Positions 1 to 64,000 of a stretch of DNA of 64,000 nucleotides are shown here, one piece after another. The notes beneath the pieces were generated by a model that saw only the letters and a program-made list of their open reading frames with translations, was not told the origin of the DNA and made no database searches. Location of the stretch: assembly GCF_000003815.2 (NCBI RefSeq), contig NW_023365803.1, positions 1 through 64,000 on the forward strand, written 5' to 3'. Source of the stretch: Branchiostoma floridae. Its lineage: Eukaryota > Chordata > Leptocardii > Amphioxiformes > Branchiostomatidae. Position numbers and translations under genes: made by a program. The first letter of the stretch is position 1. The number at the start of each line of letters is the position of its first letter.

Positions 1-1670
1 TGTCGTATGCCATCTTAAGGTCAACTCTCAACTATAACAATCCATCCATCCAGATATAACTACAACGCTGACCATGACATGATCTGCATCCCTACAGGCC
101 ACGTTGTCGACGGGACAACCCACAGCAGTCTTGCAACATGCAACAACCACAGCGTATACACCGACCCGGCTAATTGCTTTTCAGCGGTATTTGTTTTGGG
201 GTCTGAAAGCTGTAGATGGATCCTTATGGCACTCATGTTTTCTTTTTTTTTTAGATTAATTTTCAATTAAAAAATGGTTGGACTGCAAAATCCCATTTTA
301 CATTACAAGTTTTGAATGTCAGTGCAATATGATTTGCTATTTGCTCCACATCTTGAAATGAAGGAACCAGGAAGCTAGACTTAGACGAACCGTTCCAGGC
401 AGCAAGGGATGCCATGAAGCAGTCGTCGGTCCAAAGGAAGCAACTTCTGTGATGACTTCATTCTTGATTATTCTAGCCTGGAAGTAGGGAATATGATTTT
501 GTAGATCCAGAGCATTGGCTGGTCGTGTTAATGGAAGATTTCTGCACACAGCCCGACCCGTTTGGAGGACACGGCAGAATCAGCGCTTCAACAGTAAAAA
601 ATGAGACATCGATCGCCAAGTCCAGCTCGCCGCCAGTTCTCACTTTAACATGCAAAAAGCCTCCGAGATCGGCTGCCCCTGATTCTGCTCAGGACATCGA
701 AGAAAAAGTGAAGCAGGGAGTCTCAAAGAAGACCCAAGACAGTATATACATCTACACACATATTTTGTGTTTCAAAGTTGTTTATATGCCTGGGCGTTCT
801 TGTCAGGCATGGTACCAGTATCCCACCCATTCAAGTCAAGACTGGCCGAAGTCATCTGCATTCATCTCTTCATCAGGTATTCTCATTCCCACAAAACAAT
901 GATTACGACAGCAAGTGATGACCTGGATGAGCTGAATTCATCAGATAACGGATCAGATGGTGAGTCAGATAAAGAGATGAACGCCATTGAACTGCTGTAA
1001 CCGATTTCCCAGCTGACAAAGTTGAGAGTGAATCTGAAGTGGATCCGAACATAAGATTTTAGCATTATTGTAAGAAGGTAAATTCTGTCAAAAACCTCGT
1101 ACTTGTCATATGGAGGAGACATATTTACATCTCTTCTGGGACTGCCCCTAAGTAATTGAATTTTGGGAAAAATTTTATAAATTCCTTTAATATTATCTTT
1201 GGTACTCTTAATCAAGGGGCCTCTGTAGTTGGCAATCTGGTTTATTGGCTAAAATGTACATTTAAAAATGCAGAGTATTTAAAAGTCAATTAATCATTTA
1301 TTAATTATGTTAATTTCTCCGAAAAGGTTGAAGGTCAAATTGCTAACAGGAGAGGGAAGATAGCAAGCATCATGGGAAGTGGGGAAATTTAGTTACAAAT
1401 GCTACATCAGTTACTGTTCGATTTATGTTTTACATAACAGTTACTTTTCTTTGTATATATGATTTATATGGTTTGGATGGTTCACCTTTTGTTTATGTTT
1501 TGTAATGTTATTTGTGAGTAAAAAAAGAGGAACCTCGTGCATAGCATTGATACATTTTTGGATGAAAGTGTTTCGACACTGTTAAAGTTTCACCATAAAC
1601 GGAAACAGAACACCTGTTCCTCTTTGGTATCAGAGCATAAAGTGTTGTTCGGGATTCCAGCAACTTACTA
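1..1670. other. No recognisable gene
   Basis: Nothing here is recognised. An open stretch at about 531-760 on the plus strand begins at an ATG and reads as Ser/Lys-rich, exon-like protein, and a short acidic Asp/Ser-rich frame lies at 901-1000. Neither has convincing splice sites or a familiar motif. The rest is AT-rich and without long frames. Confidence 0.4.
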
Positions 1671-1674
1671 TTTT

Positions 1675-1890
1675 GAGGGGGGCTCATGGCAAAGGCCCCT
1701 GTAATGCGTTGGCGGAACTGCAAGGAGAATGGCGGATGATGTCATTAAACGCGAAAGTGCAAAAATCCAAGATGCAAACAAATTTTTTGGAATGGACTAT
1801 TCAGCTTCACAAGAGCGCAAATAATCCGAAACAGAGAAAAATGTTTCTAGCATTCATAAATGCTGTCTTTTCTTAATTAAATATGTCAAG
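1675..1890 (+). pseudogene. Degraded transposon-protein fragment with HGKG motif
   Basis: One plus frame contains the motif HGKGPCNA. A one-base shift later the adjacent frame continues with VGGTARRMADDVIKRES and IQDANKFF. An HGKG-(P/A)C-(D/N)-G-x-GG-x-x-K/R pattern recurs in several animal DNA-transposon proteins (from memory, not searched). The needed frameshift shows it is broken. The family is not assigned. The Merlin fossil follows directly, but there is no evidence that the two were one element. Confidence 0.3.
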
Positions 1891-1934
1891 ACTTCAAGAG
1901 CATTGATTGTTGTATGTAAATATTCACTGAAGGG

Positions 1935-2745
1935 TGGGGGGAATTCGGGCGAGGGTGGTTGGCAACTGCAATTTCAGAAATCAATGAGTCTTGCTTTTGG
2001 AAGACTCCGAATTATTGCAGGACACAGGCCTAAGCCAGTCCAGGTTTTCGGTATTGTACTAAGCCAGTCCAGGTTTTCGGTATTGTACTAAGCCAGTCCA
2101 GGTTTTCGGTATTGTACTAAGCCAGTCCAGGTTTTCGGTATTGTACTAAGCCAGTCCAGGTTTTCGGTATTGTACTAAGCCAGTCCAGGTTTTCGGTATT
2201 GTACTAAGCCAGTCCAGGTTTTCGGTATTGTACTAAGCCAGTCCAGGTTTTCGGTATTGTACTAAGCCAGTCCAGGTTTTCGGTATTGTACAGACAGATA
2301 TATACAAACGGCCATCGGCTACATGACTGCTGTGGAACGCCGGGATGAGGCCACTCTCCTCCTGATCAAAGAGATGCGCTTTACCGAACACAACCATACA
2401 TAGTGACAAATGATAGGCGTATCGCAATGCTCGACACCTACAAAACGTTGTTCATCATGCTACGGTGAACCATTCACAGAACTTTGTGGATCTCACCAAA
2501 GGTGCACGTGTGCATACCCAGCACATTGAGGTATATTGGAGTAGGAAGAAGGCAAAAGTACGTAGGTTGAGAGTCTCACCCCAGCACACACAGCTGGATA
2601 GTACCGATGAAGAGGATCGGATGGATGTGGAATACCCGTTGCCACCTGGTAGAATAACAAGTTATAGAACAAGGACAGCAGAACTTACAAGAAAACTGTT
2701 ATTACTTGATCCAGGCATGGCGATCCAGGCATGTGCCTAGAGGTG
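1935..2745 (+). pseudogene. Merlin / ISXO2-like transposase fossil
   Basis: This is the remnant of an IS1595/ISXO2-type DDE transposase, the enzyme of Merlin DNA transposons. Reading along the plus strand: an IDES-like stretch near 1980-2010; the VFGIV strand motif, amplified at 2030-2291; a VERRDEATLLLIKEM stretch near 2330-2375; IHSD near 2396-2407, with the catalytic Asp at about 2405; then NHSQNFVD at about 2467-2490 and HTQHIE, with the catalytic Glu at about 2528-2530, followed by WSRKK. The order and spacing match the family. Two consecutive in-frame stops (TGA TAG at 2411-2416) stand where a conserved Trp-containing segment is expected, and at least one frameshift lies upstream, so the enzyme is dead. 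No terminal repeats were identified. Confidence 0.72.
2030..2291 (+). repeat. 29-bp minisatellite inside the Merlin fossil
   Basis: About nine near-identical 29-bp units (core CCAGGTTTTCGGTATTGTAC). The repeated segment is the part of the transposase gene coding for the VFGIV motif. Because 29 is not a multiple of three, the expansion destroyed the frame. The copies are almost uniform, which suggests recent expansion or ongoing homogenisation. Confidence 0.95.
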
Positions 2746-3465
2746 TAGTAAGGACCACATTGGAGCAGCAACCTGAGAGTCGCACTGATGCGAATCAATA
2801 ACAGCGACACACACAACCATTTGGGCAAGCAGGAACGCCTTCAATGTATGGATGATTATTGAAAAAATTATCTTAAATAGATAAAAAAAGTTTTTAAAAT
2901 TTTTCATAGCTATTCAAACTACAGACTTATTTGTAACTGTTATAGATTTATTTGTAACTGTTGTAAAATAATGTGTTAAAACTTTGGCTAAAGCTGATGG
3001 CAATTTGTACACAAGAATGATGCATTGACAATGTCATACAATGTATAGACAATATTGTTTACCGTATAGTTAATTGCATGCTCGCAACTTTTCAGGGTCG
3101 GTGGATGGGAGTTCTTGGAAATTGCTATTTAATGGGAAGACAAAAGGCAAGAGACTCCTCGACAAGTGCCCCAGGCTTAACTCAACTATGTATGTGCGAA
3201 AAAAGAATGTGCCAAGGGTACCCGGGTGCAGGTGCCCAATTCGTCGAGGGTGCCAATGCGCCTACGCGGACGGAGGCAACAAGACTTTCCAAGATTTTTT
3301 TATAGAGATGAAATTCTACATGACAGGCAGAGCGTCCGAGGTGACAGGGGTCACATGCACGAGGGAGAAAAAAGGTTGCTCGCCGCAGCAGTGTGTTAGC
3401 TTTTCGTTGTGGGCTAATTGAAAAACTTTCTAGCCTTGTTTCAGAACAGGCAGCAACCATTATGA
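2746..3465. other. No recognisable gene
   Basis: The first 320 bases are AT-rich. Overlapping plus-strand frames at 3074-3421 are open but share no motif I recognise, and there are no clear splice junctions. Confidence 0.35.
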
Positions 3466-3469
3466 CTGT

Positions 3470-3760
3470 TGAAGACTACATCTAAAGTCTTCAAATCTTT
3501 TATTACATTATATGGGAAAACGCCAAATCTGACTGGCAGCACCTATTACGCGGAGCTGCCGGACCCCACGAAGGCCAACCTGGCTCTCCTCCGTTCCGCC
3601 ATGGTCGGACCTTTCGGCCGCCCCACACTACTGGAAGAGTTTCAGCGTGCCGCCAACGCCCGGGCGAGAGCCTGTCCGTGTACGCGGATTGTATTGATAT
3701 TTGGTATGTGGGTAGGACTTGATGAGACGACAACAGGGAATGTTGCATATGTTTAGAATC
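3470..3760 (+). pseudogene. Ty3-like Gag fragment, frameshifted
   Basis: One frame gives a Gag-like stretch (ELPDPTKANLALLRSAM, then GPFGRPTLLEEFQRA). The neighbouring frame continues with RQRPGESLSVYADCID. The pairing of 'L...L...F' with '(R/Q)xPGESLxxYAxxL' is typical of the capsid region of Ty3/Gypsy Gag proteins. A single frameshift near 3645-3660 separates the halves, so it is a fossil. No LTRs were found around it. Cysteine-containing frames further on (to about 4130) may be more of the same element, but they are too decayed to call. Confidence 0.42.
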
Positions 3761-3764
3761 ATAC

Positions 3765-4765
3765 CACAATTCAGACACCATTGTGGTAACGCGATGTAAT
3801 CATGTCTATCATCGCATTTGCCTTGAACGATGGTACCAGAAGGTTGGTAACAATGATGTATAATTTTCTAGGGTTATGTGGGAGAAAAGTAACTATTAAA
3901 GGGCAAAGTAAAAGAAGTGCCCATTCTTTCAAAAGGGTAAAAAAATGCCCAGCACAGGGAGGGTGTACGGACCTGCTACCGATGTGGAAAAAGCGGCCCC
4001 GTTGGGCGAAATTGCAACTCGGGGCTAAGAAAAGCGAATGGCAAGAAAGTGTGTAAGGGAGAATGTGGCTTGTCCGGGTAACAGAAAAAAGGTTGAGACT
4101 AGGTTTCAAAGAGGCACTTTGTGGAAAGTGTGGGTACAACAGAACGGCCGAAGAGTTGTTCCAGCGAGTCGCACGGGCGCACGCAGGCCGCTTGCCGTAA
4201 AATGCAACATCTAAGCCGTAACCCCAGGAGTAAAGGACAGGTACGACTAAAACCCATTATTTTTGACATCCCCAACCCTGGCAGGACTACAATGCAGAGG
4301 AAAATGACCGAGACCAGCGAAGTGTATGAGGAAATGAACAAACAGCAAGTGGCGGAGAACTGTGGCTGAAGGCGAACGACATCGTCCCGAGACCTGGTAG
4401 CGGGAAGGTACCACGGTCAGGCCGCTTATAACAAACCACCGAAGGGGAGATCAAAAGGGCAGCCAGGCACACCGGCAGAATGCCCACTGTGTTCAAACAC
4501 AGTGGAAATGTGAATGGCACAAACGAAGCCCTTCGCCAAGCCGGCCATCCACTCGTTGAAATACAGGACTGTGTCAAAACAACAAGAGTAATCACCGCCA
4601 ACGAGTGTTCAAAGAGTAGAAAGAATGGAGCTTATCATACATAGTATAATTAAAATTTTTGTTGATGTACATGTAACATGTACCCATGGAAAGAAGACCC
4701 AACATAGTGAAAATGCTCCCAACAAGCCGCCTAGGCACCAGGCTGACTATGTATACAGGTGGACT
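3765..4765. other. Decayed element-like sequence, unassigned
   Basis: Several short plus-strand frames (for example 3802-4056 and 4121-4369) are Lys/Arg-rich and frame-broken. One contains a single CxxC pair near 4120-4135. This may be a continuation of the Gag-bearing element but has no diagnostic motif. Confidence 0.25.
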
Positions 4766-4925
4766 TCTGTTTTTTAACATAATCTTTATTCATTTTTGAT
4801 TGTGTGATTAATATTTTTAAACCCTCGAAGCTTTCCTAGTTGTCTGAAATTCACTCTGACGTCTTGTGGATGAATTCATAACGTTGTTCCTATACATTTT
4901 GAGATGTAAACACCAAGGAAGCCTC
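4766..4925 (+). repeat. Direct repeat, copy 1
   Basis: About 150 bases are nearly identical to 6350-6535, sharing CCTCGAAGCTTTCCTAGTTG and the sequence running to ACACCAAGGAAGC. Copy 2 carries a roughly 25-base insertion near its start (6378-6405). It may be an untranslated or transposon-end sequence. Nothing more specific can be said. Confidence 0.85.
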
Positions 4926-5102
4926 CTTCCTAAATAAAACCACCACTGAAGTATTGAAATTTACACTGTATGTATTACAGCATTTTAAATCATAAGAGGT
5001 GATGTCTTCCCCCTGGCCGAAAGTGATTTTATGCATTACATTCAATATTCATTATTAACACAATATCGGTCCTGTGTAACTTAAAGCAGGAGGTTAAATT
5101 AA

Positions 5103-5192
5103 AACTGTACCATTTTGACTTGACTTGTTTTGTTGGTACATAGATTTAACTGTATCATTTTGACTTGACTTGGTTTGTTGGTACATAGATTT
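5103..5192 (+). repeat. Tandem duplication of 45 bp
   Basis: Two head-to-tail 45-bp units (core CATTTTGACTTGACTTG) differ at two positions. It is non-coding. Confidence 0.9.
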
Positions 5193-6349
5193 GTACAGAA
5201 TACTTAAAAATGCAAGTTCGCCAATTTAGAAGTGTTATCATTATAATTATCTTCATTATTGAAAGTGGACTGGTATTTTTTGTCTTCATACTATCAAACA
5301 GCACCCATGATGTCAAGTATAGATGACAGTATGAGCCCCAACTTGGAATGCAAGTAATTATAATGAGACTACAGACTTCATGCTTACTAGTATACTGACA
5401 GGTATATTGAATACTGTATATTACATATAAAATCGCAGCTAAGAAGAAAGTCAGCCACCACAAAGGATATGCTGCTGAAAGTGATAGAAGAGATTTACAC
5501 TCTGAAACCAAAAGGCACACTGAAATCCAACTCTATGTTTTCTATGTACCACATCAAGGAGTGGCTTGACCAGCAAAAATCTGATCTGATCTTAACACCC
5601 CACACACACCCAACAGTAGGTGCATATACAAATGTAGTACTAGTAGGATTCCCTATATCATAATGCAGTATGTTATGTATATAGCTCCCGACCACTGTTG
5701 ATTTGGGAACGCGCGGTATAATTCTTCCATCGGGCAACGTTTACCATTTCAACTGAATTACACTGTTTAATAACAAAATCTACACAAACCTTGTGTTTTG
5801 TGGGGACACAAAGCTGACCGGAAAATGGCTGTTGGTGGCCTAAAACAGCGATAGAAGAACACGATATCATCCAGAGGCAGCCATTTTGGGCTTGTTTACG
5901 GGGCACGTCCTCCTCCCAGGGCGGCTGGCAGCTCAAATGAGCCCGCTGGGCGCAAGGCGTGAATTACCCGCCATACCTTGCGATCCTTCTTACACCCCCC
6001 CCCCCGATCTGTGCCATTCACAACCCGCGCGTCCACATGGATTTCGATTCCTGCTGAATCTTTTCAGACTCAAGACTTAGAACATTCCAGCTCGTTCTGT
6101 CCCATTACCGCGCCATTGATTGGTTGTCGACCCCCAAGACTAACGGACTTGTAAAGGTACTGGACGTATTTGCTATGTACTGTTTTGTTTATGTATGCGT
6201 ATGCCTTCGCCTGGTGTGTGGATGTGTAGTCCTGCGGGAACACCCAACACAGGGAAGATGTTCTTCAGTGGTCATGCGCGACCCTGAACGCGTGCTGAAG
6301 ACTGTCATCATGCCCTTCGCCACTGTCATCCTGGACTTTTGGACTTTTT
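5193..6349. other. No recognisable gene
   Basis: Plus frames at 5469-5660 and 5886-6080 are open but unfamiliar and lack splice signals. There is a short C-run at 5995-6004. Nothing else is seen. Confidence 0.35.
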
Positions 6350-6535
6350 TTAATAACATAATCTTTTTTTCATTTTTGAAAACAGGTGGACTTCAATCCC
6401 AAATCTTTTATATGTGATTAATATTCTTAAACCCTCGAAGCTTTCCTAGTTGTCTGAAATTCACTCTGACCTCTTGTGGATGAATTCATAACGTTGTTCC
6501 TATACATTTTTGAGATGTAAACACCAAGGAAGCAG
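6350..6535 (+). repeat. Direct repeat, copy 2
   Basis: This is the partner of 4766-4925. It has an extra segment at its start that includes the words ACAGGTGGACTTC, also present at 4756-4768 just upstream of copy 1. The duplicated block is therefore rearranged, not simply truncated. Confidence 0.8.
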
Positions 6536-7905
6536 AACATGAGACTCACATGTCAAGATATCTAAGGGAAAAAGCAGCAAACAGAAGACGATGGGAGGAA
6601 TTGTACAAAGACGTACACTGATTTGGTTATCGATGACAATCTGTCTATCTATAACTAAGAACAGTTATTATTATTATTAACCAGCTACAATTTGTACTGT
6701 ACTTGAGTCTGCCATTGCATGCTATCTGACAACATGTACTTGTTCTAGTCTGATTTACCACTCAGTCCCTGATAACTCACACTGACATCTGCTATGAATT
6801 TTGTTGCGACCACATGTCGTGTGTCGGTGTCTTCCCAACACTGTGTGAAGCGAGCTGCGTAAACAGCCGAATTACTGCCCCTTGGAGTCAAGATCCTGTC
6901 ACCACTTGTGATGGACTCTGAACTCAATTATTTTAATGTTTTTATTGCTTCTGTTCAATTGTTTTGATTTGCACTTCCAGATGTACAGCTCCTAGCACTA
7001 TAGACTACTATTTTGGTATCACTGTTTTCTAAGTGTACCTACATGTAACTGAGTTCTGCACTGTATACGTAGCAAATAGGATTATCATTTTGATTTTTGG
7101 CCAAGCTGTAATGGCAAATGTGGGCATTTGCCAAGGGGAGCATGAAGGGGTGTAAGAAGGTGTATCTGCTTGGAGCTGGCCAGAAACACAGCCCAGTGTG
7201 GACATGCCATCTCACCCTATCTCTAGCTAGCTACAGCACAATCGCATTGTAACACATGTGTTGATACTTGATGGATACTATAATTATTGCAAATCACGAG
7301 TAAATAACTGGTGTTGACTGACACATTTTACTATGTCCGTATACGTTTAAAGCTCGATATATACTGTTATATTGCGAATAGTGATGTACTCGCCTTATTT
7401 TCAAGTGTACATTTTGTACAAGGTCAGCACAGCCACGAAAATTTGTTTTTCCTTCTGCTGCACTTCTTTTGATCACTTATCTCTCAAGTCGGGAACTGAA
7501 TAGATACACCACGGATTTCCATGTTACGGTGAATTTATTTACACTAAAACAATGTGGCTGGTTGTTGACAAACCGTCTCATAGAATTGTGTTTTGTTACG
7601 TCTTTCCTGCTTATCTCAAAGTCTATTTTTTTCAGAATGCAGAGCCATGCTGTACAACATAAAGGCGGGAGGGGAGACTGTACGACCAGCGGCAAGAATA
7701 CGAATTGCCAGCAGTTGACATCCTGGATGATGCTGAGTGAAGACCGAAGATAGCCCCTGAAATACTTCTGACTTTTGTATACTTGTCAACGCCTTTCAGC
7801 CCATTTTCACAATTTCTGTACGTCTGTCAAGTCGGTACTTTTTAAAAAGAATCGAGAATTACTCCTGTTTGAATATTAGGCTAGTGTAATATCTGATTAG
7901 CCACC
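6536..7905. other. No recognisable gene
   Basis: AT-rich intergenic-type sequence. Short open frames at 7469-7753 (plus) and 7477-7695 (minus) have no recognisable features. Confidence 0.4.
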
Positions 7906-7974
7906 CTCTGTGTTTTATGCGGGAAATTGTCAAGACATATGTGTCATGAAGCCCACATATTTTACCAGTTCTTT

Positions 7975-8217
7975 TTTCCTGCAAAGCATGAGGCGGTTGG
8001 TAACGCCTAGTTCTTCAAAAGTTCTTTGTTTCTGTAAAGCATGTGGCGGTACGAAGTACGTTTCTGAGAGGGCATATCGTGACCACGCGCGGGAAAACGT
8101 CAGAGGCAAATGTATTGGCGCCGGCGACAAACCGGCCATTACAGCTCTGCTTGAAGACCAACATGACATCAGGAACGGGCCAGTAATCTTCACTACCGGC
8201 CCCTTGTCCCACAAATA
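7975..8217 (+). CDS. Cys-rich zinc-motif exon, probably transposon-derived
   Basis: A plus-strand frame ending at TAG (8215-8217) encodes CFCKACGGTKYVSERAYRDH with a second Cys and Lys-rich segment after it. C-x-C-x2-C followed by a distant His and Cys resembles the short N-terminal zinc motif seen in EnSpm/CACTA-like transposases of animals, and an EnSpm-like transposase lies 7 kb downstream. A weak acceptor (TTTTTTCCTGCAAAG) precedes it at about 7973-7987. The start is unknown, it may be a fragment, and the link to the downstream element is only inference. Confidence 0.3.
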
Positions 8218-9384
8218 GACACAGATTGGCTTCACAGCCCGTTTTTAAAGAAAGGCCAACAATCCCAGTGTGTCGCAGAAATGTATTCCTGTTTTCTCTT
8301 TTCACAGTATTGGACGACCATGGAATACCCAACTAGTCTGGTATCCAGCCGTAGAAGAAGATCGCACCAAAATGCTAATTCATTCCACTTGCGAAGTTAT
8401 CAGTTTGCTAAGAAGGCAAACAGAAATTGTCTGTTTCCATCATATGCACTATAGGACATTGATTTAACACTCTTATAATGTTCAATTACTAAAATATTCT
8501 GCCTTTGCTATATGTAAATTGTTTTTCTAGAGTGTCACTTTCTAAATCATTTTCAAAACTTTCTTACAGCAAGATGGAAGACACTTCAAAAGTTCGCTCT
8601 CACTGAGGTTGATGTGCTGCCCGCTACATAATAATCAGCTCACTTACTGGGTCCGTTGTCCTATCTGTGGTTGACAGTTGGAGAGGAAGGAATAAATGCT
8701 TGTTTTGATTTTGATTCGCTGGCGTGTACCAAAGCTTGCTTGTTTGTTGGTTTACTTTTATTTATCACAAAATGGTGCATGGGCAGACCATATCTATGTT
8801 CAAGGTACTCAGCTCCACCCACGGGCCGTAAAATTCCACCCGTCGGTCAAGCCTCCGTCCCACCGCTGAAGCAAAGGTGAGTTCCCCTCCCCCACTTGTC
8901 GATATTTGATACCCTAAGACAAGACTAGGGACACATGTGGATAATCTCTGGACAATTTTGCACCTTTTTGGCTGTTTCCTACGTTTTCTGTTACATTCTT
9001 TTTTGAATGATGTCCAGAATTGGTGCAGAGGAAAATAGAAACTTTAGTACATCCTGACCCTTCATCTTCTTGTCTACTTTGGGATGGAGGTTTGAAAGAA
9101 GCTACCTCAGATTATGGTGCCATCAATGTCTCGTGGTTTCTTAACTGCCCAGACGGCACAAGTTCTACGTGCATCGAGCGGGCTTTATGGCATATACTGG
9201 CCAGCTAGATATAGATGGCCTAAAGGTGTCCCATCTGTCATGATCCCTTGTGTGTAAACATTGATCATTTGAGTTTATGTTTCGACAAGTTTGTTAATCA
9301 CGTTGCCTAGAGGCAATTAAAGAGTTGAACAAACCTGTTAGCCATTAGCCTGTTATTCCTCAGGAGGTAACACATTGTATTTCT
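8218..9384. other. No recognisable gene
   Basis: Short frames only (8270-8467, 8656-8880, 9020-9208 plus), none with a familiar motif or good splice boundaries. Confidence 0.4.
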
Positions 9385-9439
9385 ATGGTATTTTCCGTAA
9401 CTAGGGAACTAGGCAAGACAAAAACAAGAAAACAGAAGA

Positions 9440-9727
9440 GGTTACTGGCACCTAAAAAGTGGAGGATGAGAATCAAGAATCTCCGGAAGAAAATGATGAT
9501 GAGCTATTTGCCACACCTTCACCTAAGAAGCGAGCAGTCAAAAGGGCAAGACAAGCCTTATAAAAAAACGTAAAAGGAAGGCAAAAGTTCTGCAACACCT
9601 TGTTCAGTCCCCTACCCAGAAGGATATCTTGGAGATAAAAGAGGTGGAAATCATGGCATCTGACCACAACACCAAGAGGCTTGGAACAGATGCCGGTATC
9701 AAGTTCCTGGAAGCAACTGTGGATATC
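9440..9727 (+). CDS. Basic, acidic-tract exon-like fragment, unrecognised
   Basis: Two overlapping plus frames look coding in turn. The first is Glu/Asp-rich, then KKRAVKRARQAL, and hits a TAA near 9565. The neighbouring frame then gives KRKRKAKVLQHLVQ and ITQ/KDILEIKEVEIMASDH up to a TAG at about 9728. The switch needs a frameshift, or splicing that I cannot see. The Lys/Arg clusters suggest a nuclear protein. I do not recognise the family. Confidence 0.25.
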
Positions 9728-10025
9728 TAGTGGAAGTTGGTGAAAGCTTTCAGAAAAGAAATTAAGTATGGAAAAGTGCTCATATTGAAAGTGTAGCTGT
9801 GCATAAGGAACTTTGCAAACAACTAGAATAGTGGTTTAGAAGACATTCATCGGATGATGCAACAATGAAAAAAAAATCAAGTATCAAACACCTAACATCC
9901 CAAATAGTATTGGCATGTAACTGATCTACATGAAAATAAGACTTGATACAAGCAAACGTGAGGTTAGTAACAAAGTCGTGAGGTTGAAAGTTGGTTGATG
10001 CGACAAATTTACATTTCAATTTCAG

Positions 10026-10175
10026 GCAAAGATGAGAATAACCTGAAGGATGAGGCCAAGGACTTCCTCAACAACACATGGTTGTACATACTGCGGCGAG
10101 ATGTATTTGCTGGTGACATGGGGGATTTAATTCTAGCCGAGTCCAATGTACTAATTAACGCCATCATTTTCATTT
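10026..10175 (+). CDS. Exon-like fragment, unrecognised
   Basis: A good acceptor (CATTTCAATTTCAG) at 10012-10025 is followed by an open frame encoding GKDENNLKDEAKDFLNNTW and LYILRRDVFAGDMGDL, then a stop at about 10176. There is no clear donor. It looks like a real exon by composition. The protein is unknown. Confidence 0.35.
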
Positions 10176-10205
10176 GACAAAGATGCATTTTTACTCTGCT
10201 GCCAG

Positions 10206-10380
10206 ATATCCATGTCAGACCCCGATGCCCCATCCAGTACACCACTATCACCAATGCCATCAATAGCTGTCGGGTCAATGATAAAACACCTAAAAAACAT
10301 TGCAGTGAAAAAGTTGAAACCCAATACTGTACCCGCCAAGTTCAAGACGGCAAAAACTATATGTGGTATCTTGTGCAGAT
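10206..10380 (+). CDS. Exon-like fragment, Ser/Pro then Lys-rich
   Basis: It is bounded by an acceptor (TTTACTCTGCTGCCAG, ending 10205) and a donor-like GTAAAG at 10381. The single open frame begins ISMSDPDAPSSTPLSPMPS and continues with a Lys-rich segment (HLKNIAVKKLKPN). The length is 58 codons plus one base. It is probably in the same transcript as the preceding exon. The function is not recognised. Confidence 0.35.
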
Positions 10381-11795
10381 GTAAAGTTTGCATTAACAGT
10401 AATGGACAAAGGAATACAATGGACATCTTCCTCCATTTCCAAAATGCTTTTCAAGACATATATATTTTTCTTTCTCGCTGTAGAGCATTGTCCAATACAT
10501 TTGTATCTTTAAAGATTAGTTTATCACCACCCGATAACAAGTATTTTTTTTCAACCTCAACCATCGCTAAGTAAGTTCCCACAATGCAGCAAGTACATGT
10601 GTTTCAGCAGTGCTGTAGACAATAAATGTACCAAGGCAAGAAAATATCTTGTGTTTCTTGGATAGCTCATTGTAGGACAAATTTCGGTATTTCCTACTTT
10701 CAGCCGACTCAAAATGATTAGGTACCCTCAAAATGATTAGGTACCCTTGGAAAAAGTTGAAAAAAAGTTGTTTTTTTTGCAATGTTTTTGATTGCAGTAG
10801 GCTCTAAGAATTAGTGTTTTGATCTGTACAGGCAGCGAAAATGGGTCAAAAGGTCACCCCATCTGTTATGATAATAGTTTTAACGTAATTCTGTGGTATT
10901 TTTTTTCTCTTTTGGCGATCATCTCGCTAGAACATTGTCTAGTATACTGTAACCATTACACTCTCTACAAATTTAGGGTTCTGTTTAAATTTTTGCCCAA
11001 AACTTTGGTCTTGTCCATGGGCAAAAGGGTGGTCAAAGCCATATCAGTAAGTACATGACAATAAGACTGTCTCCAACTATACAATCTGTTACTATTGTAA
11101 ATCACTCATTTAAGTTAATGCAGCTTCACTCCAACTTTTACCTCCACAACGTTTTAGAAGCAAGACACTTTGTCTCCAAGGATTGTTTGAAGTGAGGCAA
11201 CTGGGTACTGATGATCTACATGTATGATACCAAGCTGAGATAGCTACATCTATGATGACAAACATCAAACTGAAAAATAAATGCTATTTGTACCATCTCT
11301 TAAATGTGTTTAATTACTAAACCCATTCACTGTTGAGTAAAACTAAACTGCCATACTGAATGAATGAAGATGTTAATACATCATTTATGGTAAATCTTTA
11401 AAAATCGTTGTTATTATCATTAGTGTATTCGTGGTCATCCATATTTTGGAAAGTTCAGTCGCGGGGCGTTTCACATAACATCGGTATGGCAGGTAACAAC
11501 TTGTGATGCAGTCTCCATAGCGACTGCCTTCAAGAAGCAACATAGACTTGAACTCTTTGTTTTTCATCCCATAAGGGGAGTTCCTAATATCTACGTTCAA
11601 AGATGGTGTCTTGAGCGAGACCTTTAACATCATTGCTGCCAGTGTTGCTCTTAACATCCCAATCCATGTGTTCTCTCCTCCACCAGGACAGTTGCAAAGG
11701 AATCGGTTTACCCGTGACATTTTTGGGCGTAAAGTAGCTGTACACAATGCTCGCCACCTATGAGTAACAAACCCAAATTATTTTTTGTGCAGTCA
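10381..11795. other. No recognisable gene
   Basis: This holds a short tandem duplication near 10702-10745 (AAAATGATTAGGTACCCT twice). A 120-codon minus-strand frame at 11385-11747 starts at GTG and has no known motif. It is otherwise AT-rich. Confidence 0.35.
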
Positions 11796-11797
11796 TG

Positions 11798-12015
11798 TCA
11801 GGGTCGCAGAAAAACAGTTACTGGAGTTTCTTCAGTGACCCTGAGCCGTGCAAAGTAGCATGCCCCGATGTGGCTGAATTCCTTGGGTACTAAGTTTCGC
11901 ATCTTTCTGCTGTCCTGAAGGTGGGTCCACATTTCTTACTCAACTGGCTTTGGCAATTGAAGATCTGGGGGACAGGCACGATCTGGTTAGAATCCTTGTC
12001 AAGGTAAACGAGGAT
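11798..12015 (+). pseudogene. Exon-like, frame-broken fragment
   Basis: An ATG frame (MSGSQKNSYWSFFSDPEP...) ends at TAA near 11892. A neighbouring frame then gives LTQLALAIEDLGDRHDL and VRILVKVNED up to a GTAAAC at about 12004. It is unrecognised and the two parts do not share a frame. Confidence 0.25.
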
Positions 12016-12207
12016 GTTGGGAAAATTTTATTTTAAGTGAGAGGCAACTACAAGCAAAGTCCATTGACAAGGAAGCTATATTTCTATTTCCTTACCATGA
12101 TAAATAAACAGTTCCACATAAGGTGTCAGATCTAGACACATCCCCATAATGCACATCAAGCTTTGTGGCGTATACAAATCTATTTGATTAAATTCAATTA
12201 ATAAAAT

Positions 12208-12240
12208 GGCGTGCGTCTTAGAGGCGTGCGTCTTAGAGGC
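12208..12240 (+). repeat. 16-bp tandem duplication
   Basis: GGCGTGCGTCTTAGA is repeated twice in tandem just before the Gag-like and polymerase fossils. Confidence 0.9.
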
Positions 12241-12390
12241 GAAAACACACATCCAGCTGCTGAGCGATACAAAGACGACGCGGACCTAGTGTTCGCGCAT
12301 TTGAAAGAAGCATGAAGTGATAAGGCCCTGTTTTCGGCGTTGATTCAGGCATTCTATGGCCGGCAGCAACTCAAATCATCAAATCAGTAC
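12241..12390 (+). pseudogene. Possible Gag-like fragment
   Basis: The plus frame encodes ENTHPAAERYKDDADLVFAH, then LKEA, a stop, and SDKALFSALIQAFYGRQQLK. The 'L..AFYxRxQ' pattern recalls the capsid C-terminal region of retrotransposon Gag proteins. It is short and carries an in-frame stop. It could also be part of the polymerase-bearing element that follows. Confidence 0.25.
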
Positions 12391-12740
12391 ATCATTTGAG
12401 GAGGGGTTGGAAGTGACCCACATAATATAAGGTACTAGAATACCTTGCTTTAAACCATGTGGCAATGTCATCAGCGATGCTCGTCGCCAAGGAGATAAAG
12501 TGGCTGAGACTATGAAAATCCTAGGAAACAGCGCGTACGGGTAAATCAATGTTGACTTTTACAATGACGCAGTAACAGCATACTGATTATCCATTCCCTG
12601 CATTTTCGATAAATTTCAGAAGTTGCACCTTCTGTGAAGCACAATTGTGTAAGGGAAGCATCAGATTTGATCTCCCCTAGAGGCTGAGGATTGTTCAGGT
12701 GTCAGTATATGCCAAATTGTGCATGCTTGTTTTAAATACC
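12389..12740 (+). pseudogene. B-family DNA polymerase fossil (Polinton-like or other)
   Basis: A plus frame, with an in-frame TAA near 12430, encodes RIPCFKPCGNVISDARRQGD, then ETMKILGNSAYG at about 12505-12541. K-x3-NSxYG is the nucleotide-binding helix motif of B-family polymerases (here MKILGNSAYG). After a stop at 12542, a further frame gives YAKLCMLVL at about 12700-12735, resembling the later 'YAK-LRMLE' segment of protein-primed polymerases in Polinton/Maverick-type and related mobile elements. At least three stops or shifts make it a fossil. No packaging ATPase, protease or capsid gene was seen nearby, so the parent element is not established. Confidence 0.6.
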
Positions 12741-14384
12741 TCGTTTAAATTCTGAAAATACATAAATGAAGCGTTCTCTGGAAATAGGCTTCTGGAACAT
12801 TAAAGGCGGATATCACCACTACCGATGTATCATTTGGTGGTATGGTGTTACTGTTACTACTGTCTAACCCATATTTGCTTTGCTTGATATCCCAGACCCT
12901 GATCAGACCACACCGCAGAAAAAGTGGCTGCTGCCAGCGAGGCATACAAGGAAGACAACAAGCGAAGAACAGCCACATTAGCAGGAATTTAACAGCATCA
13001 AAACATCATTTGTGGCCTTGACATCCAGCAAACCCATCTAACTTAGCTGAACAAGCCCCCACTGTACCAGACTCACAGTCCCCGAAGTCTGGGTTTCCAA
13101 GAGGCAGGACAGCTGTAATACTTAAGTTAAGACCTGACTAACAGAACCCGAGTAAGCTGGATGTCCTGCCATTGCCAATAGTTTTGCTCTGTCACCTGTT
13201 TATATTTGGATGTGTATGGAAGATAACATTGCAACAGCTACTGTTGTTCCCATCAAGGGTCTGGTTGTGTTGTCTCAGCATCCTGCTGTAGGAATAAGAT
13301 GATTCCACACTTGAAGCTGAACACTCTAAAGATCTCCAGACCCAGGTGGCATCTTGTACCTCTGGGTTGACCTGTGAGACAGAAATGTTCATATCACTAG
13401 TAGTAGTTCCCATTACAATACCGAGTTTAAGTTATAGCAAAGTGCATATATCAAATTCAAGCTGAGGACATTACAAAGTGGGTAGCATTTTAACCGTTTT
13501 AAATCAAAATGCCACGTCAGGAACTTTCACTGATCAAGACGGTTTACATAACCCGTTGAATACAAAGAACGCGTATGACCTGACCACGCCACCCCGGTCC
13601 TAGAAACGGACCTTCACACACATTAACATCACTGAAACATCGTCCACAATCTCTGGATAAAAAAAAAATCGAGGCTGTGTGTTTAAAATACGCCGGCATC
13701 GTCGAGGATTTCAGACAAACTTTATCCTTTGCCTGAGTTTTCAACGCCAGAAATTTACCCCACGAAAAGGCCTACATGACTCTCACCAAAAAAGCAGTTT
13801 TTCTCACCGATAATACATGTTTTTCAGCTTCAAATTGTAATGTACTAACTAACCACCGAAACAGCTGTACTATAAGATGACAAGAAAAAATTATGAGGCA
13901 AAATGAAGAAGACAAAATTTGGTGAAACAAACATCCACCCTCACCTCACAATGGCCGCCCTGCACTGAGTGGATTCCGCACAGTAAAAAAAAAACACTTC
14001 TCTTGTATCAATGCGCGTCAACATTAGGGATGCTGCTGAACTTTAAATGAAAAAGTTACATTCAGTTACTCGTTAAAAATTACGACAAAAAAATCTAATA
14101 GTCAAGACCAAACAAAAGCATCAATTGTACGTTCCATTTTTGGCTGCACTATTTTCTGGCGGCGCTTGTGTATATTTCGTCTGGGGACGGTATTCGGTGG
14201 CTGTTGGATAATGACGTGTACAGCGCCCGAGGGTTACTTAGGGGGTTTTCGAAGTACCGCTCTTAAAAAAATCGATATAAGTTGATTTGATTATATGGAT
14301 GCCATCCCTAGGAACGGCAAAGCTGATGCGAGCGCGAGAATAAAGACAAGGTTTGGCAAAAAAAGTTGCCTTTATCAGTATGAA
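12741..14384. other. No recognisable gene
   Basis: There are minus-strand frames of 60-77 codons at 12745-12978, 13192-13413 and 13544-13744, none with motifs or splice sites I trust. It is otherwise AT-rich. Confidence 0.4.
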
Positions 14385-14385
14385 T

Positions 14386-14815
14386 CTAAGCGGCAAGGAG
14401 GGTTGAACATAGGATTAAACACGCACCAACAATTAGGTGTATGGACCGAAACATAGTACCGATACGAACCGTTTGTTTTTTCTTAGACCGGCTCGAAATA
14501 TTCTTGAAAAAATCAATAAGACAGGTTTTGCCGATTAGAAAATGGATATCGCCAGGCGTCCTTGGGTTTACTTGGCAAGTTGGCATTATAGCTTACAAGA
14601 GCGAAGTCCAGTAGAGTTTATTAGTCACTTGCGCCAAGTTTTTTTTTTTTTTTACAGTCAAAGATACAGAGACAGCCTTGATTATATGAAGATAGAATTT
14701 TAAAAAAGCCAACAATTAGGAGTAGGGACCGGTACAGCGTACCGGTACAAAACCCGGGATTTTTATCTCCTTTGGCCGGTTCGAAAAAAAAAAAAAAAAA
14801 AACATCATTATCAGT
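14386..14815 (+). mobile_element. Old members of the TAGGG-TIR hAT MITE family
   Basis: Two degraded segments (about 14420-14545 and 14630-14790) contain words of the hAT MITE family seen intact at 44224 and 49580: GTACCGGTACAAAAC, TTACAGTCAAAGATACAGAG and GATTAGAAAATGGA. The copy is rearranged and interrupted by A/T runs. No target duplication is left. It is the oldest member in the window. Confidence 0.5.
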
Positions 14816-14929
14816 ACAACTGTATGTCATGCTGCTGTCACATTGGCATTTTTCGAATTCAAACTGATGTCTAAGTCTGTGAGTTAGCGCTTTTACATAC
14901 AATGTTTGCTTTTTGTATCGTATTTGCAG

Positions 14930-16812
14930 ACTGTTCCCTAGCGCATAGCCAAACGCCCACTGTGCTAGCTGGAAACATCCCTGGGAACAAGGTAAGAGTG
15001 GCCGCTCCTACACAATCAACGACAATATAGGGCAAAAAGTCAAGGTCAGCTGGCCCCGTGGAATGTCCATTTCCCTGGGCATGGGAAAGGCAGTGCCGTC
15101 ACATATGACGAGCTGACCTTACCAATGTTCTTATCTTAGTTTGCTAGGAATGTCGTGGGTGAACATCGCCAAAGCTCAACTGTTCGTAGTAAGCTGACCG
15201 TCCTAGCAGACATTATGTACGACGAAATGTACGCTTCGATTATGTATGCGCTTGAGAAGGGCTCTTTCGGCTGGTCTGACATAGATGACATTGAAGGGGC
15301 TAGGGACAGGCATTACAGAACAGCGGGGACACACCAATGTGTGAACAGTCAGTCTGGCGCCAGGCCACACCGCGAAATTGTCAGACATAACTGCAGGTAC
15401 TTAAAAACAAAGGCGACAAAAGTACTTTGCACAATTAAATCAGCAATGTGTAGTGAGGTATAATTTGGATTGCCATGCAATAATGGCAACGACCTGCACA
15501 AGGTAAACAGAGTATTTCATCACCTGTATTGGAGACACTATCACAACATTGATTATCTGATGAGTTAAAGAAGGAAAAAAATACTCGAAGCACGAGACAA
15601 CATAACGTTCACACTAAACCCAATCACTAAGATATGCACAACTCTCCACAACTAATTACACTCATTTACTTTTGACAGTTTCTACATATCAGTCAGTCTT
15701 CTCCTTAACATTTTAGAATATTTTTTAACAAAACTATTGTTTAATAGTTATACTCTTATCCAACCGATACGGATTTTAACCATAATGAAAAGTTAACTAA
15801 TGAACTGGGTTGAACATTGAGTTGTTACGGTCCCGACACATCCAGCTTGATGTTGCCACATATGTGCCATTTGATATCTATTTATGCAATGGCACGCAAG
15901 GGTTACAAATCCTCTACTTATGATGAATGCAAAGATATGTGAGCATTTTTTGTCATTGTTACTTCATTGTTATTTCAATTTCTTATTTTAGATTGCATAA
16001 TTTATACCGTGGGCGTGCGCAGATACTGTTTCCATACAATTGATATCCCTACTCTCTTGTTTCACAGTTATTCTCTGGTGACCTGATGAAGTTCGCAATG
16101 AGGGGAATGCTTCCCACTGCCCAAAGGGACACCCTGTTCAAGCTCTGTGATACGCTGAAGGACCTAGGGGCTCCTGTCTAGGACATGGAAAAACTGGCAG
16201 AGCTGGAGTTAAATGTCCATGCTACATTCAGTCTTTTGGAAAGGAGCTTCCCACTGGCTATGCGGGCAGATGCACTTAAAGCACATTAATTGGAAAATGG
16301 AATTAACATTTTTCCTGTAAACAGATCGATACTACAGGAGATCTCATAGAATAGAAGACAATGTTTCCCTGATTAAAATTATCTTGTTTTGAAATCCTGA
16401 TATATAGAATTAAGTACAATCCAGCAAAATCGTTTTTATAATGCAGTTAAAGATTCAATCATATGCTAGTATATCAGCAGGCCGTACATTGATCAATATC
16501 CTACACCAGAAACCACACTGCATATCCCCGAGCAAAAATTGAGAGTATGCTAGCAAAATATGTTGTGTATTTTGATGATGTTGTGTATTTTGATGTTGTT
16601 AGCCTCTATGTTTCACTTCATTGTTTTAATGAATGAATGATATTTTTTGGAGACATGGATGTTGCATCCTCCGCACCACATGCCGAACATCATCAGAGTA
16701 TGGGCCAGTGGCATCATACTGGATGCTCCCCTACATAAGGTTTATGCAGTACTTCCTGACAAAGACAACAAACCGAAGTCATCCAACGGAATCTGCTGCC
16801 AAAGCCCTCAGG
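14930..16812 (+). pseudogene. EnSpm/CACTA-like transposase remnant with introns
   Basis: There are four exon-like blocks. Block 1, 14930-14991, has an acceptor TATTTGCAG and donor AAG|GTAAGAG. Block 2, 15140-15396, is in phase with block 1 and encodes an acidic stretch including SKLTVLADIMYDEMYASIM. Block 3, 16068-16289, follows TTTCACAG and encodes LMKFAMRGMLPTAQR, then LCDTLKDL, an in-frame TAG at 16179-16181, and LSLLERSFPLAM-like sequence. Block 4, about 16653-16812, encodes EYGPVASYWMLPYIRFMQYF and a following Asn-Arg segment. The order 'RGxLP..R', 'LE..FP' and 'GPV..xWMxPxxRF' matches the C-terminal DUF4218-type region of EnSpm/CACTA transposases. Blocks 2 and 3 do not join in phase, so exons are missing or lost. 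The in-frame stop argues for a dead copy. Termini (CACTA ends) were not found. Confidence 0.5.
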
Positions 16813-18429
16813 GTAATAACACATGATAGCTTTGTGCACTTTTGAATGTATTATTTACAAATATAATTATTTGTGCACTCTATTATTTTTAAATAGTTAG
16901 CAAAGAAAGATATCATGGATCTTATAATTGGAGTCATCTTACATTTATATCATGAATTTGACTGACCGGAGGCAAATTCCAAACTTACACAACTTGGCAG
17001 GATAACAATTAAGTAGTTGATAAGAAAATGATCAGAGCAAGAGCCTACTGTAGATCACAAAGGGTGATGTTCTAAGGTACTCTATTTGTGATTCCAACAT
17101 TATTAGACTCCAGTGAAATCAATAACACTAAAACAGAACTTTTCACATATGCAATGCATTATGAAATCCAAACACTGAATCCATAGGGAAATGTTCCTTT
17201 AGCAACCATATGTAAGTGGATTTGTTATTGTTGTTATGCACAGATCAGTAAGTTTTAGACGAGCACAGGAATTAGACGAGCTCAGCGTGCTGACCCGACT
17301 TTGGCTTGCCTCGTATTGGTTAACCAAAAAGGCACGAAACCTGACAACCACGGTGCACAGTGGCTGACTAGGAAATAGCGCGCGTTTTATTCTGATGTGT
17401 CCCCAACAATCATTGGGCCTATGTCTCTTGTACAAGACTAGAATTAAGAATCGTATTCACCTCTTTTCCAGCAAACAGTCAATGCAAAACCAGAACTGAA
17501 AAATTAACTATAAGGATAAAGAACAGCCGGGGAAGGTAACTTTATTGAGTCTTCACATGGCACATTTCCCAATGCAAAAGTAAAGCTACATGAAATGTTA
17601 GCAGATTTGTCATTCTATGTTGAGCAAATTTACGCTATATAATGGAAAAAAAATTGTCAATGACTAGAATCCATAGGTTTTCTTGTTGATAGCAATTACA
17701 AGCTACAATTAGTCCATTCCCACAATTAGTCCATTCCCACAATTAGTCAATGCACTTTTTCCCTGCCAGTGTACAACCGCACCACTCAGAACCCAGGACT
17801 GTGTACCTCCGACCTAGCGCGCAGCTGCTAACTTCTTCGGTTACAAGCAAGCTTTCACCAATCTAACTTTTGGTATCAGTTCGGCTGGCTAAAAGGGAAT
17901 TTCTCGCTAAAAACATGCGTTCATGCAACCGTTCAGTTTTTGGCTCGGATCTCTTTTGTACCCACTCGGAGTAATACATCAATGAGATATTAAACAAAAT
18001 CTCATTCTAGTATAACACTCGTCCTTGTATAACGACGTTGTTATTTTACAATGATTATGTGATAGAGAAAAAAAAGTCACAACACAGGATTCTACGACGA
18101 CAATACTACAAACGTTCCAAATTATAATTTCAAACATTTATGTTAATTTTCAGGCTATCGAACTGGGGCGCAAAGAGGTCAGGGTCAGCGGCGCGCTACA
18201 TACCCTGAAATGGGTACTAGTATGCAGCGACCCAACCAGGATGGGGAAATCTCCAACTTTCACCACGTCTGGAGACAACAAATCGGTCGGTCATGACAGT
18301 GCCCCCCAGCACAGCTGTGCCTGGCTGGGGTGTAGGCATCTTTCTGGCCACTGGACAGTCAGTCGTGGCCAAGATAAGGTCAGTAACAACAGCTGTATAT
18401 AATTGAATATCCTCATTAGAGGATTAGCC
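16813..18429. other. No recognisable gene; short tandem repeats
   Basis: AGTCCATTCCCACAATT is duplicated in tandem at about 17711-17745. An open plus frame after TTTTCAG at 18153 (AIELGRKEVRVSGALHTLKW...) to about 18400 could be an exon, but it has no familiar motif and no clear donor. Confidence 0.35.
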
Positions 18430-18661
18430 ACTATGCAGACATTGTTCAAATTGTTACAGAGTTACATGCAACTCTTCAAATTGTTACAGAGTTGCATGCA
18501 ACTCTTCAAATTGTTACAGAGTTACATGCAACTCTTCAAATTGTTACAGAGTTACATGCAACTCTTCAAATTGTTACAGAGTTACATGCAACTTTTCAAA
18601 TTGTTACAGAGTTACATGCAACTTTTCAAATTGTTACAGAGTTACATGCAACTCTTCAAAT
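18430..18661 (+). repeat. 30-bp minisatellite, block 1
   Basis: Roughly seven to eight units of 30 bp (core TTGTTACAGAGTTACATGCA) differ only by C/T or A/G substitutions. The period of three keeps frames open by accident. The composition (Leu/Gln/Phe) is not that of a known protein. Confidence 0.95.
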
Positions 18662-18817
18662 TGAAAAGATGAAAGTTGAATCTCTACTTCTGGATAAATC
18701 AAACTATGCAGAATAGAGGGCGGGGGATGCGTACAACACACTTGGCCTTCTCCTCCAGACATTGGTATTGACAAATTTGATTTATCCAGAAGTAGAGATT
18801 CAACTTTCATCTTTTCA
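18662..18817. repeat. Perfect 42-bp inverted repeat with 72-bp loop
   Basis: 18662-18703 is the exact reverse complement of 18776-18817 (ends TGAAAAGATGAAAGTTGAAT and ATTCAACTTTCATCTTTTCA). The loop, 18704-18775, is unique. The structure stands between two blocks of the same 30-bp minisatellite in the same orientation. Confidence 0.95.
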
Positions 18818-18847
18818 TTATATTCCTGGATGTATAATCTTCACAAA

Positions 18848-18975
18848 CGTAACTCTTCAAATTGTTACAGAGTTACATGCAACTTTTCAAATTGTTACAG
18901 AGTTACATGCAACTTTTCAAATTGTTACATGCAACTCTTCAAATTGTTACAGAGTTACATGCAACTCTTCAAAAC
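18848..18975 (+). repeat. 30-bp minisatellite, block 2
   Basis: Four full units and one shortened unit (lacking the ACAGAGT stretch near 18925) of the same 30-bp repeat as 18430-18661, same orientation. It is followed by a run of 14 C at 18987-19000. Confidence 0.95.
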
Positions 18976-19000
18976 TTTGTCGACAACCCCCCCCCCCCCC

Positions 19001-19317
19001 TCGCTCAAGAAAAACGTCATTGTTCCTGAATAAGTAGGCGTCATGACGATCCTAGGTCTCTACTTGCAATTGGACCCTAATTCTACTCTGACTCTTAAGT
19101 TCGTCAAATCACTCCTAGGTTCTAAACAGTACAGACACCCTCTACTGGTCTGATGACGGTTTACCTGTCCAGCCCAGTGTCACTCATCTTGTAGATAACT
19201 GTGGTTCTGTTATTGCATCTAGGTTTGACTGAGAGGCCACTAACAAGGACTACCCCACCCACCCCCACACCCCAGCAGGTAGGTGCCGACAAAGCGCCGG
19301 GCTAGACAGTTGACAGT
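19001..19317. other. No recognisable gene
   Basis: Short intergenic-type stretch, C-rich near 19245-19275. Nothing is recognised. Confidence 0.4.
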
Positions 19318-19576
19318 ATGTCAAAGATGGGCGACATTGACAAGTCCGGAGAGGAGAATGAGGACAGCATCACCGGGGAAACGGTGAAGCCCGGACAGCT
19401 TCACCGGGGAAACGGTGAAGTCCGGAGAGGAGAAGAAGGACAGCATCACCGGGGACACGGTGATGTCCGCAGAGGAGAAGAACAGCGTCACTGGGGACAG
19501 CGTCACTCCTTCATCCACAAAGACGCATTCCATCTTCACATCAGGTGCGAAGTGGACGTCCAGACACCTGATCAAA
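19318..19576 (+). CDS. Repeat-bearing exon-like ORF, unrecognised
   Basis: An ATG at 19318 opens a frame with SGEENEDSITGETV. The next units in the neighbouring frame read SGEEKKDSITGDTV and SAEEKNSVTGDSV, so a roughly 48-bp unit (acidic, about 16 residues) is present about three times with a frame change inside unit two. The block ends in CTA|GTGAGT, a plausible donor at 19577. The change of frame means either a sequence error or a broken gene. The protein family is unknown. Confidence 0.35.
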
Positions 19577-19581
19577 TTGCT

Positions 19582-20485
19582 AGTGAGTTTGTTAGAATGT
19601 TGTTTGTTTTTGAATCTATAATATTTCCTATGTAATCATCTGCCTCTGTAATTTTTCTCTGTCACAAAACTTACTTTCTGCCTTGCTTCCATACCATCTG
19701 ACAGTTTCAATACATACTACACATAACTGATTAATTTATTCTGTCACTGATTTGGGGGCATGAAACTAAAAGCAAAACAGTCACTAGACACAAAAGTAAT
19801 GAAATTGTAGTGTTAATAGTCTGCATAGTTTTGTAGAAGCTGAACTTACTGATAGATATGAGGAGTGATAAAAAAGTTGTCGGCCTCGCCCAGAAATAAG
19901 GTAAACAACTCAGATTTAATGGCATAATTATATAATATGAAGTCTTTTATCAATATTCCCCAAATTTCAAATCATTGTAGTCATTACTTTTCAGTCGACA
20001 TGCTTTGGAAAATCAGTATGCAAGAGGTGAGAAAAACATGGATGAACTGTGATCAGAGCTGTGTGGATAGTATTCCTCATGCGATAAAATCTTTGTAGAC
20101 ATTGTGAAAATGTTTGATGAGGATTTCCTACGAATCCCAGCTAAAACAAAGTGGTACTCCGACTTTCAGCAAGAGAGTTGACCCGCACACCTCAAGGTCC
20201 CAGCTAAAATGTCCATGTCTCTCTCACCTAACATTACTGGGTATTGCCTGAAAAGCAATCATCACAATGGTGTGAATTTTGGGTCACATTTATAAAAGTC
20301 GTCATACAAGTACTTTATGATTATGATGAGAAATTATAGTTGCACACCTTATTTTTGGGTGAGGCCGCAAACATATTGATCATCCCTTGTATATTGGTAT
20401 GTTTTTAAGTTTGTATAGACAAAAGGTGGAAGATGCAAATATATTATGGCAAGAATGAATTGAGATATTTGTTTTCCCATCAATT
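19582..20485. other. No recognisable gene
   Basis: AT-rich. Minus frames at 19731-19925 and 20380-20673 lack motifs. Confidence 0.4.
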
Positions 20486-20488
20486 AGG

Positions 20489-20663
20489 AGTTCCAGACGG
20501 AATGAAGAGATACTATGAATTCTGGAATAAGACGGCAGATGAGAGAAGCATGGCAGGCTATGCCGGAAGCGAACTAAAGAAGAAGATTGACAAAAAGTGG
20601 AAACTGCACCAAAAAACACTGCTGCTGCCACTGCCACCAAAGCTGCCACCAAAGCCACCATAA
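20489..20663 (+). CDS. Lys-rich exon-like ORF with Pro/Leu tail
   Basis: After a weak acceptor (CCCATCAATTAG) the frame reads GVPDGMKRYYEFWNKTADER, then a Lys-rich segment (KKKIDKKWKLHQK) and a PLPPKLPPKPP tail, ending at TAA 20661-20663. It looks like a short C-terminal exon of a basic protein. The family is not recognised, and no upstream exon was found. Confidence 0.3.
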
Positions 20664-21090
20664 GGCATAACAAACTTCCCCCCAGCCCGGCAGCTGGGGT
20701 TGGTATATTGGGCCGTGTGACAGTTTCACATTAGGCTAAGTCCTCCTGGGATGCCCCTGGAGCCTGCAATGCCAGAATAGGTCACCCCCGGTCACCGACC
20801 AGATAGCCTGGCTGACGCCCCGCCCACCTTGTCACTGCAATTTAAAGCTGTATAGAATTGAAATAAATCCCGTCGCCTAGTTACAAGGCAAGCTTATTCC
20901 ACAATTCCGCTCGATTCAAGATGGTGGACAGACACAACATGTATTTGTTTCTGACAACAACATTGGCGTTTTTAGGTAATTTACTCGCTTTTTACATTTA
21001 CCTGTAATTTGGCAATAAATCCTGACTTTCTGAGAAAAGTAGCTGTTTGGGTCACGGCCATTCCGAGGCGGGCTGTGCCAGAGGCAGGCC

Positions 21091-21922
21091 ATGGCGTTCG
21101 TGTATCCAGAGCAGCTATATTATCGCGTACATAGAACGGAGATTCTTTTGAGAGACAAGCAGGGGGAGCTAGAGAATGCTAGAGTTGAGGTAGACAGACT
21201 AAGGGGTCAGCTCCAGCAAAGCCAGCAGCGGATCCAGGAGCTGGAGGGCGAGCCTGCCAGAAAAAGGCCCAAGCTCTACAAGGCACGACCATGGTCTATC
21301 CTACAACCCTCGACAATGAAAGAAAAGAGGCGCAAGCTGAGGGAAGATTACATGGACCCATGCTTTAAAGAGCTGCCATCCAACATCGTGAAAGCCAATG
21401 TAAGTCTCGATCAATCTGCCAATGTGACTTCACCGTTGTTCAACCTAATTTATCAAGCAACATCTGATGATGCCTGCTAACCAACACCTCCTTGAGGAAG
21501 ATCAACCTGTAGTCCATTTCCGGTACGGCATAGATGGACGGCGACAGGCCAAGAATAACATCATTGGTGCTGTGATGGCCTGTATAACACCCATAAGATG
21601 CATGGAGGAAGCAGTGGAACGGCCTCGCAAAGTGAAGGACGAATACTGTGTCTTTCTGTATAGTGGTAGGTATCTGCAAACATGAATGACACTTCAATTT
21701 GTGCCTTGGAATTATATTAGGGATACAGCTTGTGTGGTATGTATTTTCAAATTTTGGTGATACATTCAAATGGGAAACCATTGTCTGTCTCACTGCAGGC
21801 AAAGAGGACTATGATGAGCAGCTGAGGGTCGGTGCTCGGGTTTTCGAAGAGATGGAAGCCATCCAGGAGAATGGAATTGTCATGGAGATTGGAGGCGTGG
21901 AGAAGAATGTACAAATCAAGTG
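21091..21922 (+). CDS. Three-exon coiled-coil gene, unrecognised, 3' end missing
   Basis: The start ATG at 21091 has a strong context (GGCCATGG). Exon 1 is 21091-21399, donor AAT|GTAAGT. Exon 2 is about 21458-21665 (acceptor TTTATCAAG; a second in-phase acceptor ends at 21496), donor GTG|GTAGGT. Exon 3 is 21799-21922, acceptor CTCACTGCAG, donor AAGTG|GTATGT. The phases agree (0, then 1, then 2), which random frames rarely do. Residues about 20-60 form leucine/glutamine heptads (coiled coil), followed by a basic ARKRPKLYKARP patch that could be a nuclear signal. Exon 2 carries FRYGIDGRRQAKNN, and exon 3 is acidic, ending IGGVEKNVQIKW. The continuation should begin with G to complete the split Trp codon, and I could not place it. 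It may be a host gene or a domesticated or young transposon protein. Confidence 0.55.
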
Positions 21923-23244
21923 GTATGTCAGCTTTAGCGGGCCCATAATTTCAATATGCTTTGGACAAGGCTAAAAATGCATTGACCTTTCTCCTGTAAC
22001 CCCCTAATTCTTTGTCCAATGGACAACACACCTGATTAAGTGTAATACACCTTTTTACATGTATGTTGTACAGTAGATAATTAGCATATCCCAGCATGCA
22101 ATTTTGGCGGGTAACTGCGGGATCTGAGATGTGAGCGAGGATATTTTTCAGCCGTCCCCACATTTTTTGGCTTTTTACTCCGTGGCCGTGCAGTTTAAAA
22201 TGTTTTTTTCTAGTGTCCTTTTATAGGTAATAGATATTCCGTTTATGTGTAACTTTTGTGAAAGCAGTTATTCTATGCGTTAGAGGAGGGAATTTGTCTT
22301 CGAGCAGTGTTACGTAAACATCGACATATCTGCTCATTCTGCTCAGTATCATTGAAACTCTGGACTGAAGCTGAAGAAACCGTAGTGCACGAATGAGCTG
22401 CTGAGGGTCACGTCGGGGTCAGGCGGAATAGACAACAACAACAATCTGCAGAAGATGGCGGCCCGGTGGTTCTTGTAATAGAGCTTTGTTGTTTCAGGTC
22501 CTGTCGTGGATTACCTTTGGGCTTCTGGAGGTTTTTTTTCGCCCGACAAAGAAGGTAAGGGAATTGGGAAGGTAGGGAAAGGAAGAATCCGGCCCGACTA
22601 GCAAGAATAAAGGCCGGAGGAACAAAAGTTGGATCCGTTGAACGGGGTGAATCTGGACGCTATATCATAGCGTCCAGTGTTCTGGGCTAACCGTCGATGT
22701 GGATATCTCCTCGTGTATCTTCAAGAAAAATCATGTTGGTGACTTACTGACGTGTTAGCTTACGTTTGATGCCAGGATTAAGCTAAGGTCTTCTTGTTTT
22801 GCCGAGAAAATTGACGATATTGGGGAGGGGGGCCGTGGCATTTTTTATCTGGCCGGGCCATATTGGAAAACAGCACGTAAATATGTCGCCCGTTGCGTCG
22901 TCCACGTCCACATAACCGGGAAACTGCTGTGCCAGTGAAGCTGTACTAATGTCACAAGTTCCCATATTATCCAAACCATGAACATCGGGTGGAGGACCTT
23001 AAGAACGCTATGGGGGACAGAAGTCTGGAAGGAGAGGGTGGACTTGGTCCGGGCAAGCAGCCCGCGATGATGATGATGATGACAATTGTTTATGTATACA
23101 ATTATTTCGTGATGGAACATGGATATGCATGAAGAATGGGTAAAGAGAATGAGCATGAATCAGAGACATATCTGAGTTTGTAGATTTACTGTAAAGAGTG
23201 TATGTTGTTGCAAATCTCTGACTATCTGTTGAATTGCACTGCAG
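21923..23244. other. No confident gene; possible 5' exon near 22.5 kb
   Basis: A segment at 22498-22553 lies between TTTCAG and AAG|GTAAGG and could be a small exon or untranslated exon. The surrounding DNA (22300-22900) is less AT-rich, as around a first exon. No protein motif was recognised. Confidence 0.3.
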
Positions 23245-23368
23245 ATGGACACTCACAGTACGCCTGTTAGGAAACGGAGACGGATACACGTTGTGAGTCC
23301 CAAGAATCATTCGGGTGCAGCAAGAAAGGGCCTGGTATTTGTGTCACCTTCAAAGAGACCCCCAAAGA
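23245..23368 (+). CDS. Basic exon, unrecognised gene
   Basis: The acceptor GAATTGCACTGCAG ends at 23244 and is directly followed by ATG. The exon encodes MDTHSTPVRKRRRIHVVSPK and further SPSK-type basic repeats (VSPKN, VSPSK), with donor AAAGA|GTGAGT at 23369. (S/T)P-K/R clusters suggest a nuclear, phosphorylated protein. The length, 41 codons plus one base, does not join in phase to the next candidate exon at 23582. Confidence 0.4.
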
Positions 23369-23581
23369 GTGAGTTCCTATCTTTTGTTTTACGATTCAAA
23401 GTATTAAACGATATATGGGGTACTTTTTATTCTTCATGTGTTTTCCTCCACTGTGCCTATGTCCTGGAGTGTCTCACTAAATTATCACTAGTCGTACATT
23501 CCTCATTCTGAACCTGTAACTTAGTTTCATTCTGTTGTTAAATTATGTCTACAATAAGCATATTTTTTTCGAACTGAACAG

Positions 23582-23771
23582 GCTGCCCGTCGCCTGGTAA
23601 GGAAGTCAGTCGATGTACTCCTCTCCCCGAGGGCTTCTAGAAGTGCCAGGCCAAAGCTATGGTCTCCAAAGGAGAAGAAGGTGAAGCAGAGATGTGGTGC
23701 CTGGTCAAAGGTCCAGCCCAAACATCAGGGAGGTGGTTTCAAGACACAAAGGCAACAAGGCAGCCCTACAG
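23582..23771 (+). CDS. Basic exon with LLSPRAS and WSPKEKK motifs
   Basis: The acceptor TTCGAACTGAACAG ends at 23581. The frame is open to the donor ACAG|GTATAC at 23772 and encodes RKSVDVLLSPRASRSARPK, then LWSPKEKKVKQR. It shares SP-(K/R) motifs with the exon at 23245, so they probably belong to one gene. A missing exon or a frameshift must lie between. A competing frame across 23694-23830 (SPNIREVVSRHKGNKAALQV...) is also coding-like, so a frameshift near 23700 is possible. Confidence 0.35.
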
Positions 23772-24200
23772 GTATACACCACGAACTTGTTCAAAAAGAA
23801 ACGCCAGCCGGCCGCCACCCATGTACTGGTAGTAATGCTGTATGATGAAGAGCGAAAAACAAAACCCTACGCTCTTCCTATCCAGTCTACTGCTTGTCGT
23901 AGACGTAAAAACGTAAGTATCCCTTATATTCTTACAAGTAGGGGTTGTTGACCTACATATAGGGACACAACATGGTGCTTTAACCGAAAGTATAACCTTC
24001 TTGGCAAAGGTAATAACATTTGACGGAAGTGTATTTAGTACAGACATTTATGTTCATTAAATAGAAATATGCCGATTGCTTGTAATCAGGAGTTGTTTAA
24101 CTGTAGTGTAATGATTTAAGTTCTTATCGAAACACCACTCACACTCTGCACGAAGGGCAAGAGATGCGGTATGTAGAAAGTTGTCGTTAAGCGTTTTTAT

Positions 24201-24422
24201 ATGGATTTACCGGACCAGGAATCATCATGCAAGGTTCTACCAAAGATTACAATCAGTTGCACACGTGAAGATGAGCTCGACGAAGACGAAATTGACTACA
24301 AACTAAAGGCGATAGTGATCGAGGACCGTGTCATATGTCTGCTGCCAGATAACGGGAAAGAGTCCATGAAAGAGACATGCCTTATTTTTAAAAACATTTT
24401 AGTAAAGATTGATGTTTGGTAG
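24201..24422 (+). CDS. Small acidic ORF, 73 residues
   Basis: An ATG frame encodes MDLPDQESSCKVLPKITISC with an acidic DELDEDEIDYKLKA centre, ending at TAG 24420-24422 immediately before the 27-bp minisatellite. No splice sites are obvious and the family is unknown. It may be a first exon whose 3' end has been altered by the repeat. Confidence 0.3.
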   Translation: MDLPDQESSCKVLPKITISCTREDELDEDEIDYKLKAIVIEDRVICLLPDNGKESMKETCLIFKNILVKIDVW

Positions 24423-24436
24423 AATTTAAAGTAGAA

Positions 24437-24755
24437 CCAGGCAGGGTACGGCTACTGCAGGACCCAGGCAGGGTACGGCTACTGCAGGACCCAGGCAGGG
24501 TACGGCTACTGCAGGACCCAGGCAGGGTACGGCTACTGCAGGACCCAGGCAGGGTACGGCTACTGCAGGACCCAGGCAGGGTACGGCTACTGCAGGACCC
24601 TGGCAGGGTACGGCTACTGCAGGACCCTGGCAGGGTACGGCTACTGCAAGACCCAGGCAGGGTACGGCTACTGCAGGACCCAGGCAGGGTACGGCTACTG
24701 CAGGACCTAGGCAGGGTACGGCTACTGCAGGACCCTGGCAGGGTACGGCTCGCCT
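24437..24755 (+). repeat. 27-bp minisatellite (PGRVRLLQD frame)
   Basis: About twelve 27-bp units (core GGCAGGGTACGGCTACTGCA), most with GACCCA, a few GACCCT or GACCTA. As 27 is a multiple of three, both the plus frame (9-residue unit PGRVRLLQD) and the minus frame (PCLGPAVAV) are open through the array. The plus frame continues past the array into LAYEQPLASYSLTWDNVQ and meets a donor-like CAG|GTGAGC at 24803, so the array may sit inside an exon. Confidence 0.9.
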
Positions 24756-25149
24756 ATGAGCAGCCCTTGGCAAGTTACTCTCTCACTTGGGATAACGTGC
24801 AGGTGAGCGGACAGTTAACATGTTATGATTTCAAACATATAAACTAAAATCTAGTTTGGCCATCTGACATTGTTCAAAGTAAACATCAATGTAAGACTAA
24901 GAGCTGCCAAATGAATTGCACTCTTTTAAAAATAGGAAAGGCCTGGTGATGTACTGTTGTTTCAGATATAAGACAATCTTCAGTTGATTCAGTATCATTT
25001 TGTATGAAATACTTCAGAATTATGATAGTATATTACATGCTTATCATTATTGATGAATTGTTCTTTTAAGAAAGGTATATCAATAGCCTGAAAGGACCAC
25101 ACAGTTCTTCTAATGTAAGAGGAATAATCAAATAAATAAATTGGTGTGA

Positions 25150-25266
25150 ATGTATACGTCTATGTGTCTCTATGTGTTTGTGTGTATGTACTAGTATGTA
25201 CAATATATGTATGTATGTATGTGTGTGTGTGTGCATTGTGTGTGTGAGTGAGTGAGTGAGTGAGTG
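25150..25266 (+). repeat. Compound microsatellite
   Basis: TGTG, TATG and GTGA runs: TGTGTCTC/TGTATG repeats to 25200, (TATG)n at 25206-25222, (TG)n to 25247, then (GAGT)n at 25247-25266. Confidence 0.9.
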
Positions 25267-25318
25267 CATTCAGGTGCTGCCGAGTCTCTTCCCATGCAGT
25301 TCTGTTTGATCTTCTCAG

Positions 25319-25533
25319 GTGGAGGTCCATGGCAAGCACCAGAGCAGCAAAAGACAGAACAAGTTCCTGTTGTGGATGGAGTAACGTGGCAAAAGCAGAC
25401 CCGTGGGATCTTGGACATGCTTCTGGGCCAAATGGTCACACTGAGATTAGTGAGACGGGTCGGCAGCAGAGGTTATTTGAAGGAGCTTTCGGAGTTACTG
25501 GAAGATCCTTCCTCATCTCAACGGTCTGCTTAA
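25319..25533 (+). CDS. Exon-like ORF with helical Leu/Glu C-terminus
   Basis: The acceptor TGTTTGATCTTCTCAG ends at 25318. The frame encodes GPWQAPEQQKTEQVPVVDGV and, further on, MVTLRLVRRVGSRGYLKELS then ELLEDPSSSQRSA before a TAA at 25531-25533. It looks like a final exon. No family was recognised. Repeat slippage next to the acceptor (25247-25266) could affect its splicing. Confidence 0.35.
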
Positions 25534-26530
25534 GAAATCTGTGGCCTAATGTAACGCTGTTAAAGTCAATCAAAGATCGCCACCAATGAAGCAAAAAAAA
25601 AAACGAATTAAAAGCAACCATCAGTTTTCAAAGATCCAACTGTTGAAAAAAAAAGAGAAATACATCTAACTAGTGTTGTAACTAGTGTAATGGAAACACT
25701 AGTTACAACAGGAATCCTTAAAAGCATGTGTGCCAATATAGGCAATAAGACAAGGACACCGTAACTCACAGGGAAAACGGCACAAAGAAATGAAACCAAA
25801 CCAGTTCATGTACTAGGTAAAAGTACAACGACACTGTCAAGCAAACAATCATGTCAGGAAGGGGACATTAGCGACCCAATTTCACCACAAGTGTCACTGT
25901 TTTAGTGATCTAGATAAGACACTTTAGAAATGGGCCTCACAACATATCACTGCTAGAACTTTAACAATTATAGCATGCAGCTTTCTGAAGAGCTACTTGT
26001 CTTAAAAGAAGTTTCAGAAAGGGTGGTTATAAGACAAAGTAATAGATTACTACATCTTTCTCCTATCAAGAGACAATGAACGAATCCTTCATGTAGCTAG
26101 CACAGCCATGACAGCAATGGGCGAACAACATGTCGTCGTCCCGCTCCGCCTCTCCACCTCCAATCGACTATACTGCTGGCAGTACCATCTGACTCTCTTT
26201 CTTCCTCACTGCTAAGCAATGGGAATATGGATGATGTGACTTAATACTCAAGTTCAAAAGTTGGGCATTAGGGAAGGCAGTTTGATATTTACTTGTTGCC
26301 TGACGACGGGATGAGTGAGTGTGCTGCTTTGGGTTCGCAGGAGAAAACAACGCAAATCGAGCATCCCCGCGATTCAAGGACAGTCCTTGCATACAGCCAT
26401 CAGCCTAGATGGTCGGAGGAGAAAAAGAGAAAGAAGAACAAGACGAGAGCGGAGAGGGAGGTACTACGTAGCGGGCTACGGCAGCCGTCCGTCCCAGGGA
26501 GCCGCCGAATCCGTAGGAAATCCCGACCGT
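25534..26530. other. No recognisable gene; one short hairpin
   Basis: GTAACTAGTG and CACTAGTTAC at about 25678-25707 form a short perfect hairpin. Otherwise there are only short frames. A Lys/Arg-rich frame near 26293-26532 overlaps the next feature's 5' flank. Confidence 0.35.
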
Positions 26531-26534
26531 AAGC

Positions 26535-27000
26535 ATGGCGGAATGGGACGGGAGAGATGTGGAAACGGAGGGCTGGAGGTTGCAGAGCTTTACCTGGTGC
26601 CGCTGTGGAAACTGCGAGCGGATGTCCACCGTCCATGAATGCGTCTTCTGTCATGACTTAGCGGAGGCGTAAGAGAAGGGGCTCTCGGAGAGTGTGGGGC
26701 AGTGACGCCGGTGACCTCTCCTGCCTGATAAATCAAGACCGGTTTTACACCGCGTCATCGCAAAAGATGTACTGGATATGGCTCTCATCGCACGGGCCTA
26801 CGATACTACACGAGGCTTTGACAAAACCCTTCTCAAACAGAACCTACCGATTTCAGGCGCATCGCCAGGTCACCTACTTGCTGCAAGGGAGACTTGGTAA
26901 GGAGTTCCGCCATGTCATCCCCTCCTGTGTGGTGTGGGTCATTCATTAGAAATCAGACGACGGGAAATACAAGGGATTCCTTCATGCCGACGAGGTAGTT
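26535..27000 (+). pseudogene. P2X7-tail-like (P2RX7_C) domain, frame-broken
   Basis: An ATG at 26535 opens MAEWDGRDVETEGWRL, followed by WCRCGNCERMSTVHECVFC, the Cys cluster that begins the cytoplasmic 'ballast' domain of P2X7 receptors, also found alone in many invertebrate proteins. That frame stops at 26670-26672. Other frames continue the expected order: CLINQDRF, then VLDMALIARAYDT, then NRTYRFQAHRQVTYLLQGRL and GKEFRHVIPSCVV (matching 'YR..AYRQ...G.LG...R..IPSCVV'), a TAG at about 26947-26949, and DGKYKGF. At least two frameshifts and one stop interrupt it, and there are no introns in the domain. It is probably a pseudogene; sequence error is the alternative. Confidence 0.55.
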
Positions 27001-27309
27001 GTTGACTATCATTATGCACATATGTACTGACATCGCAGTGTTTTTTTTTTGCAAGTTTTAACTGTTCCGAAAGTTGCATGAAGTTCATGTAAAATTCAGT
27101 TGTTGTCTGTTTACTTTGTTACTTCCTGGAGAGGCTCACCGAGGGCTTGCCGAAAGAAGCAGAAGACATCATCCTTTTTGCTGCACAGCACAACATTCTG
27201 AAGAAGCGGCCAATCATAGATGGTTTCTATACCACCACCGTCCATACCAGCCTTTACCACCTGAGTGCATAGCTGATAAGAATCACGTGTCGTCAGAGAC
27301 GCCCACACC
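27001..27309 (+). CDS. Possible exon upstream of the 4-exon gene
   Basis: A frame at 27121-27290 reads FLERLTEGLPKEAEDIILFA, AQHNILKKRPIIDGFYTTTV and ends at TAG. It is coding-like (amphipathic helix, then basic) but no donor joins it to the downstream ATG at 27310. It may be a separate fragment related to the P2X7-tail-like domain. Confidence 0.3.
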
Positions 27310-28975
27310 ATGGAGAGGTATTACTTGCAGCTCCAGAAAGAAATGGCGAGGAAAACCCCGAAAAAACAGGTAGTGGCACGCCTCCTCGACCTAGAGTTTG
27401 TGGCACGAAAGGAGTACGTGGCAAGTGTGGGTGGCAACCAGGAGGCAAGGGTTGCTGAAATCTTTCAGCGATATCTCTGCTTTAATCAGCCTGTTCACGT
27501 AAGTTGTAACAAGTGTTCAAGGCCATTTGGTAGTGTTGATTAAGGTACATTATTGTCACGTCACCAACTGCATATGTAACCGCTCGTGTTTTTTTATTGA
27601 ATCCCCTAGTCACTTAATGGTTTGTGTTAACTAAAAATGGTTTGTGTTAACTAGACGTTTTCTTAAAGAAAAATTCTGCAAAAGGGAAGATAAAGTCAAG
27701 CTAATATTGTCCCTAGGTGTCTCTTTTGTTCCCCCTCTCTCTATATATACACAACCCACCACTGTTGTTGAGAGGAGTAGGACAAAGTCATTGTTAAGCC
27801 ACAATGCAGTTTTTAAAAGGGACCTTTCTTAACCCGGATTGATTTCCTGTATGTTTCAGTTGCAAGATGAGCTGAGACGGTACGTCGGCCCACAGAAGAA
27901 ATATTTCCTGCAGCAGCTGAAAGGACGCCCGATACGAGAAGCAGAACTGATACTTTATGCTGTGCAGGAATGCGCCAACAGAAGGACATCCGTGGAAGGA
28001 TGGTCGGATGGTAAGAATGTAACTTATTTCCCTAAACATACTTTACCAACCAGTCTGCCCATTACACTGTCCAGTTACTATAGAAGCCGTTTAATTGCAC
28101 TCCTGATTTGACAGCACATTTTGTGGAATTACTCGAGTGGTGCAACAAAGCATAGTTGTTCAGTTGGACTGGTCTCCAAGCAGACCATACGGTGCCTTAG
28201 AGAGAATATCAAAGCTGGCATAGGAGTATAGCCGGCCAAAGGGACATAGCCGACTAAAGGGAGTCAAACGGGCAAGTCCCTTGCCAGCTTTGATACTATT
28301 TCTAAGGCACCGTAGGGTCGGTCTGCTTGGGGACTAGTTGGACTGCATCACTGAGGGACTTTAACAATTAACAGAAGTGTGCAGTTATCACTTGTGCAAT
28401 AAATGGGCTCCTGTGACTTGCCATACTTAAATTTTAGTGGATGTCCATCAACGGGCTTTTACTGTATTTCTAATAATAACTGATGTTAGATAATGAAGTT
28501 TAATGTCTGACATTCTGGTTTCATTTTATTAGACAAGAAGATGAAGAAGACCATGCAGCTGCTGCCAAAGCTGTTTAAGGGGACAGACACGCCTCCGGTG
28601 CCTTTGGGAGAGATGCTGTTTGTGTTGCTGAAGGTGAGATTCAAGTACATGTACCAGTGGCACATATTGTTTGCATTTGCTTTGTTATTTTATATCTTGT
28701 TCTTCATGACGTGTCTGATAGAACTGCCAAAGACGGTTTCATCGCGCTGATAGGAGCTCTCTACTGCTACCAGGCATCGCACCTGCGAAGAATACCATCT
28801 CATGCAGGATAGGCAAATGAACAAGAAGAACTTGAGTTCCGCTTTTCTGAAGAACCTGTATCTTTGACAATTACTTTTCCTATTTCAGTGGGTACAAGTG
28901 CGAAATTTCCAGAGACAACCTGGGGCGTTGGAACAAGGTGACGACCGAAAAGGAATCCAGGAATCTTACACATAG
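27310..28975 (+). CDS. Four-exon gene, 175 residues, unrecognised
   Basis: The ATG at 27310 has a strong context (CACCATGG). Exons: 27310-27498 (donor CAC|GTAAGT), 27860-28010 (acceptor TATGTTTCAG, donor ATG|GTAAGA), 28533-28633 (acceptor TTTCATTTTATTAG, donor AAG|GTGAGA) and 28889-28975 (acceptor TTTTCCTATTTCAG, stop TAG). The intron phases are 0, 1, 0 and every join keeps one open frame, giving 63 + 84 + 28 residues. The protein starts MERYYLQLQKEMARKTPKKQ and is rich in long charged helices (exon 2: DELRRYVGPQKKYFLQQLKG). Exon 3 contains LLPKLFKGTDTPPVPLGE and exon 4 ends GIQESYT. There is no signal peptide, membrane segment or catalytic motif that I recognise. Intron 2 contains a small MITE. 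It could equally be the 5' part of a longer gene with alternative 3' exons, or a transposon-encoded protein. Confidence 0.6.
28171..28335. mobile_element. 165-bp MITE with 9-bp target duplication
   Basis: An inverted-repeat element inside intron 2 of the 4-exon gene. The left end GGTCTCCAAGCAGACC and the right end GGTCTGCTTGGGGACT pair, and the pairing continues inwards (ACGGTGCCTTAGA, ATCAAAGCTGGCA) for about 50 bases. It is flanked by AGTTGGACT at 28162-28170 and 28336-28344. A 9-bp duplication suggests a Mutator-like origin (inference). The CCAAGCAGA end recurs at 51595-51749. Confidence 0.8.
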
Positions 28976-29419
28976 TGCCATGGGGAAGGAAGTAACCAGG
29001 AGATGGAAGGAAGCACGGCCAACCACATCTGTGGCCACATCTCCTGCACCACAAGCCACTCCTCCACCTTCTACTCCTCTTCTGAATCTGGTGCCCAAAC
29101 TCAAGGGCTGGGTGAGAGAAAGAAAGGAGTTGAAGGTGGAGGAACTAGTGGCTGCAGGAATGTAAAACTCCAAAAGCTGTGGGAAGAGTGGTTGACAATA
29201 TAAGGAATAACTATGTGAAAGAAGATGAGTCAAGTACAGCTGCTGGTTATGTTAGCTGTATTTAGAATATCATGTCATTTATTACCATTTATGTGTATAT
29301 AAGTTGTTTTTCTCTATTGCAACATGTATGCAATAATTTGTTATGCTTTCTGCTCCATACTTCTATACTGTGCTTGAAGAAAGTCTCAATCATATTGCTT
29401 CTCCGCCGCACATATCTAC

Positions 29420-29502
29420 ATGGAAGAGCCCAATCGCCACCGTGTGGTTGCAGGGCCTCCGGGCACCACCCAGACTAAAACATCAGGGATGTTGTGGAGC
29501 AG
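29420..29502 (+). CDS. Short exon with GPPGTTQTK, unrecognised
   Basis: The ATG at 29420 encodes MEEPNRHRVVAGPPGTTQTK and ends at a strong donor (GCAG|GTAAGG). GPPGTxxTK resembles a nucleotide-binding P-loop (GxxGxGK[ST]) only superficially, as the second Gly and the Lys spacing differ. It does not join in phase to 29645, so its transcript is unknown. Confidence 0.3.
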
Positions 29503-29644
29503 GTAAGGTTTTCAACTTTTTAAAATCATCCAAATTCGCCAATACATTTTTACGATGTGTACAAATTCACTTTAAATTCCCATCTTATAGGTTTCATACG
29601 TATACTGAAGTGATTGATAACTTGCATTTTGTGACATTGTACAG

Positions 29645-29781
29645 GAGGACGACGAACTGAAAAAGGTCAGAAGAGTTGACCGAAGAGTAGGCGAAGTGCG
29701 AGCTCCTCGAAAGCAGGATAAAGGCAGATGAAGAGGTATCCGCTGAGCTCCTATTCTACCTAGAAGACGCGAAACCAAACT
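29645..29781 (+). CDS. Exon-like fragment, helical
   Basis: The acceptor TTTTGTGACATTGTACAG ends at 29644. One frame reads EDDELKKVRRVDRRVGEVRA and stops. The neighbouring frame then gives SRIKADEEVSAELLFYLEDA and KPN before TGA at 29779-29781. It looks like a last exon with a frameshift. The family is unknown. Confidence 0.3.
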
Positions 29782-29950
29782 GATACAGGTCTTGAATTTG
29801 CACAGTTTATATGACAGAGAGATCTGGGATGTAAGACTACATTAATGTTACCTGTGTTGACAGGAGGAAATGGCTTTGAAGACAAAAAGATGTTACAAAA
29901 TGGAAGAACGCTGTTGTGTCACAATTACAAGCAAGATCATTTCTGGAGAC

Positions 29951-29969
29951 CCCCCCCCCCCCCCCCCCC
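29951..29969 (+). repeat. C homopolymer run
   Basis: A run of about 19 C, like those at 18987, 34883 and 43168. The length is probably unreliable in the assembly. Confidence 0.9.
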
Positions 29970-30403
29970 TCGTTCAAACACAGGAGGATGCCAATACACC
30001 AAAAGCGGATCTCGACACATCAGGAACAGCACCAGAAGATAGGCAAACCTGCAGGCCAGTGGACGTAGCTTCGACTCCTTCAACATCCCAAGTCCAAGTT
30101 TTATAGTAAATGTAAATGTAAGGAAATATGATGTTTTGGGATGCACTCTAATACCATCGACCATAAGATGAGAAACTACCATTATGGTGATGATTCGTAT
30201 TCGAAACATATTGGTCACAATAACATAACATAATAAATAAACATCCACTGCTCACTGAGTTACGTGTTCTATCTGCATAAAGTGACGTCACGACAGCAGT
30301 GGATTGTTCATTCCTTGACAAAGACAGATGATTTTTCAAGTTAACATTCATTATTGTACACTGATAACTATAACTGTTTTACAACTGAGAAGATCAGAGG
30401 CAG

Positions 30404-30520
30404 AGAAGAATACGAAATACCTATTTCATCAAAGAAAAGCTGAATCTGCAGGCTCTGCAATGGCATGGGTATGCAGTTAGACGACGCGAAGTCCGCCAGT
30501 TGAGAAAAGAGATACCAGAG
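30404..30520 (+). CDS. 39-codon exon, very basic, unrecognised
   Basis: It lies between GATCAGAGGCAG (ends 30403) and GAG|GTCAGT (30521). The frame is open throughout and encodes RRIRNTYFIKEKLNLQALQW, then HGYAVRRREVRQLRKEIPE. The length is exactly 39 codons. It could be part of the 29.4-29.8 kb transcript. Confidence 0.35.
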
Positions 30521-32215
30521 GTCAGTGCAGTTGCAGCTTCTTTTTGCAACAAAGCTCCATTGACTCCTATTAGTGTAGATGACATTCTACAGAGACGTCA
30601 AATAGACTTGGTTGATTTGTCTTCCCGCCAGATCATAGTAAGAGCACATTGATTCTGCCGTGTGAGTAAATAAATGATTGGAATTCCATACTTGTAGCAT
30701 TATGAATCATGCAAATTAGTAGCACATTTACCCAATTATCAGTAAAATAGCCTCGTTCTTCTAATTTGCTATGGTAAGACTTCCATTCTTTGAACACTTT
30801 TTGTTATTTTGGACTAGAGATGATGATCAACATTCTATGCAAAAGAGGAACTTATTTGCATAATCGATGGGAAATGTTTATAATATTTAACTTCAAAAGG
30901 TTACTATCAAAGGTTAAGGTATGTGGTCATAGAACTCTAATTTTCCTGTTCTATGTGAAAGAGTGTTCAGTGCTTTAGAATATATTTTCACAGGACAGCA
31001 ACAAAGTGTTTAGGTACACTTTATCAAACTTTGATGTCTTCAGTGGGTGTATCGTTAAATAACGGCTGGAGATCAAATCTGCATCAGGTGTGGCGAGGCA
31101 GCTTTTCAGGATGAGCACAGGATTTGGCAGCAAAGTTACTTTGTATTTGTATTTCTTTGGGAGAAGATCAAAGGTGAAATGCCTTTGTCATGTCCAATCC
31201 GATGTTTTCAATAGAATGTCTTCCATTGACCGACAGACCCAATCGACATTCTCCTTGGCAACGTTATTTTTCACAATGTGTTTTATACTGTTTGAAATAT
31301 TAACACTGTGCATTGGTTCTGACTTGTATGAAAACAATTCAAATTGTTTACAGGAAAATAAAATTCATTTTCCAGCAAATAAAGACCGCCAAATAAATAA
31401 ACTGATATCGCTTGCCAAACCATCCTCTGCCTTTAAACCCGTCCCTAATATCTCAAATGTGGAGGGTTGCAACAAAGAGATGGGGGAGTGGAAACAACAG
31501 GACCACTTACGCACTGCACGAAGTATCCTGAGCCTTGTGCACATTGCACAACTGAGGTGCCCAGGGAGAGAATGGCACAACACGTGAGGCACTGTTGCCC
31601 AGGGGGACAGTAAAGTGTGAACTATTATATAACTTGCGAGGCGAATCTTTTGAGAACAATTCTTGCTTATTCAGCCGCTATTTTTATTCAGATAGTTCAA
31701 ATGAGGAACAAATAAGGTAATTTCGAGTCTGCCGTGGCAATTAAAATTCACCACCAATTCATGTAATCAAGATGAAGTGGTGTCGAGAAGCGGGATAAAA
31801 TTCACTAAAGGTCTACGACCGGTAAGTGAAACCCTTAGCCTACGTAACTTTTGATGCAGTAGAGAGTGGCCATTAGCCGAGCTGTGAGTAAAAAGTTGGA
31901 AGTGGAAAAGTGGAAGATTGTTTGACGTGCCAAGCTGTTGATGTACCCTACTGCGGAGGAGGAAAATGGCAAAGATTTCCAACCATACTGTTGTTTACAT
32001 CCAGTAGTTTGCTGTACTGAATAGTGAAGATATCTTGTGTGCATCTGGAAGCAATCAGTTCGGTAACAAGCATCCTTTGTGTGTGCAGTATACCAAGCCA
32101 GCCAAGAGGGCAAAGTCCAAAGTCCGACCATCCAGACGGGCCAAACCAAATCAGTTAACTGTAGAGCGTCACGCCAGACGGGCCAAAACAAACCAGTAAA
32201 CTGTAAAGCGTCAAA
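30521..32215. other. No recognisable gene
   Basis: A long plus frame at 31090-31587 starts at GTG and contains a hydrophobic stretch, but its codon content is AT-biased and it has no splice context; I treat it as chance. No other feature. Confidence 0.4.
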
Positions 32216-32216
32216 A

Positions 32217-32962
32217 AAAAAAGGAATTAAGATGGAAGGGACACATCGAGGTAGGTTCGAAACTAGGCCTGAAGGAGGAGGCTTTGCAAACGTATGTGCA
32301 GCAGGCACTGGAGAGGGAGGAGAGAGCCAAGGAAAGAGAAATGCAAAAGTTGAAGTTGGAAGCTGAAGAGAGAGAGAAGGAACGGCAGGTTGAGATGGAG
32401 AAACTGCAGTTAGAAGCTGAAAAGCGGTAGTTACAAGCTGAAGAGAAAGAGAAGGAACGGCAGGTTGAGATGGAGAAACTGCAGTTAGAAGCTGAAAAGC
32501 GGTAGTTACAAGCTGAAGAGAAAGAGAAGGACCGGCAGGCAGAGATGGAGAAACTGCAGTTAGAAGCTGAAGAGAAAGAGAAGGAACGGCACAGAGATGT
32601 GAGGCGCAGGCTGAGTCGGCACGGGCGGAGGTGCAGGCTGAGGCTGCACGGGCGCTGGCGGAGGCGCAGGCTGAGGCTGCACGGGCGCTGGCGGAGGCGC
32701 AGGCTGAGGCTGCACGGGCGCTGGCGGAGGCGCAGGCTGAGGCTGCACGGGCGCTGGCGGAGACGCAGGCTGAGGCTGAACGGGCGCTGGCGGAGGCGCA
32801 TGCTGAGTCGACACAGGCGGAAACGCAGGCTCAGTCAGCTCGGGCTGAGGCGCAGGCTGAGTCGGCACGGGCTGAGGCTGCACGGGCGCTGGCGGAGGCG
32901 CAGGCTGAGTCGGCACGGGCGCTGGCGGAGGCGCAGGCTGAGTCGACACAGGCGGAGACGCA
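32217..32962 (+). pseudogene. Gag-like coiled-coil ORF, 5' part (split by insertion)
   Basis: The frame begins RWKGHIEVGSKLGLKEEALQ and continues with a Glu/Lys/Arg coiled coil (EREERAKEREMQKLKLEAEE). 'LGL..E.L..F/YV...' followed by a charged coiled coil is the usual start of Ty3/Gypsy Gag proteins in invertebrates (family knowledge). A 75-bp, 25-residue unit is duplicated, each copy ending in an in-frame TAG (32428-32430, 32503-32505). After a frameshift near 32590 the sequence becomes an Ala/Glu array (AQAEAARALAE). It is cut at 32962 by the nested insertions and resumes at 58251. The stops and shift mark a non-functional copy. Confidence 0.5.
32600..32962 (+). repeat. 33-bp minisatellite (AQAEAARALAE)
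   Basis: GC-rich units of 33 bp (core GCTGCACGGGCGCTGGCGGA) with variants replacing the Ala-rich half by AESAR or AESTQAET. The frame is maintained because the unit is eleven codons. The same array continues at 58251-58370. Confidence 0.9.
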
Positions 32963-32970
32963 GGCTAAGG

Positions 32971-33573
32971 GGCTAAGGAGTAGTTTACGACCCAAATCAT
33001 TGACTTTTTAGCCCGACGCCAATACCGTGCGTCGGCGGTCAAATACAGCTCCGATGCAACGCGTCTCGCGTCGGGGGCCGACACAACTGCGTCGGGCATT
33101 GCATCGCGTCGGGCATTGCATCGGGCATCGCATCGGTCTCTGCATCGCATCGGTCACTGCATCGCATCGGTCACTGCATCGCATCGGGCGCTGCATCGCG
33201 TCGGGCCTTTCACTGTGTCGAGGATTAAGTCCTTATCTCGGGGATTAACGGATTAACTCCACATGGGACCTTCACACCTACCTGTCAATATTGGTGTGTG
33301 TTGACAGCGGTTCTGGCCTCCAGAGTGCATGCGATGTAAAACTGATACGCGACTGCACAACCTGACCTGACGTATGTAAACGGACTTTATATTGTTATTT
33401 TACCAAACAATTTTAGAAGAATATGAATGAAGAAATTACGGGTGGGTATCAAAATAGGCTTCTCCTCTAGCCTTTGCCTGTTGTGTATTATTTCTACAAA
33501 GTACCTGCTAACAATCACAGGATTACTCAAGCATAGAAATACACATCCAGAAATTAGAGCAAGAGATTCATAT
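32971..33573 (+). repeat. Left terminal inverted repeat of the 24.6-kb unit
   Basis: It matches 56931-57552 in reverse complement. It contains a 17-bp tandem array (GCATCGCATCGGTCACT), with one unit fewer than the right TIR. That and a 2-bp difference explain the 19-bp length difference. The GC-rich outer half and AT-rich inner half are conserved alike. Confidence 0.92.
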
Positions 33574-33580
33574 CAATGTT

Positions 33581-33807
33581 AAACTGAAACGCGACTTACC
33601 ACCTGACCTGACGTTTGTAAACAGACTTTATATTAGTGATTTAACCAAATAATGTTAAAAGAATATGAATATTCCCCTAAATTACGGGTGGGTATGAATA
33701 TCAGCTCATCGCTAGCCTATCCCTGCGGGTGTGTATTTCACAAATTTACCTGCTAACAACTAGAGGTTGAAAGATACAGATTCAGGAAATGAGGCAAGAG
33801 ACTCATA
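33581..33807 (+). repeat. Diverged second copy of the inner TIR segment
   Basis: It repeats 33338-33573 in direct orientation with many substitutions (shared words include ACCTGACCTGACGT, AATTACGGGTGGGTAT and ACCTGCTAACAA). It is absent beside the right TIR. It may be an older sub-terminal duplication. Confidence 0.8.
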
Positions 33808-34463
33808 TAATCAAAACTACTCTATTTAATAAATTCATTGGAAGCATCTTTGTCAGAAAACACGTTATAACAGACGATATCAACCTTGCTATAAAGCTTT
33901 TTACATGTGTAACTTAACGAGGAATGTACAAACTTATTAACTGACAAATTTGTTAAACAAAAAAAAATTAATAACAAGTACCTTGACTTTATTTAAAAAC
34001 CACATTAAACAAATATAGTGCAAAAGAGGTGCTAAAGTTCAACCAGAAACATTAGCTCTTTCAGGGCTCGAAATACCACCTGCATATGCAGCTTAGTGCA
34101 AGAAACATTCCAGATGTGCAGGTAATTCTGAATTTCTGATGCCCACCTGCACCTAACCTGCACTGGTCCATGTTTTGTGTTTTACTTTGACTTTATTCAA
34201 ATTGCGACAATAATGATACAATGTGGACACTAGGCAGCAGACTTATATCGTAACCACATACACATACAATAAAAAAAACAAATATCAAGTAAGATAAAAT
34301 AGTTGATACACTTAAAAACAATTGCAGCTGGAATGTGTGCATGATAAGATAAGAGTTTACAACTAAACAGATGCACGGCTGGAAGTAATCGTTTAGTAGA
34401 TGTCTTAGTCTTGAAGTGCATTGGAAAGTTGCCTATTGATGACATGGTCACATAAACCCTGGA
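33808..34463. other. No gene; one MITE-end-like motif
   Basis: CAGGGCTCGAAATACC at 34063 matches the end sequence of the MITE at 47147 (CAGGGCTTGAAAT). The opposite end was not found. The remainder is AT-rich. Confidence 0.4.
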
Positions 34464-34466
34464 GCC

Positions 34467-34915
34467 TAGAGGTGGGTACTGATACAGTGTACCGGTACAA
34501 AACTGGCTTTTCTTATTGGACCCGTCCGGAAAGAACGGACCCTAAAAAAATTTAGTGGACCAGGTGTTGGACCTATTGGAAAATGAACAGATCATATGAT
34601 CAGGTATTCACACCTTTTGGGACTGACCGGTCGAAGAAAAGAATGAGCGAAGTACAGTGGAGTACATAGTCATTTCTACCAGGTTTTACAGTCAATCATA
34701 CAGAGGCAGTTAGCCTTGTACTTTTTGTAGGATTTTAAGACGCCAGTGGGAGTCGAATACACCGCAAAATAGTTTTTTTTCCAGAAAAATGGACCATTGT
34801 TTTGAGTATTCACGAAATCAGGCCCAGGTTCAGGTCCAGCCCGGGCCCTGTTCCTTGGGCCCTGAACAGGTTTTGAATTTTTGTATGGGTACCCCCCCCC
34901 CCCCCCCCCCCCCCT
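34467..34915 (-). mobile_element. hAT MITE copy, inverted, degraded
   Basis: It begins TAGAGGTGGGTACTGATACA, then GTACCGGTACAAAACTGG, the reverse complement of the right end of the 49580 copy, and ends ATGGGTACC plus a run of about 32 C and TA. The internal words TTTTACAGTCAATCATACAG and GGATTTTAAGACGCCAGT match the family. No exact 8-bp flank duplication remains (CTGGAGCC versus TTGGAGTA). Confidence 0.7.
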
Positions 34916-36012
34916 ATTGGAGTAGTAAAGAAACGGTAAGACATTGCTGTATGAGGCATTCAACAGTGGACATTAGTTCTCTGCATTGGGCAGAATACAG
35001 GGGGCATTGTAGCAGTTGGTGCTCAACTGTTTCAGAAAAAGATCCAGGGACACATTGTTTGCCCTTACTAGGTTTTTACATCAATGTACTATGATGTCGG
35101 TGCATTGCAGACTTTTACCAGCTGCATTGACTGTTGGAATTAATGGCAGTGGTTTCTTGACTGATTTTAGTACTACGAGATGCAGGTATATTTGTGCAGA
35201 TAATGTCTGCGGCTGCCTGCACCAGTGCAAGTTTGGAAAAAAGTATTTCGTGCCCAGTCTTTCATAGATACAATCCATAATACATTCATCTACATAAAGT
35301 AGAAACATCATACAAGTACTACTTATATAAAGGGCAGAATTGGTGTTGAAGTATAAGAACATTTTTACTAAATTACACAATTCTCATAAAACCCTTTTCT
35401 CGGTGATGATTGTTTGCCGACTGCAAAGATGGCCCTGACAAGATTAATGGATATCTATGTCACTAAGACATCAGATCAGATACAGTGAATGCGCTACTTC
35501 ATACATACATTGGCCAAGAAATATAACAATGTCTTCCTTATGAGAAAAGCAGAACTGGTTATAATGTTTTTTTTCCAGTCTAAAGACTTGAAGCTTCATT
35601 TAGTGTCATGCTAATAGTGTCACTAAACACAGTAGGCATCATCTCAATTACTCATTAGTTTAGGTTGGATTGGTACAAGATACATTGTTTATCTGCTGAT
35701 GGCCTCAAATCGTCATGTTCTCTCCCCTCTCCAACGGCTGCAGGTGCTCCCATTCAGGTTCAAATCTTCATCTCCATACAAATTGCCTCCTGTTGATGAA
35801 AAAGTACAGACATACATTACACCTATTCATACAACCGCACCTGTGTTTTTTATCATACATGCGCACATACACATACACATACAAATACATATATAAACAC
35901 ATACACACACATTCATGCCTGAAATTACACATACACAAACATTCACGTAAAGGCATGCACATAGGCACAAGCTCATTATATGCGAACTTACAACTTTGGA
36001 CAAGTGATAAGG
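34916..36012. other. No recognisable gene; (CATA)-rich tract
   Basis: A Cys-rich plus frame at 35016-35267 has no splice context. A simple ACATAC/ACACAT tract lies at about 35865-35915. Confidence 0.4.
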
Positions 36013-36140
36013 TTACCTCGGCCTTGTGTGAGGATTGCAGAGCTGCACTGGAGAACTTCCTACGTGTATGTTGGTTTCTGTTGGTTTCTGTTGGTAGTTG
36101 TTGGTACATGTAGTCACTTCTCCTGCAGTGGCTGGTTCAC
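36013..36140 (-). CDS. Terminal exon, paralogue B, ends NPHTRPR
   Basis: On the minus strand the acceptor TTCATCTATCATTGCAG precedes a frame reading EPATAGEVTTCTNNYQQKPT and ending SSPVQLCNPHTRPR, stop TAA at 36013-36015. It aligns with the terminal exon at 44794-44911 in both the coding part (TxNNY/TSNY ... PTET ... SPI/V ... NP(D/H)TR.R) and the preceding intron end, so the two exons are duplicates. The function is unknown. The high Thr/Ser/Pro content suggests a flexible tail. Further upstream exons would lie at higher coordinates and were not identified with confidence. Confidence 0.5.
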
Positions 36141-36236
36141 CTGCAATGATAGATGAAAGTAAAGGTTAGAAAGCGAAACAAATAACTTTGCAGTGTTGTA
36201 AAGACTGGCAGATACACATTATACCTCAAAACTCCT

Positions 36237-37980
36237 GACTGGACGAACACTGTGCTTTTAACTTCATATGGACTGGTGAGACTGAAACGTACACAAGACA
36301 ACATTTCTCCTGACAGGAAGAACATTGTGCTTTTAACTTCATATGGACTGGTGAGACTGAAACGTACACAAGACAATATTCATCCTGACAGGAAGAACAC
36401 TGTGCTTTTAACTTCATCGGGACTGGTGAGACTGAAACGTACACAAGACAACATACTTTCTGACAGGACAAACACTGTGCTTTTAACTTCATATTGACTG
36501 GTGAGACTAAAACGTACACAAGACAACATTCCTCCTGACTGGACGAACACTGTGCTTTTAACTTCATATTGACTGGTGAGACTAAAACGTACACAAGACA
36601 ACATTCCTCCTGACTGGACGAACACTGTGCTTTTAACTTCATATGGACTGGTGAGACTGAAACGTACTCAAGACAACATATTTCCTGACTGGACAAACGT
36701 TAACACTGTGCTTTTAACTTCATATTGACTGGTGAGACTGAAACGTACACAAGACAACATTCCTCCTGACTGGACGAACGCTGTGCTTTTAGCTTCATAG
36801 GGACTGGTGAGACTGAAACGTACACAAGACAACATTCCTCCTGACTGGACAAACACTGTGCTTTTAACTTCATAGGGACTGGTGAGACTGAAACGTACAC
36901 AAGACAACATGCTTTCTGACTGGACAAACACTGTGCTTTTAACTTCATAGGGACTGGTGAGACTGAAACGTACACAAGACAACATTCCTCCTGACTGGAC
37001 AAACACTGTGCTTTTAACTATATAGGGACTGGTGAGACTGAAACGTACACAAGACAACATGCTTTCTGACGGAACGAACACTGTGCTTTGAACTTCATAG
37101 GGACTGGTGAGACTGAAACGTACACAAGACAACATTCCTCCTGACTGGACGAACACTGTGCTTTTAACTTCATAGGGACTGGTGAGACTGAAACGTACAC
37201 AAGACAACATTTCTCCTGACTGGACGAACACTGTGCTTTTAACTTCATATGGACTGGTGAGACTGAAACGTACACAAGACAACATGCTTTCTGACTGGAC
37301 AAACACTGTGCTTTGAACTTCATAGGGACTGGTGAGACTGAAACGTACACAAGACAACATTCCTCCTGACTGGACAAACACTGTGCTTTTAACGTCATAG
37401 GAACTGGTGAGACTGAAATGTACACAAGACAACATTCCTCCTGACTGGACAAACACTGTGCTTTTAACTTCATAGGGACTGGTGAGACTGAAACGTACAC
37501 AAGACAACATACTTCCAGACTGGATGAACGCTGAGCTTTTAACTTCATAGGGACTGGTGAGACTTAAATGTACACAAGACAACATTTCTCCTGACTGGAC
37601 GAACGCTGTGCTTTTAACTTCATAGGGACTGGTGAGACTGAAACGTACACAAGACAACATACTTTCTGACTGGACAAACACTGTGCTTTTAACTTCATAA
37701 GGACTGGTGAGACTTAAACGTACACAAGACAACATTCCTCCTGACTGGACGAACATTGTGCTTTTAACTTCATAGGGACTGGTGAGACTTAAACGTACAC
37801 AAGACAACATTTCTCCTGACTGGACGAACACTGTGCTTTTAACTTCATAAGGACTGGTGAGACTTAAACGTACACAAGACAACATTCCTCCTGACTGGAC
37901 GAACACTGTGCTTTTAACGTCATAGGAACTGGTGAGACTGAAACGTACACAAGACAACATTCCTCCAGACTGGACAAACA
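36237..37980 (-). repeat. 75-bp minisatellite with 454-codon minus frame
   Basis: About 23 units of 75 bp, i.e. 25 codons (core AACGTACACAAGACAACATT on the plus strand). The minus strand has one uninterrupted frame across 36668-38032 (unit MLSCVRFSLTSPYEVKSTVF then VQSGG), and a second minus frame is also open over several hundred codons. Between units, substitutions are scattered and small indels occur (36700). I treat it as a minisatellite without proof of translation. It lies in what would be intron space of paralogue B. Confidence 0.95.
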
Positions 37981-38031
37981 CATAGCCACACACACACACA
38001 AACACACACACACACACACACACACACGACA
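37981..38031 (+). repeat. (CA)n microsatellite
   Basis: ACACACACAAACACACACAC run directly adjoining the 75-bp array. Confidence 0.95.
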
Positions 38032-38129
38032 CCTAATGTGCTTCTTAACTAGTTTCATTTGTACTTATGCATACACATTTACAATGATGTGATGTCAAAC
38101 TAATGAGAGAAAACATAAATTTTCACTTC

Positions 38130-38248
38130 CTGCATGGCTGCAATCTCACCGATGTCTGTGGAGAGAAAAGTCAGAATCAATAAATTACTGCATGGCTACA
38201 ATCTCACCTATGTTTCTGACAGAAAAGTCAGATTCAATAAATTACTGA
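38130..38248 (-). repeat. Two founder-like units of the 59-bp minisatellite
   Basis: Two diverged units (GCATGGCTGCAATCTCACC and GCATGGCTACAATCTCACC) of the repeat amplified at 41449-42600. On the minus strand each holds a pyrimidine tract (TTTTCTCTCCACAG) followed by ACATCGGTGAGATTG, i.e. splice-acceptor-like and donor-like sequence. Confidence 0.85.
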
Positions 38249-38249
38249 G

Positions 38250-39720
38250 TTCTTAACCGGGTGAATGGGTTTGCTAAATAGCTCCAGCACCATCATGCCG
38301 CACTCGGAATTGGCAGGAAGGCTGGTCATCCTCCAATGTGCCTGTACAAAGTTGCACAGATACAAATGGTCAATCGTGAGGAGTTTCCACACAGCAGCAT
38401 TACAGAGGGCTCTGTGCAAACCGGGGTCCTGGTCCGCAGAATGGACCAATTTGAAGGAGATCTACTTTGACTTGGACCCAACACATCTCAAGGCTTCAAG
38501 CGCAACTAACAGTCAGGGACCCGTCGAGAAACCAAAGTCACCCCGGGTTTGCTGGGCTTTCAACGAAAATAAATACGACGTCACGTTTTGCAGATTTGAG
38601 CACGTCTGCAACTTCTGCTGGAGCAAACTGAGCAAAAAATACAGGCATTCGTAGACGGGATGCGAACGGAAGAAGACAGACTCCAAGCAGTCTAGCGGCG
38701 TGCAAGCCACTGGGATCACGGACAAACTCCCGCAAAAGCAAGCGCGCGGATCGGTACCATGTAGCACCACCAGTTCCGTAGGACGCGCAACAAACTATGT
38801 TCACCTCATGAGAGGTTCTGTGCCCACGCACGATTCGGCTGTTAGTTTTCGGGTTTCGCACAAAACTTGCGGTATTGATGTTTGTTTATGTATTTCCTTC
38901 AACGGAAGGTGGTGCAACGTTGCACACTCAGGACGGCACGAGTATACATGCTTTTGATTCTTGCGTCAATTACAGTGGTGACAAGATGGACTCAACTTCT
39001 GCAAAAGAAGCAAGCGCGGTGTCACACAATATGGACGGTATGTCTAAATTCGGTATTGATGGTAGTTTGCCGGCTTTGCATGAAAAACGGTGTGGATCTA
39101 TTTCTTTCAATAGAAGGCGGTGCAGCCTTGCACATTCCGAACAGTACAAGTACATGTACCATCAATCCTTGGGACGATGATTCAATGGAAGTAATTACTT
39201 CAACAGAAGGCTCCAGTGAGGTTTCTTTTGACTTGTTCCCTTTGACAATTAGCACTCATGTGCACATTTTGGACAGGGGTTTACGAACCTTGCCAATCAG
39301 CGATCATGTTTCTTACATCCTGGACATTAGTTTCCGAGCTTCCATGGAAGCAGTGATGTTTTGAGTTCCACGACAGAAGCGCACGTATATAACCGTCGGG
39401 AAATGACAACTAGCCTTCAGCATGACTTATCGGATTATCAGCGCTGGCATGACAAAGTCATAGAGTCTGGCATGTACGCCTGCCAAGGTGAGCGCATACC
39501 TGTCCCGAGCAAAATACATGTCGGCGCCTGGCATGCCCTATTGGAGGGCTGTCACGACAAAGTTCCTTCCGGTCAACAGTCGCCATCGCAGCTGCTGGGC
39601 CAGACCAAGAAGTCAGCTTTTGCAGCAGGCACTTACAGCAACTTCCGAACCCAGTGGAGAGAGTTCCTGTTATTTTGTGATTTGTTTAGAACTGCCAATT
39701 CAAATTGAGACAAGCACATC
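38250..39720 (+). pseudogene. Tyrosine-recombinase retroelement fossil (DIRS/Ngaro-like)
   Basis: The 5' part has a plus frame (to 38654) ending in a zinc-knuckle-like motif VCWAFNENKYDVTFCRFEHV followed by CNFCW, as in the C-terminal region of Gag proteins of DIRS-group elements ('FN...C.F.HVC..C'). The 3' part, 39590-39708, encodes SAFAAGTYSNFRTQWREFLL then FCDLF, the typical N-terminal SAM-like (core-binding) domain of element-encoded tyrosine recombinases, and stops before any catalytic R-H-R-Y segment. The middle (38868-39200) has internal duplications (GGTGGTGCAACGTTGCACA / GGCGGTGCAGCCTTGCACA). No reverse transcriptase was seen. It is a deleted, non-functional copy. DIRS versus Ngaro or other YR elements cannot be decided. 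Confidence 0.5.
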
Positions 39721-39799
39721 CCGTGTATATCATGTTCACAGCTCTCATGCTTCCAGGTGTGGAAGAGTGTACATTATTCACTCATACGGAAGACATAGG

Positions 39800-40454
39800 C
39801 ATACATTGTGCCATTACATACAAGTTCCTGTGTTTCAGTTCAACTATATGTCAGGGTGATTCTAGTGTTTTACCGCCTCAGACTGTAGCAGCATATGTTT
39901 TGCTGTAGTTGATTCTAAGCACGTCGTCATGTTTAGATATACATGTATAACACTACTAGAGCAGGGCACGCCAATCTGTTAGGTATATGGGTAGTTTGGC
40001 CACAACTCTGGTCAGCCTCGGCTCCATGATGTCAAGTTAAGCCAGTGTTACTACTGTTACGTTAAGAACAAACAACTGCGCTAAAAATGACCTAGCCAGC
40101 TCCATGACTTCAGACTTTGTGAGTACGCAAGCCATAGGAATCTGTCGTGCCATTATATAGGCATTCCTTGTTAACTTAGGTTCACGGCAATTCTAGTTTC
40201 ACCGCCTCAGACCATAGCAGCATAATCTTATGTTCGGCTTGTCGGCACATGTCAGGTTTAGTATATATGACCACTAGAGTCGGGCACGCTGACTTGTTAG
40301 GTATATGCATAGATTAGGTCACACTTCTGGTCGTATTTCACTTGTGATTTCAAGCTAAGCCAGTGTTATTATTAGTCCTGTTCAGAAAGAATTGATTACA
40401 TGCCTTAGAAATGCTGTAGCCAGCTCTACGACGTCAGAACTGTGAGTGTGAGTA
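39800..40454 (+). repeat. Diverged tandem duplication of about 320 bp
   Basis: 39800-40125 and 40138-40454 align: ACCGCCTCAGACTGTAGCAG / ACCGCCTCAGACCATAGCAG, GTTAGGTATATG, TCAAG(T/C)TAAGCCAGTGTTA and CAGCTC(C/T)A(T/C)GAC. These may be the terminal repeats of the preceding tyrosine-recombinase element, which are often split or tandem in that group (inference). Confidence 0.75.
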
Positions 40455-40589
40455 CTCCGCAGCCTGCAATTTTGAATCATGTTACTGCGTTGTTCAGCAA
40501 TCGCCCAATTGCTTGGCTTTAGCCTGAGTATCATCCTCCATAGTGACCGCTGGCTCACGACTATCTTGCTAACCATGGTTAGCTTGGCT

Positions 40590-41000
40590 TATCTCCTTGG
40601 CACGATTACAGCCCTCTCCCCCGGAACAGCAAACTCCCTTCGGGCTTGGTCTAGGTGGTTGCTCATATTTCGAATTAAAGTTCTCTTCAAAGCCCACTGC
40701 ACTCAGGTCTCCTTGCCGTTACTCAGAGTGAGAGTGCAGATAATTGTGTCAGATTTGGGCCTGCGCAAATCTAGTAATTAGCTGCGCCATGACCTCCGCC
40801 CTCACATGACTCATTCTAGCTTCAGTCTAACACGGCTGAGAGGCGTAGATTCTAGGGTTCCATTTTTATTGCCCAACCACCCACCCACCTCGTAGTTGCT
40901 CATATTTTTAAGAATTAAAGTTCTCTTCCAAGCCCACTCAGGTCTCCTTGTTTGTTATTGTTGTTGTTATTGGGTGGGCCGACAACCCACTCTTTGCAGC
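40590..41000 (+). repeat. Second direct-repeat pair
   Basis: TTGCTCATATTT, then GAATTAAAGTTCTCTTC and AAGCCCACT...CAGGTCTCCTTG occur at 40659-40714 and 40896-40950. The repeat could be an untranslated or terminal sequence of the same retroelement. Confidence 0.75.
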
Positions 41001-41049
41001 CAGGGGCTGAATTGCCAGGAGCATACAATAGTCGGGGGGGTAAATCGCA

Positions 41050-41405
41050 AGGGTATGGAGCAAGCTGCCATTCGTCGCCACTAAGGTGACCTCAATACGA
41101 CAGTCGCATGTGTCTGGAGCGAGCTGCCATTCGGCGCCACCCAGGTGACCTCAACACGACTGTCACATGTGTCTGGAGCGAGCTGCCATTCGGCGCCACC
41201 CAGGTGACCTCAACACGACTGTCACATGTGTCTGGAGCGAGCTGCCATTCGTCGCCACTAAGGTGACCTCAATACGACAGTCGCATGTGTCTGGAGCGAG
41301 CTGCCATTCGGCGCCACCCAGGTGACCTCAACACGACTGTCACATGTGTCTGGAGCGAGCTGCCATTTGGCGCCACCCAGGTGACCTCAATACGACAGTC
41401 ATTGC
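41050..41405 (+). repeat. 59-bp GC-rich minisatellite
   Basis: Six units of exactly 59 bp (core TGTCTGGAGCGAGCTGCCAT), in two subtypes (GGCGCCACCCAGGTGACC and GTCGCCACTAAGGTGACC) that alternate. It ends next to the unrelated 59-bp array. Confidence 0.95.
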
Positions 41406-41448
41406 CCCAGGTGCTGCCAAGGTACTCGGAGTGAGAGTGTAGATAATT

Positions 41449-42600
41449 ATTACTGCATGGCTACAATCTTTCCTATGTTTATGAGAGAAAAGAATCAATA
41501 AATTACAGCATGGCCACAATCTCACCTATGATTATGAGAAAAAGAATCAATAAATTACAGCATGGCTACAATCTCACCTATGATTATGAGAGAAAAGTCA
41601 GTATCAATAAAAGTACTGCATGGCTACAATCTCACCTATGTCTTTGGAGGGGAAAGTCAAAATCAATCAAAGTACTGCATGGCTACAATCTCACCTATGT
41701 CTTTGGAGAGAAAAGTCAAAATCAATAAAAGTACTGCATGGCTACAATCTCACCTACATTTTGTATGTCTTTGGAGAGAAAAGTCAAAATCAATAAAAGT
41801 ACTGCATGGCTACAATCTCACCTACATTTTGTATGTCTTTGGAGAGAAAAGTCAAAATCAATAAAAGTACTGCATGGCTACAATCTCAGCTATGTTTTTG
41901 ACAGAAAAGTCAGATTCAATAAAAGTACTGCATGGCTACAATCTCACCTATGTCTTTGGAGAGGAAAGTCAAAATCAATCAAAGTACTGCATGGCTACAA
42001 TCTCACCTATGTCTTTGGAGAGGAAAGTCAAAATCAATAAAAGTACTGCATGGCTACAATCTCACCTATGTCTTTGGAGAGGAAAGTCAAAATCAATAAA
42101 AGTACTGCATGGCTACAATCTCACCTATGTCTTTGGAGAGGAAAGTCAAAATCAATAAAAGTACTGCATGGCTACAATATCACCTATGTCTTTGGAGAGA
42201 AAAGTCAAAATCAATAAAAGTACTGCATGGCTACAATCTCACCTACATTTTGTATGTCTTTGGAGAGGAAAGTCAAAATCAATAAAAGTACTGCATGGCT
42301 ACAATATCACCTATGTCTTTGGAGAGAAAAGTCAAAATCAATAAAAGTACTGCATGGCTACAATCTCACCTACATTTTGTATGTCTTTGGAGAGAAAAGT
42401 CAAAATCAATAAAAGTACTGCATGGCTACAATATCACCTATGTCTTTGGAGAGAAAAGTCAAAATCAATAAAAGTACTGCATGGCTACAATCTCACCTAC
42501 ATTTTGTATGTCTTTGGAGAGAAAAGTCAAAATCAATAAAAGTACTGCATGGCTACAATCTCTGACCTATGTCTTTGGAGAGGAAAGTCAAAATCAACAA
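41449..42600 (-). repeat. 59/68-bp minisatellite with splice-like motifs
   Basis: About 19 units. The basic unit is 59 bp (core GCATGGCTACAATCTCACCT), and a longer 68-bp type carries an extra ACATTTTGT. On the minus strand each unit has a pyrimidine stretch ending CTCTCCAAAG, then ACATA and GGTGAGATT. On the plus strand each has AATCAATAAAAG. Diverged copies lie at 38130-38248 and 44041-44200, so the unit is locally dispersed and this array is a secondary expansion. Confidence 0.95.
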
Positions 42601-43397
42601 GTGACCGTAGGTAACAAACTCTGTGACCTAATTATGGTTTATGTTGGTTGTGATGTTTTCCGTGGTTTATGACTCGGTGTTTATATATATGAATATTATG
42701 ATCAGTGGGAGTCTGCGAAAACTAACACTGCTCCAGAATTAATGTGTAGAAACGAGCTGTTGATATGGTACGTGCTAGTGCACATACCTGTTCCGTGGTG
42801 TAGTGCTACCCAACGTTTGCATGGAGATCGTCACAATGTCACCAGTGTCCCTATATCTGCTTGACTTGCATGTCAAGCTCTGGATAGGGACATGAGCCAT
42901 GTACCCATAACCGCCTCTGTCCTCGTACATATTCTGGCCCCTTATCACTAAGTCTGTGTCTGCATACCCTACACCTGAGGGAGCCTAGCTTCACTGGGTT
43001 AAAATTGTGTGTTCACGTTAGTGTCTGCTTATTCCCGAGTTGTTGACAAAACCTTATCGCAGAGTTCATCTCCAAAAGCTGTTCTGGAATGTACTTTCCT
43101 GTGTGGCTCATTGAGAACCGACTTTTATGTTCCTTTAATGACCCCTGTCAATCAAATGCCTACTCCCCCCCCCCCCCTACGAGGTAGCACAGCTGTTGTC
43201 AATTTCCGACGAGGACAACATCTGCTTGACGGTATCTAGTTACCACAAGCACAATCATAACGAAGACCTGGACCAATATACCGAAGACGTAGGGGTGATT
43301 TTTGAAATTATTACATCCATAATAAAAACAGCTACGGCGAAAAAAAAATAACGTGCATCATTTCCGAAGCGAGTACAGACGACATGCAAATCCATAT
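42601..43397. other. No recognisable gene
   Basis: Intergenic or intronic. Contains a C-run at 43168-43178. Confidence 0.4.
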
Positions 43398-43401
43398 GCG
43401 A

Positions 43402-43582
43402 TGTAAGAAGTCAGAGGGGCGAGTAGAACAGAAATAAACAATATATACAAATATCCTGACCGACCCGGGAATCGAACCCGGGTCCTTAGGATCACAACAC
43501 CAGCAGTCTAAATGACTGAGCCAAAAGCCTGACAGGCATTTGGCATGATCATTTAGCACTACTTCAACCCCCCACTGTTACA
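43402..43582 (-). repeat. TRIM LTR (3' LTR in element orientation)
   Basis: Virtually identical to 43765-43945. On the minus strand it holds an A-box-like TGGCTCAGTCATTTAGA near 43505-43523 and a B-box-like GGTTCGATTCC near 43470-43481, about 35 bases apart, as in tRNA genes, followed by CCCGGGTC. The acceptor stem does not pair well, so it is tRNA-derived and not a tRNA gene. Confidence 0.85.
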
Positions 43583-43692
43583 CTACTCCCTCTCTTCTTC
43601 TCAAGATTCGTCCTCGAATCTCCGAGTTCGAGCACCCTGTGGGCAGGCACATCTCCGGCCTGTTATCCACCAGGGCCACGTTGGGCGCCAAT

Positions 43693-43763
43693 GTTAGCTC
43701 GGTCGGTAGAGCATGGGACTCTTAATCCCAGGGTCGTGGGTTCGAGCCCTACGTTGGGCGCCA
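43693..43763 (+). tRNA. tRNA-Lys(CUU)-derived copy inside the TRIM
   Basis: The plus strand reads TTAGCTCGGTCGGTAGAGC (D arm), a TGGGA-CTCTTAA-TCCCA anticodon arm with CTT at 43721-43723, GTGGGTTCGAGCCCTAC (T arm), the 3' acceptor strand GTTGGGC, discriminator G and an encoded CCA. The 5' acceptor strand is missing (CCAATGT stands in its place), so a functional tRNA is unlikely. The encoded CCA shows it came from a mature tRNA by reverse transcription and not from a tRNA gene. ACGTTGGGCGCCA recurs at 43678-43690 on its other side. Confidence 0.85.
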
Positions 43764-43764
43764 A

Positions 43765-43945
43765 TGTAAGAAGTCAGAGGGGCGAGTAGAACAGAAATAA
43801 ACAATATATACAAATATCCTGACCGACCCGGGAATCGAACCCGGGTCCTTAGGATCACAACACCAGCAGTCTAAATGACTGAGCCAAAAGCCTGACAGGC
43901 ATTTGGCATGATCATTTAGCACTACTTCAACCCCCCACTGTTACA
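43765..43945 (-). repeat. TRIM LTR (5' LTR in element orientation)
   Basis: Same sequence as the other LTR, with the same internal pol III-type boxes. It stands next to the primer-binding site at 43751-43763. Confidence 0.85.
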
Positions 43946-44040
43946 GCGATTGCGGCATACGGAACATAGAGATATAGGTGCGAACACTCAACGCACAAAG
44001 TGATTACAATACTCTGTTACTGTAGGTTACCCTCCAGTGT

Positions 44041-44200
44041 CACAGAGTAATAAAAGTACTGCATGGCTACAATCTCACCTATGTCTTTGGAGAGAAACGT
44101 CAGATCAGTAACATATGATGCATGGCTGCTCCCTAATCTGTATCTGTGGAGAGAAAAGTAAAAAAGAATAATTCTTCCTGCATGACTTTGATCAAACCTG
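44041..44200 (-). repeat. Dispersed units of the 59-bp minisatellite
   Basis: One good unit (44058-44110) and one diverged unit (44121-44160). On the minus strand an acceptor-like TTTTCTCTCCACAG (about 44147-44160) precedes an open stretch (YRLGSSHASYVTDLTFLSKD) ending before GGTGAGATT, which might be a real exon from which the repeat arose. Confidence 0.6.
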
Positions 44201-44223
44201 TGTCTGTTTATTACACACACATG

Positions 44224-44611
44224 TAGGGGTGGGTACCGGTACAAAAAATTCAGGTCCAGGTCCGGTACAGGTCCAGAGGATCAGGTCCAGATTCAGGTTC
44301 CTGATTCCGTATGACTCATACCAATGATCCATTTCACTGCAAATAAATCTGTTTGGTGGAGTATTAGACTCACACTAGCGTTTTAAAATCCTACAACGCT
44401 AACTACACCCGTACGATTGACTGTAAAACTGGGTAGAAATGACTATAAACTCTACTCTGCTTCGCTCTTGTTATTTTCTTCCACATACAAGCGCCAAAAC
44501 GTGTGAATGCCTGATCAAATAATCTGTTAATTTTCTAATAGGTCCACCATCCGGTCCATCTATTTGAAAAACCGGTTTTGTACCGGTACGCTGTACCGAT
44601 ACACAGCCCTA
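44224..44611 (+). mobile_element. hAT MITE, 388 bp, 8-bp target duplication
   Basis: Ends TAGGGGTGGGTACCGGTAC and GTACCGATACACAGCCCTA. It is flanked by CACACATG at 44216-44223 and 44612-44619. It contains CAGGTCCAGGTCC repeats and GTTTGGTGGAGTATTAGACT. TAGGG ends with an 8-bp duplication are the hAT signature. No ORF. Confidence 0.88.
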
Positions 44612-44627
44612 CACACATGGACACACC

Positions 44628-44760
44628 AGTCCTGCAGGCAGACATGCAAACACACACACAGAAACACACACATACACACACACACACACACACGCAAACA
44701 TACACACAGAAACACACACATACACACATACACACACACACACACAAACACTCTCACACA
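44628..44760 (+). repeat. (CA)n / (ACACAT)n microsatellite
   Basis: Imperfect CA-rich run with interspersed GAAACACACA and CATACACAC words. Confidence 0.95.
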
Positions 44761-44793
44761 GGATAGTGAATGTTAAGAGAAACTGCCCTTTTT

Positions 44794-44911
44794 TTACAGC
44801 ATGTTCCTTGCCCTTGTGTCAGGGTTGTAGATCCGCTCTATTGGAGAATCACCCATAGCTGTTTCTGTTGGGGGTGAGTCACTTCCACTAGCCGGCCTGT
44901 AGTTGCTGGTA
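44794..44911 (-). CDS. Terminal exon, paralogue A, ends NPDTRARNML
   Basis: The minus-strand acceptor TTTTCATTTATTTGCAG precedes one base and then 38 codons reading TSNYRPASGSDSPPTETAMG and ending IYNPDTRARNML, stop TAA at 44794-44796. It matches the exon at 36013-36140 in protein, and the last 35 bases of intron are also alike (CTTTACCTTCATTTTCATT versus CTAACCTTTACTTTCATC). The intron phase differs by one base between the two. It is probably the end of a gene whose earlier exons lie to the right; the ATG-bearing exon at 51001-51287 is a candidate first exon but is not linked by evidence. The function is unknown. Confidence 0.55.
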
Positions 44912-45139
44912 CTGCAAATAAATGAAAATGAAGGTAAAGAAATGTAAACATATTAGATTTTGCAGAATATGCACTTCCTAATTCATGTGTTAATGTTACA
45001 TGGAACAATAAACACTGCACTTGTTGGTTGGCCAATCTTTACGTCGATACCTTCAAATGACAGCCTGGTACATGTATATGCCTGGCATCAGTAACACAAA
45101 CATACATGGAACTAGAAATAAGATTAAGAATCATAAAAA

Positions 45140-46545
45140 AGTACCTGCCTACAAGACAAATATAGCTGTCATCTTAAGATGGTACTAGCCTAACTGAATT
45201 GAAGTCTTAAAAAGGCTTTCCTTTCCTTCAGTACCTTGACTGGCCGATGTGCTTTTAATGACGGAATCTGACTTTAGAATAAACACTCACTCAATCACTA
45301 TCCATGGTTGGATTATACTGCTGCTGGAGTCCCTGACGTATTTGATATCTAAGATTGTATTCTTAAGTTGTACATCGTGGTTAATTAAGACTTCTATGTG
45401 GATCCTATATCTGTTGTTTATCAACAAGTGGCCCAGGATCCAATTCTGAATCTGCAGGGTCGTGCACACTGCTCACATATGAACTGGATCTGACTCTGCT
45501 CCCTTGTCACTGCCCCTGCTGCCGAAGTTGCTTTATGTCTGCGTCAAGCCTCTTACTCAGACAACTGGTATCTCCAAGACAAAACTCATTAACTACAGCT
45601 GGCATCTCAAACATGTATCTGGCTTCAATAGAATCATAGCTTTGTAGCTTCCTTTAACACAGACAGAAATGGAACCCTGAGGCAGAATCTGACTTCTAAC
45701 GCAACATAGTCTATCATGTGACACTATAGAATGTAAACTCTGTTGTTACATTGTTATTTTGTCTTTAGGCCACACCAATTTAATTTCTTGGTTCACGGAT
45801 TTTTTCATAAAGAATATGGAGCGAGAGGGCGAAATAAAAATAAAAATTATAAAATGGTTGGGGTAAAGGTAATGGCTAATCCAAAACATAAAGAAAAAAA
45901 GTTTTCAGCTTGATAAAAGTACAAAAACACTACTTTTGTACAGTAACAGCACCTGTACCCACACTTTAAGGAGCTTATAATATAAAGGCCAATTTGCTAC
46001 ACCAAAAAGTTGGTGAATGGTTTCATTAATGGTGAAAATTTGCTGAGTGGTAATTTTTATTTTCATTTTTTTCCCAAAAAATAGGAGCGAGCGGATCCGC
46101 GAACCAATCAATTAAATTGGTGTGGCCTTATTGCCATGAGAAATGCGACATAGTTTCTTGCCTCATGAACTTGATGAAGGCTATGGACGGAAGCCATAGT
46201 GAGTTTCTTTCCCTCCACCTTCAACGGCTAACAATTATTAACTGGCATTGTAAACAGTACTTGCCTTCAAGACAAATGTACTCGCTGCCTTACTGAATTT
46301 GAGTTTGAAAATTTTTTTTTAAATATAGCTCGCTTTCCTTGCCTTCAATACAAAGAAATCAATGAAACATTAACTGACATCCTAAAATGAAATCTAACTT
46401 TAAAACAAACATATCTGACATCTAAGATGGTATTCCTTGGTTGTCCATCGTGGTTGAATAAGAACTCTATATGTGCATCCTAATCCTATATGATATCTGT
46501 AATTTACTAACAAGTGGCCCAGGAGTCCAATTCTGAATCTGCAGT
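45140..46545 (-). repeat. Diverged tandem duplication of about 1.1 kb
   Basis: 45140-45460 and 46250-46545 share AGTAC(C/T)TGCCT(A/T)CAAGACAAAT, ATCTAAGAT(T/G)GTATTC, GT(A/C)CATCGTGGTT and AACAAGTGGCCCAGGA, the last running to CCAATTCTGAATCTGCAG. Intervening MITE insertions differ between the copies. Confidence 0.8.
45768..46127. mobile_element. Harbinger-type MITE, 360 bp
   Basis: Ends GGCCACACCAATTTAATT and AATTAAATTGGTGTGGCC, flanked by TTA on both sides (45765-45767, 46128-46130). The 3-bp TTA duplication and GG-C ends fit PIF/Harbinger. No ORF. Confidence 0.8.
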
Positions 46546-46717
46546 GCAGGAATAAATTTTTTTATTCGGATAAGACTGAGGGCGGACTATAATCAGATTG
46601 CCGAAGGGCAGTGTGAATGCAATTTTGGTTTGAAAAGAAAATTTTTTATTCTGATGATAAAAGTTTTATCTGGGGTCTCAATCAATGTGAATAGGGTCAT
46701 AGGAAAATGTGCCTTTA

Positions 46718-46914
46718 GGCCACACCAATTTAATTTCTTGGTTCACGGATTTTTTCATAAAAAATATGGAGCGAGAGGGCGAAATAAAAATAAAAATTGT
46801 AAAATGGTTGGGGTAAAGGTAACGGCTAATGCAAAACATTAAGAAAAAAAGTTTTCAGCTTGAAAAAAGTACAAAAACACTATTTTTGAACCAAGAAATT
46901 AAATCAGTGTGGCC
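46718..46914. mobile_element. Deletion derivative of the Harbinger-type MITE, 197 bp
   Basis: Its first about 160 bases match 45768-45930 nearly exactly (to TACAAAAACACTA(C/T)TTTTG). The right end then jumps to GAACCAAGAAATTAAATCAG and GTGTGGCC. The flanks are TTA and TTG. The internal part of the full element is missing. Confidence 0.8.
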
Positions 46915-47146
46915 TTGGTTGCAGTTCAGTGGCTTTACAATTACATTTATGCAATGCAAATGTCAACTCATGTTATACAAAAATGAACCTGTTATCTCCT
47001 TGTCTTCCTCATTGTTGCTACTGGAAGACAAGACAAGGCTAGGCTACCCATTTATAGCTATCTGCTTAAATCAAAGTTTATGGTTATGGGGAAAATTCAC
47101 CACTCAACAAGGCCTACCCAAGGCTAGTAACAACATTCTCCCTAGA

Positions 47147-47498
47147 CAGGGCTTGAAATTCATTTTTGGGATGAGGTGCACTGGTGCACCCAGCTTAAAA
47201 AATTGGGTGCACCAAAAACATTTTTGGGTGCACCACTTAAATCTAAGTACTAGTAATAACCTAATAATAAAACTTAGTTACAAGCTATCAAATTCTTAAA
47301 CAACAGACATTTTTATTAACTTTCTAACACTTAGATATCAAGATTAATTAATATGTACATGTATACTTTGATAGCTTTACAAACATAAACCTAAGAAAAT
47401 ATTTGGGTGCACCCTGTGCACCCAGAGAAAATAATTGGGTGCACAGCTCCAATTTTGGGTGCACCTGGGTGCACATGCACCCAGTATTTCGAGCCCTG
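47147..47498. mobile_element. MITE with CAGGGCTYGAAAT ends, 352 bp
   Basis: The ends CAGGGCTTGAAAT and ATTTCGAGCCCTG are inverted, flanked by CTAGA (47142-47146 and 47499-47503). GGTGCACC palindromes (TTGGGTGCACC) are repeated at both ends. CAGGG ends are hAT-like, but a 5-bp duplication is shorter than the usual 8, so the superfamily is uncertain. Confidence 0.75.
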
Positions 47499-47569
47499 CT
47501 AGATAATGGTAGGCTTGTATTCTCACTCCTTGGTATGGGAGTGCATATGGTACTGTAACAACGGGAGAA

Positions 47570-47570
<1 letters not shown>

Positions 47571-47611
<41 letters not shown>
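47571..47611 (+). repeat. (TA)n microsatellite
   Basis: About 19 TA units after CCA. Confidence 0.95.
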
Positions 47612-47612
<1 letters not shown>

Positions 47613-47779
47613 CAGTATAAAGGACTGTTCACAGTGGTTTTAAGTTCACGGTAGCACCACGCACTGTACTGTTACAGTAGTAAATTATCTTACTGCCATG
47701 GAAAAATGTTCGTGGGGGTTTTAACTTTGCGGTGAAGTGGCCACTGCAAAAACCGTGAACATTTTTGCATGATTTACAG

Positions 47780-47997
47780 TAGATAATGCTTGGACAAGTT
47801 TGATGGAAAAGTACTACATTACATATCAAGAGGAGGAAAGCAAATGCCCACGTTTAGCAAATAACACTCTTGGTTGGCTAAACTCCTTCCAGCTTTGTGA
47901 TATATATTTTATGCCATGGAAGGATCTGTTTGGAGACTTAGATAGGCTTTGGGTAGCCTATGATCCCACAGGTATTCTCCAAGCAGATTTGCCAATG
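47780..47997 (+). CDS. Exon, 72 codons, aromatic/acidic, unrecognised
   Basis: The acceptor TTTTTGCATGATTTACAG ends at 47779 and the donor ATG|GTATGA starts at 47998. The frame is fully open: DNAWTSLMEKYYITYQEEES, then CPRLANNTLGWLNSFQLCDI, YFMPWKDLFGDLDRLWVAYD and PTGILQADLPM. Its composition (Trp, Tyr, Asp, Leu) is strongly protein-like and there is no repeat or transposon motif. The partner exons were not found. It lies inside the 24.6-kb unit on the opposite strand to the paralogue exons. Confidence 0.5.
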
Positions 47998-48751
47998 GTA
48001 TGACAATTTATCCTTGGGTGAAAATAGTACTAATATGGCCATTGGACCATTTTCATGGCATTTTATATCACAAATTATCCTTAAAAGTTTAATTATATAA
48101 TTTAATAGACACCTTACAAAGACCAACAAGGGGATTAACAGCATCAAGTTGATCAACTCATTTAAAAAAAATGTACATCAAAATGTTGAGAAATATTCAA
48201 ATATGAATGGTGCGTTCCAAAAATAGTATTGGGGGTAGGGCGTAACTAAATTTCTTTATACATGTATATATCATTATCATTACCCAAAAGTGCTTGAATT
48301 TGAAACATCTAAGTTATATCATAGTAGAAGACCATGGTTGTGGTGTTATTTGGTCACATCAACATTTTCTTAGCACTCACTATTTTTATTAGCAGACCCC
48401 AACCTGATCTCAAAAATATCTATTGTCTGTGTTGAGACCTCGCTGCGGGGTCCAGGCTAACATTTTCTGTATCCCTCAGCTTTTCCATGTAATGGATGGA
48501 TCAAGGAGGAGGATGGACCAAGGAGTGATGTAAACAAAGACCAGGTCTCGGAGTCATTTATGATGCAAAAAAATCGAATGGTACTATCCGTTTGACAAGC
48601 TGAATGTGTCATGGGGAAGTTGGTTGCGTATGTTGAGTATAAAGTAGAGTATGTTGGGTATTTCCACTGCGTTTTTAATCGTAAAGTTTTTTGTTGTTTT
48701 TTATCGGGCCCCATCCTGATCAACTGGATTGACAATCCTGAAATCGGACAG

Positions 48752-48990
48752 GGTGTGTGTCAGGAGATTCAGAGGAAACATCGGATAGCATATCGGAACC
48801 AGAATGTTTTCAGAGGCATTTACAATACAAGGCCACGAAGGAATGCGGTTTCAGGAAGATATTCGTTAGGTTCCGATCAAAGACCAATTATCTGTCAGAT
48901 TTTCGGGCAAAACGAATAACAACGTTTGACTTTTTGCATCATGAACGGGCCCAGGCAAGGATTGGACTTCAACAGGAGAATGCTATGTAA
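48752..48990 (+). CDS. C-terminal exon candidate, Arg/Phe-rich
   Basis: After ATCGGACAG (pyrimidine-rich stretch at 48677-48712 upstream) an open frame encodes SGDSEETSDSISEPECFQRH, then basic and aromatic sequence (CGFRKIFVRFRSKTNYLSDF) ending ERAQARIGLQQENAM and TAA at 48988-48990. It could be a last exon. It does not join in phase with 47780-47997 directly. The family is not recognised. Confidence 0.35.
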
Positions 48991-49570
48991 TCCCATGAGG
49001 GAATTTCAGTCTCTAGTGTGAACTCTTATCTTGTATGCCTGTTTACGACCTATGCAAATCAGGTGAAACAATGTGCTGATTGAAAGGCACAGGACACCAC
49101 CCTCATTTGCACCTCACTGTCGCATAACTGCTGCAAAATGCCTATTAGTAAAATCTATCTCCTCTTGATAAAACCTCCTTGATGATACATATATCAAGTA
49201 TTGTATGTTTGTTACAGACCTGGAGGCTGGAGCAAAGAAAAGTCAAATGGCAATTGACATTAGGACTCAAGTTAGGGGGGAGGGTTTTTTTGATAAAATT
49301 AAAACCTTCTTGAAAGCACTGAAAGGTACCACAACAATCTAATAAACTAACTGAACCAGCTGTCTACATCCCTACACATCCTTTATGAAGTTTATCTATA
49401 TAGTATACATGTAGGTGCAGAATTCGTTGCTGACATTGCTCTGTCAACAACACATCAAATTGCAAGAAAAGCTTCAACATCCTAAAAATTTTGCAACATT
49501 TGCTCTAAATAATAGATAAGTACATAATAGATAGAGGCTGCTTTTTCTTATGGAACAACTACCTGGGTAT
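48991..49570. other. No recognisable gene
   Basis: AT-rich, short frames only. Confidence 0.4.
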
Positions 49571-49579
49571 AGCCTGGAC

Positions 49580-50012
49580 TAGGGCTGGGTACCGGTACAG
49601 AAAATTCAGGTCCAGGTCCGGTTCAGGTCCAAAGGATCAGGTCCAGGTCCGGACCTGAACCTGGACCTTATTCAGTATGACTCATACCAATGGTCCATTT
49701 CACTACAAAGAAATCTGTTTGGTGGAGTATTAGACTCATACTGGCGTTCTAAAATCCTACAACGCTAACTGCACCTGTGAGAATGGCTGTAAAACTTGGT
49801 AGAAATTACTATAAACTTTACTCTACTTCACTCTTGTCATTTTCTTCCACCAGCAAGCGCCAAAACGTGTGAATGCATGATAAAATAATCTGTTAATTTT
49901 CTAACCGGTCCAACATCCGGTCCACCTAATTTTTTCAGGTCCGGTTTTTCTGGACCGGTCCAATAAGAAAAACCAGTTTTGTACCGGTACGCTGTACCGA
50001 TACCCAGCCCTA
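49580..50012 (+). mobile_element. hAT MITE, 433 bp, best-preserved copy
   Basis: Ends TAGGGCTGGGTACCGGTAC and GTACCGATACCCAGCCCTA, exact 8-bp duplication GCCTGGAC at 49572-49579 and 50013-50020. It carries GGTCCAGGTCCGG-type short repeats near the left end. No ORF. It shares its interior with 44224-44611 and, inverted, 34467-34915. Confidence 0.92.
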
Positions 50013-50052
50013 GCCTGGACTGGATGCCAAACTGTTTCCATGGCCTACACAG

Positions 50053-50209
50053 CCCAACTCCTCAGCCCTATGGCCGCATGCCCCCAAGAAAATTCTACTG
50101 CAGGACATTCATGAGTAAAGAGTACCGGTGCACAACAGATATTATTGAGATCGGGCCGGAGTCTGGTATCCAGGCTTACCTGGGTAGTGGGTACTCATAT
50201 GAACGATAA
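50053..50209 (+). CDS. Short terminal exon candidate, Tyr-rich
   Basis: The acceptor-like TTTCCATGGCCTACACAG ends at 50052. One frame encodes PTPQPYGRMPPRKFYCRTFM, SKEYRCTTDIIEIGPESGIQ and AYLGSGYSYER followed by TAA. It is protein-like, but no other exon is linked. A donor-like CCAG|GTAAGC on the opposite strand means a minus-strand exon cannot be excluded. Confidence 0.35.
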
Positions 50210-51000
50210 TCTCAAGGCACACATCACATTTTTGATTGTTCATATCTTAATATATGACGTTACATGATTTAAAAAAAATTGGTGGTGCACCAATGATCAC
50301 CAATAGAAAAAAAAAACAACAGCTTTGGGCCTGGAGGGCTGTTTTTAAAAAGTGTCTATTCTTCTCAATTGTGGCTCATATTCTGAAGTGTCTTTTACAT
50401 ACCGGTATTTGATCAGGAACATGTTTCTTCCACTCCAGTATCTGCTTGGAGACATGGCACAGGCCAGCAGTTTAATATGGCTGCATACTGCATACCGTCT
50501 TCAGTCGAGGGAGGAGTCGCCTCCTGGCTATAATTTTCTGATCTATGCAGGAATACAAAGACGTTCAAACAACTGATTTCAATTGCCAGTTAATATCAAA
50601 TCGCGTAAAAGTTTGGAACAAGTTTCAAAGCTATTTGATAAATTTGAATATCAAAACGAGTAACGGACATTTTCATGCTCATTTGCATCCCGGATTTGTT
50701 TACAACTTCGACATGTTGTTGACACCATCTGTTTTCAAAAATGATCCGTGAATGAGCAGATGTTTCTTATTCTTCTACATTCAGATTGAGAAGAACTCAT
50801 TCAAATGATAAATCTACAACGTTGATTAAAACCGACTCCAAATTTTCTATGTAATAATTTTAAACTTCTCCTGCAAGTTGCAACTTCCCCTAGTCTTTTT
50901 GCGATACAAATTATATCATGCATGCACTATAATTTTGCAAAAACTTTAATTTCATAATCGGTCCTGTTGTGAACTTCGGAGAGGAATTTTAGTCACTTAC

Positions 51001-51287
51001 CGTGTGGTAGCGTTCCAGTACACCATGCAGAGGGAGCAGTGAAAGCGTCCATGTAGGTCTCTGTCGGCCCGTGCCATGCTGCCCGGCTGATAACTTGGGG
51101 GAATTGGCGCCATATTGGCAGGATCGATCAGGGACAAGTCCGGGCCAGACAAGCACGCTCTGGTCGCTGTCACTTTTCGGGTGGCTAAAATCAACTGTGA
51201 CTGGTTTCTCCTAACAGGCATAACATAGCGCAGCGAGTCAACTTGAGCGGAGTTTGCATCCTTGCAAAACTGGAAATAGCGCGACAT
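51001..51287 (-). CDS. First coding exon candidate, minus strand
   Basis: The minus-strand ATG at 51287-51285 has A at -3 (GATAATGT), and the frame stays open for 95 codons plus two bases to a consensus donor, ACACG|GTAAGTGACT. It encodes MSRYFQFCKDANSAQVDSLR, then VMPVRRNQSQLILATRKVTA, and ends FHCSLCMVYWNATTR with a CxxC pair. There is no signal peptide. The surrounding sequence is relatively rich in CpG, as around a promoter. The next exon is unknown; the terminal exon at 44794-44911 is the nearest on the same strand. Confidence 0.5.
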
Positions 51288-51594
51288 TATCGGAACCGCA
51301 TGCCATGACAGACGCGTAGAAGTTCACACCTTCGCGGGTGCTTACGGATCATTAACATAAAGGTCACAGGTCATTCTCGTTCCCAGGGCAATCCAAAGTA
51401 GTCGAGGCAGCAACTTGTCATGTGTTGAGCTTGAGGCCATGTGGATTTATTTGATTGTATGATTATCATCAATATGAATGACATCCTCTGGAACCCCAAA
51501 ACTGACGCGAGTTTGCTGATAAAAAAACGTTTGCCATTCTAAACGACGTAACGGTAACTAAGGAGGAGGACCCTTTAATACTCGCCAAGCAGAG

Positions 51595-51749
51595 GTTAGG
51601 TTCCGGCTGTTTTTTAACGTTATTTTTAGTCGTTTTTATCGGGGTTTCTACTTTGCATGCACTCCGCAAGGTTAACATACAAAATAGAAAGCCCGATAAA
51701 AACGACTAAAATAACGTTAAAAAACAGCAGGAGCCTAACCTCTGCTTGG
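51595..51749. mobile_element. Near-palindromic MITE, 155 bp
   Basis: CCAAGCAGAGGTTAGGTTCC at the left pairs with GGAGCCTAACCTCTGCTTGG at the right. The pairing continues through TTTTTTAACGTTATTTTTAG / CTAAAATAACGTTAAAAAAC to about 65 bases, leaving a loop of about 25. No clear target duplication. The end motif is shared with 28171-28335. Confidence 0.8.
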
Positions 51750-52420
51750 AGAGGCCACAGCATTTAAATTTTTATGGATCACATCAACGCGATCATTAAT
51801 TTTTCGCCTGGTTTCAGAAGAAAAACATCTCTTCTTCGGAGATGGTCAACATGATGAGAGAGTATCAAAATGGGAACATATGTTGTGCTGACTGTGGCCT
51901 AATGATTATACTTTTAGAAGTGAGACCAGCGAGGTAGCCATGACTGTACTAGTAGTTGTAAAATTGAAACAAGTTAGACTTTACTTAGATCTAGATACAG
52001 TAAAACCTGCCCAAAACGACCACACAGGGGACCGGACAAAAGAGGTTGATTTGGACAGGTGGTCGCTGAGAAGAGTATCGACTCACAAAATGCCCGATGC
52101 GTATAAATGCTTTCCGTTGCAAGCACACGCACGCAAAGAAGTAAGTATAAATGTCAAATACAACACGCACACGCACGCAAAAAAACCGCTGTGTTATTGA
52201 TCGCTGTATCTGTACGTCCCATCCACTGAAATTACTGTACGATGTACCGTAACTGTTACAGACAGTGTTGTCAGAGGATGTCATCAGATGCATTATAATG
52301 AAACACCTGCATTCAGAGAATTGTTATATGTAATAATGTACAAATAGTTAGTCATTATCGTATTCATGTATACAAATAATTGATAATTCAAGGCACTCAG
52401 ATAGAAGAGGGTCTACGGGG

Positions 52421-52433
52421 GAGGGGGGGGGGG
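52421..52433 (+). repeat. G homopolymer run
   Basis: GGGGGAGGGGGGGGGG just 3' (in element orientation) of the non-LTR remnant. Confidence 0.85.
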
Positions 52434-52439
52434 TATTTT

Positions 52440-53825
52440 TTTATTGCAACATTAATACAGTACAAAACATAGTGGTGCTCCCACTCAAGCACACAGACTT
52501 AACGTTATATCAAAGACACCACTAGACAAAATGTTAACACAACATAGGACAAAAAAGATGAAACGGGTACGGGAACGCCTAATTCTAAAAAGAAACGGAC
52601 GGATAAACTTATGTTACCAATAGTAAATGATACGGATAGTCAAAAAGCAATTTTAAAATTGTTTTGTTTCGGAAAGATATGATTGAGTTATGGAGAGAAT
52701 TTGGGAATTTATATCATATGTCAGTAAAGCCGATCCTTTAAGTAGCAGATAAACAAAATAACTATCAGATAACGAATTTAATTCTAACATAGGAATATTC
52801 AGGTTTTCAAGTCTGTCTAAGAGGAGTGTACGTTGTTGAACATAATTAGGACAGAGAAGCAGATAATGAGTAATGCTTTCGCATCGGCATCCGCAGCTGC
52901 AAGCAGGACTCGCAACTAAGTTACGAATGAACAGACTGTGGTTTAAGCTGCAGGTGCCGATGCGAAGACGTGTGAGTAAAGCGCAGGTGTATCTCGGTCC
53001 TGAATTAAAATATGGTACAGCAACAGGGCGAACAGATTTGACCAAATACCTTTTAAAACGAGCAGCGCTCAACAAACGAACACTAGAATCAAGAGAGTTC
53101 CATAACTGAGTTGAGTGCGGTTAAAAAGATTTTTGAAAACAAGTGGTATTACACACTGGTACTTGGAGATTGCGTTTGCTGCGAAGATTGTATGACGTTG
53201 TTGCAGAAACCTCTGGCGGTAATAAATCGGTTAAATACTTCCGTGTTTGGCCATTAACAATTTTATGGAATAGAACAAGAGAATGAACATAATGTCGATC
53301 AGTTAACTTTTCCCAGCCAAGTTCATGAAGAAGAGAAGAGTACGAAGACCCCCTCACGGCACCAGATACCGTAAGGGAGCATTCGTATTGTATCCTCTCA
53401 ATAAGAAGAGAATCAGAAACTGAACAGCTATGCCATACAACATCGGCATATTCCAACGAAGGTCGAATAAAAGACTTGTAAATAACTTCCAGAATTTGAC
53501 GAGGGAGTTTAAATTTCAAACTGTTAAATATACATACCTTCTTCGAAACCTTCGCAATCATTTGAGAAATATGGGTTGTCCATGACATGGAGGACTTTAA
53601 AGTTACTCCAATGTGTTTATGGTCTTTCACTGATTGAATACTGGTGTTACCAAGAAAAAGGGGCGAATGGATGGGAGGGGTACGTTTCCTTGAAAAACAA
53701 ACTTCTTTAGATTTGGATGGATTAAGCTCCATTAACCATTTTTTGGTCCAGGATAGAATATTTTGAGATCGGAGAATCCCATCCCGTCTCCTGACAACGC
53801 TCACGAAGGTCGGCAACGCTTTTCG
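52440..53825 (-). pseudogene. 5'-truncated non-LTR retrotransposon, 3' part of ORF2
   Basis: The minus frame from 53816 encodes the C-terminal half of a reverse transcriptase: NILSWTKKWLMELNPSKSKE, HIGVTLKSSMSWTTHI and PSLEYADVVW, in the order 'W...W...LN..K', 'LGV.L...L.W..H', 'P.LEY...VW' of Jockey/CR1-type elements. After an in-frame TAA at about 53121-53123 the same frame continues with TQLWNSLDSSVRLL and the terminal zinc motif CSCGCRCESITHYLLLCPNY (C-x-C-x4-5-H-x4-C). It ends at about 52653, with AATAAA-like sequence near 52440. The catalytic YxDD part is absent (truncated near 53825), so it is inactive. The clade is not certain. Confidence 0.75.
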
Positions 53826-56800
53826 CTAAATTCAGAAAATCCGGGAACGATGACTACAGAGAGCTACGTATACAGAGGAGGATGTAGTATCCAAGCAAGA
53901 TCTGGCGGTGGCATAAGATAGTATCATAAATCTGCTTGGAGAGGCGGCGTCAGCAAATGTCATATGTGGCGGTATGCTCCGCCGTGAAGATTTTGAGTTT
54001 TGACTGTATTTCGAGGGGGAAATTTCGCTGATAAATATTTTGACCGCAGTTTATCTAAAAGTAAATCATGAGTACATTTTGAACATTCCTCCCGGCGTTA
54101 TATCTGATGTTAAGAAATCCTTTGATTCAAAATTCTGAATAAAAACATTGTGGGGTTGATCAATTTGTATTACAATACACTGAACAATAAGGAAATGATT
54201 CATTCACAAAAGAACGATTATCGATTTGGGGCAACTTTCGCTGACAAAATATTAAGCACATGGAGCGCACTATTTTTCCTGTGACCTGTGGGGCCTGGTA
54301 GAGACTAAGAGCTTCATACGCACCTCAAACGGACTTGAATATATACGCATGTGTGATCCCACCTTAAGGTGGGTTTACACCTGCGTATATTTTCAAGTGC
54401 GCGTGAGTTCCGCATCTGAATCGTTTTTAGAAAGCTTCAGAAAGTTTCAAGTACGCAGACAAACGAAAATATACCCGATAGTTTTGGATATGCACAAAAC
54501 TATCATTCGTACGCAGTTTGGTGGCCAAAACGTTATGGATGCGCAATACAGTGGTCCCACGTCGGTCGATTGCGCTATAAAGACGCTACATGTTTGCTCT
54601 ATATACGCGGATATCGCGGTATTGCGAGTACATAACGTACATATACAGCGCAGACACAACGCATCATGAGCGACCGTATAACGAATGCACACATAGATCA
54701 CGATTAAGTACCGTGCTTTCTGCGATCGGGTTGCGCATACTACGCGTACTGATAGCTACTTTATAGCTACTGCAGTGCGGCACCCATACCGCAAGTGAAG
54801 TGAGATACCGCCTTGTATCTCAATGTGCGAAGGCACTTTTATGGTAGACTTTGACGCCATTATGCGTCACGGTGTTTCCAACAAACCCCAACATGCCTCT
54901 TGCAAAGGCACTAGTACTTTGTTTTTAACCCCCAAAAAATAACGCAAGTGGCAAAATACCTAGGCATTGCCTCCACCATGCCGGCAACAAAACGCGAATT
55001 TCAGCTTCAAGGTGATATGTATATTTTATTACGTTATCTATACTGCCCCAAGTATCAAAATGAACATCCTTTTATCACTGCAAATCTATTTCCGATGCAT
55101 TCTGTACCGCGAATGTTGGGAGACAATAGGCTTGGATTGGCCGCGAATGTGCCCCCAGTAGGCGTCATGAATTATAAGTCTGTAAAAAAGATTATATCTA
55201 TCCACATACATATCACTACTCTGATACATCATAGACTGAAATCTGGTATATGGTTGGTTTAGTCTTGTAATGTTAGAAGTATACTTGATGATATGTTACC
55301 TAATAGTATGCTGTTCCAAGTATCATAAGTGAACATCCTGTTAACACTTCTTGCAAATCCCTTTCTGATAAATGCAGTTTGATAATATGACATCGACTTT
55401 TAATTCATTGAAAGCAATGTGATTTTCAATAACATGTTCATCAGGGCTTGAAACGCAAATGTACCGCAGGTCAGTGTGACCACAACAGAAAAGCTAGTAG
55501 TGGTTTAAAAAACGCAAATGTGGTTACGAACTGGTCTATTGTACAAATTCACATCGGTTGCACTGGAGTCCATACTTTCACAGGTGTGTGTGTGTGGGGG
55601 GGGGGGGGGGGTAATATTCATTTTTGGGTTAAACCGCCATTAGTAAAAGTGATTTTTCAAATGGGTGATTTTGGAACAGTCTGGATATGGTGGGTATCCT
55701 AAAATATGATTCTTAGTTCTGTTTAGTTTTTTTCATCACCAAGTTCCGAAGGGAGGAAAATTGTGTGGAAATGGAAGATACATTCACGAAAACGTCTTAC
55801 AGCGTTTGCTGCTTGTTGCGCTGAGTGTGAAGATTCCATGAACAGCATAGATGAATTCCTTATCCAAGTATGGTCTTTAAAATTAAAAATGCAGTCACCA
55901 AAACTTAACCACTCTCTGGCAACTACGCCACGAGTAACGAACATCGGGAGGGCAGACTTCAATTCATGGGACTTCTTTTTAGCCTCAATTACGCTTTACG
56001 TGACATTTTTACTTTTAGGCTCGATTGCGCCTTTCGTGAAATAGACTGTCTACTGCTTACGATAGATTTCTCCCTCCTCACTGCGAATTACGGGAAATTG
56101 AAAAGGCCTGCCTTCGCCTTACGGAAAAGAGCATGCAGACCCTCATTCAAGTCCCTTTGAGGTCCGTATGGGGTTCTTAATTATCCTCTACCAGGCTCCA
56201 CAAGTCTGCGGTTTCATCCGTATATGATGTTGGGCCAGCGCAGGTTCCCTAGATAATATTTTCTTTTCGCTTTTGTCCTAAGTTATTTTTAGCTTTCTCC
56301 ACCTTCTGTCAAATCTCCAAATCAACAGCTCTGGCCAATCAGCTTGCTTGTTTGATTAAAGCAAATGTTCTGGAACTTGGTCCAGGGATTAAATGGACAA
56401 CAGGCCCTTTTATATTGTTATAGTATGCTAGTTCAAAATGATTTTGTTATTTGGGCCATTTGTCATCCAACAATGTGTAATCTGGAAAATTCCATTCATG
56501 CACGGGGAACATTATTTTCAATTCCTTTTATGAAAGGATTGATTATACAAAAGCCCATGCCTTGAAGTGTTTATGAACTGTGTCTATTTTAGTATTTTAC
56601 ATGGGACGTACTGGAAGAGTCCATTCTTGCAGGGTGACAAGTAAGTGTTTTTGGACTGGTCCACTTTAAATAGGGTGTCACTGGGAGAGTTATTCTTGCA
56701 CGGAGGGGGAATTTTTTTACAAATCAATTTTGGACTTAGGTGGTGATTCAAAATCCTTTTTATTACCGGGGCAGAACAGAAGTCAAGTGTTTTTTCTACT

Positions 56801-56930
56801 GCTTCATTCTCGTGCGAGGTTATCTCGGAGTGTTATTGAACTTGTCACATGTTGCCAGCTTTACAGCAAGACTGATATCACTATTACAACGGTATTTCTG
56901 CTTATTTTATTGAAGAGAGTATTTCTGTTT
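53826..56930. other. No recognised gene; possible short palindrome and MITE ends
   Basis: 53890-53945 begins ATCCAAGCAAGAT and ends ATCTGCTTGGAGA, a small palindrome with the CCAAGCAGA-type end. GTGGGTTTACACCTGCG at 54369 and CAGGGCTTGAAACGC at 55443 look like single MITE ends without partners. A G-run lies at 55595-55611. Open frames (54349-54669, 54948-55262, 55966-56160) have no motif. Confidence 0.35.
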
Positions 56931-57552
56931 ATATGAATCTCTTGCTCTATTTTCTGGATGTGTATTTCTATGCTTGAGTAATCCTGTGATTGTTAGCAGG
57001 TACTTTGTAGAAATAGTACTGGGAACAGGCAAAGGCTAGAGGAGAAGCCTATTTTGATACCCACCCGTAATTTCTTCATTCATATTCTTCTAAAATTGTT
57101 TGGTAAAATAACAATATAAAGTCCGTTTACATACGTCAGGTCAGGTTGTGCAGTCGCGTATCAGTTTTATATCGCATGCACTCTGGGGGCCAGAACCGCT
57201 GTCAACACACACCAATATTGACAGGTAGGTGTGAAGGTCCCATGTGGAGTTAATCCGTTAATCCCCGAGATAAGGACTTAATCCTCGACACAGTGAAAGG
57301 CCCGACGCGATGCAGCGCCCGATGCGATGCAGTGACCGATGCGATGCAGTGACCGATGCGATGCAGTGACCGATGCGATGCAGTGACCGATGCGATGCCC
57401 GATGCAATGCCCGACGCGATGCAATGCCCGACGCAGTTGTGTCGGCCCCCGACGCGAGACGCGTTACATCGGAGCTGTATTTGACCGCCGACGCACGGTA
57501 TTGGCGTCGGGCTAAAAAGTCAATGCTTTGGGTCGTAAACTACTCCTTAGCC
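56931..57552 (-). repeat. Right terminal inverted repeat of the 24.6-kb unit
   Basis: Reverse complement of 32971-33573 with about ten substitutions, one extra 17-bp unit and a CCCAG/GTGT difference. It is followed by the 8-bp GGCTAAGG duplication. Confidence 0.92.
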
Positions 57553-57557
57553 GGCTA

Positions 57558-58248
57558 AGGTCCGATTTAGACACAGGTCCCTTTAACCGACCTGTGTCGG
57601 TTAACCGTCATATGACGCTTAACCGCCACGGGTCTAAAGAGGAAATAAGGGGCGTATGACGGTATTTCCACGAACCGACCTGAGCCACTCCAGACCTGGT
57701 TCTGGGTCGGTTCAGCGGGGGGCCCGTGACGGTTTCTCTCGTGTGTAAAGAGTAACCGTCACCGGTGACGGTAGTAGAAGGTCGTGGATCATATGCTAAT
57801 AATATGCTACCAAGCCCGTATCAATGGAAACATGTTTTTCCTCATTCTAATCGTTTGAGACATTGAACGTCGTCGAATTTTCCAAGAGGAATGGCCTGCG
57901 ATCGGTGACTGCTTTGGTGCCCTCCTATGACCCTATTAACGTGCCCGGGTTGCGCTACCATGTACCAGTGCGGTGAGGACAGAAGCTGAGTTCAAGCCTA
58001 AGTATTGCATGCACATGTACTAGTAAACATTAAAAACATAAACAGTATTTAGGTATAAACTGTTGCAAGACGAAAATATGCGCCATTTTTATTCGCGCAA
58101 TACTAGTATCCTGCGCCACGGGCGGCCTGCAACGCTGCCGCCCGCCCGCACCGGTGTGTCTAAAGAGAACCGTCACGTGTCGGTTAAGCGTCATATGACG
58201 GTTAACCGACACGTGTCGGTTAAAGAGTTTTGTGTCTAAACCGGGCCT
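57558..58248. mobile_element. 691-bp MITE with TA duplication and ~90-bp TIRs
   Basis: The ends AGGTCCGATTTAGACACAGG and (reverse complement) AGGCCCGGTTTAGACACAAA are flanked by TA at 57556-57557 and 58249-58250. The inner TIR part holds nested short palindromes (CCGTCATATGACGC, CCGACACGTGTCGG). The TA duplication suggests a Tc1/mariner-type mobiliser. It was inserted in the Gag-like array before the 24.6-kb unit, because the unit's target site GGCTAAGG spans the array/MITE junction. Confidence 0.85.
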
Positions 58249-58250
58249 TA

Positions 58251-58479
58251 GTCAGCTCGGGCTGAGGCGCAGGCTGAGTCGGCACGGGCGCTGGCGGAGG
58301 CGCAGGCTGAGTCGGCACGGGTGGAGGCGCAGGCTGAGGCGGCGCTGGCGGAGGAGCAGGCTGAGGGGAGACAGGCGAAGGCAGCAGCTAATGCTGCGGC
58401 TGAGGCAAGGTCCGATGGCGGTGTGAGGCGGGCGAGAGACAAGATGGAGATGTTAGGCGGGAGACGGAGTAGGGGGTGA
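58251..58479 (+). pseudogene. Gag-like coiled-coil ORF, 3' part (resumes)
   Basis: It continues the array cut at 32962: GTCAGCTCGGGCTGAGGCG here follows exactly what comes after GACGCAGGCT elsewhere in the array (32827-32848). The frame reads ARAEAQAESARALAEAQAES, then EEQAEGRQAKAAANAAAEAR and DKMEMLGGRRSRG, stop TGA at 58477-58479. It shows that 32963-58250 is inserted sequence. Confidence 0.6.
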
Positions 58480-59433
58480 GGAGACCGAGAGGTTGGCAGT
58501 GTGTGGCCCTGCTTTGTAGATGTAGAGCTTGGATAGATTAAAAAGCAACATCGGAACAACATCGTCGGTCTATCCTGTGGTCTACACAGCCTAGTCATAA
58601 CACTGCGTGTTACGATATGTGTGGTCACTTTCAACTGCCGTTTAATACTGCCTTTACATATATAACGTTATATATACATATTAGAATCAAGTATCTGATT
58701 CTTTGGAATGAGATGGTGCACCTTTATGGGTTTTTTTGGTTATCTTTGAAGCTGGTATGGATTCCTGCCATCTGTATGTTGTCCTCTCAGACCAGGCAAC
58801 ATGTAAGAATGTCCGTGGAGCCAAGCGCCTTTAGCAGACCGAGTCGGACCAAATTCAAAGCCTGAAATGGGTGAAGGAAACACCAGGTAACGTTACATTT
58901 GAAAATTTATTTTTGCTTTTTGTTCTATAAGTTAGTTAACTCATCAGTTAGTTAACTTATAACATTTTCATTCAACAAATATTCTTCCTCTTGTCAACAG
59001 GTGTGACATTTGTTGCTTCAGTAACATTTGGTACGATGGAACTATGTTAACCCTATTCAGACGGGGGGGGGGGGGCTTTTGAGGCCTGCGCCAGCTTCGA
59101 TGCCCTATAACGCCAGAACGCCTTACGCTAAAGCCACCAAATTTGGTGAGTTTTCCTAAAATATTGTTGGCAACAATTTTACGAAGTTTGACAAATTTTC
59201 CATTTTTTCGTGTTGCCATGGCAACCGTTTGCTGACAGGCAGTTTTGCAAAAAATCACTATTTTTGGTTCTAACAATGTATTTTTCATATTTATTTCCTA
59301 TATTACTGCTATTTTGTAACATAAATAAAATCTTCTATTATTTAGCATATCTTTCATAATTATATATGCATAAATTATGCTAATTTGATGACGTCATCAG
59401 CCCAAAATCCAAGATGGCGGACCGTATGGCGTA
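58480..59433. other. No gene; repeat-like sequence before the gap
   Basis: A G-run lies at 59066-59079. 59090-59420 (GTTGCCATGGCAACCG palindrome, ATGACGTCATCAG, CCAAGATGGCGG) has the look of a transposon or repeat end truncated by the assembly gap. Confidence 0.35.
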
Positions 59434-59533
59434 NNNNNNNNNNNNNNNNNNNNNNNNNNNNNNNNNNNNNNNNNNNNNNNNNNNNNNNNNNNNNNNNNNN
59501 NNNNNNNNNNNNNNNNNNNNNNNNNNNNNNNNN
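59434..59533. other. Assembly gap, 100 N
   Basis: Run of N. It adjoins the 3' end of the mucin-like gene. Confidence 1.
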
Positions 59534-59536
59534 AAA

Positions 59537-62500
59537 TTAAGTCTTAACATTATATGGTGCAGCCGTGGTCGTTACTCCAGGTGTAGCACCAACTCCAGGG
59601 GTAGTGGTGGTACCTGGTGCAGTCGTGGTCGTCACTCCGGGTGTTGCACCAACTCCAGGGGTAGTGGTGGTACCTGGTGCAGCCGTGGTCGTCACTCCGG
59701 GTGTTGCACCAACTCCAGGGGTAGTGGTGGTACCTGGCGCAGCCGTTGTCGTCACTCCGGGTGTTGCACCAACTCCAGGGGTAGTGGTGGTACCTGGTGC
59801 AGCCGTGGTCGTCACTCCGGGTGTTGCACCAACTCCAGGGGTAGTGGTGGTACCTGGTGCAGCCGTGGTCGTGACTCCAGGTGTAGCACCAACTCCAGGG
59901 GTAGTGGTGGTACCTATTGCAGCTATAAAGTGTGCATTGGAGAGTGTACCATTCTCTTGTTTCTATTAACTATGCTTTGAAAACTGAGACTTTACTTCTG
60001 TGAAATCATGCGAAGTTTAATTCGACAAAAATGACACAATCTTTTCCGTCCTTCAAGGGTATCGTACGTCCTGGTTGAATTCTTTCTCAAGAGTAGGTAT
60101 AATATTTTAGAGTGTCTTGAAGATAGTCAACAGCACAACCTGATATGTTCATTTTGCACTGCTGTTTAAAGTGTGAATTTGAGTAAACAAAACGTATCTT
60201 AGGGGGCGTTAATCAAAGAAGGCTGTCAGTTGTCAAGAGGTTGTCAGATAGGCTAAAGTCAAATATTGCTATGCTTCCTTTGTGAACGAGAAACACTGCA
60301 TAGCAATTCAAGTCTTGAAAAAAAAAACACCTAACAAGCACAAGCCGTACATACGTTCGAGTTAGAAAAATCGAACCAGGTGTTGATAAAAACTTCGTTT
60401 GGGAAATTAAACAGCAAGCATTTTGGTTTCTGGAGTGTTTTCAAGATTACGTCCAAGATAAAGCTGTCGGACATGTAATGCACTAATTTGATGTTTCTAT
60501 TGCAATATCCGACATAGTACCTGGTGCAGCCGTGGTCGTCACTCCAGGTGTTGCACCAACTCCAGGTGTAGTCGTTGTTCCTGGTGCAGCCGTAGTGGTG
60601 ACTCCAGGTGTAGCACCGATTCCAGGGGTAGTTGTGGTACCTGGTGCAGCCGTGGTCGTGACTCCGGGTGTTGCACCGACTCCAGGGGTAGTGGTGGTAC
60701 CTGGTGCAGCCGTGGTGGTCACTCCGGGTGTTGCACCAACTCCAGGGGTAGTGGTGGTACCTGGTGCAGCCGTAGTGGTGACTCCAGGTGTTGCACCAAC
60801 TCCAGGGGTAGTGGTGGTACCTGGTGCAGCCGTGGTCGTGACTCCAGGTGTAGCACCAACTCCAGGGGTAGTGGTGGTACCTGGTGCAGCCGTGGTCGTC
60901 ACTCCAGGTGTTGCACCAACTCCAGGGGTAGTGGTGGTACCTGGTGCAGCCGTAGTGGTGACTCCAGGTGTAGCACCAACTCCAGGGGTAGTGGTGGTAC
61001 CTGGTGCAGCCGTGGTAGTCACTCCAGGTGTTGCACCAACTCCAGGTGTAGTCGTTGTTCCTGGTGCAGCCGTAGTGGTGACTCCAGGTGTAGCACCAAC
61101 TCCAGGGGTAGTGGTGGTACCTGGTGCAGCCGTAGTGGTGACTCCAGGTGTAGCACCAACTCCAGGGGGTAGTGGTGGTACCTGGTGCAGCCGTGGTGGT
61201 CACTCCGGGTGTTGCACCAACTCACAGGGGTAGTGGTAGTACCTGTTGCAGCTGTAGTTGTGACTCCAGGTGTAGCACCAGATTCCAGGGGTAGGTGGTG
61301 TACCTGGTGCAGCCGTGGTGGTCACTCCGGGTGTTGCACCAACTCCAGGGGTAGTGGTGGTACCTGGTGCAGCCGTGGTCGTGACTCCGGGTGTAGCACC
61401 AACTCCAGGGGTAGTGGTGGTACCTGGTGCAGCCGTGGTCGTCACTCCGGGTGTTGCACCAACTCCAGGGGTAGTGGTGGTACCTGGTGCAGCCGTGGTC
61501 GTCACTCCGGGTGTTGCACCAACTCCAGGGGTAGTGGTGGTACCTGGTGCAGCCGTGGTCGTCACTCCGGGTGTTGCACCAACTCCAGGGGTAGTGGTGG
61601 TACCTGGTGCAGCCGTGGTCGTCACTCCGGGTGTTGCACCAACTCCAGGGGTAGTGGTGGTACCTGGTGCAGCCGTGGTCGTCACTCCGGGTGTAGCACC
61701 AATTCCAGGGGTAGTGGTGGTACCTGGTGCAGCCGTTGTCGTCACTCCGGGTGTAGCACCAACTCCAGGGGTAGTGGTGGTACCTGGTGCAGCCGTGGTC
61801 GTCACTCCGGGTGTAGCACCAACTCCAGGGGTAGTGGTGGTACCTGGTGCAGCCGTAGTGGTGACTCCAGGTGTTGCACCAATTCCAGGGGTAGTGGTGG
61901 TACCTGGTGCAGCAGTGGTGGTCACTCCAGGTGTTGCACCAACTCCAGGGGTAGTGGTGGTACCTGGTGCAGCCGTAGTGGTGACTCCAGGTGTAGCACC
62001 AACNNNNNNNNNNNNNNNNNNNNNNNNNNNNNNNNNNNNNNNNNNNNNNNNNNNNNNNNNNNNNNNNNNNNNNNNNNNNNNNNNNNNNNNNNNNNNNNNN
62101 NNNNNNNNNNNNNNNNNNNNNNNNNNNNNNNNNNNNNNNNNNNNNNNNNNNNNNNNNNNNNNCACTCCGGGTGTTGCATCCACTCCAAGGGGTAGTGGTG
62201 GTACCTGGTGCAGCCGTAGTTGTCACTCCAGGTGTAGCACCGACTCCAGGGGTAGTGGTGGTACCTGGTGCAGCCGTGGTGGTCACTCCGGGTGTTGCAC
62301 CAACTCCAGGGGTAGTGGTGGTACCTGGTGCAGCCGTAGTTGTGACTCCAGGTGTAGCACCGATTCCAGGGGTAGTGGTGGTACCTGGTGCAGCCGTGGT
62401 CGTCACTCCGGGTGTTGCACCAACTCCAGGGGTAGTGGTGGTACCTGGTGCAGCCGTGGTGGTCACTCCGGGTGTTGCACCAACTCCAGGGGTAGTGGTG

Positions 62501-63168
62501 GTACCTGGTGCAGCTGTAGTTGTGACTCCAGGTGTAGCACCGATTCCAGGGGTAGTGGTGGTACCTGGTGCAGCCGTGGTCGTGACTCCAGGTGTAGCAC
62601 CAACTCCAGGGGTAGTGGTGGTACCTGGTGCAGCTGTAGTTGTGACTCCAGGTGTAGCACCGATTCCAGGGGTAGTGGTGGTACCTGGCGCAGCCGTGGT
62701 CGTGACTCCAGGTGTAGCACCAACTCCAGGGGTAGTGGTGGTACTTGGTGCAGCCGTGGTGGTCACTCCGGGTGTTGCGCCAACTCCAGGGGTAGTGGTG
62801 GTACCTGGTGCAGCTGTAGTTGTGACTCCAGGTGTAGCACCGACTCCAGGGGTAGTGGTGGTACCTGGCGCAGCCGTGGTCGTCACTCCGGGTGTAGCAC
62901 CAACTCCAGGGGTAGTGGTGGTACCTGGGGCAGCCGTGGTCGTCACTCCGGGTGTTGCACCAACTCCAGGGGTAGTGGTGGTACCTGGCGCAGCCNNNNN
63001 NNNNNNNNNNNNNNNNNNNNNNNNNNNNNNNNNNNNNNNNNNNNNNNNNNNNNNNNNNNNNNNNNNNNNNNNNNNNNNNNNNNNNNNNNNNNNNNTGGTG
63101 GTAAGCGATGCAACCGTGGTCGTGACTCCAGGTGTAGCACCAACTTCAGGGGTTGTGGTGGTGCCTAT
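59537..63168 (-). CDS. Mucin-like Thr/Pro/Gly repeat gene (partial)
   Basis: The minus frame is made of 20-residue units TTTAAPGTTTTPGVGATPGV, with rare V-to-I changes. Dense Thr/Pro is the sign of a heavily O-glycosylated, secreted or surface mucin domain. Six units (59554-59913) lie in the last exon, which ends AAPYNVKT and TAA at 59537-59539. A GT-AG intron (60520 to 59914) separates it from a longer exon running up to 63168, where an AATAG acceptor leads into a second copy of the same intron. The strand is chosen because the intron is GT-AG and rejoins the unit exactly on the minus strand only. Two gaps and single-base indels near 61164, 61225, 61280-61295 and 62189 break the frame and are probably assembly errors. 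No signal peptide or anchor is in the window. Confidence 0.6.
59914..60520 (-). other. Intron of the mucin-like gene (607 bp)
   Basis: On the minus strand it begins GTACTATGTCGG after ...GCACCAG and ends GCTGCAATAG before GTACCACC. Removing it gives GCACCAG|GTACCACC, the normal sequence of a repeat unit, in phase 1. The intron is homologous to 63169-64000. Confidence 0.75.
62004..62162. other. Assembly gap, 159 N
   Basis: Run of N inside the 60-bp array. The true repeat number is unknown. Confidence 1.
62996..63095. other. Assembly gap, 100 N
   Basis: Run of N inside the 60-bp array. Confidence 1.
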
Positions 63169-64000
63169 TGTAGTTATAAAGTGTGTATTGAAAAATCTAC
63201 CATTCTCTTGTTTCTATCAACTATGGTTTGAAAACCGAGACTTTACTTTTGTGAAATCATGCGAAGTTTAATTCGACAAAAATGACACAATCTTTTCCGT
63301 CCTTCAAGGGTATCGTACGTCCTGGTTGAATTCTTTCTCAAGAGTAGGTATAATATTTTAGAGTGTCTTGAAGATCATCATCATCATCATCGGTCGACGT
63401 GATCAAATGTAGACATGTTCGCACATGTCTACACACGACGGGGTTATACCGCCCCTTACGGGGTGACATACCCTTTCGTAGGCTAATTACAAGACGGGGA
63501 TGCGCCAGGTCTCCCGTCCGGGTGAATGATGTAATTCACCATGTGGCTGATACGAGACAGAGGTTCACCAGGCCTCCATCCGGGTGATTTGAAGTGAATC
63601 ACCAACTCCCGACAGAAGGATTTGCACCAACGCACACCGCACCATCGCACGTGTGGGGGTTCTTTAACGTGCATGGGGTATGGCTCTCCCCATACACGGG
63701 ACCTCCATTTAACGTCCTATCCGAGGGACGACTCATTTTTCACTTGAGTAAAGTGAGGAAAGTCGTGTAAAGTGCCTTTCCCAAGGGCACAAGACCGGCA
63801 TCACGGTAGGCGGATTCGAACCGGCGACCTCTCGATCACGGGCCGAATACAATACCACTGTGCTACGCGGCCCCACACTTGAAGATAGTCAACAGCACAA
63901 CCTGATATGTTCATTTTGCACTGCTGTTTAAAGTGTGAATTTGAGTAAACAAAACGTATCTTAGGGGGCGTTAATCAAAGAAGGCTGTCAGTTGTCAAGA
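63169..64000 (-). repeat. Duplicate copy of the mucin-gene intron
   Basis: 63169-63375 plus 63887-64000 match 59914-60235 almost base for base (for example GAGACTTTACTT, GACACAATCTTTTCCGTCCT, CAACAGCACAACCTGATATG). The only large difference is the SINE insertion at 63376. Exon and intron were therefore duplicated as a block. Confidence 0.95.
63376..63877 (-). mobile_element. tRNA-derived SINE, 502 bp, 9-bp target duplication
   Basis: The minus strand starts with a tRNA-related head (A box GTAGCACAGTGGTATTG, B box CGGTTCGAATCC, about 63789-63874), followed by a body with GGGAAAGGCACTTTACACGA and two similar segments (CACCCGGATGGAGGCC / CACCCGGACGGGAGACC), and ends in a (GAT)n tail. CTTGAAGAT flanks it at 63367-63375 and 63878-63886. 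The homologous intron copy at 60115-60124 has the uninterrupted empty site. It is mobilised by a LINE enzyme in trans (family knowledge). Confidence 0.9.

Follow-up and report, generated by a model that had tools for sequence, protein, structure and literature searches.

Giant transposons with long terminal inverted repeats in Branchiostoma floridae, probably a low-copy Merlin (IS1595-related) family

To our knowledge, few giant DNA transposons are known in animals. Polinton/Maverick elements have long terminal inverted repeats (TIRs) and a 6-bp target duplication, piggyBac elements and Teratorn target TTAA, MULEs mostly generate 9-bp duplications, hAT termini are of the CA type, and duplications of 8 bp also occur in hAT, P and Zisupton elements. 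The Starships of fungi are giant cargo-bearing mobile units with a tyrosine-recombinase captain, and we know of no long TIR with an 8-bp duplication among them. Ordinary Merlin elements are about 1-4 kb long. The best-known giant animal DNA transposons are described as virus-linked, namely Polinton/Maverick (15-40 kb, with polymerase and integrase genes) and Teratorn, a piggyBac-herpesvirus fusion of 41-182 kb with 18-bp TIRs (PMC6431247). Long TIRs and captured gene fragments are described as typical of MULEs (PMC3310237, PMC6446971). The Merlin superfamily is described as a group of eukaryotic DNA transposons related to IS1016/IS1595, with GG tips, an 8- or 9-bp duplication, TIRs of 24-462 bp and a DDE_Tnp_IS1595 domain as hallmarks (PMC8101967). 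The word Merlin is absent from the main text of a review of giant eukaryotic transposons (PMC6431247), and no report of a giant Merlin element was found among the papers listed in searches of the open literature, subscription papers, Repbase and preprints lying outside that scope.

The window analysed here, the whole stretch of 64,000 nucleotides, corresponds to C245:1-64000, on a contig of 179,643 bases, and the genome surveyed comprises 513,431,437 bases in 431 contigs. The original prediction for this window was that a giant DNA element, with TIRs of about 600 bp that are roughly 98% identical by eye, had transposed once and generated an 8-bp duplication. The TIRs, the exact GGCTAAGG duplication and two further copies on contigs C1 and C8 bear this out. 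The window copy, termed W, occupies 32971-57552 (24,582 bp) and is bounded by TIRs, with the exact 8-bp duplication outside them.

32963-32970, plus strand: left target site duplication, GGCTAAGG, 8/8 identical to 57553-57560
57553-57560, plus strand: right target site duplication, GGCTAAGG, a direct match to the left copy
32971-57552, unstranded: whole transposon copy W, its ends lying within 1-4 bases of the points at which homology to the C1 and C8 copies ceases
32971-33576, plus strand: left TIR, starting 5'-GG (alignment of the two ends)
56928-57552, minus strand: right TIR (alignment of the two ends)
33089-33206, plus strand: subterminal 12/17-bp repeats of the GCATCGCATCGG type within the left TIR (repeat reading)
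57302-57435, minus strand: subterminal 12/17-bp repeats within the right TIR (repeat reading)

The 20-mer GGCTAAGGAGTAGTTTACGA is found at 32971-32990 (plus strand) and inverted at 57533-57552 (minus strand). With lengths of 606 bp (left) and 625 bp (right), the two TIRs are 95.4% identical by BLAST over 625 columns, including a 17-bp indel that sits in the subterminal repeats, and show 9 mismatches in 606 aligned bases. An exact 8/8 match of the flanks has a chance probability of about 2e-5.

The predicted span of the unit needed correction on one side. The array does resume at 58251, but the element ends at 57552, and a small, separate element with its own TIRs takes up the sequence from there to 58250.

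57559-58247, unstranded: small element with TIRs and flanking TAA/TTA, in the left end of which W inserted (flank joining and TIR reading)

When the flanks of W were joined with a single GGCTAAGG, the left TIR of the small element was whole, which indicates that the giant element jumped into the small one, itself inserted in the array. The surroundings of the small element, which with its TAA/TTA flanks is presumably Harbinger-like, are consistent with the array word found at 32828, except for the middle base of TAA/TTA.

The ends of W recur in the genome. The exact terminal 20-mer has 13 occurrences, versus none for a reversed control, its 22-mer extension (at most 3 mismatches) was found at 17 places, versus one for the control, and a search with the 610-bp TIR gave 25 matches. 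Both ends, facing each other, delimit a copy of 24,628 bp at C1:19855215-19879842 and another of 29,838 bp at C8:1816206-1846043. The flanks are GTCTCCGC and GTCTCGGC for the C1 copy (7/8 match) and GGCGATTG on both sides of the C8 copy (8/8 match). Between W and these copies, homology halts 1-4 bases from the TIR tips, and in 10 of 12 pairwise comparisons of 4-kb flanks nothing was shared, the remaining two having one dispersed 71% repeat in common. The interiors of the three copies are collinear, with most blocks 91-97% identical and two at 67% and 79%, and each copy has private insertions and deletions. Collinear interiors, private indels and unrelated flanks together identify W, C1 and C8 as independent insertions. 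Full matches to W segment 55300-56925 were found only in these three copies among the 40 candidates scored.

Two-ended units number five. Four of them measure 24.6-54.4 kb, including a larger sister copy on the contig of W (B, see below) whose right tip is interrupted, and the fifth is an 87-bp miniature at C2:18409418-18409504 with the same tips and flanks matching in 6/8 positions. The TIRs thus do not occur mostly as short complete elements; the opposite pattern had been named in the original prediction as evidence against a giant unit. Left ends for which no right end was found lie on C17, on C9, at C245:82847 and at C1:20727807 (80 bp only). For two further matches with 3 mismatches, on C7 and C13, a partner end was absent from the 3 kb examined. 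Giant units with common TIRs, collinear interiors and 8-bp duplications at three independent sites are therefore present in this genome, and we consider a giant transposon family with an 8-bp duplication to be real, with very little room for doubt.

The duplicated targets GGCTAAGG, GGCGATTG, GTCTC[C/G]GC and GCCCGACG all begin with G-N-C, the last of them on one strand, chosen for this. Among the left-only copies one of four flanks, GACAAAAG, begins with G-N-C as written. This is possibly a weak target preference, or nothing.

The interior of W contains tandem arrays and the remains of other elements.

36232-37981, unstranded: 75-bp tandem array, present too in the C1, C8, C9, C17 and B copies
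38265-39708, plus strand: broken open frames whose Cys pattern resembles a zinc knuckle (by eye; without Pfam match)
41451-42597, unstranded: 59-bp tandem array (repeat reading)
52653-53825, minus strand: reverse-transcriptase-like (LINE) remnant (by eye; without Pfam match)

The DNA of the broken frames, which we take to be DIRS/Crypton-like, is common to the W, C1, C8 and B copies. A comparison of all six frames of 32971-57552 with Pfam (stops masked) gave no transposase, polymerase or capsid over cut-off, as had been noted from the sequence. The weak matches, to PI-PLC-X (E 0.013), DUF6342 (E 0.048) and DUF4250 (E 0.00068), were all below their cut-offs, so that the gene exons originally proposed for the unit were not confirmed. 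In the portion of the alignments examined, open reading frames (ORFs) common to the copies gave no support for coding constraint, and indels were often not multiples of three. In the C1 and C8 segments absent from W, inspection of ORFs of at least 70 aa by eye revealed a LINE-like remnant and no transposase. W is likely to be non-autonomous, as had been suggested.

Two other features of the interior were recorded. A tRNA-like sequence at 43688-43758 (Rfam RF00005, 45.5 bits) is flanked by two 182-bp direct repeats, at 43401-43582 and 43764-43945, that are 100% identical. A near-palindromic remnant lies at 54316-54415, where the C8 and C1 copies have about 4.9 kb and 3.5 kb, respectively, of other inserted sequence.

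The larger sister copy, B, extends on the same contig from a left end at 94823 to a right end at 149223, about 54.4 kb without any N in its interior. W and B share only the left part and the TIRs. The two TIRs of B show one difference in 484 bases, whereas between the right one and those of W, C1, C8 and the 82847 copy the divergence is 1.7-2.9%. About 36 bases past the TIR are common to the right ends of B and W, which marks the B right end as being of the right-hand type. The C17 copy has a left TIR that is identical to the left one of B and differs by 0.2% from the right one. It is thus as close to the right TIR as B's own left TIR is, and the TIR match alone does not tie the ends of B together. 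Two other stretches of the contig resemble B. One of them, 82847-94594, has a different flank at its start and is 95-97% like the left part of B. The other, 153210-162335, matches B 106133-113839 and then departs from B at 113839; it may be part of a copy starting at 149224 or of the 82847 copy, as the scaffold has gaps. At the departure point, the sequence is like the inserted-element remnant at window 54367-54415. The region 172001-179643 is not collinear with B (166001-172000 being outside the comparison). Beyond 113.8 kb, a repeat of about 930 bp, present in high copy number, dominates the whole-genome matches to B. No second long copy of 130.5-133.9 kb or 139-143 kb was found among the 40 best candidates scored for each, and the stretch of B at about 114-148 kb was seen once in the assembly. 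We infer that B is one element, although an assembly error is possible, because its right TIR breaks off against another end and the contig piece borders on gaps at both tips.

Both ends of B abut other pieces of TIR. TIR bases 1-127 lie at 94696-94822, directly before the left end, and the right TIR breaks off at TIR base 120, with another end following directly at 149224. The overlap between the TIR pieces 1-127 and 120-603 is exactly 8 bases long (CGTCGGGC), the same length as the duplication. Most simply, this would mean that one giant copy inserted in the right-hand TIR of another, nearly identical one, and that both were merged by the assembler. Similarity between the end at 149224 and the B TIR is only 82-83%. 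Alternatively, these pieces may stem from two independent insertions at a single site or from a misassembly. The C17 sibling matches B at 99.5% identity over 2.5 kb, a sign of recent movement.

B contains an intact ORF of 325 aa (C245:131797-132771, minus strand) that matches Pfam DDE_Tnp_IS1595 (E 3.6e-20) and, over cut-off, the NCBIfam IS1595 family transposase model (E 9.4e-30). A left end and a right end, both of this family, thus enclose an intact transposase of the IS1595 type. The residues D167, D231 and E270, spaced by 63 and 38 residues, are also found in the product of C6:8448541-8449479, the only other full-length intact relative. The PF12762 profile identified three loci in 513 Mb: the B ORF, the gene on C6 and, at window 2261-2587, a degraded piece. 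A protein search of the genome gave 9 matches at 7 places, comprising the three profile loci, three more on C6 and one on C2; the additional four are all fragments or broken. With both searches, no IS1595-type match was found in W or at the C1 and C8 copies, and the relatives on C6 (4/7 places) and C2 (1/7) are not beside any identified giant copy. By contrast, the 179,643-base contig of W holds two of the three loci by profile, or two of the seven by protein search, which is hard to ascribe to chance, though the contig is rich in varied mobile DNA. Besides the transposase, ten of the 22 ORFs of B (at least 110 aa, 107-148.7 kb) were compared with Pfam, one of them in part. None exceeded a cut-off, and the sole weak match was to Pox_VERT_large (E 0.064, below cut-off).

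A small Merlin element around the transposase ORF was sought at 123-142 kb, using 20-base TIRs (at most 6 mismatches) with an exact 8- or 9-bp duplication. The only match was a high-copy MITE pair, and the candidate was rejected. A 311-bp inverted pair at 122950 and 136110, near the ORF, is a high-copy MITE.

Two relatives of the transposase merit a separate description. The C6 gene has an intact frame of 356 aa from stop to stop, is 60-62% identical to the B transposase and could be a domesticated Merlin gene. In the window, pieces of Merlin transposase are found at 2261-2587 (with four stops) and 1961-2057, and the region 1961-3544 also has one stretch that is 70% like B 137216-137945 and another that is 89% like B 139299-139385. 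This region is, as far as these similarities tell, a degraded older relic of the same kind as B, outside W.

The likeness to Merlin consists in the presence of TIRs, in the 5'-GG tips of W, C1 and C8, in the 8-bp duplication (8/8 at W and C8, 7/8 at C1, 6/8 at the miniature) and, in B only and if B is one element, in a DDE_Tnp_IS1595 transposase with a DDE triad. The differences are mainly of scale, with 24.6-54.4 kb here versus about 1-4 kb in ordinary Merlin elements. The TIRs of 606-625 bp are longer than the reported 24-462 bp, a range that is descriptive and not a rule (PMC8101967). The family here also carries a large load without recognised genes. Teratorn is likewise a giant animal cut-and-paste element, but its piggyBac transposase, TTAA target, 18-bp TIRs and herpesvirus genes have no recognised counterpart here. 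Polinton/Maverick elements are similar in length and have long TIRs; they differ in their 6-bp duplication, and DNA polymerase and integrase domains were absent from W in the six-frame Pfam comparison. Long TIRs and captured DNA are reminiscent of Pack-MULEs and other long-TIR MULEs, but the W and C8 duplications are 8 bp and cannot be extended to 9, and no MULE domain was found in W. The tips of the present family, GG...CC, are unlike hAT termini. A KDZ transposase, as in Zisupton/KDZ elements, had no Pfam match in W and none over cut-off in the 10 of 22 B ORFs scanned. Starships are comparable as giant cargo-bearing units, and differ from the present family with its long TIRs and 8-bp duplication. 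Since Merlin fits, the undescribed type of element envisaged in the original prediction is not needed.

The assignment has to be weighed against three other explanations. An origin by segmental duplication or, as considered originally, by rearrangement between a pair of small elements with common ends could draw on the fact that the 8-bp word GGCTAAGG is also W's own first 8 bases, and on a 71% stretch of 300-384 bp that the right flank of W shares with both C8 flanks. However, GGCTAAGG is found at both tips of W, C1 and C8, of which the latter two are flanked by other 8-mers, and their homology to W ends at the TIR tips. The 71% stretch is at non-corresponding distances from the element, as fits a dispersed repeat. 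Two further complete collinear copies with their own, different duplications lead us to reject this explanation as extremely improbable and to regard W as a true giant transposon.

It is unlikely, but conceivable, that an unrelated transposase (e.g., MULE, hAT, P or Zisupton-like) moves the giant TIR elements and that the Merlin gene came to lie between their ends by accident. Duplications of 8 bp are not exclusive to Merlin, long TIRs with captured gene fragments are MULE-typical, and the Merlin gene is in the stretch seen once. Yet neither the six frames of W nor the ten B ORFs contain another transposase domain over cut-off, GG tips and 8 bp fit Merlin, and the contig of W holds two of the genome's few IS1595-type loci. 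We also consider it rather unlikely that B consists of left and right fragments of two copies flanking host DNA with a lone Merlin gene. Such a composite would be in keeping with ends that abut other TIR pieces beside assembly gaps, with the divergence of the second B-like stretch at 113839, and with a C17 left TIR as close to the right TIR of B (0.2%) as B's own left one. The other full-length intact Merlin ORF, at C6:8448541, would also fit, as no convincing TIR or target duplication was found in the 10 kb examined there (in the one candidate, 9/20 TIR bases were mismatched). Against a composite stand the single difference in 484 TIR bases, the absence of any N from 94823-149223 and the right-specific extension of the right end.

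Together, the above observations favour, with a probability of roughly 0.7, the reading of W as a non-autonomous member of a low-copy giant Merlin (IS1595-related) family, mobilised by a B-type transposase. In this mechanism, an IS1595/Merlin-type DDE transposase would bind the TIRs of about 610 bp, excise the element at its 5'-GG tips and join it to 8-bp staggered cuts in the target. The cargo between the TIRs, 25-54 kb consisting of other repeats and of sequence that is mostly non-coding, would be irrelevant to the move. The B transposase would be the enzyme that acts on these TIRs, and W would be mobilised by it in trans.

Somewhat more tentatively, and with the odds slightly in its favour, the data point to a giant Merlin lineage made up of an apparently autonomous element of about 54 kb, recently mobile and self-inserted in a TIR of its own kind, of non-autonomous partners of 25-30 kb, and of an 87-bp miniature, so that the lengths carried by a single pair of ends would differ by almost three orders of magnitude. 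Should a plain single-gene transposase of the IS1595 type be able to carry 25-54 kb, virus-like machinery would not set the limit on size. Extensive genome segments could then move as units, and the family would offer a compact transposase whose natural payload is large.
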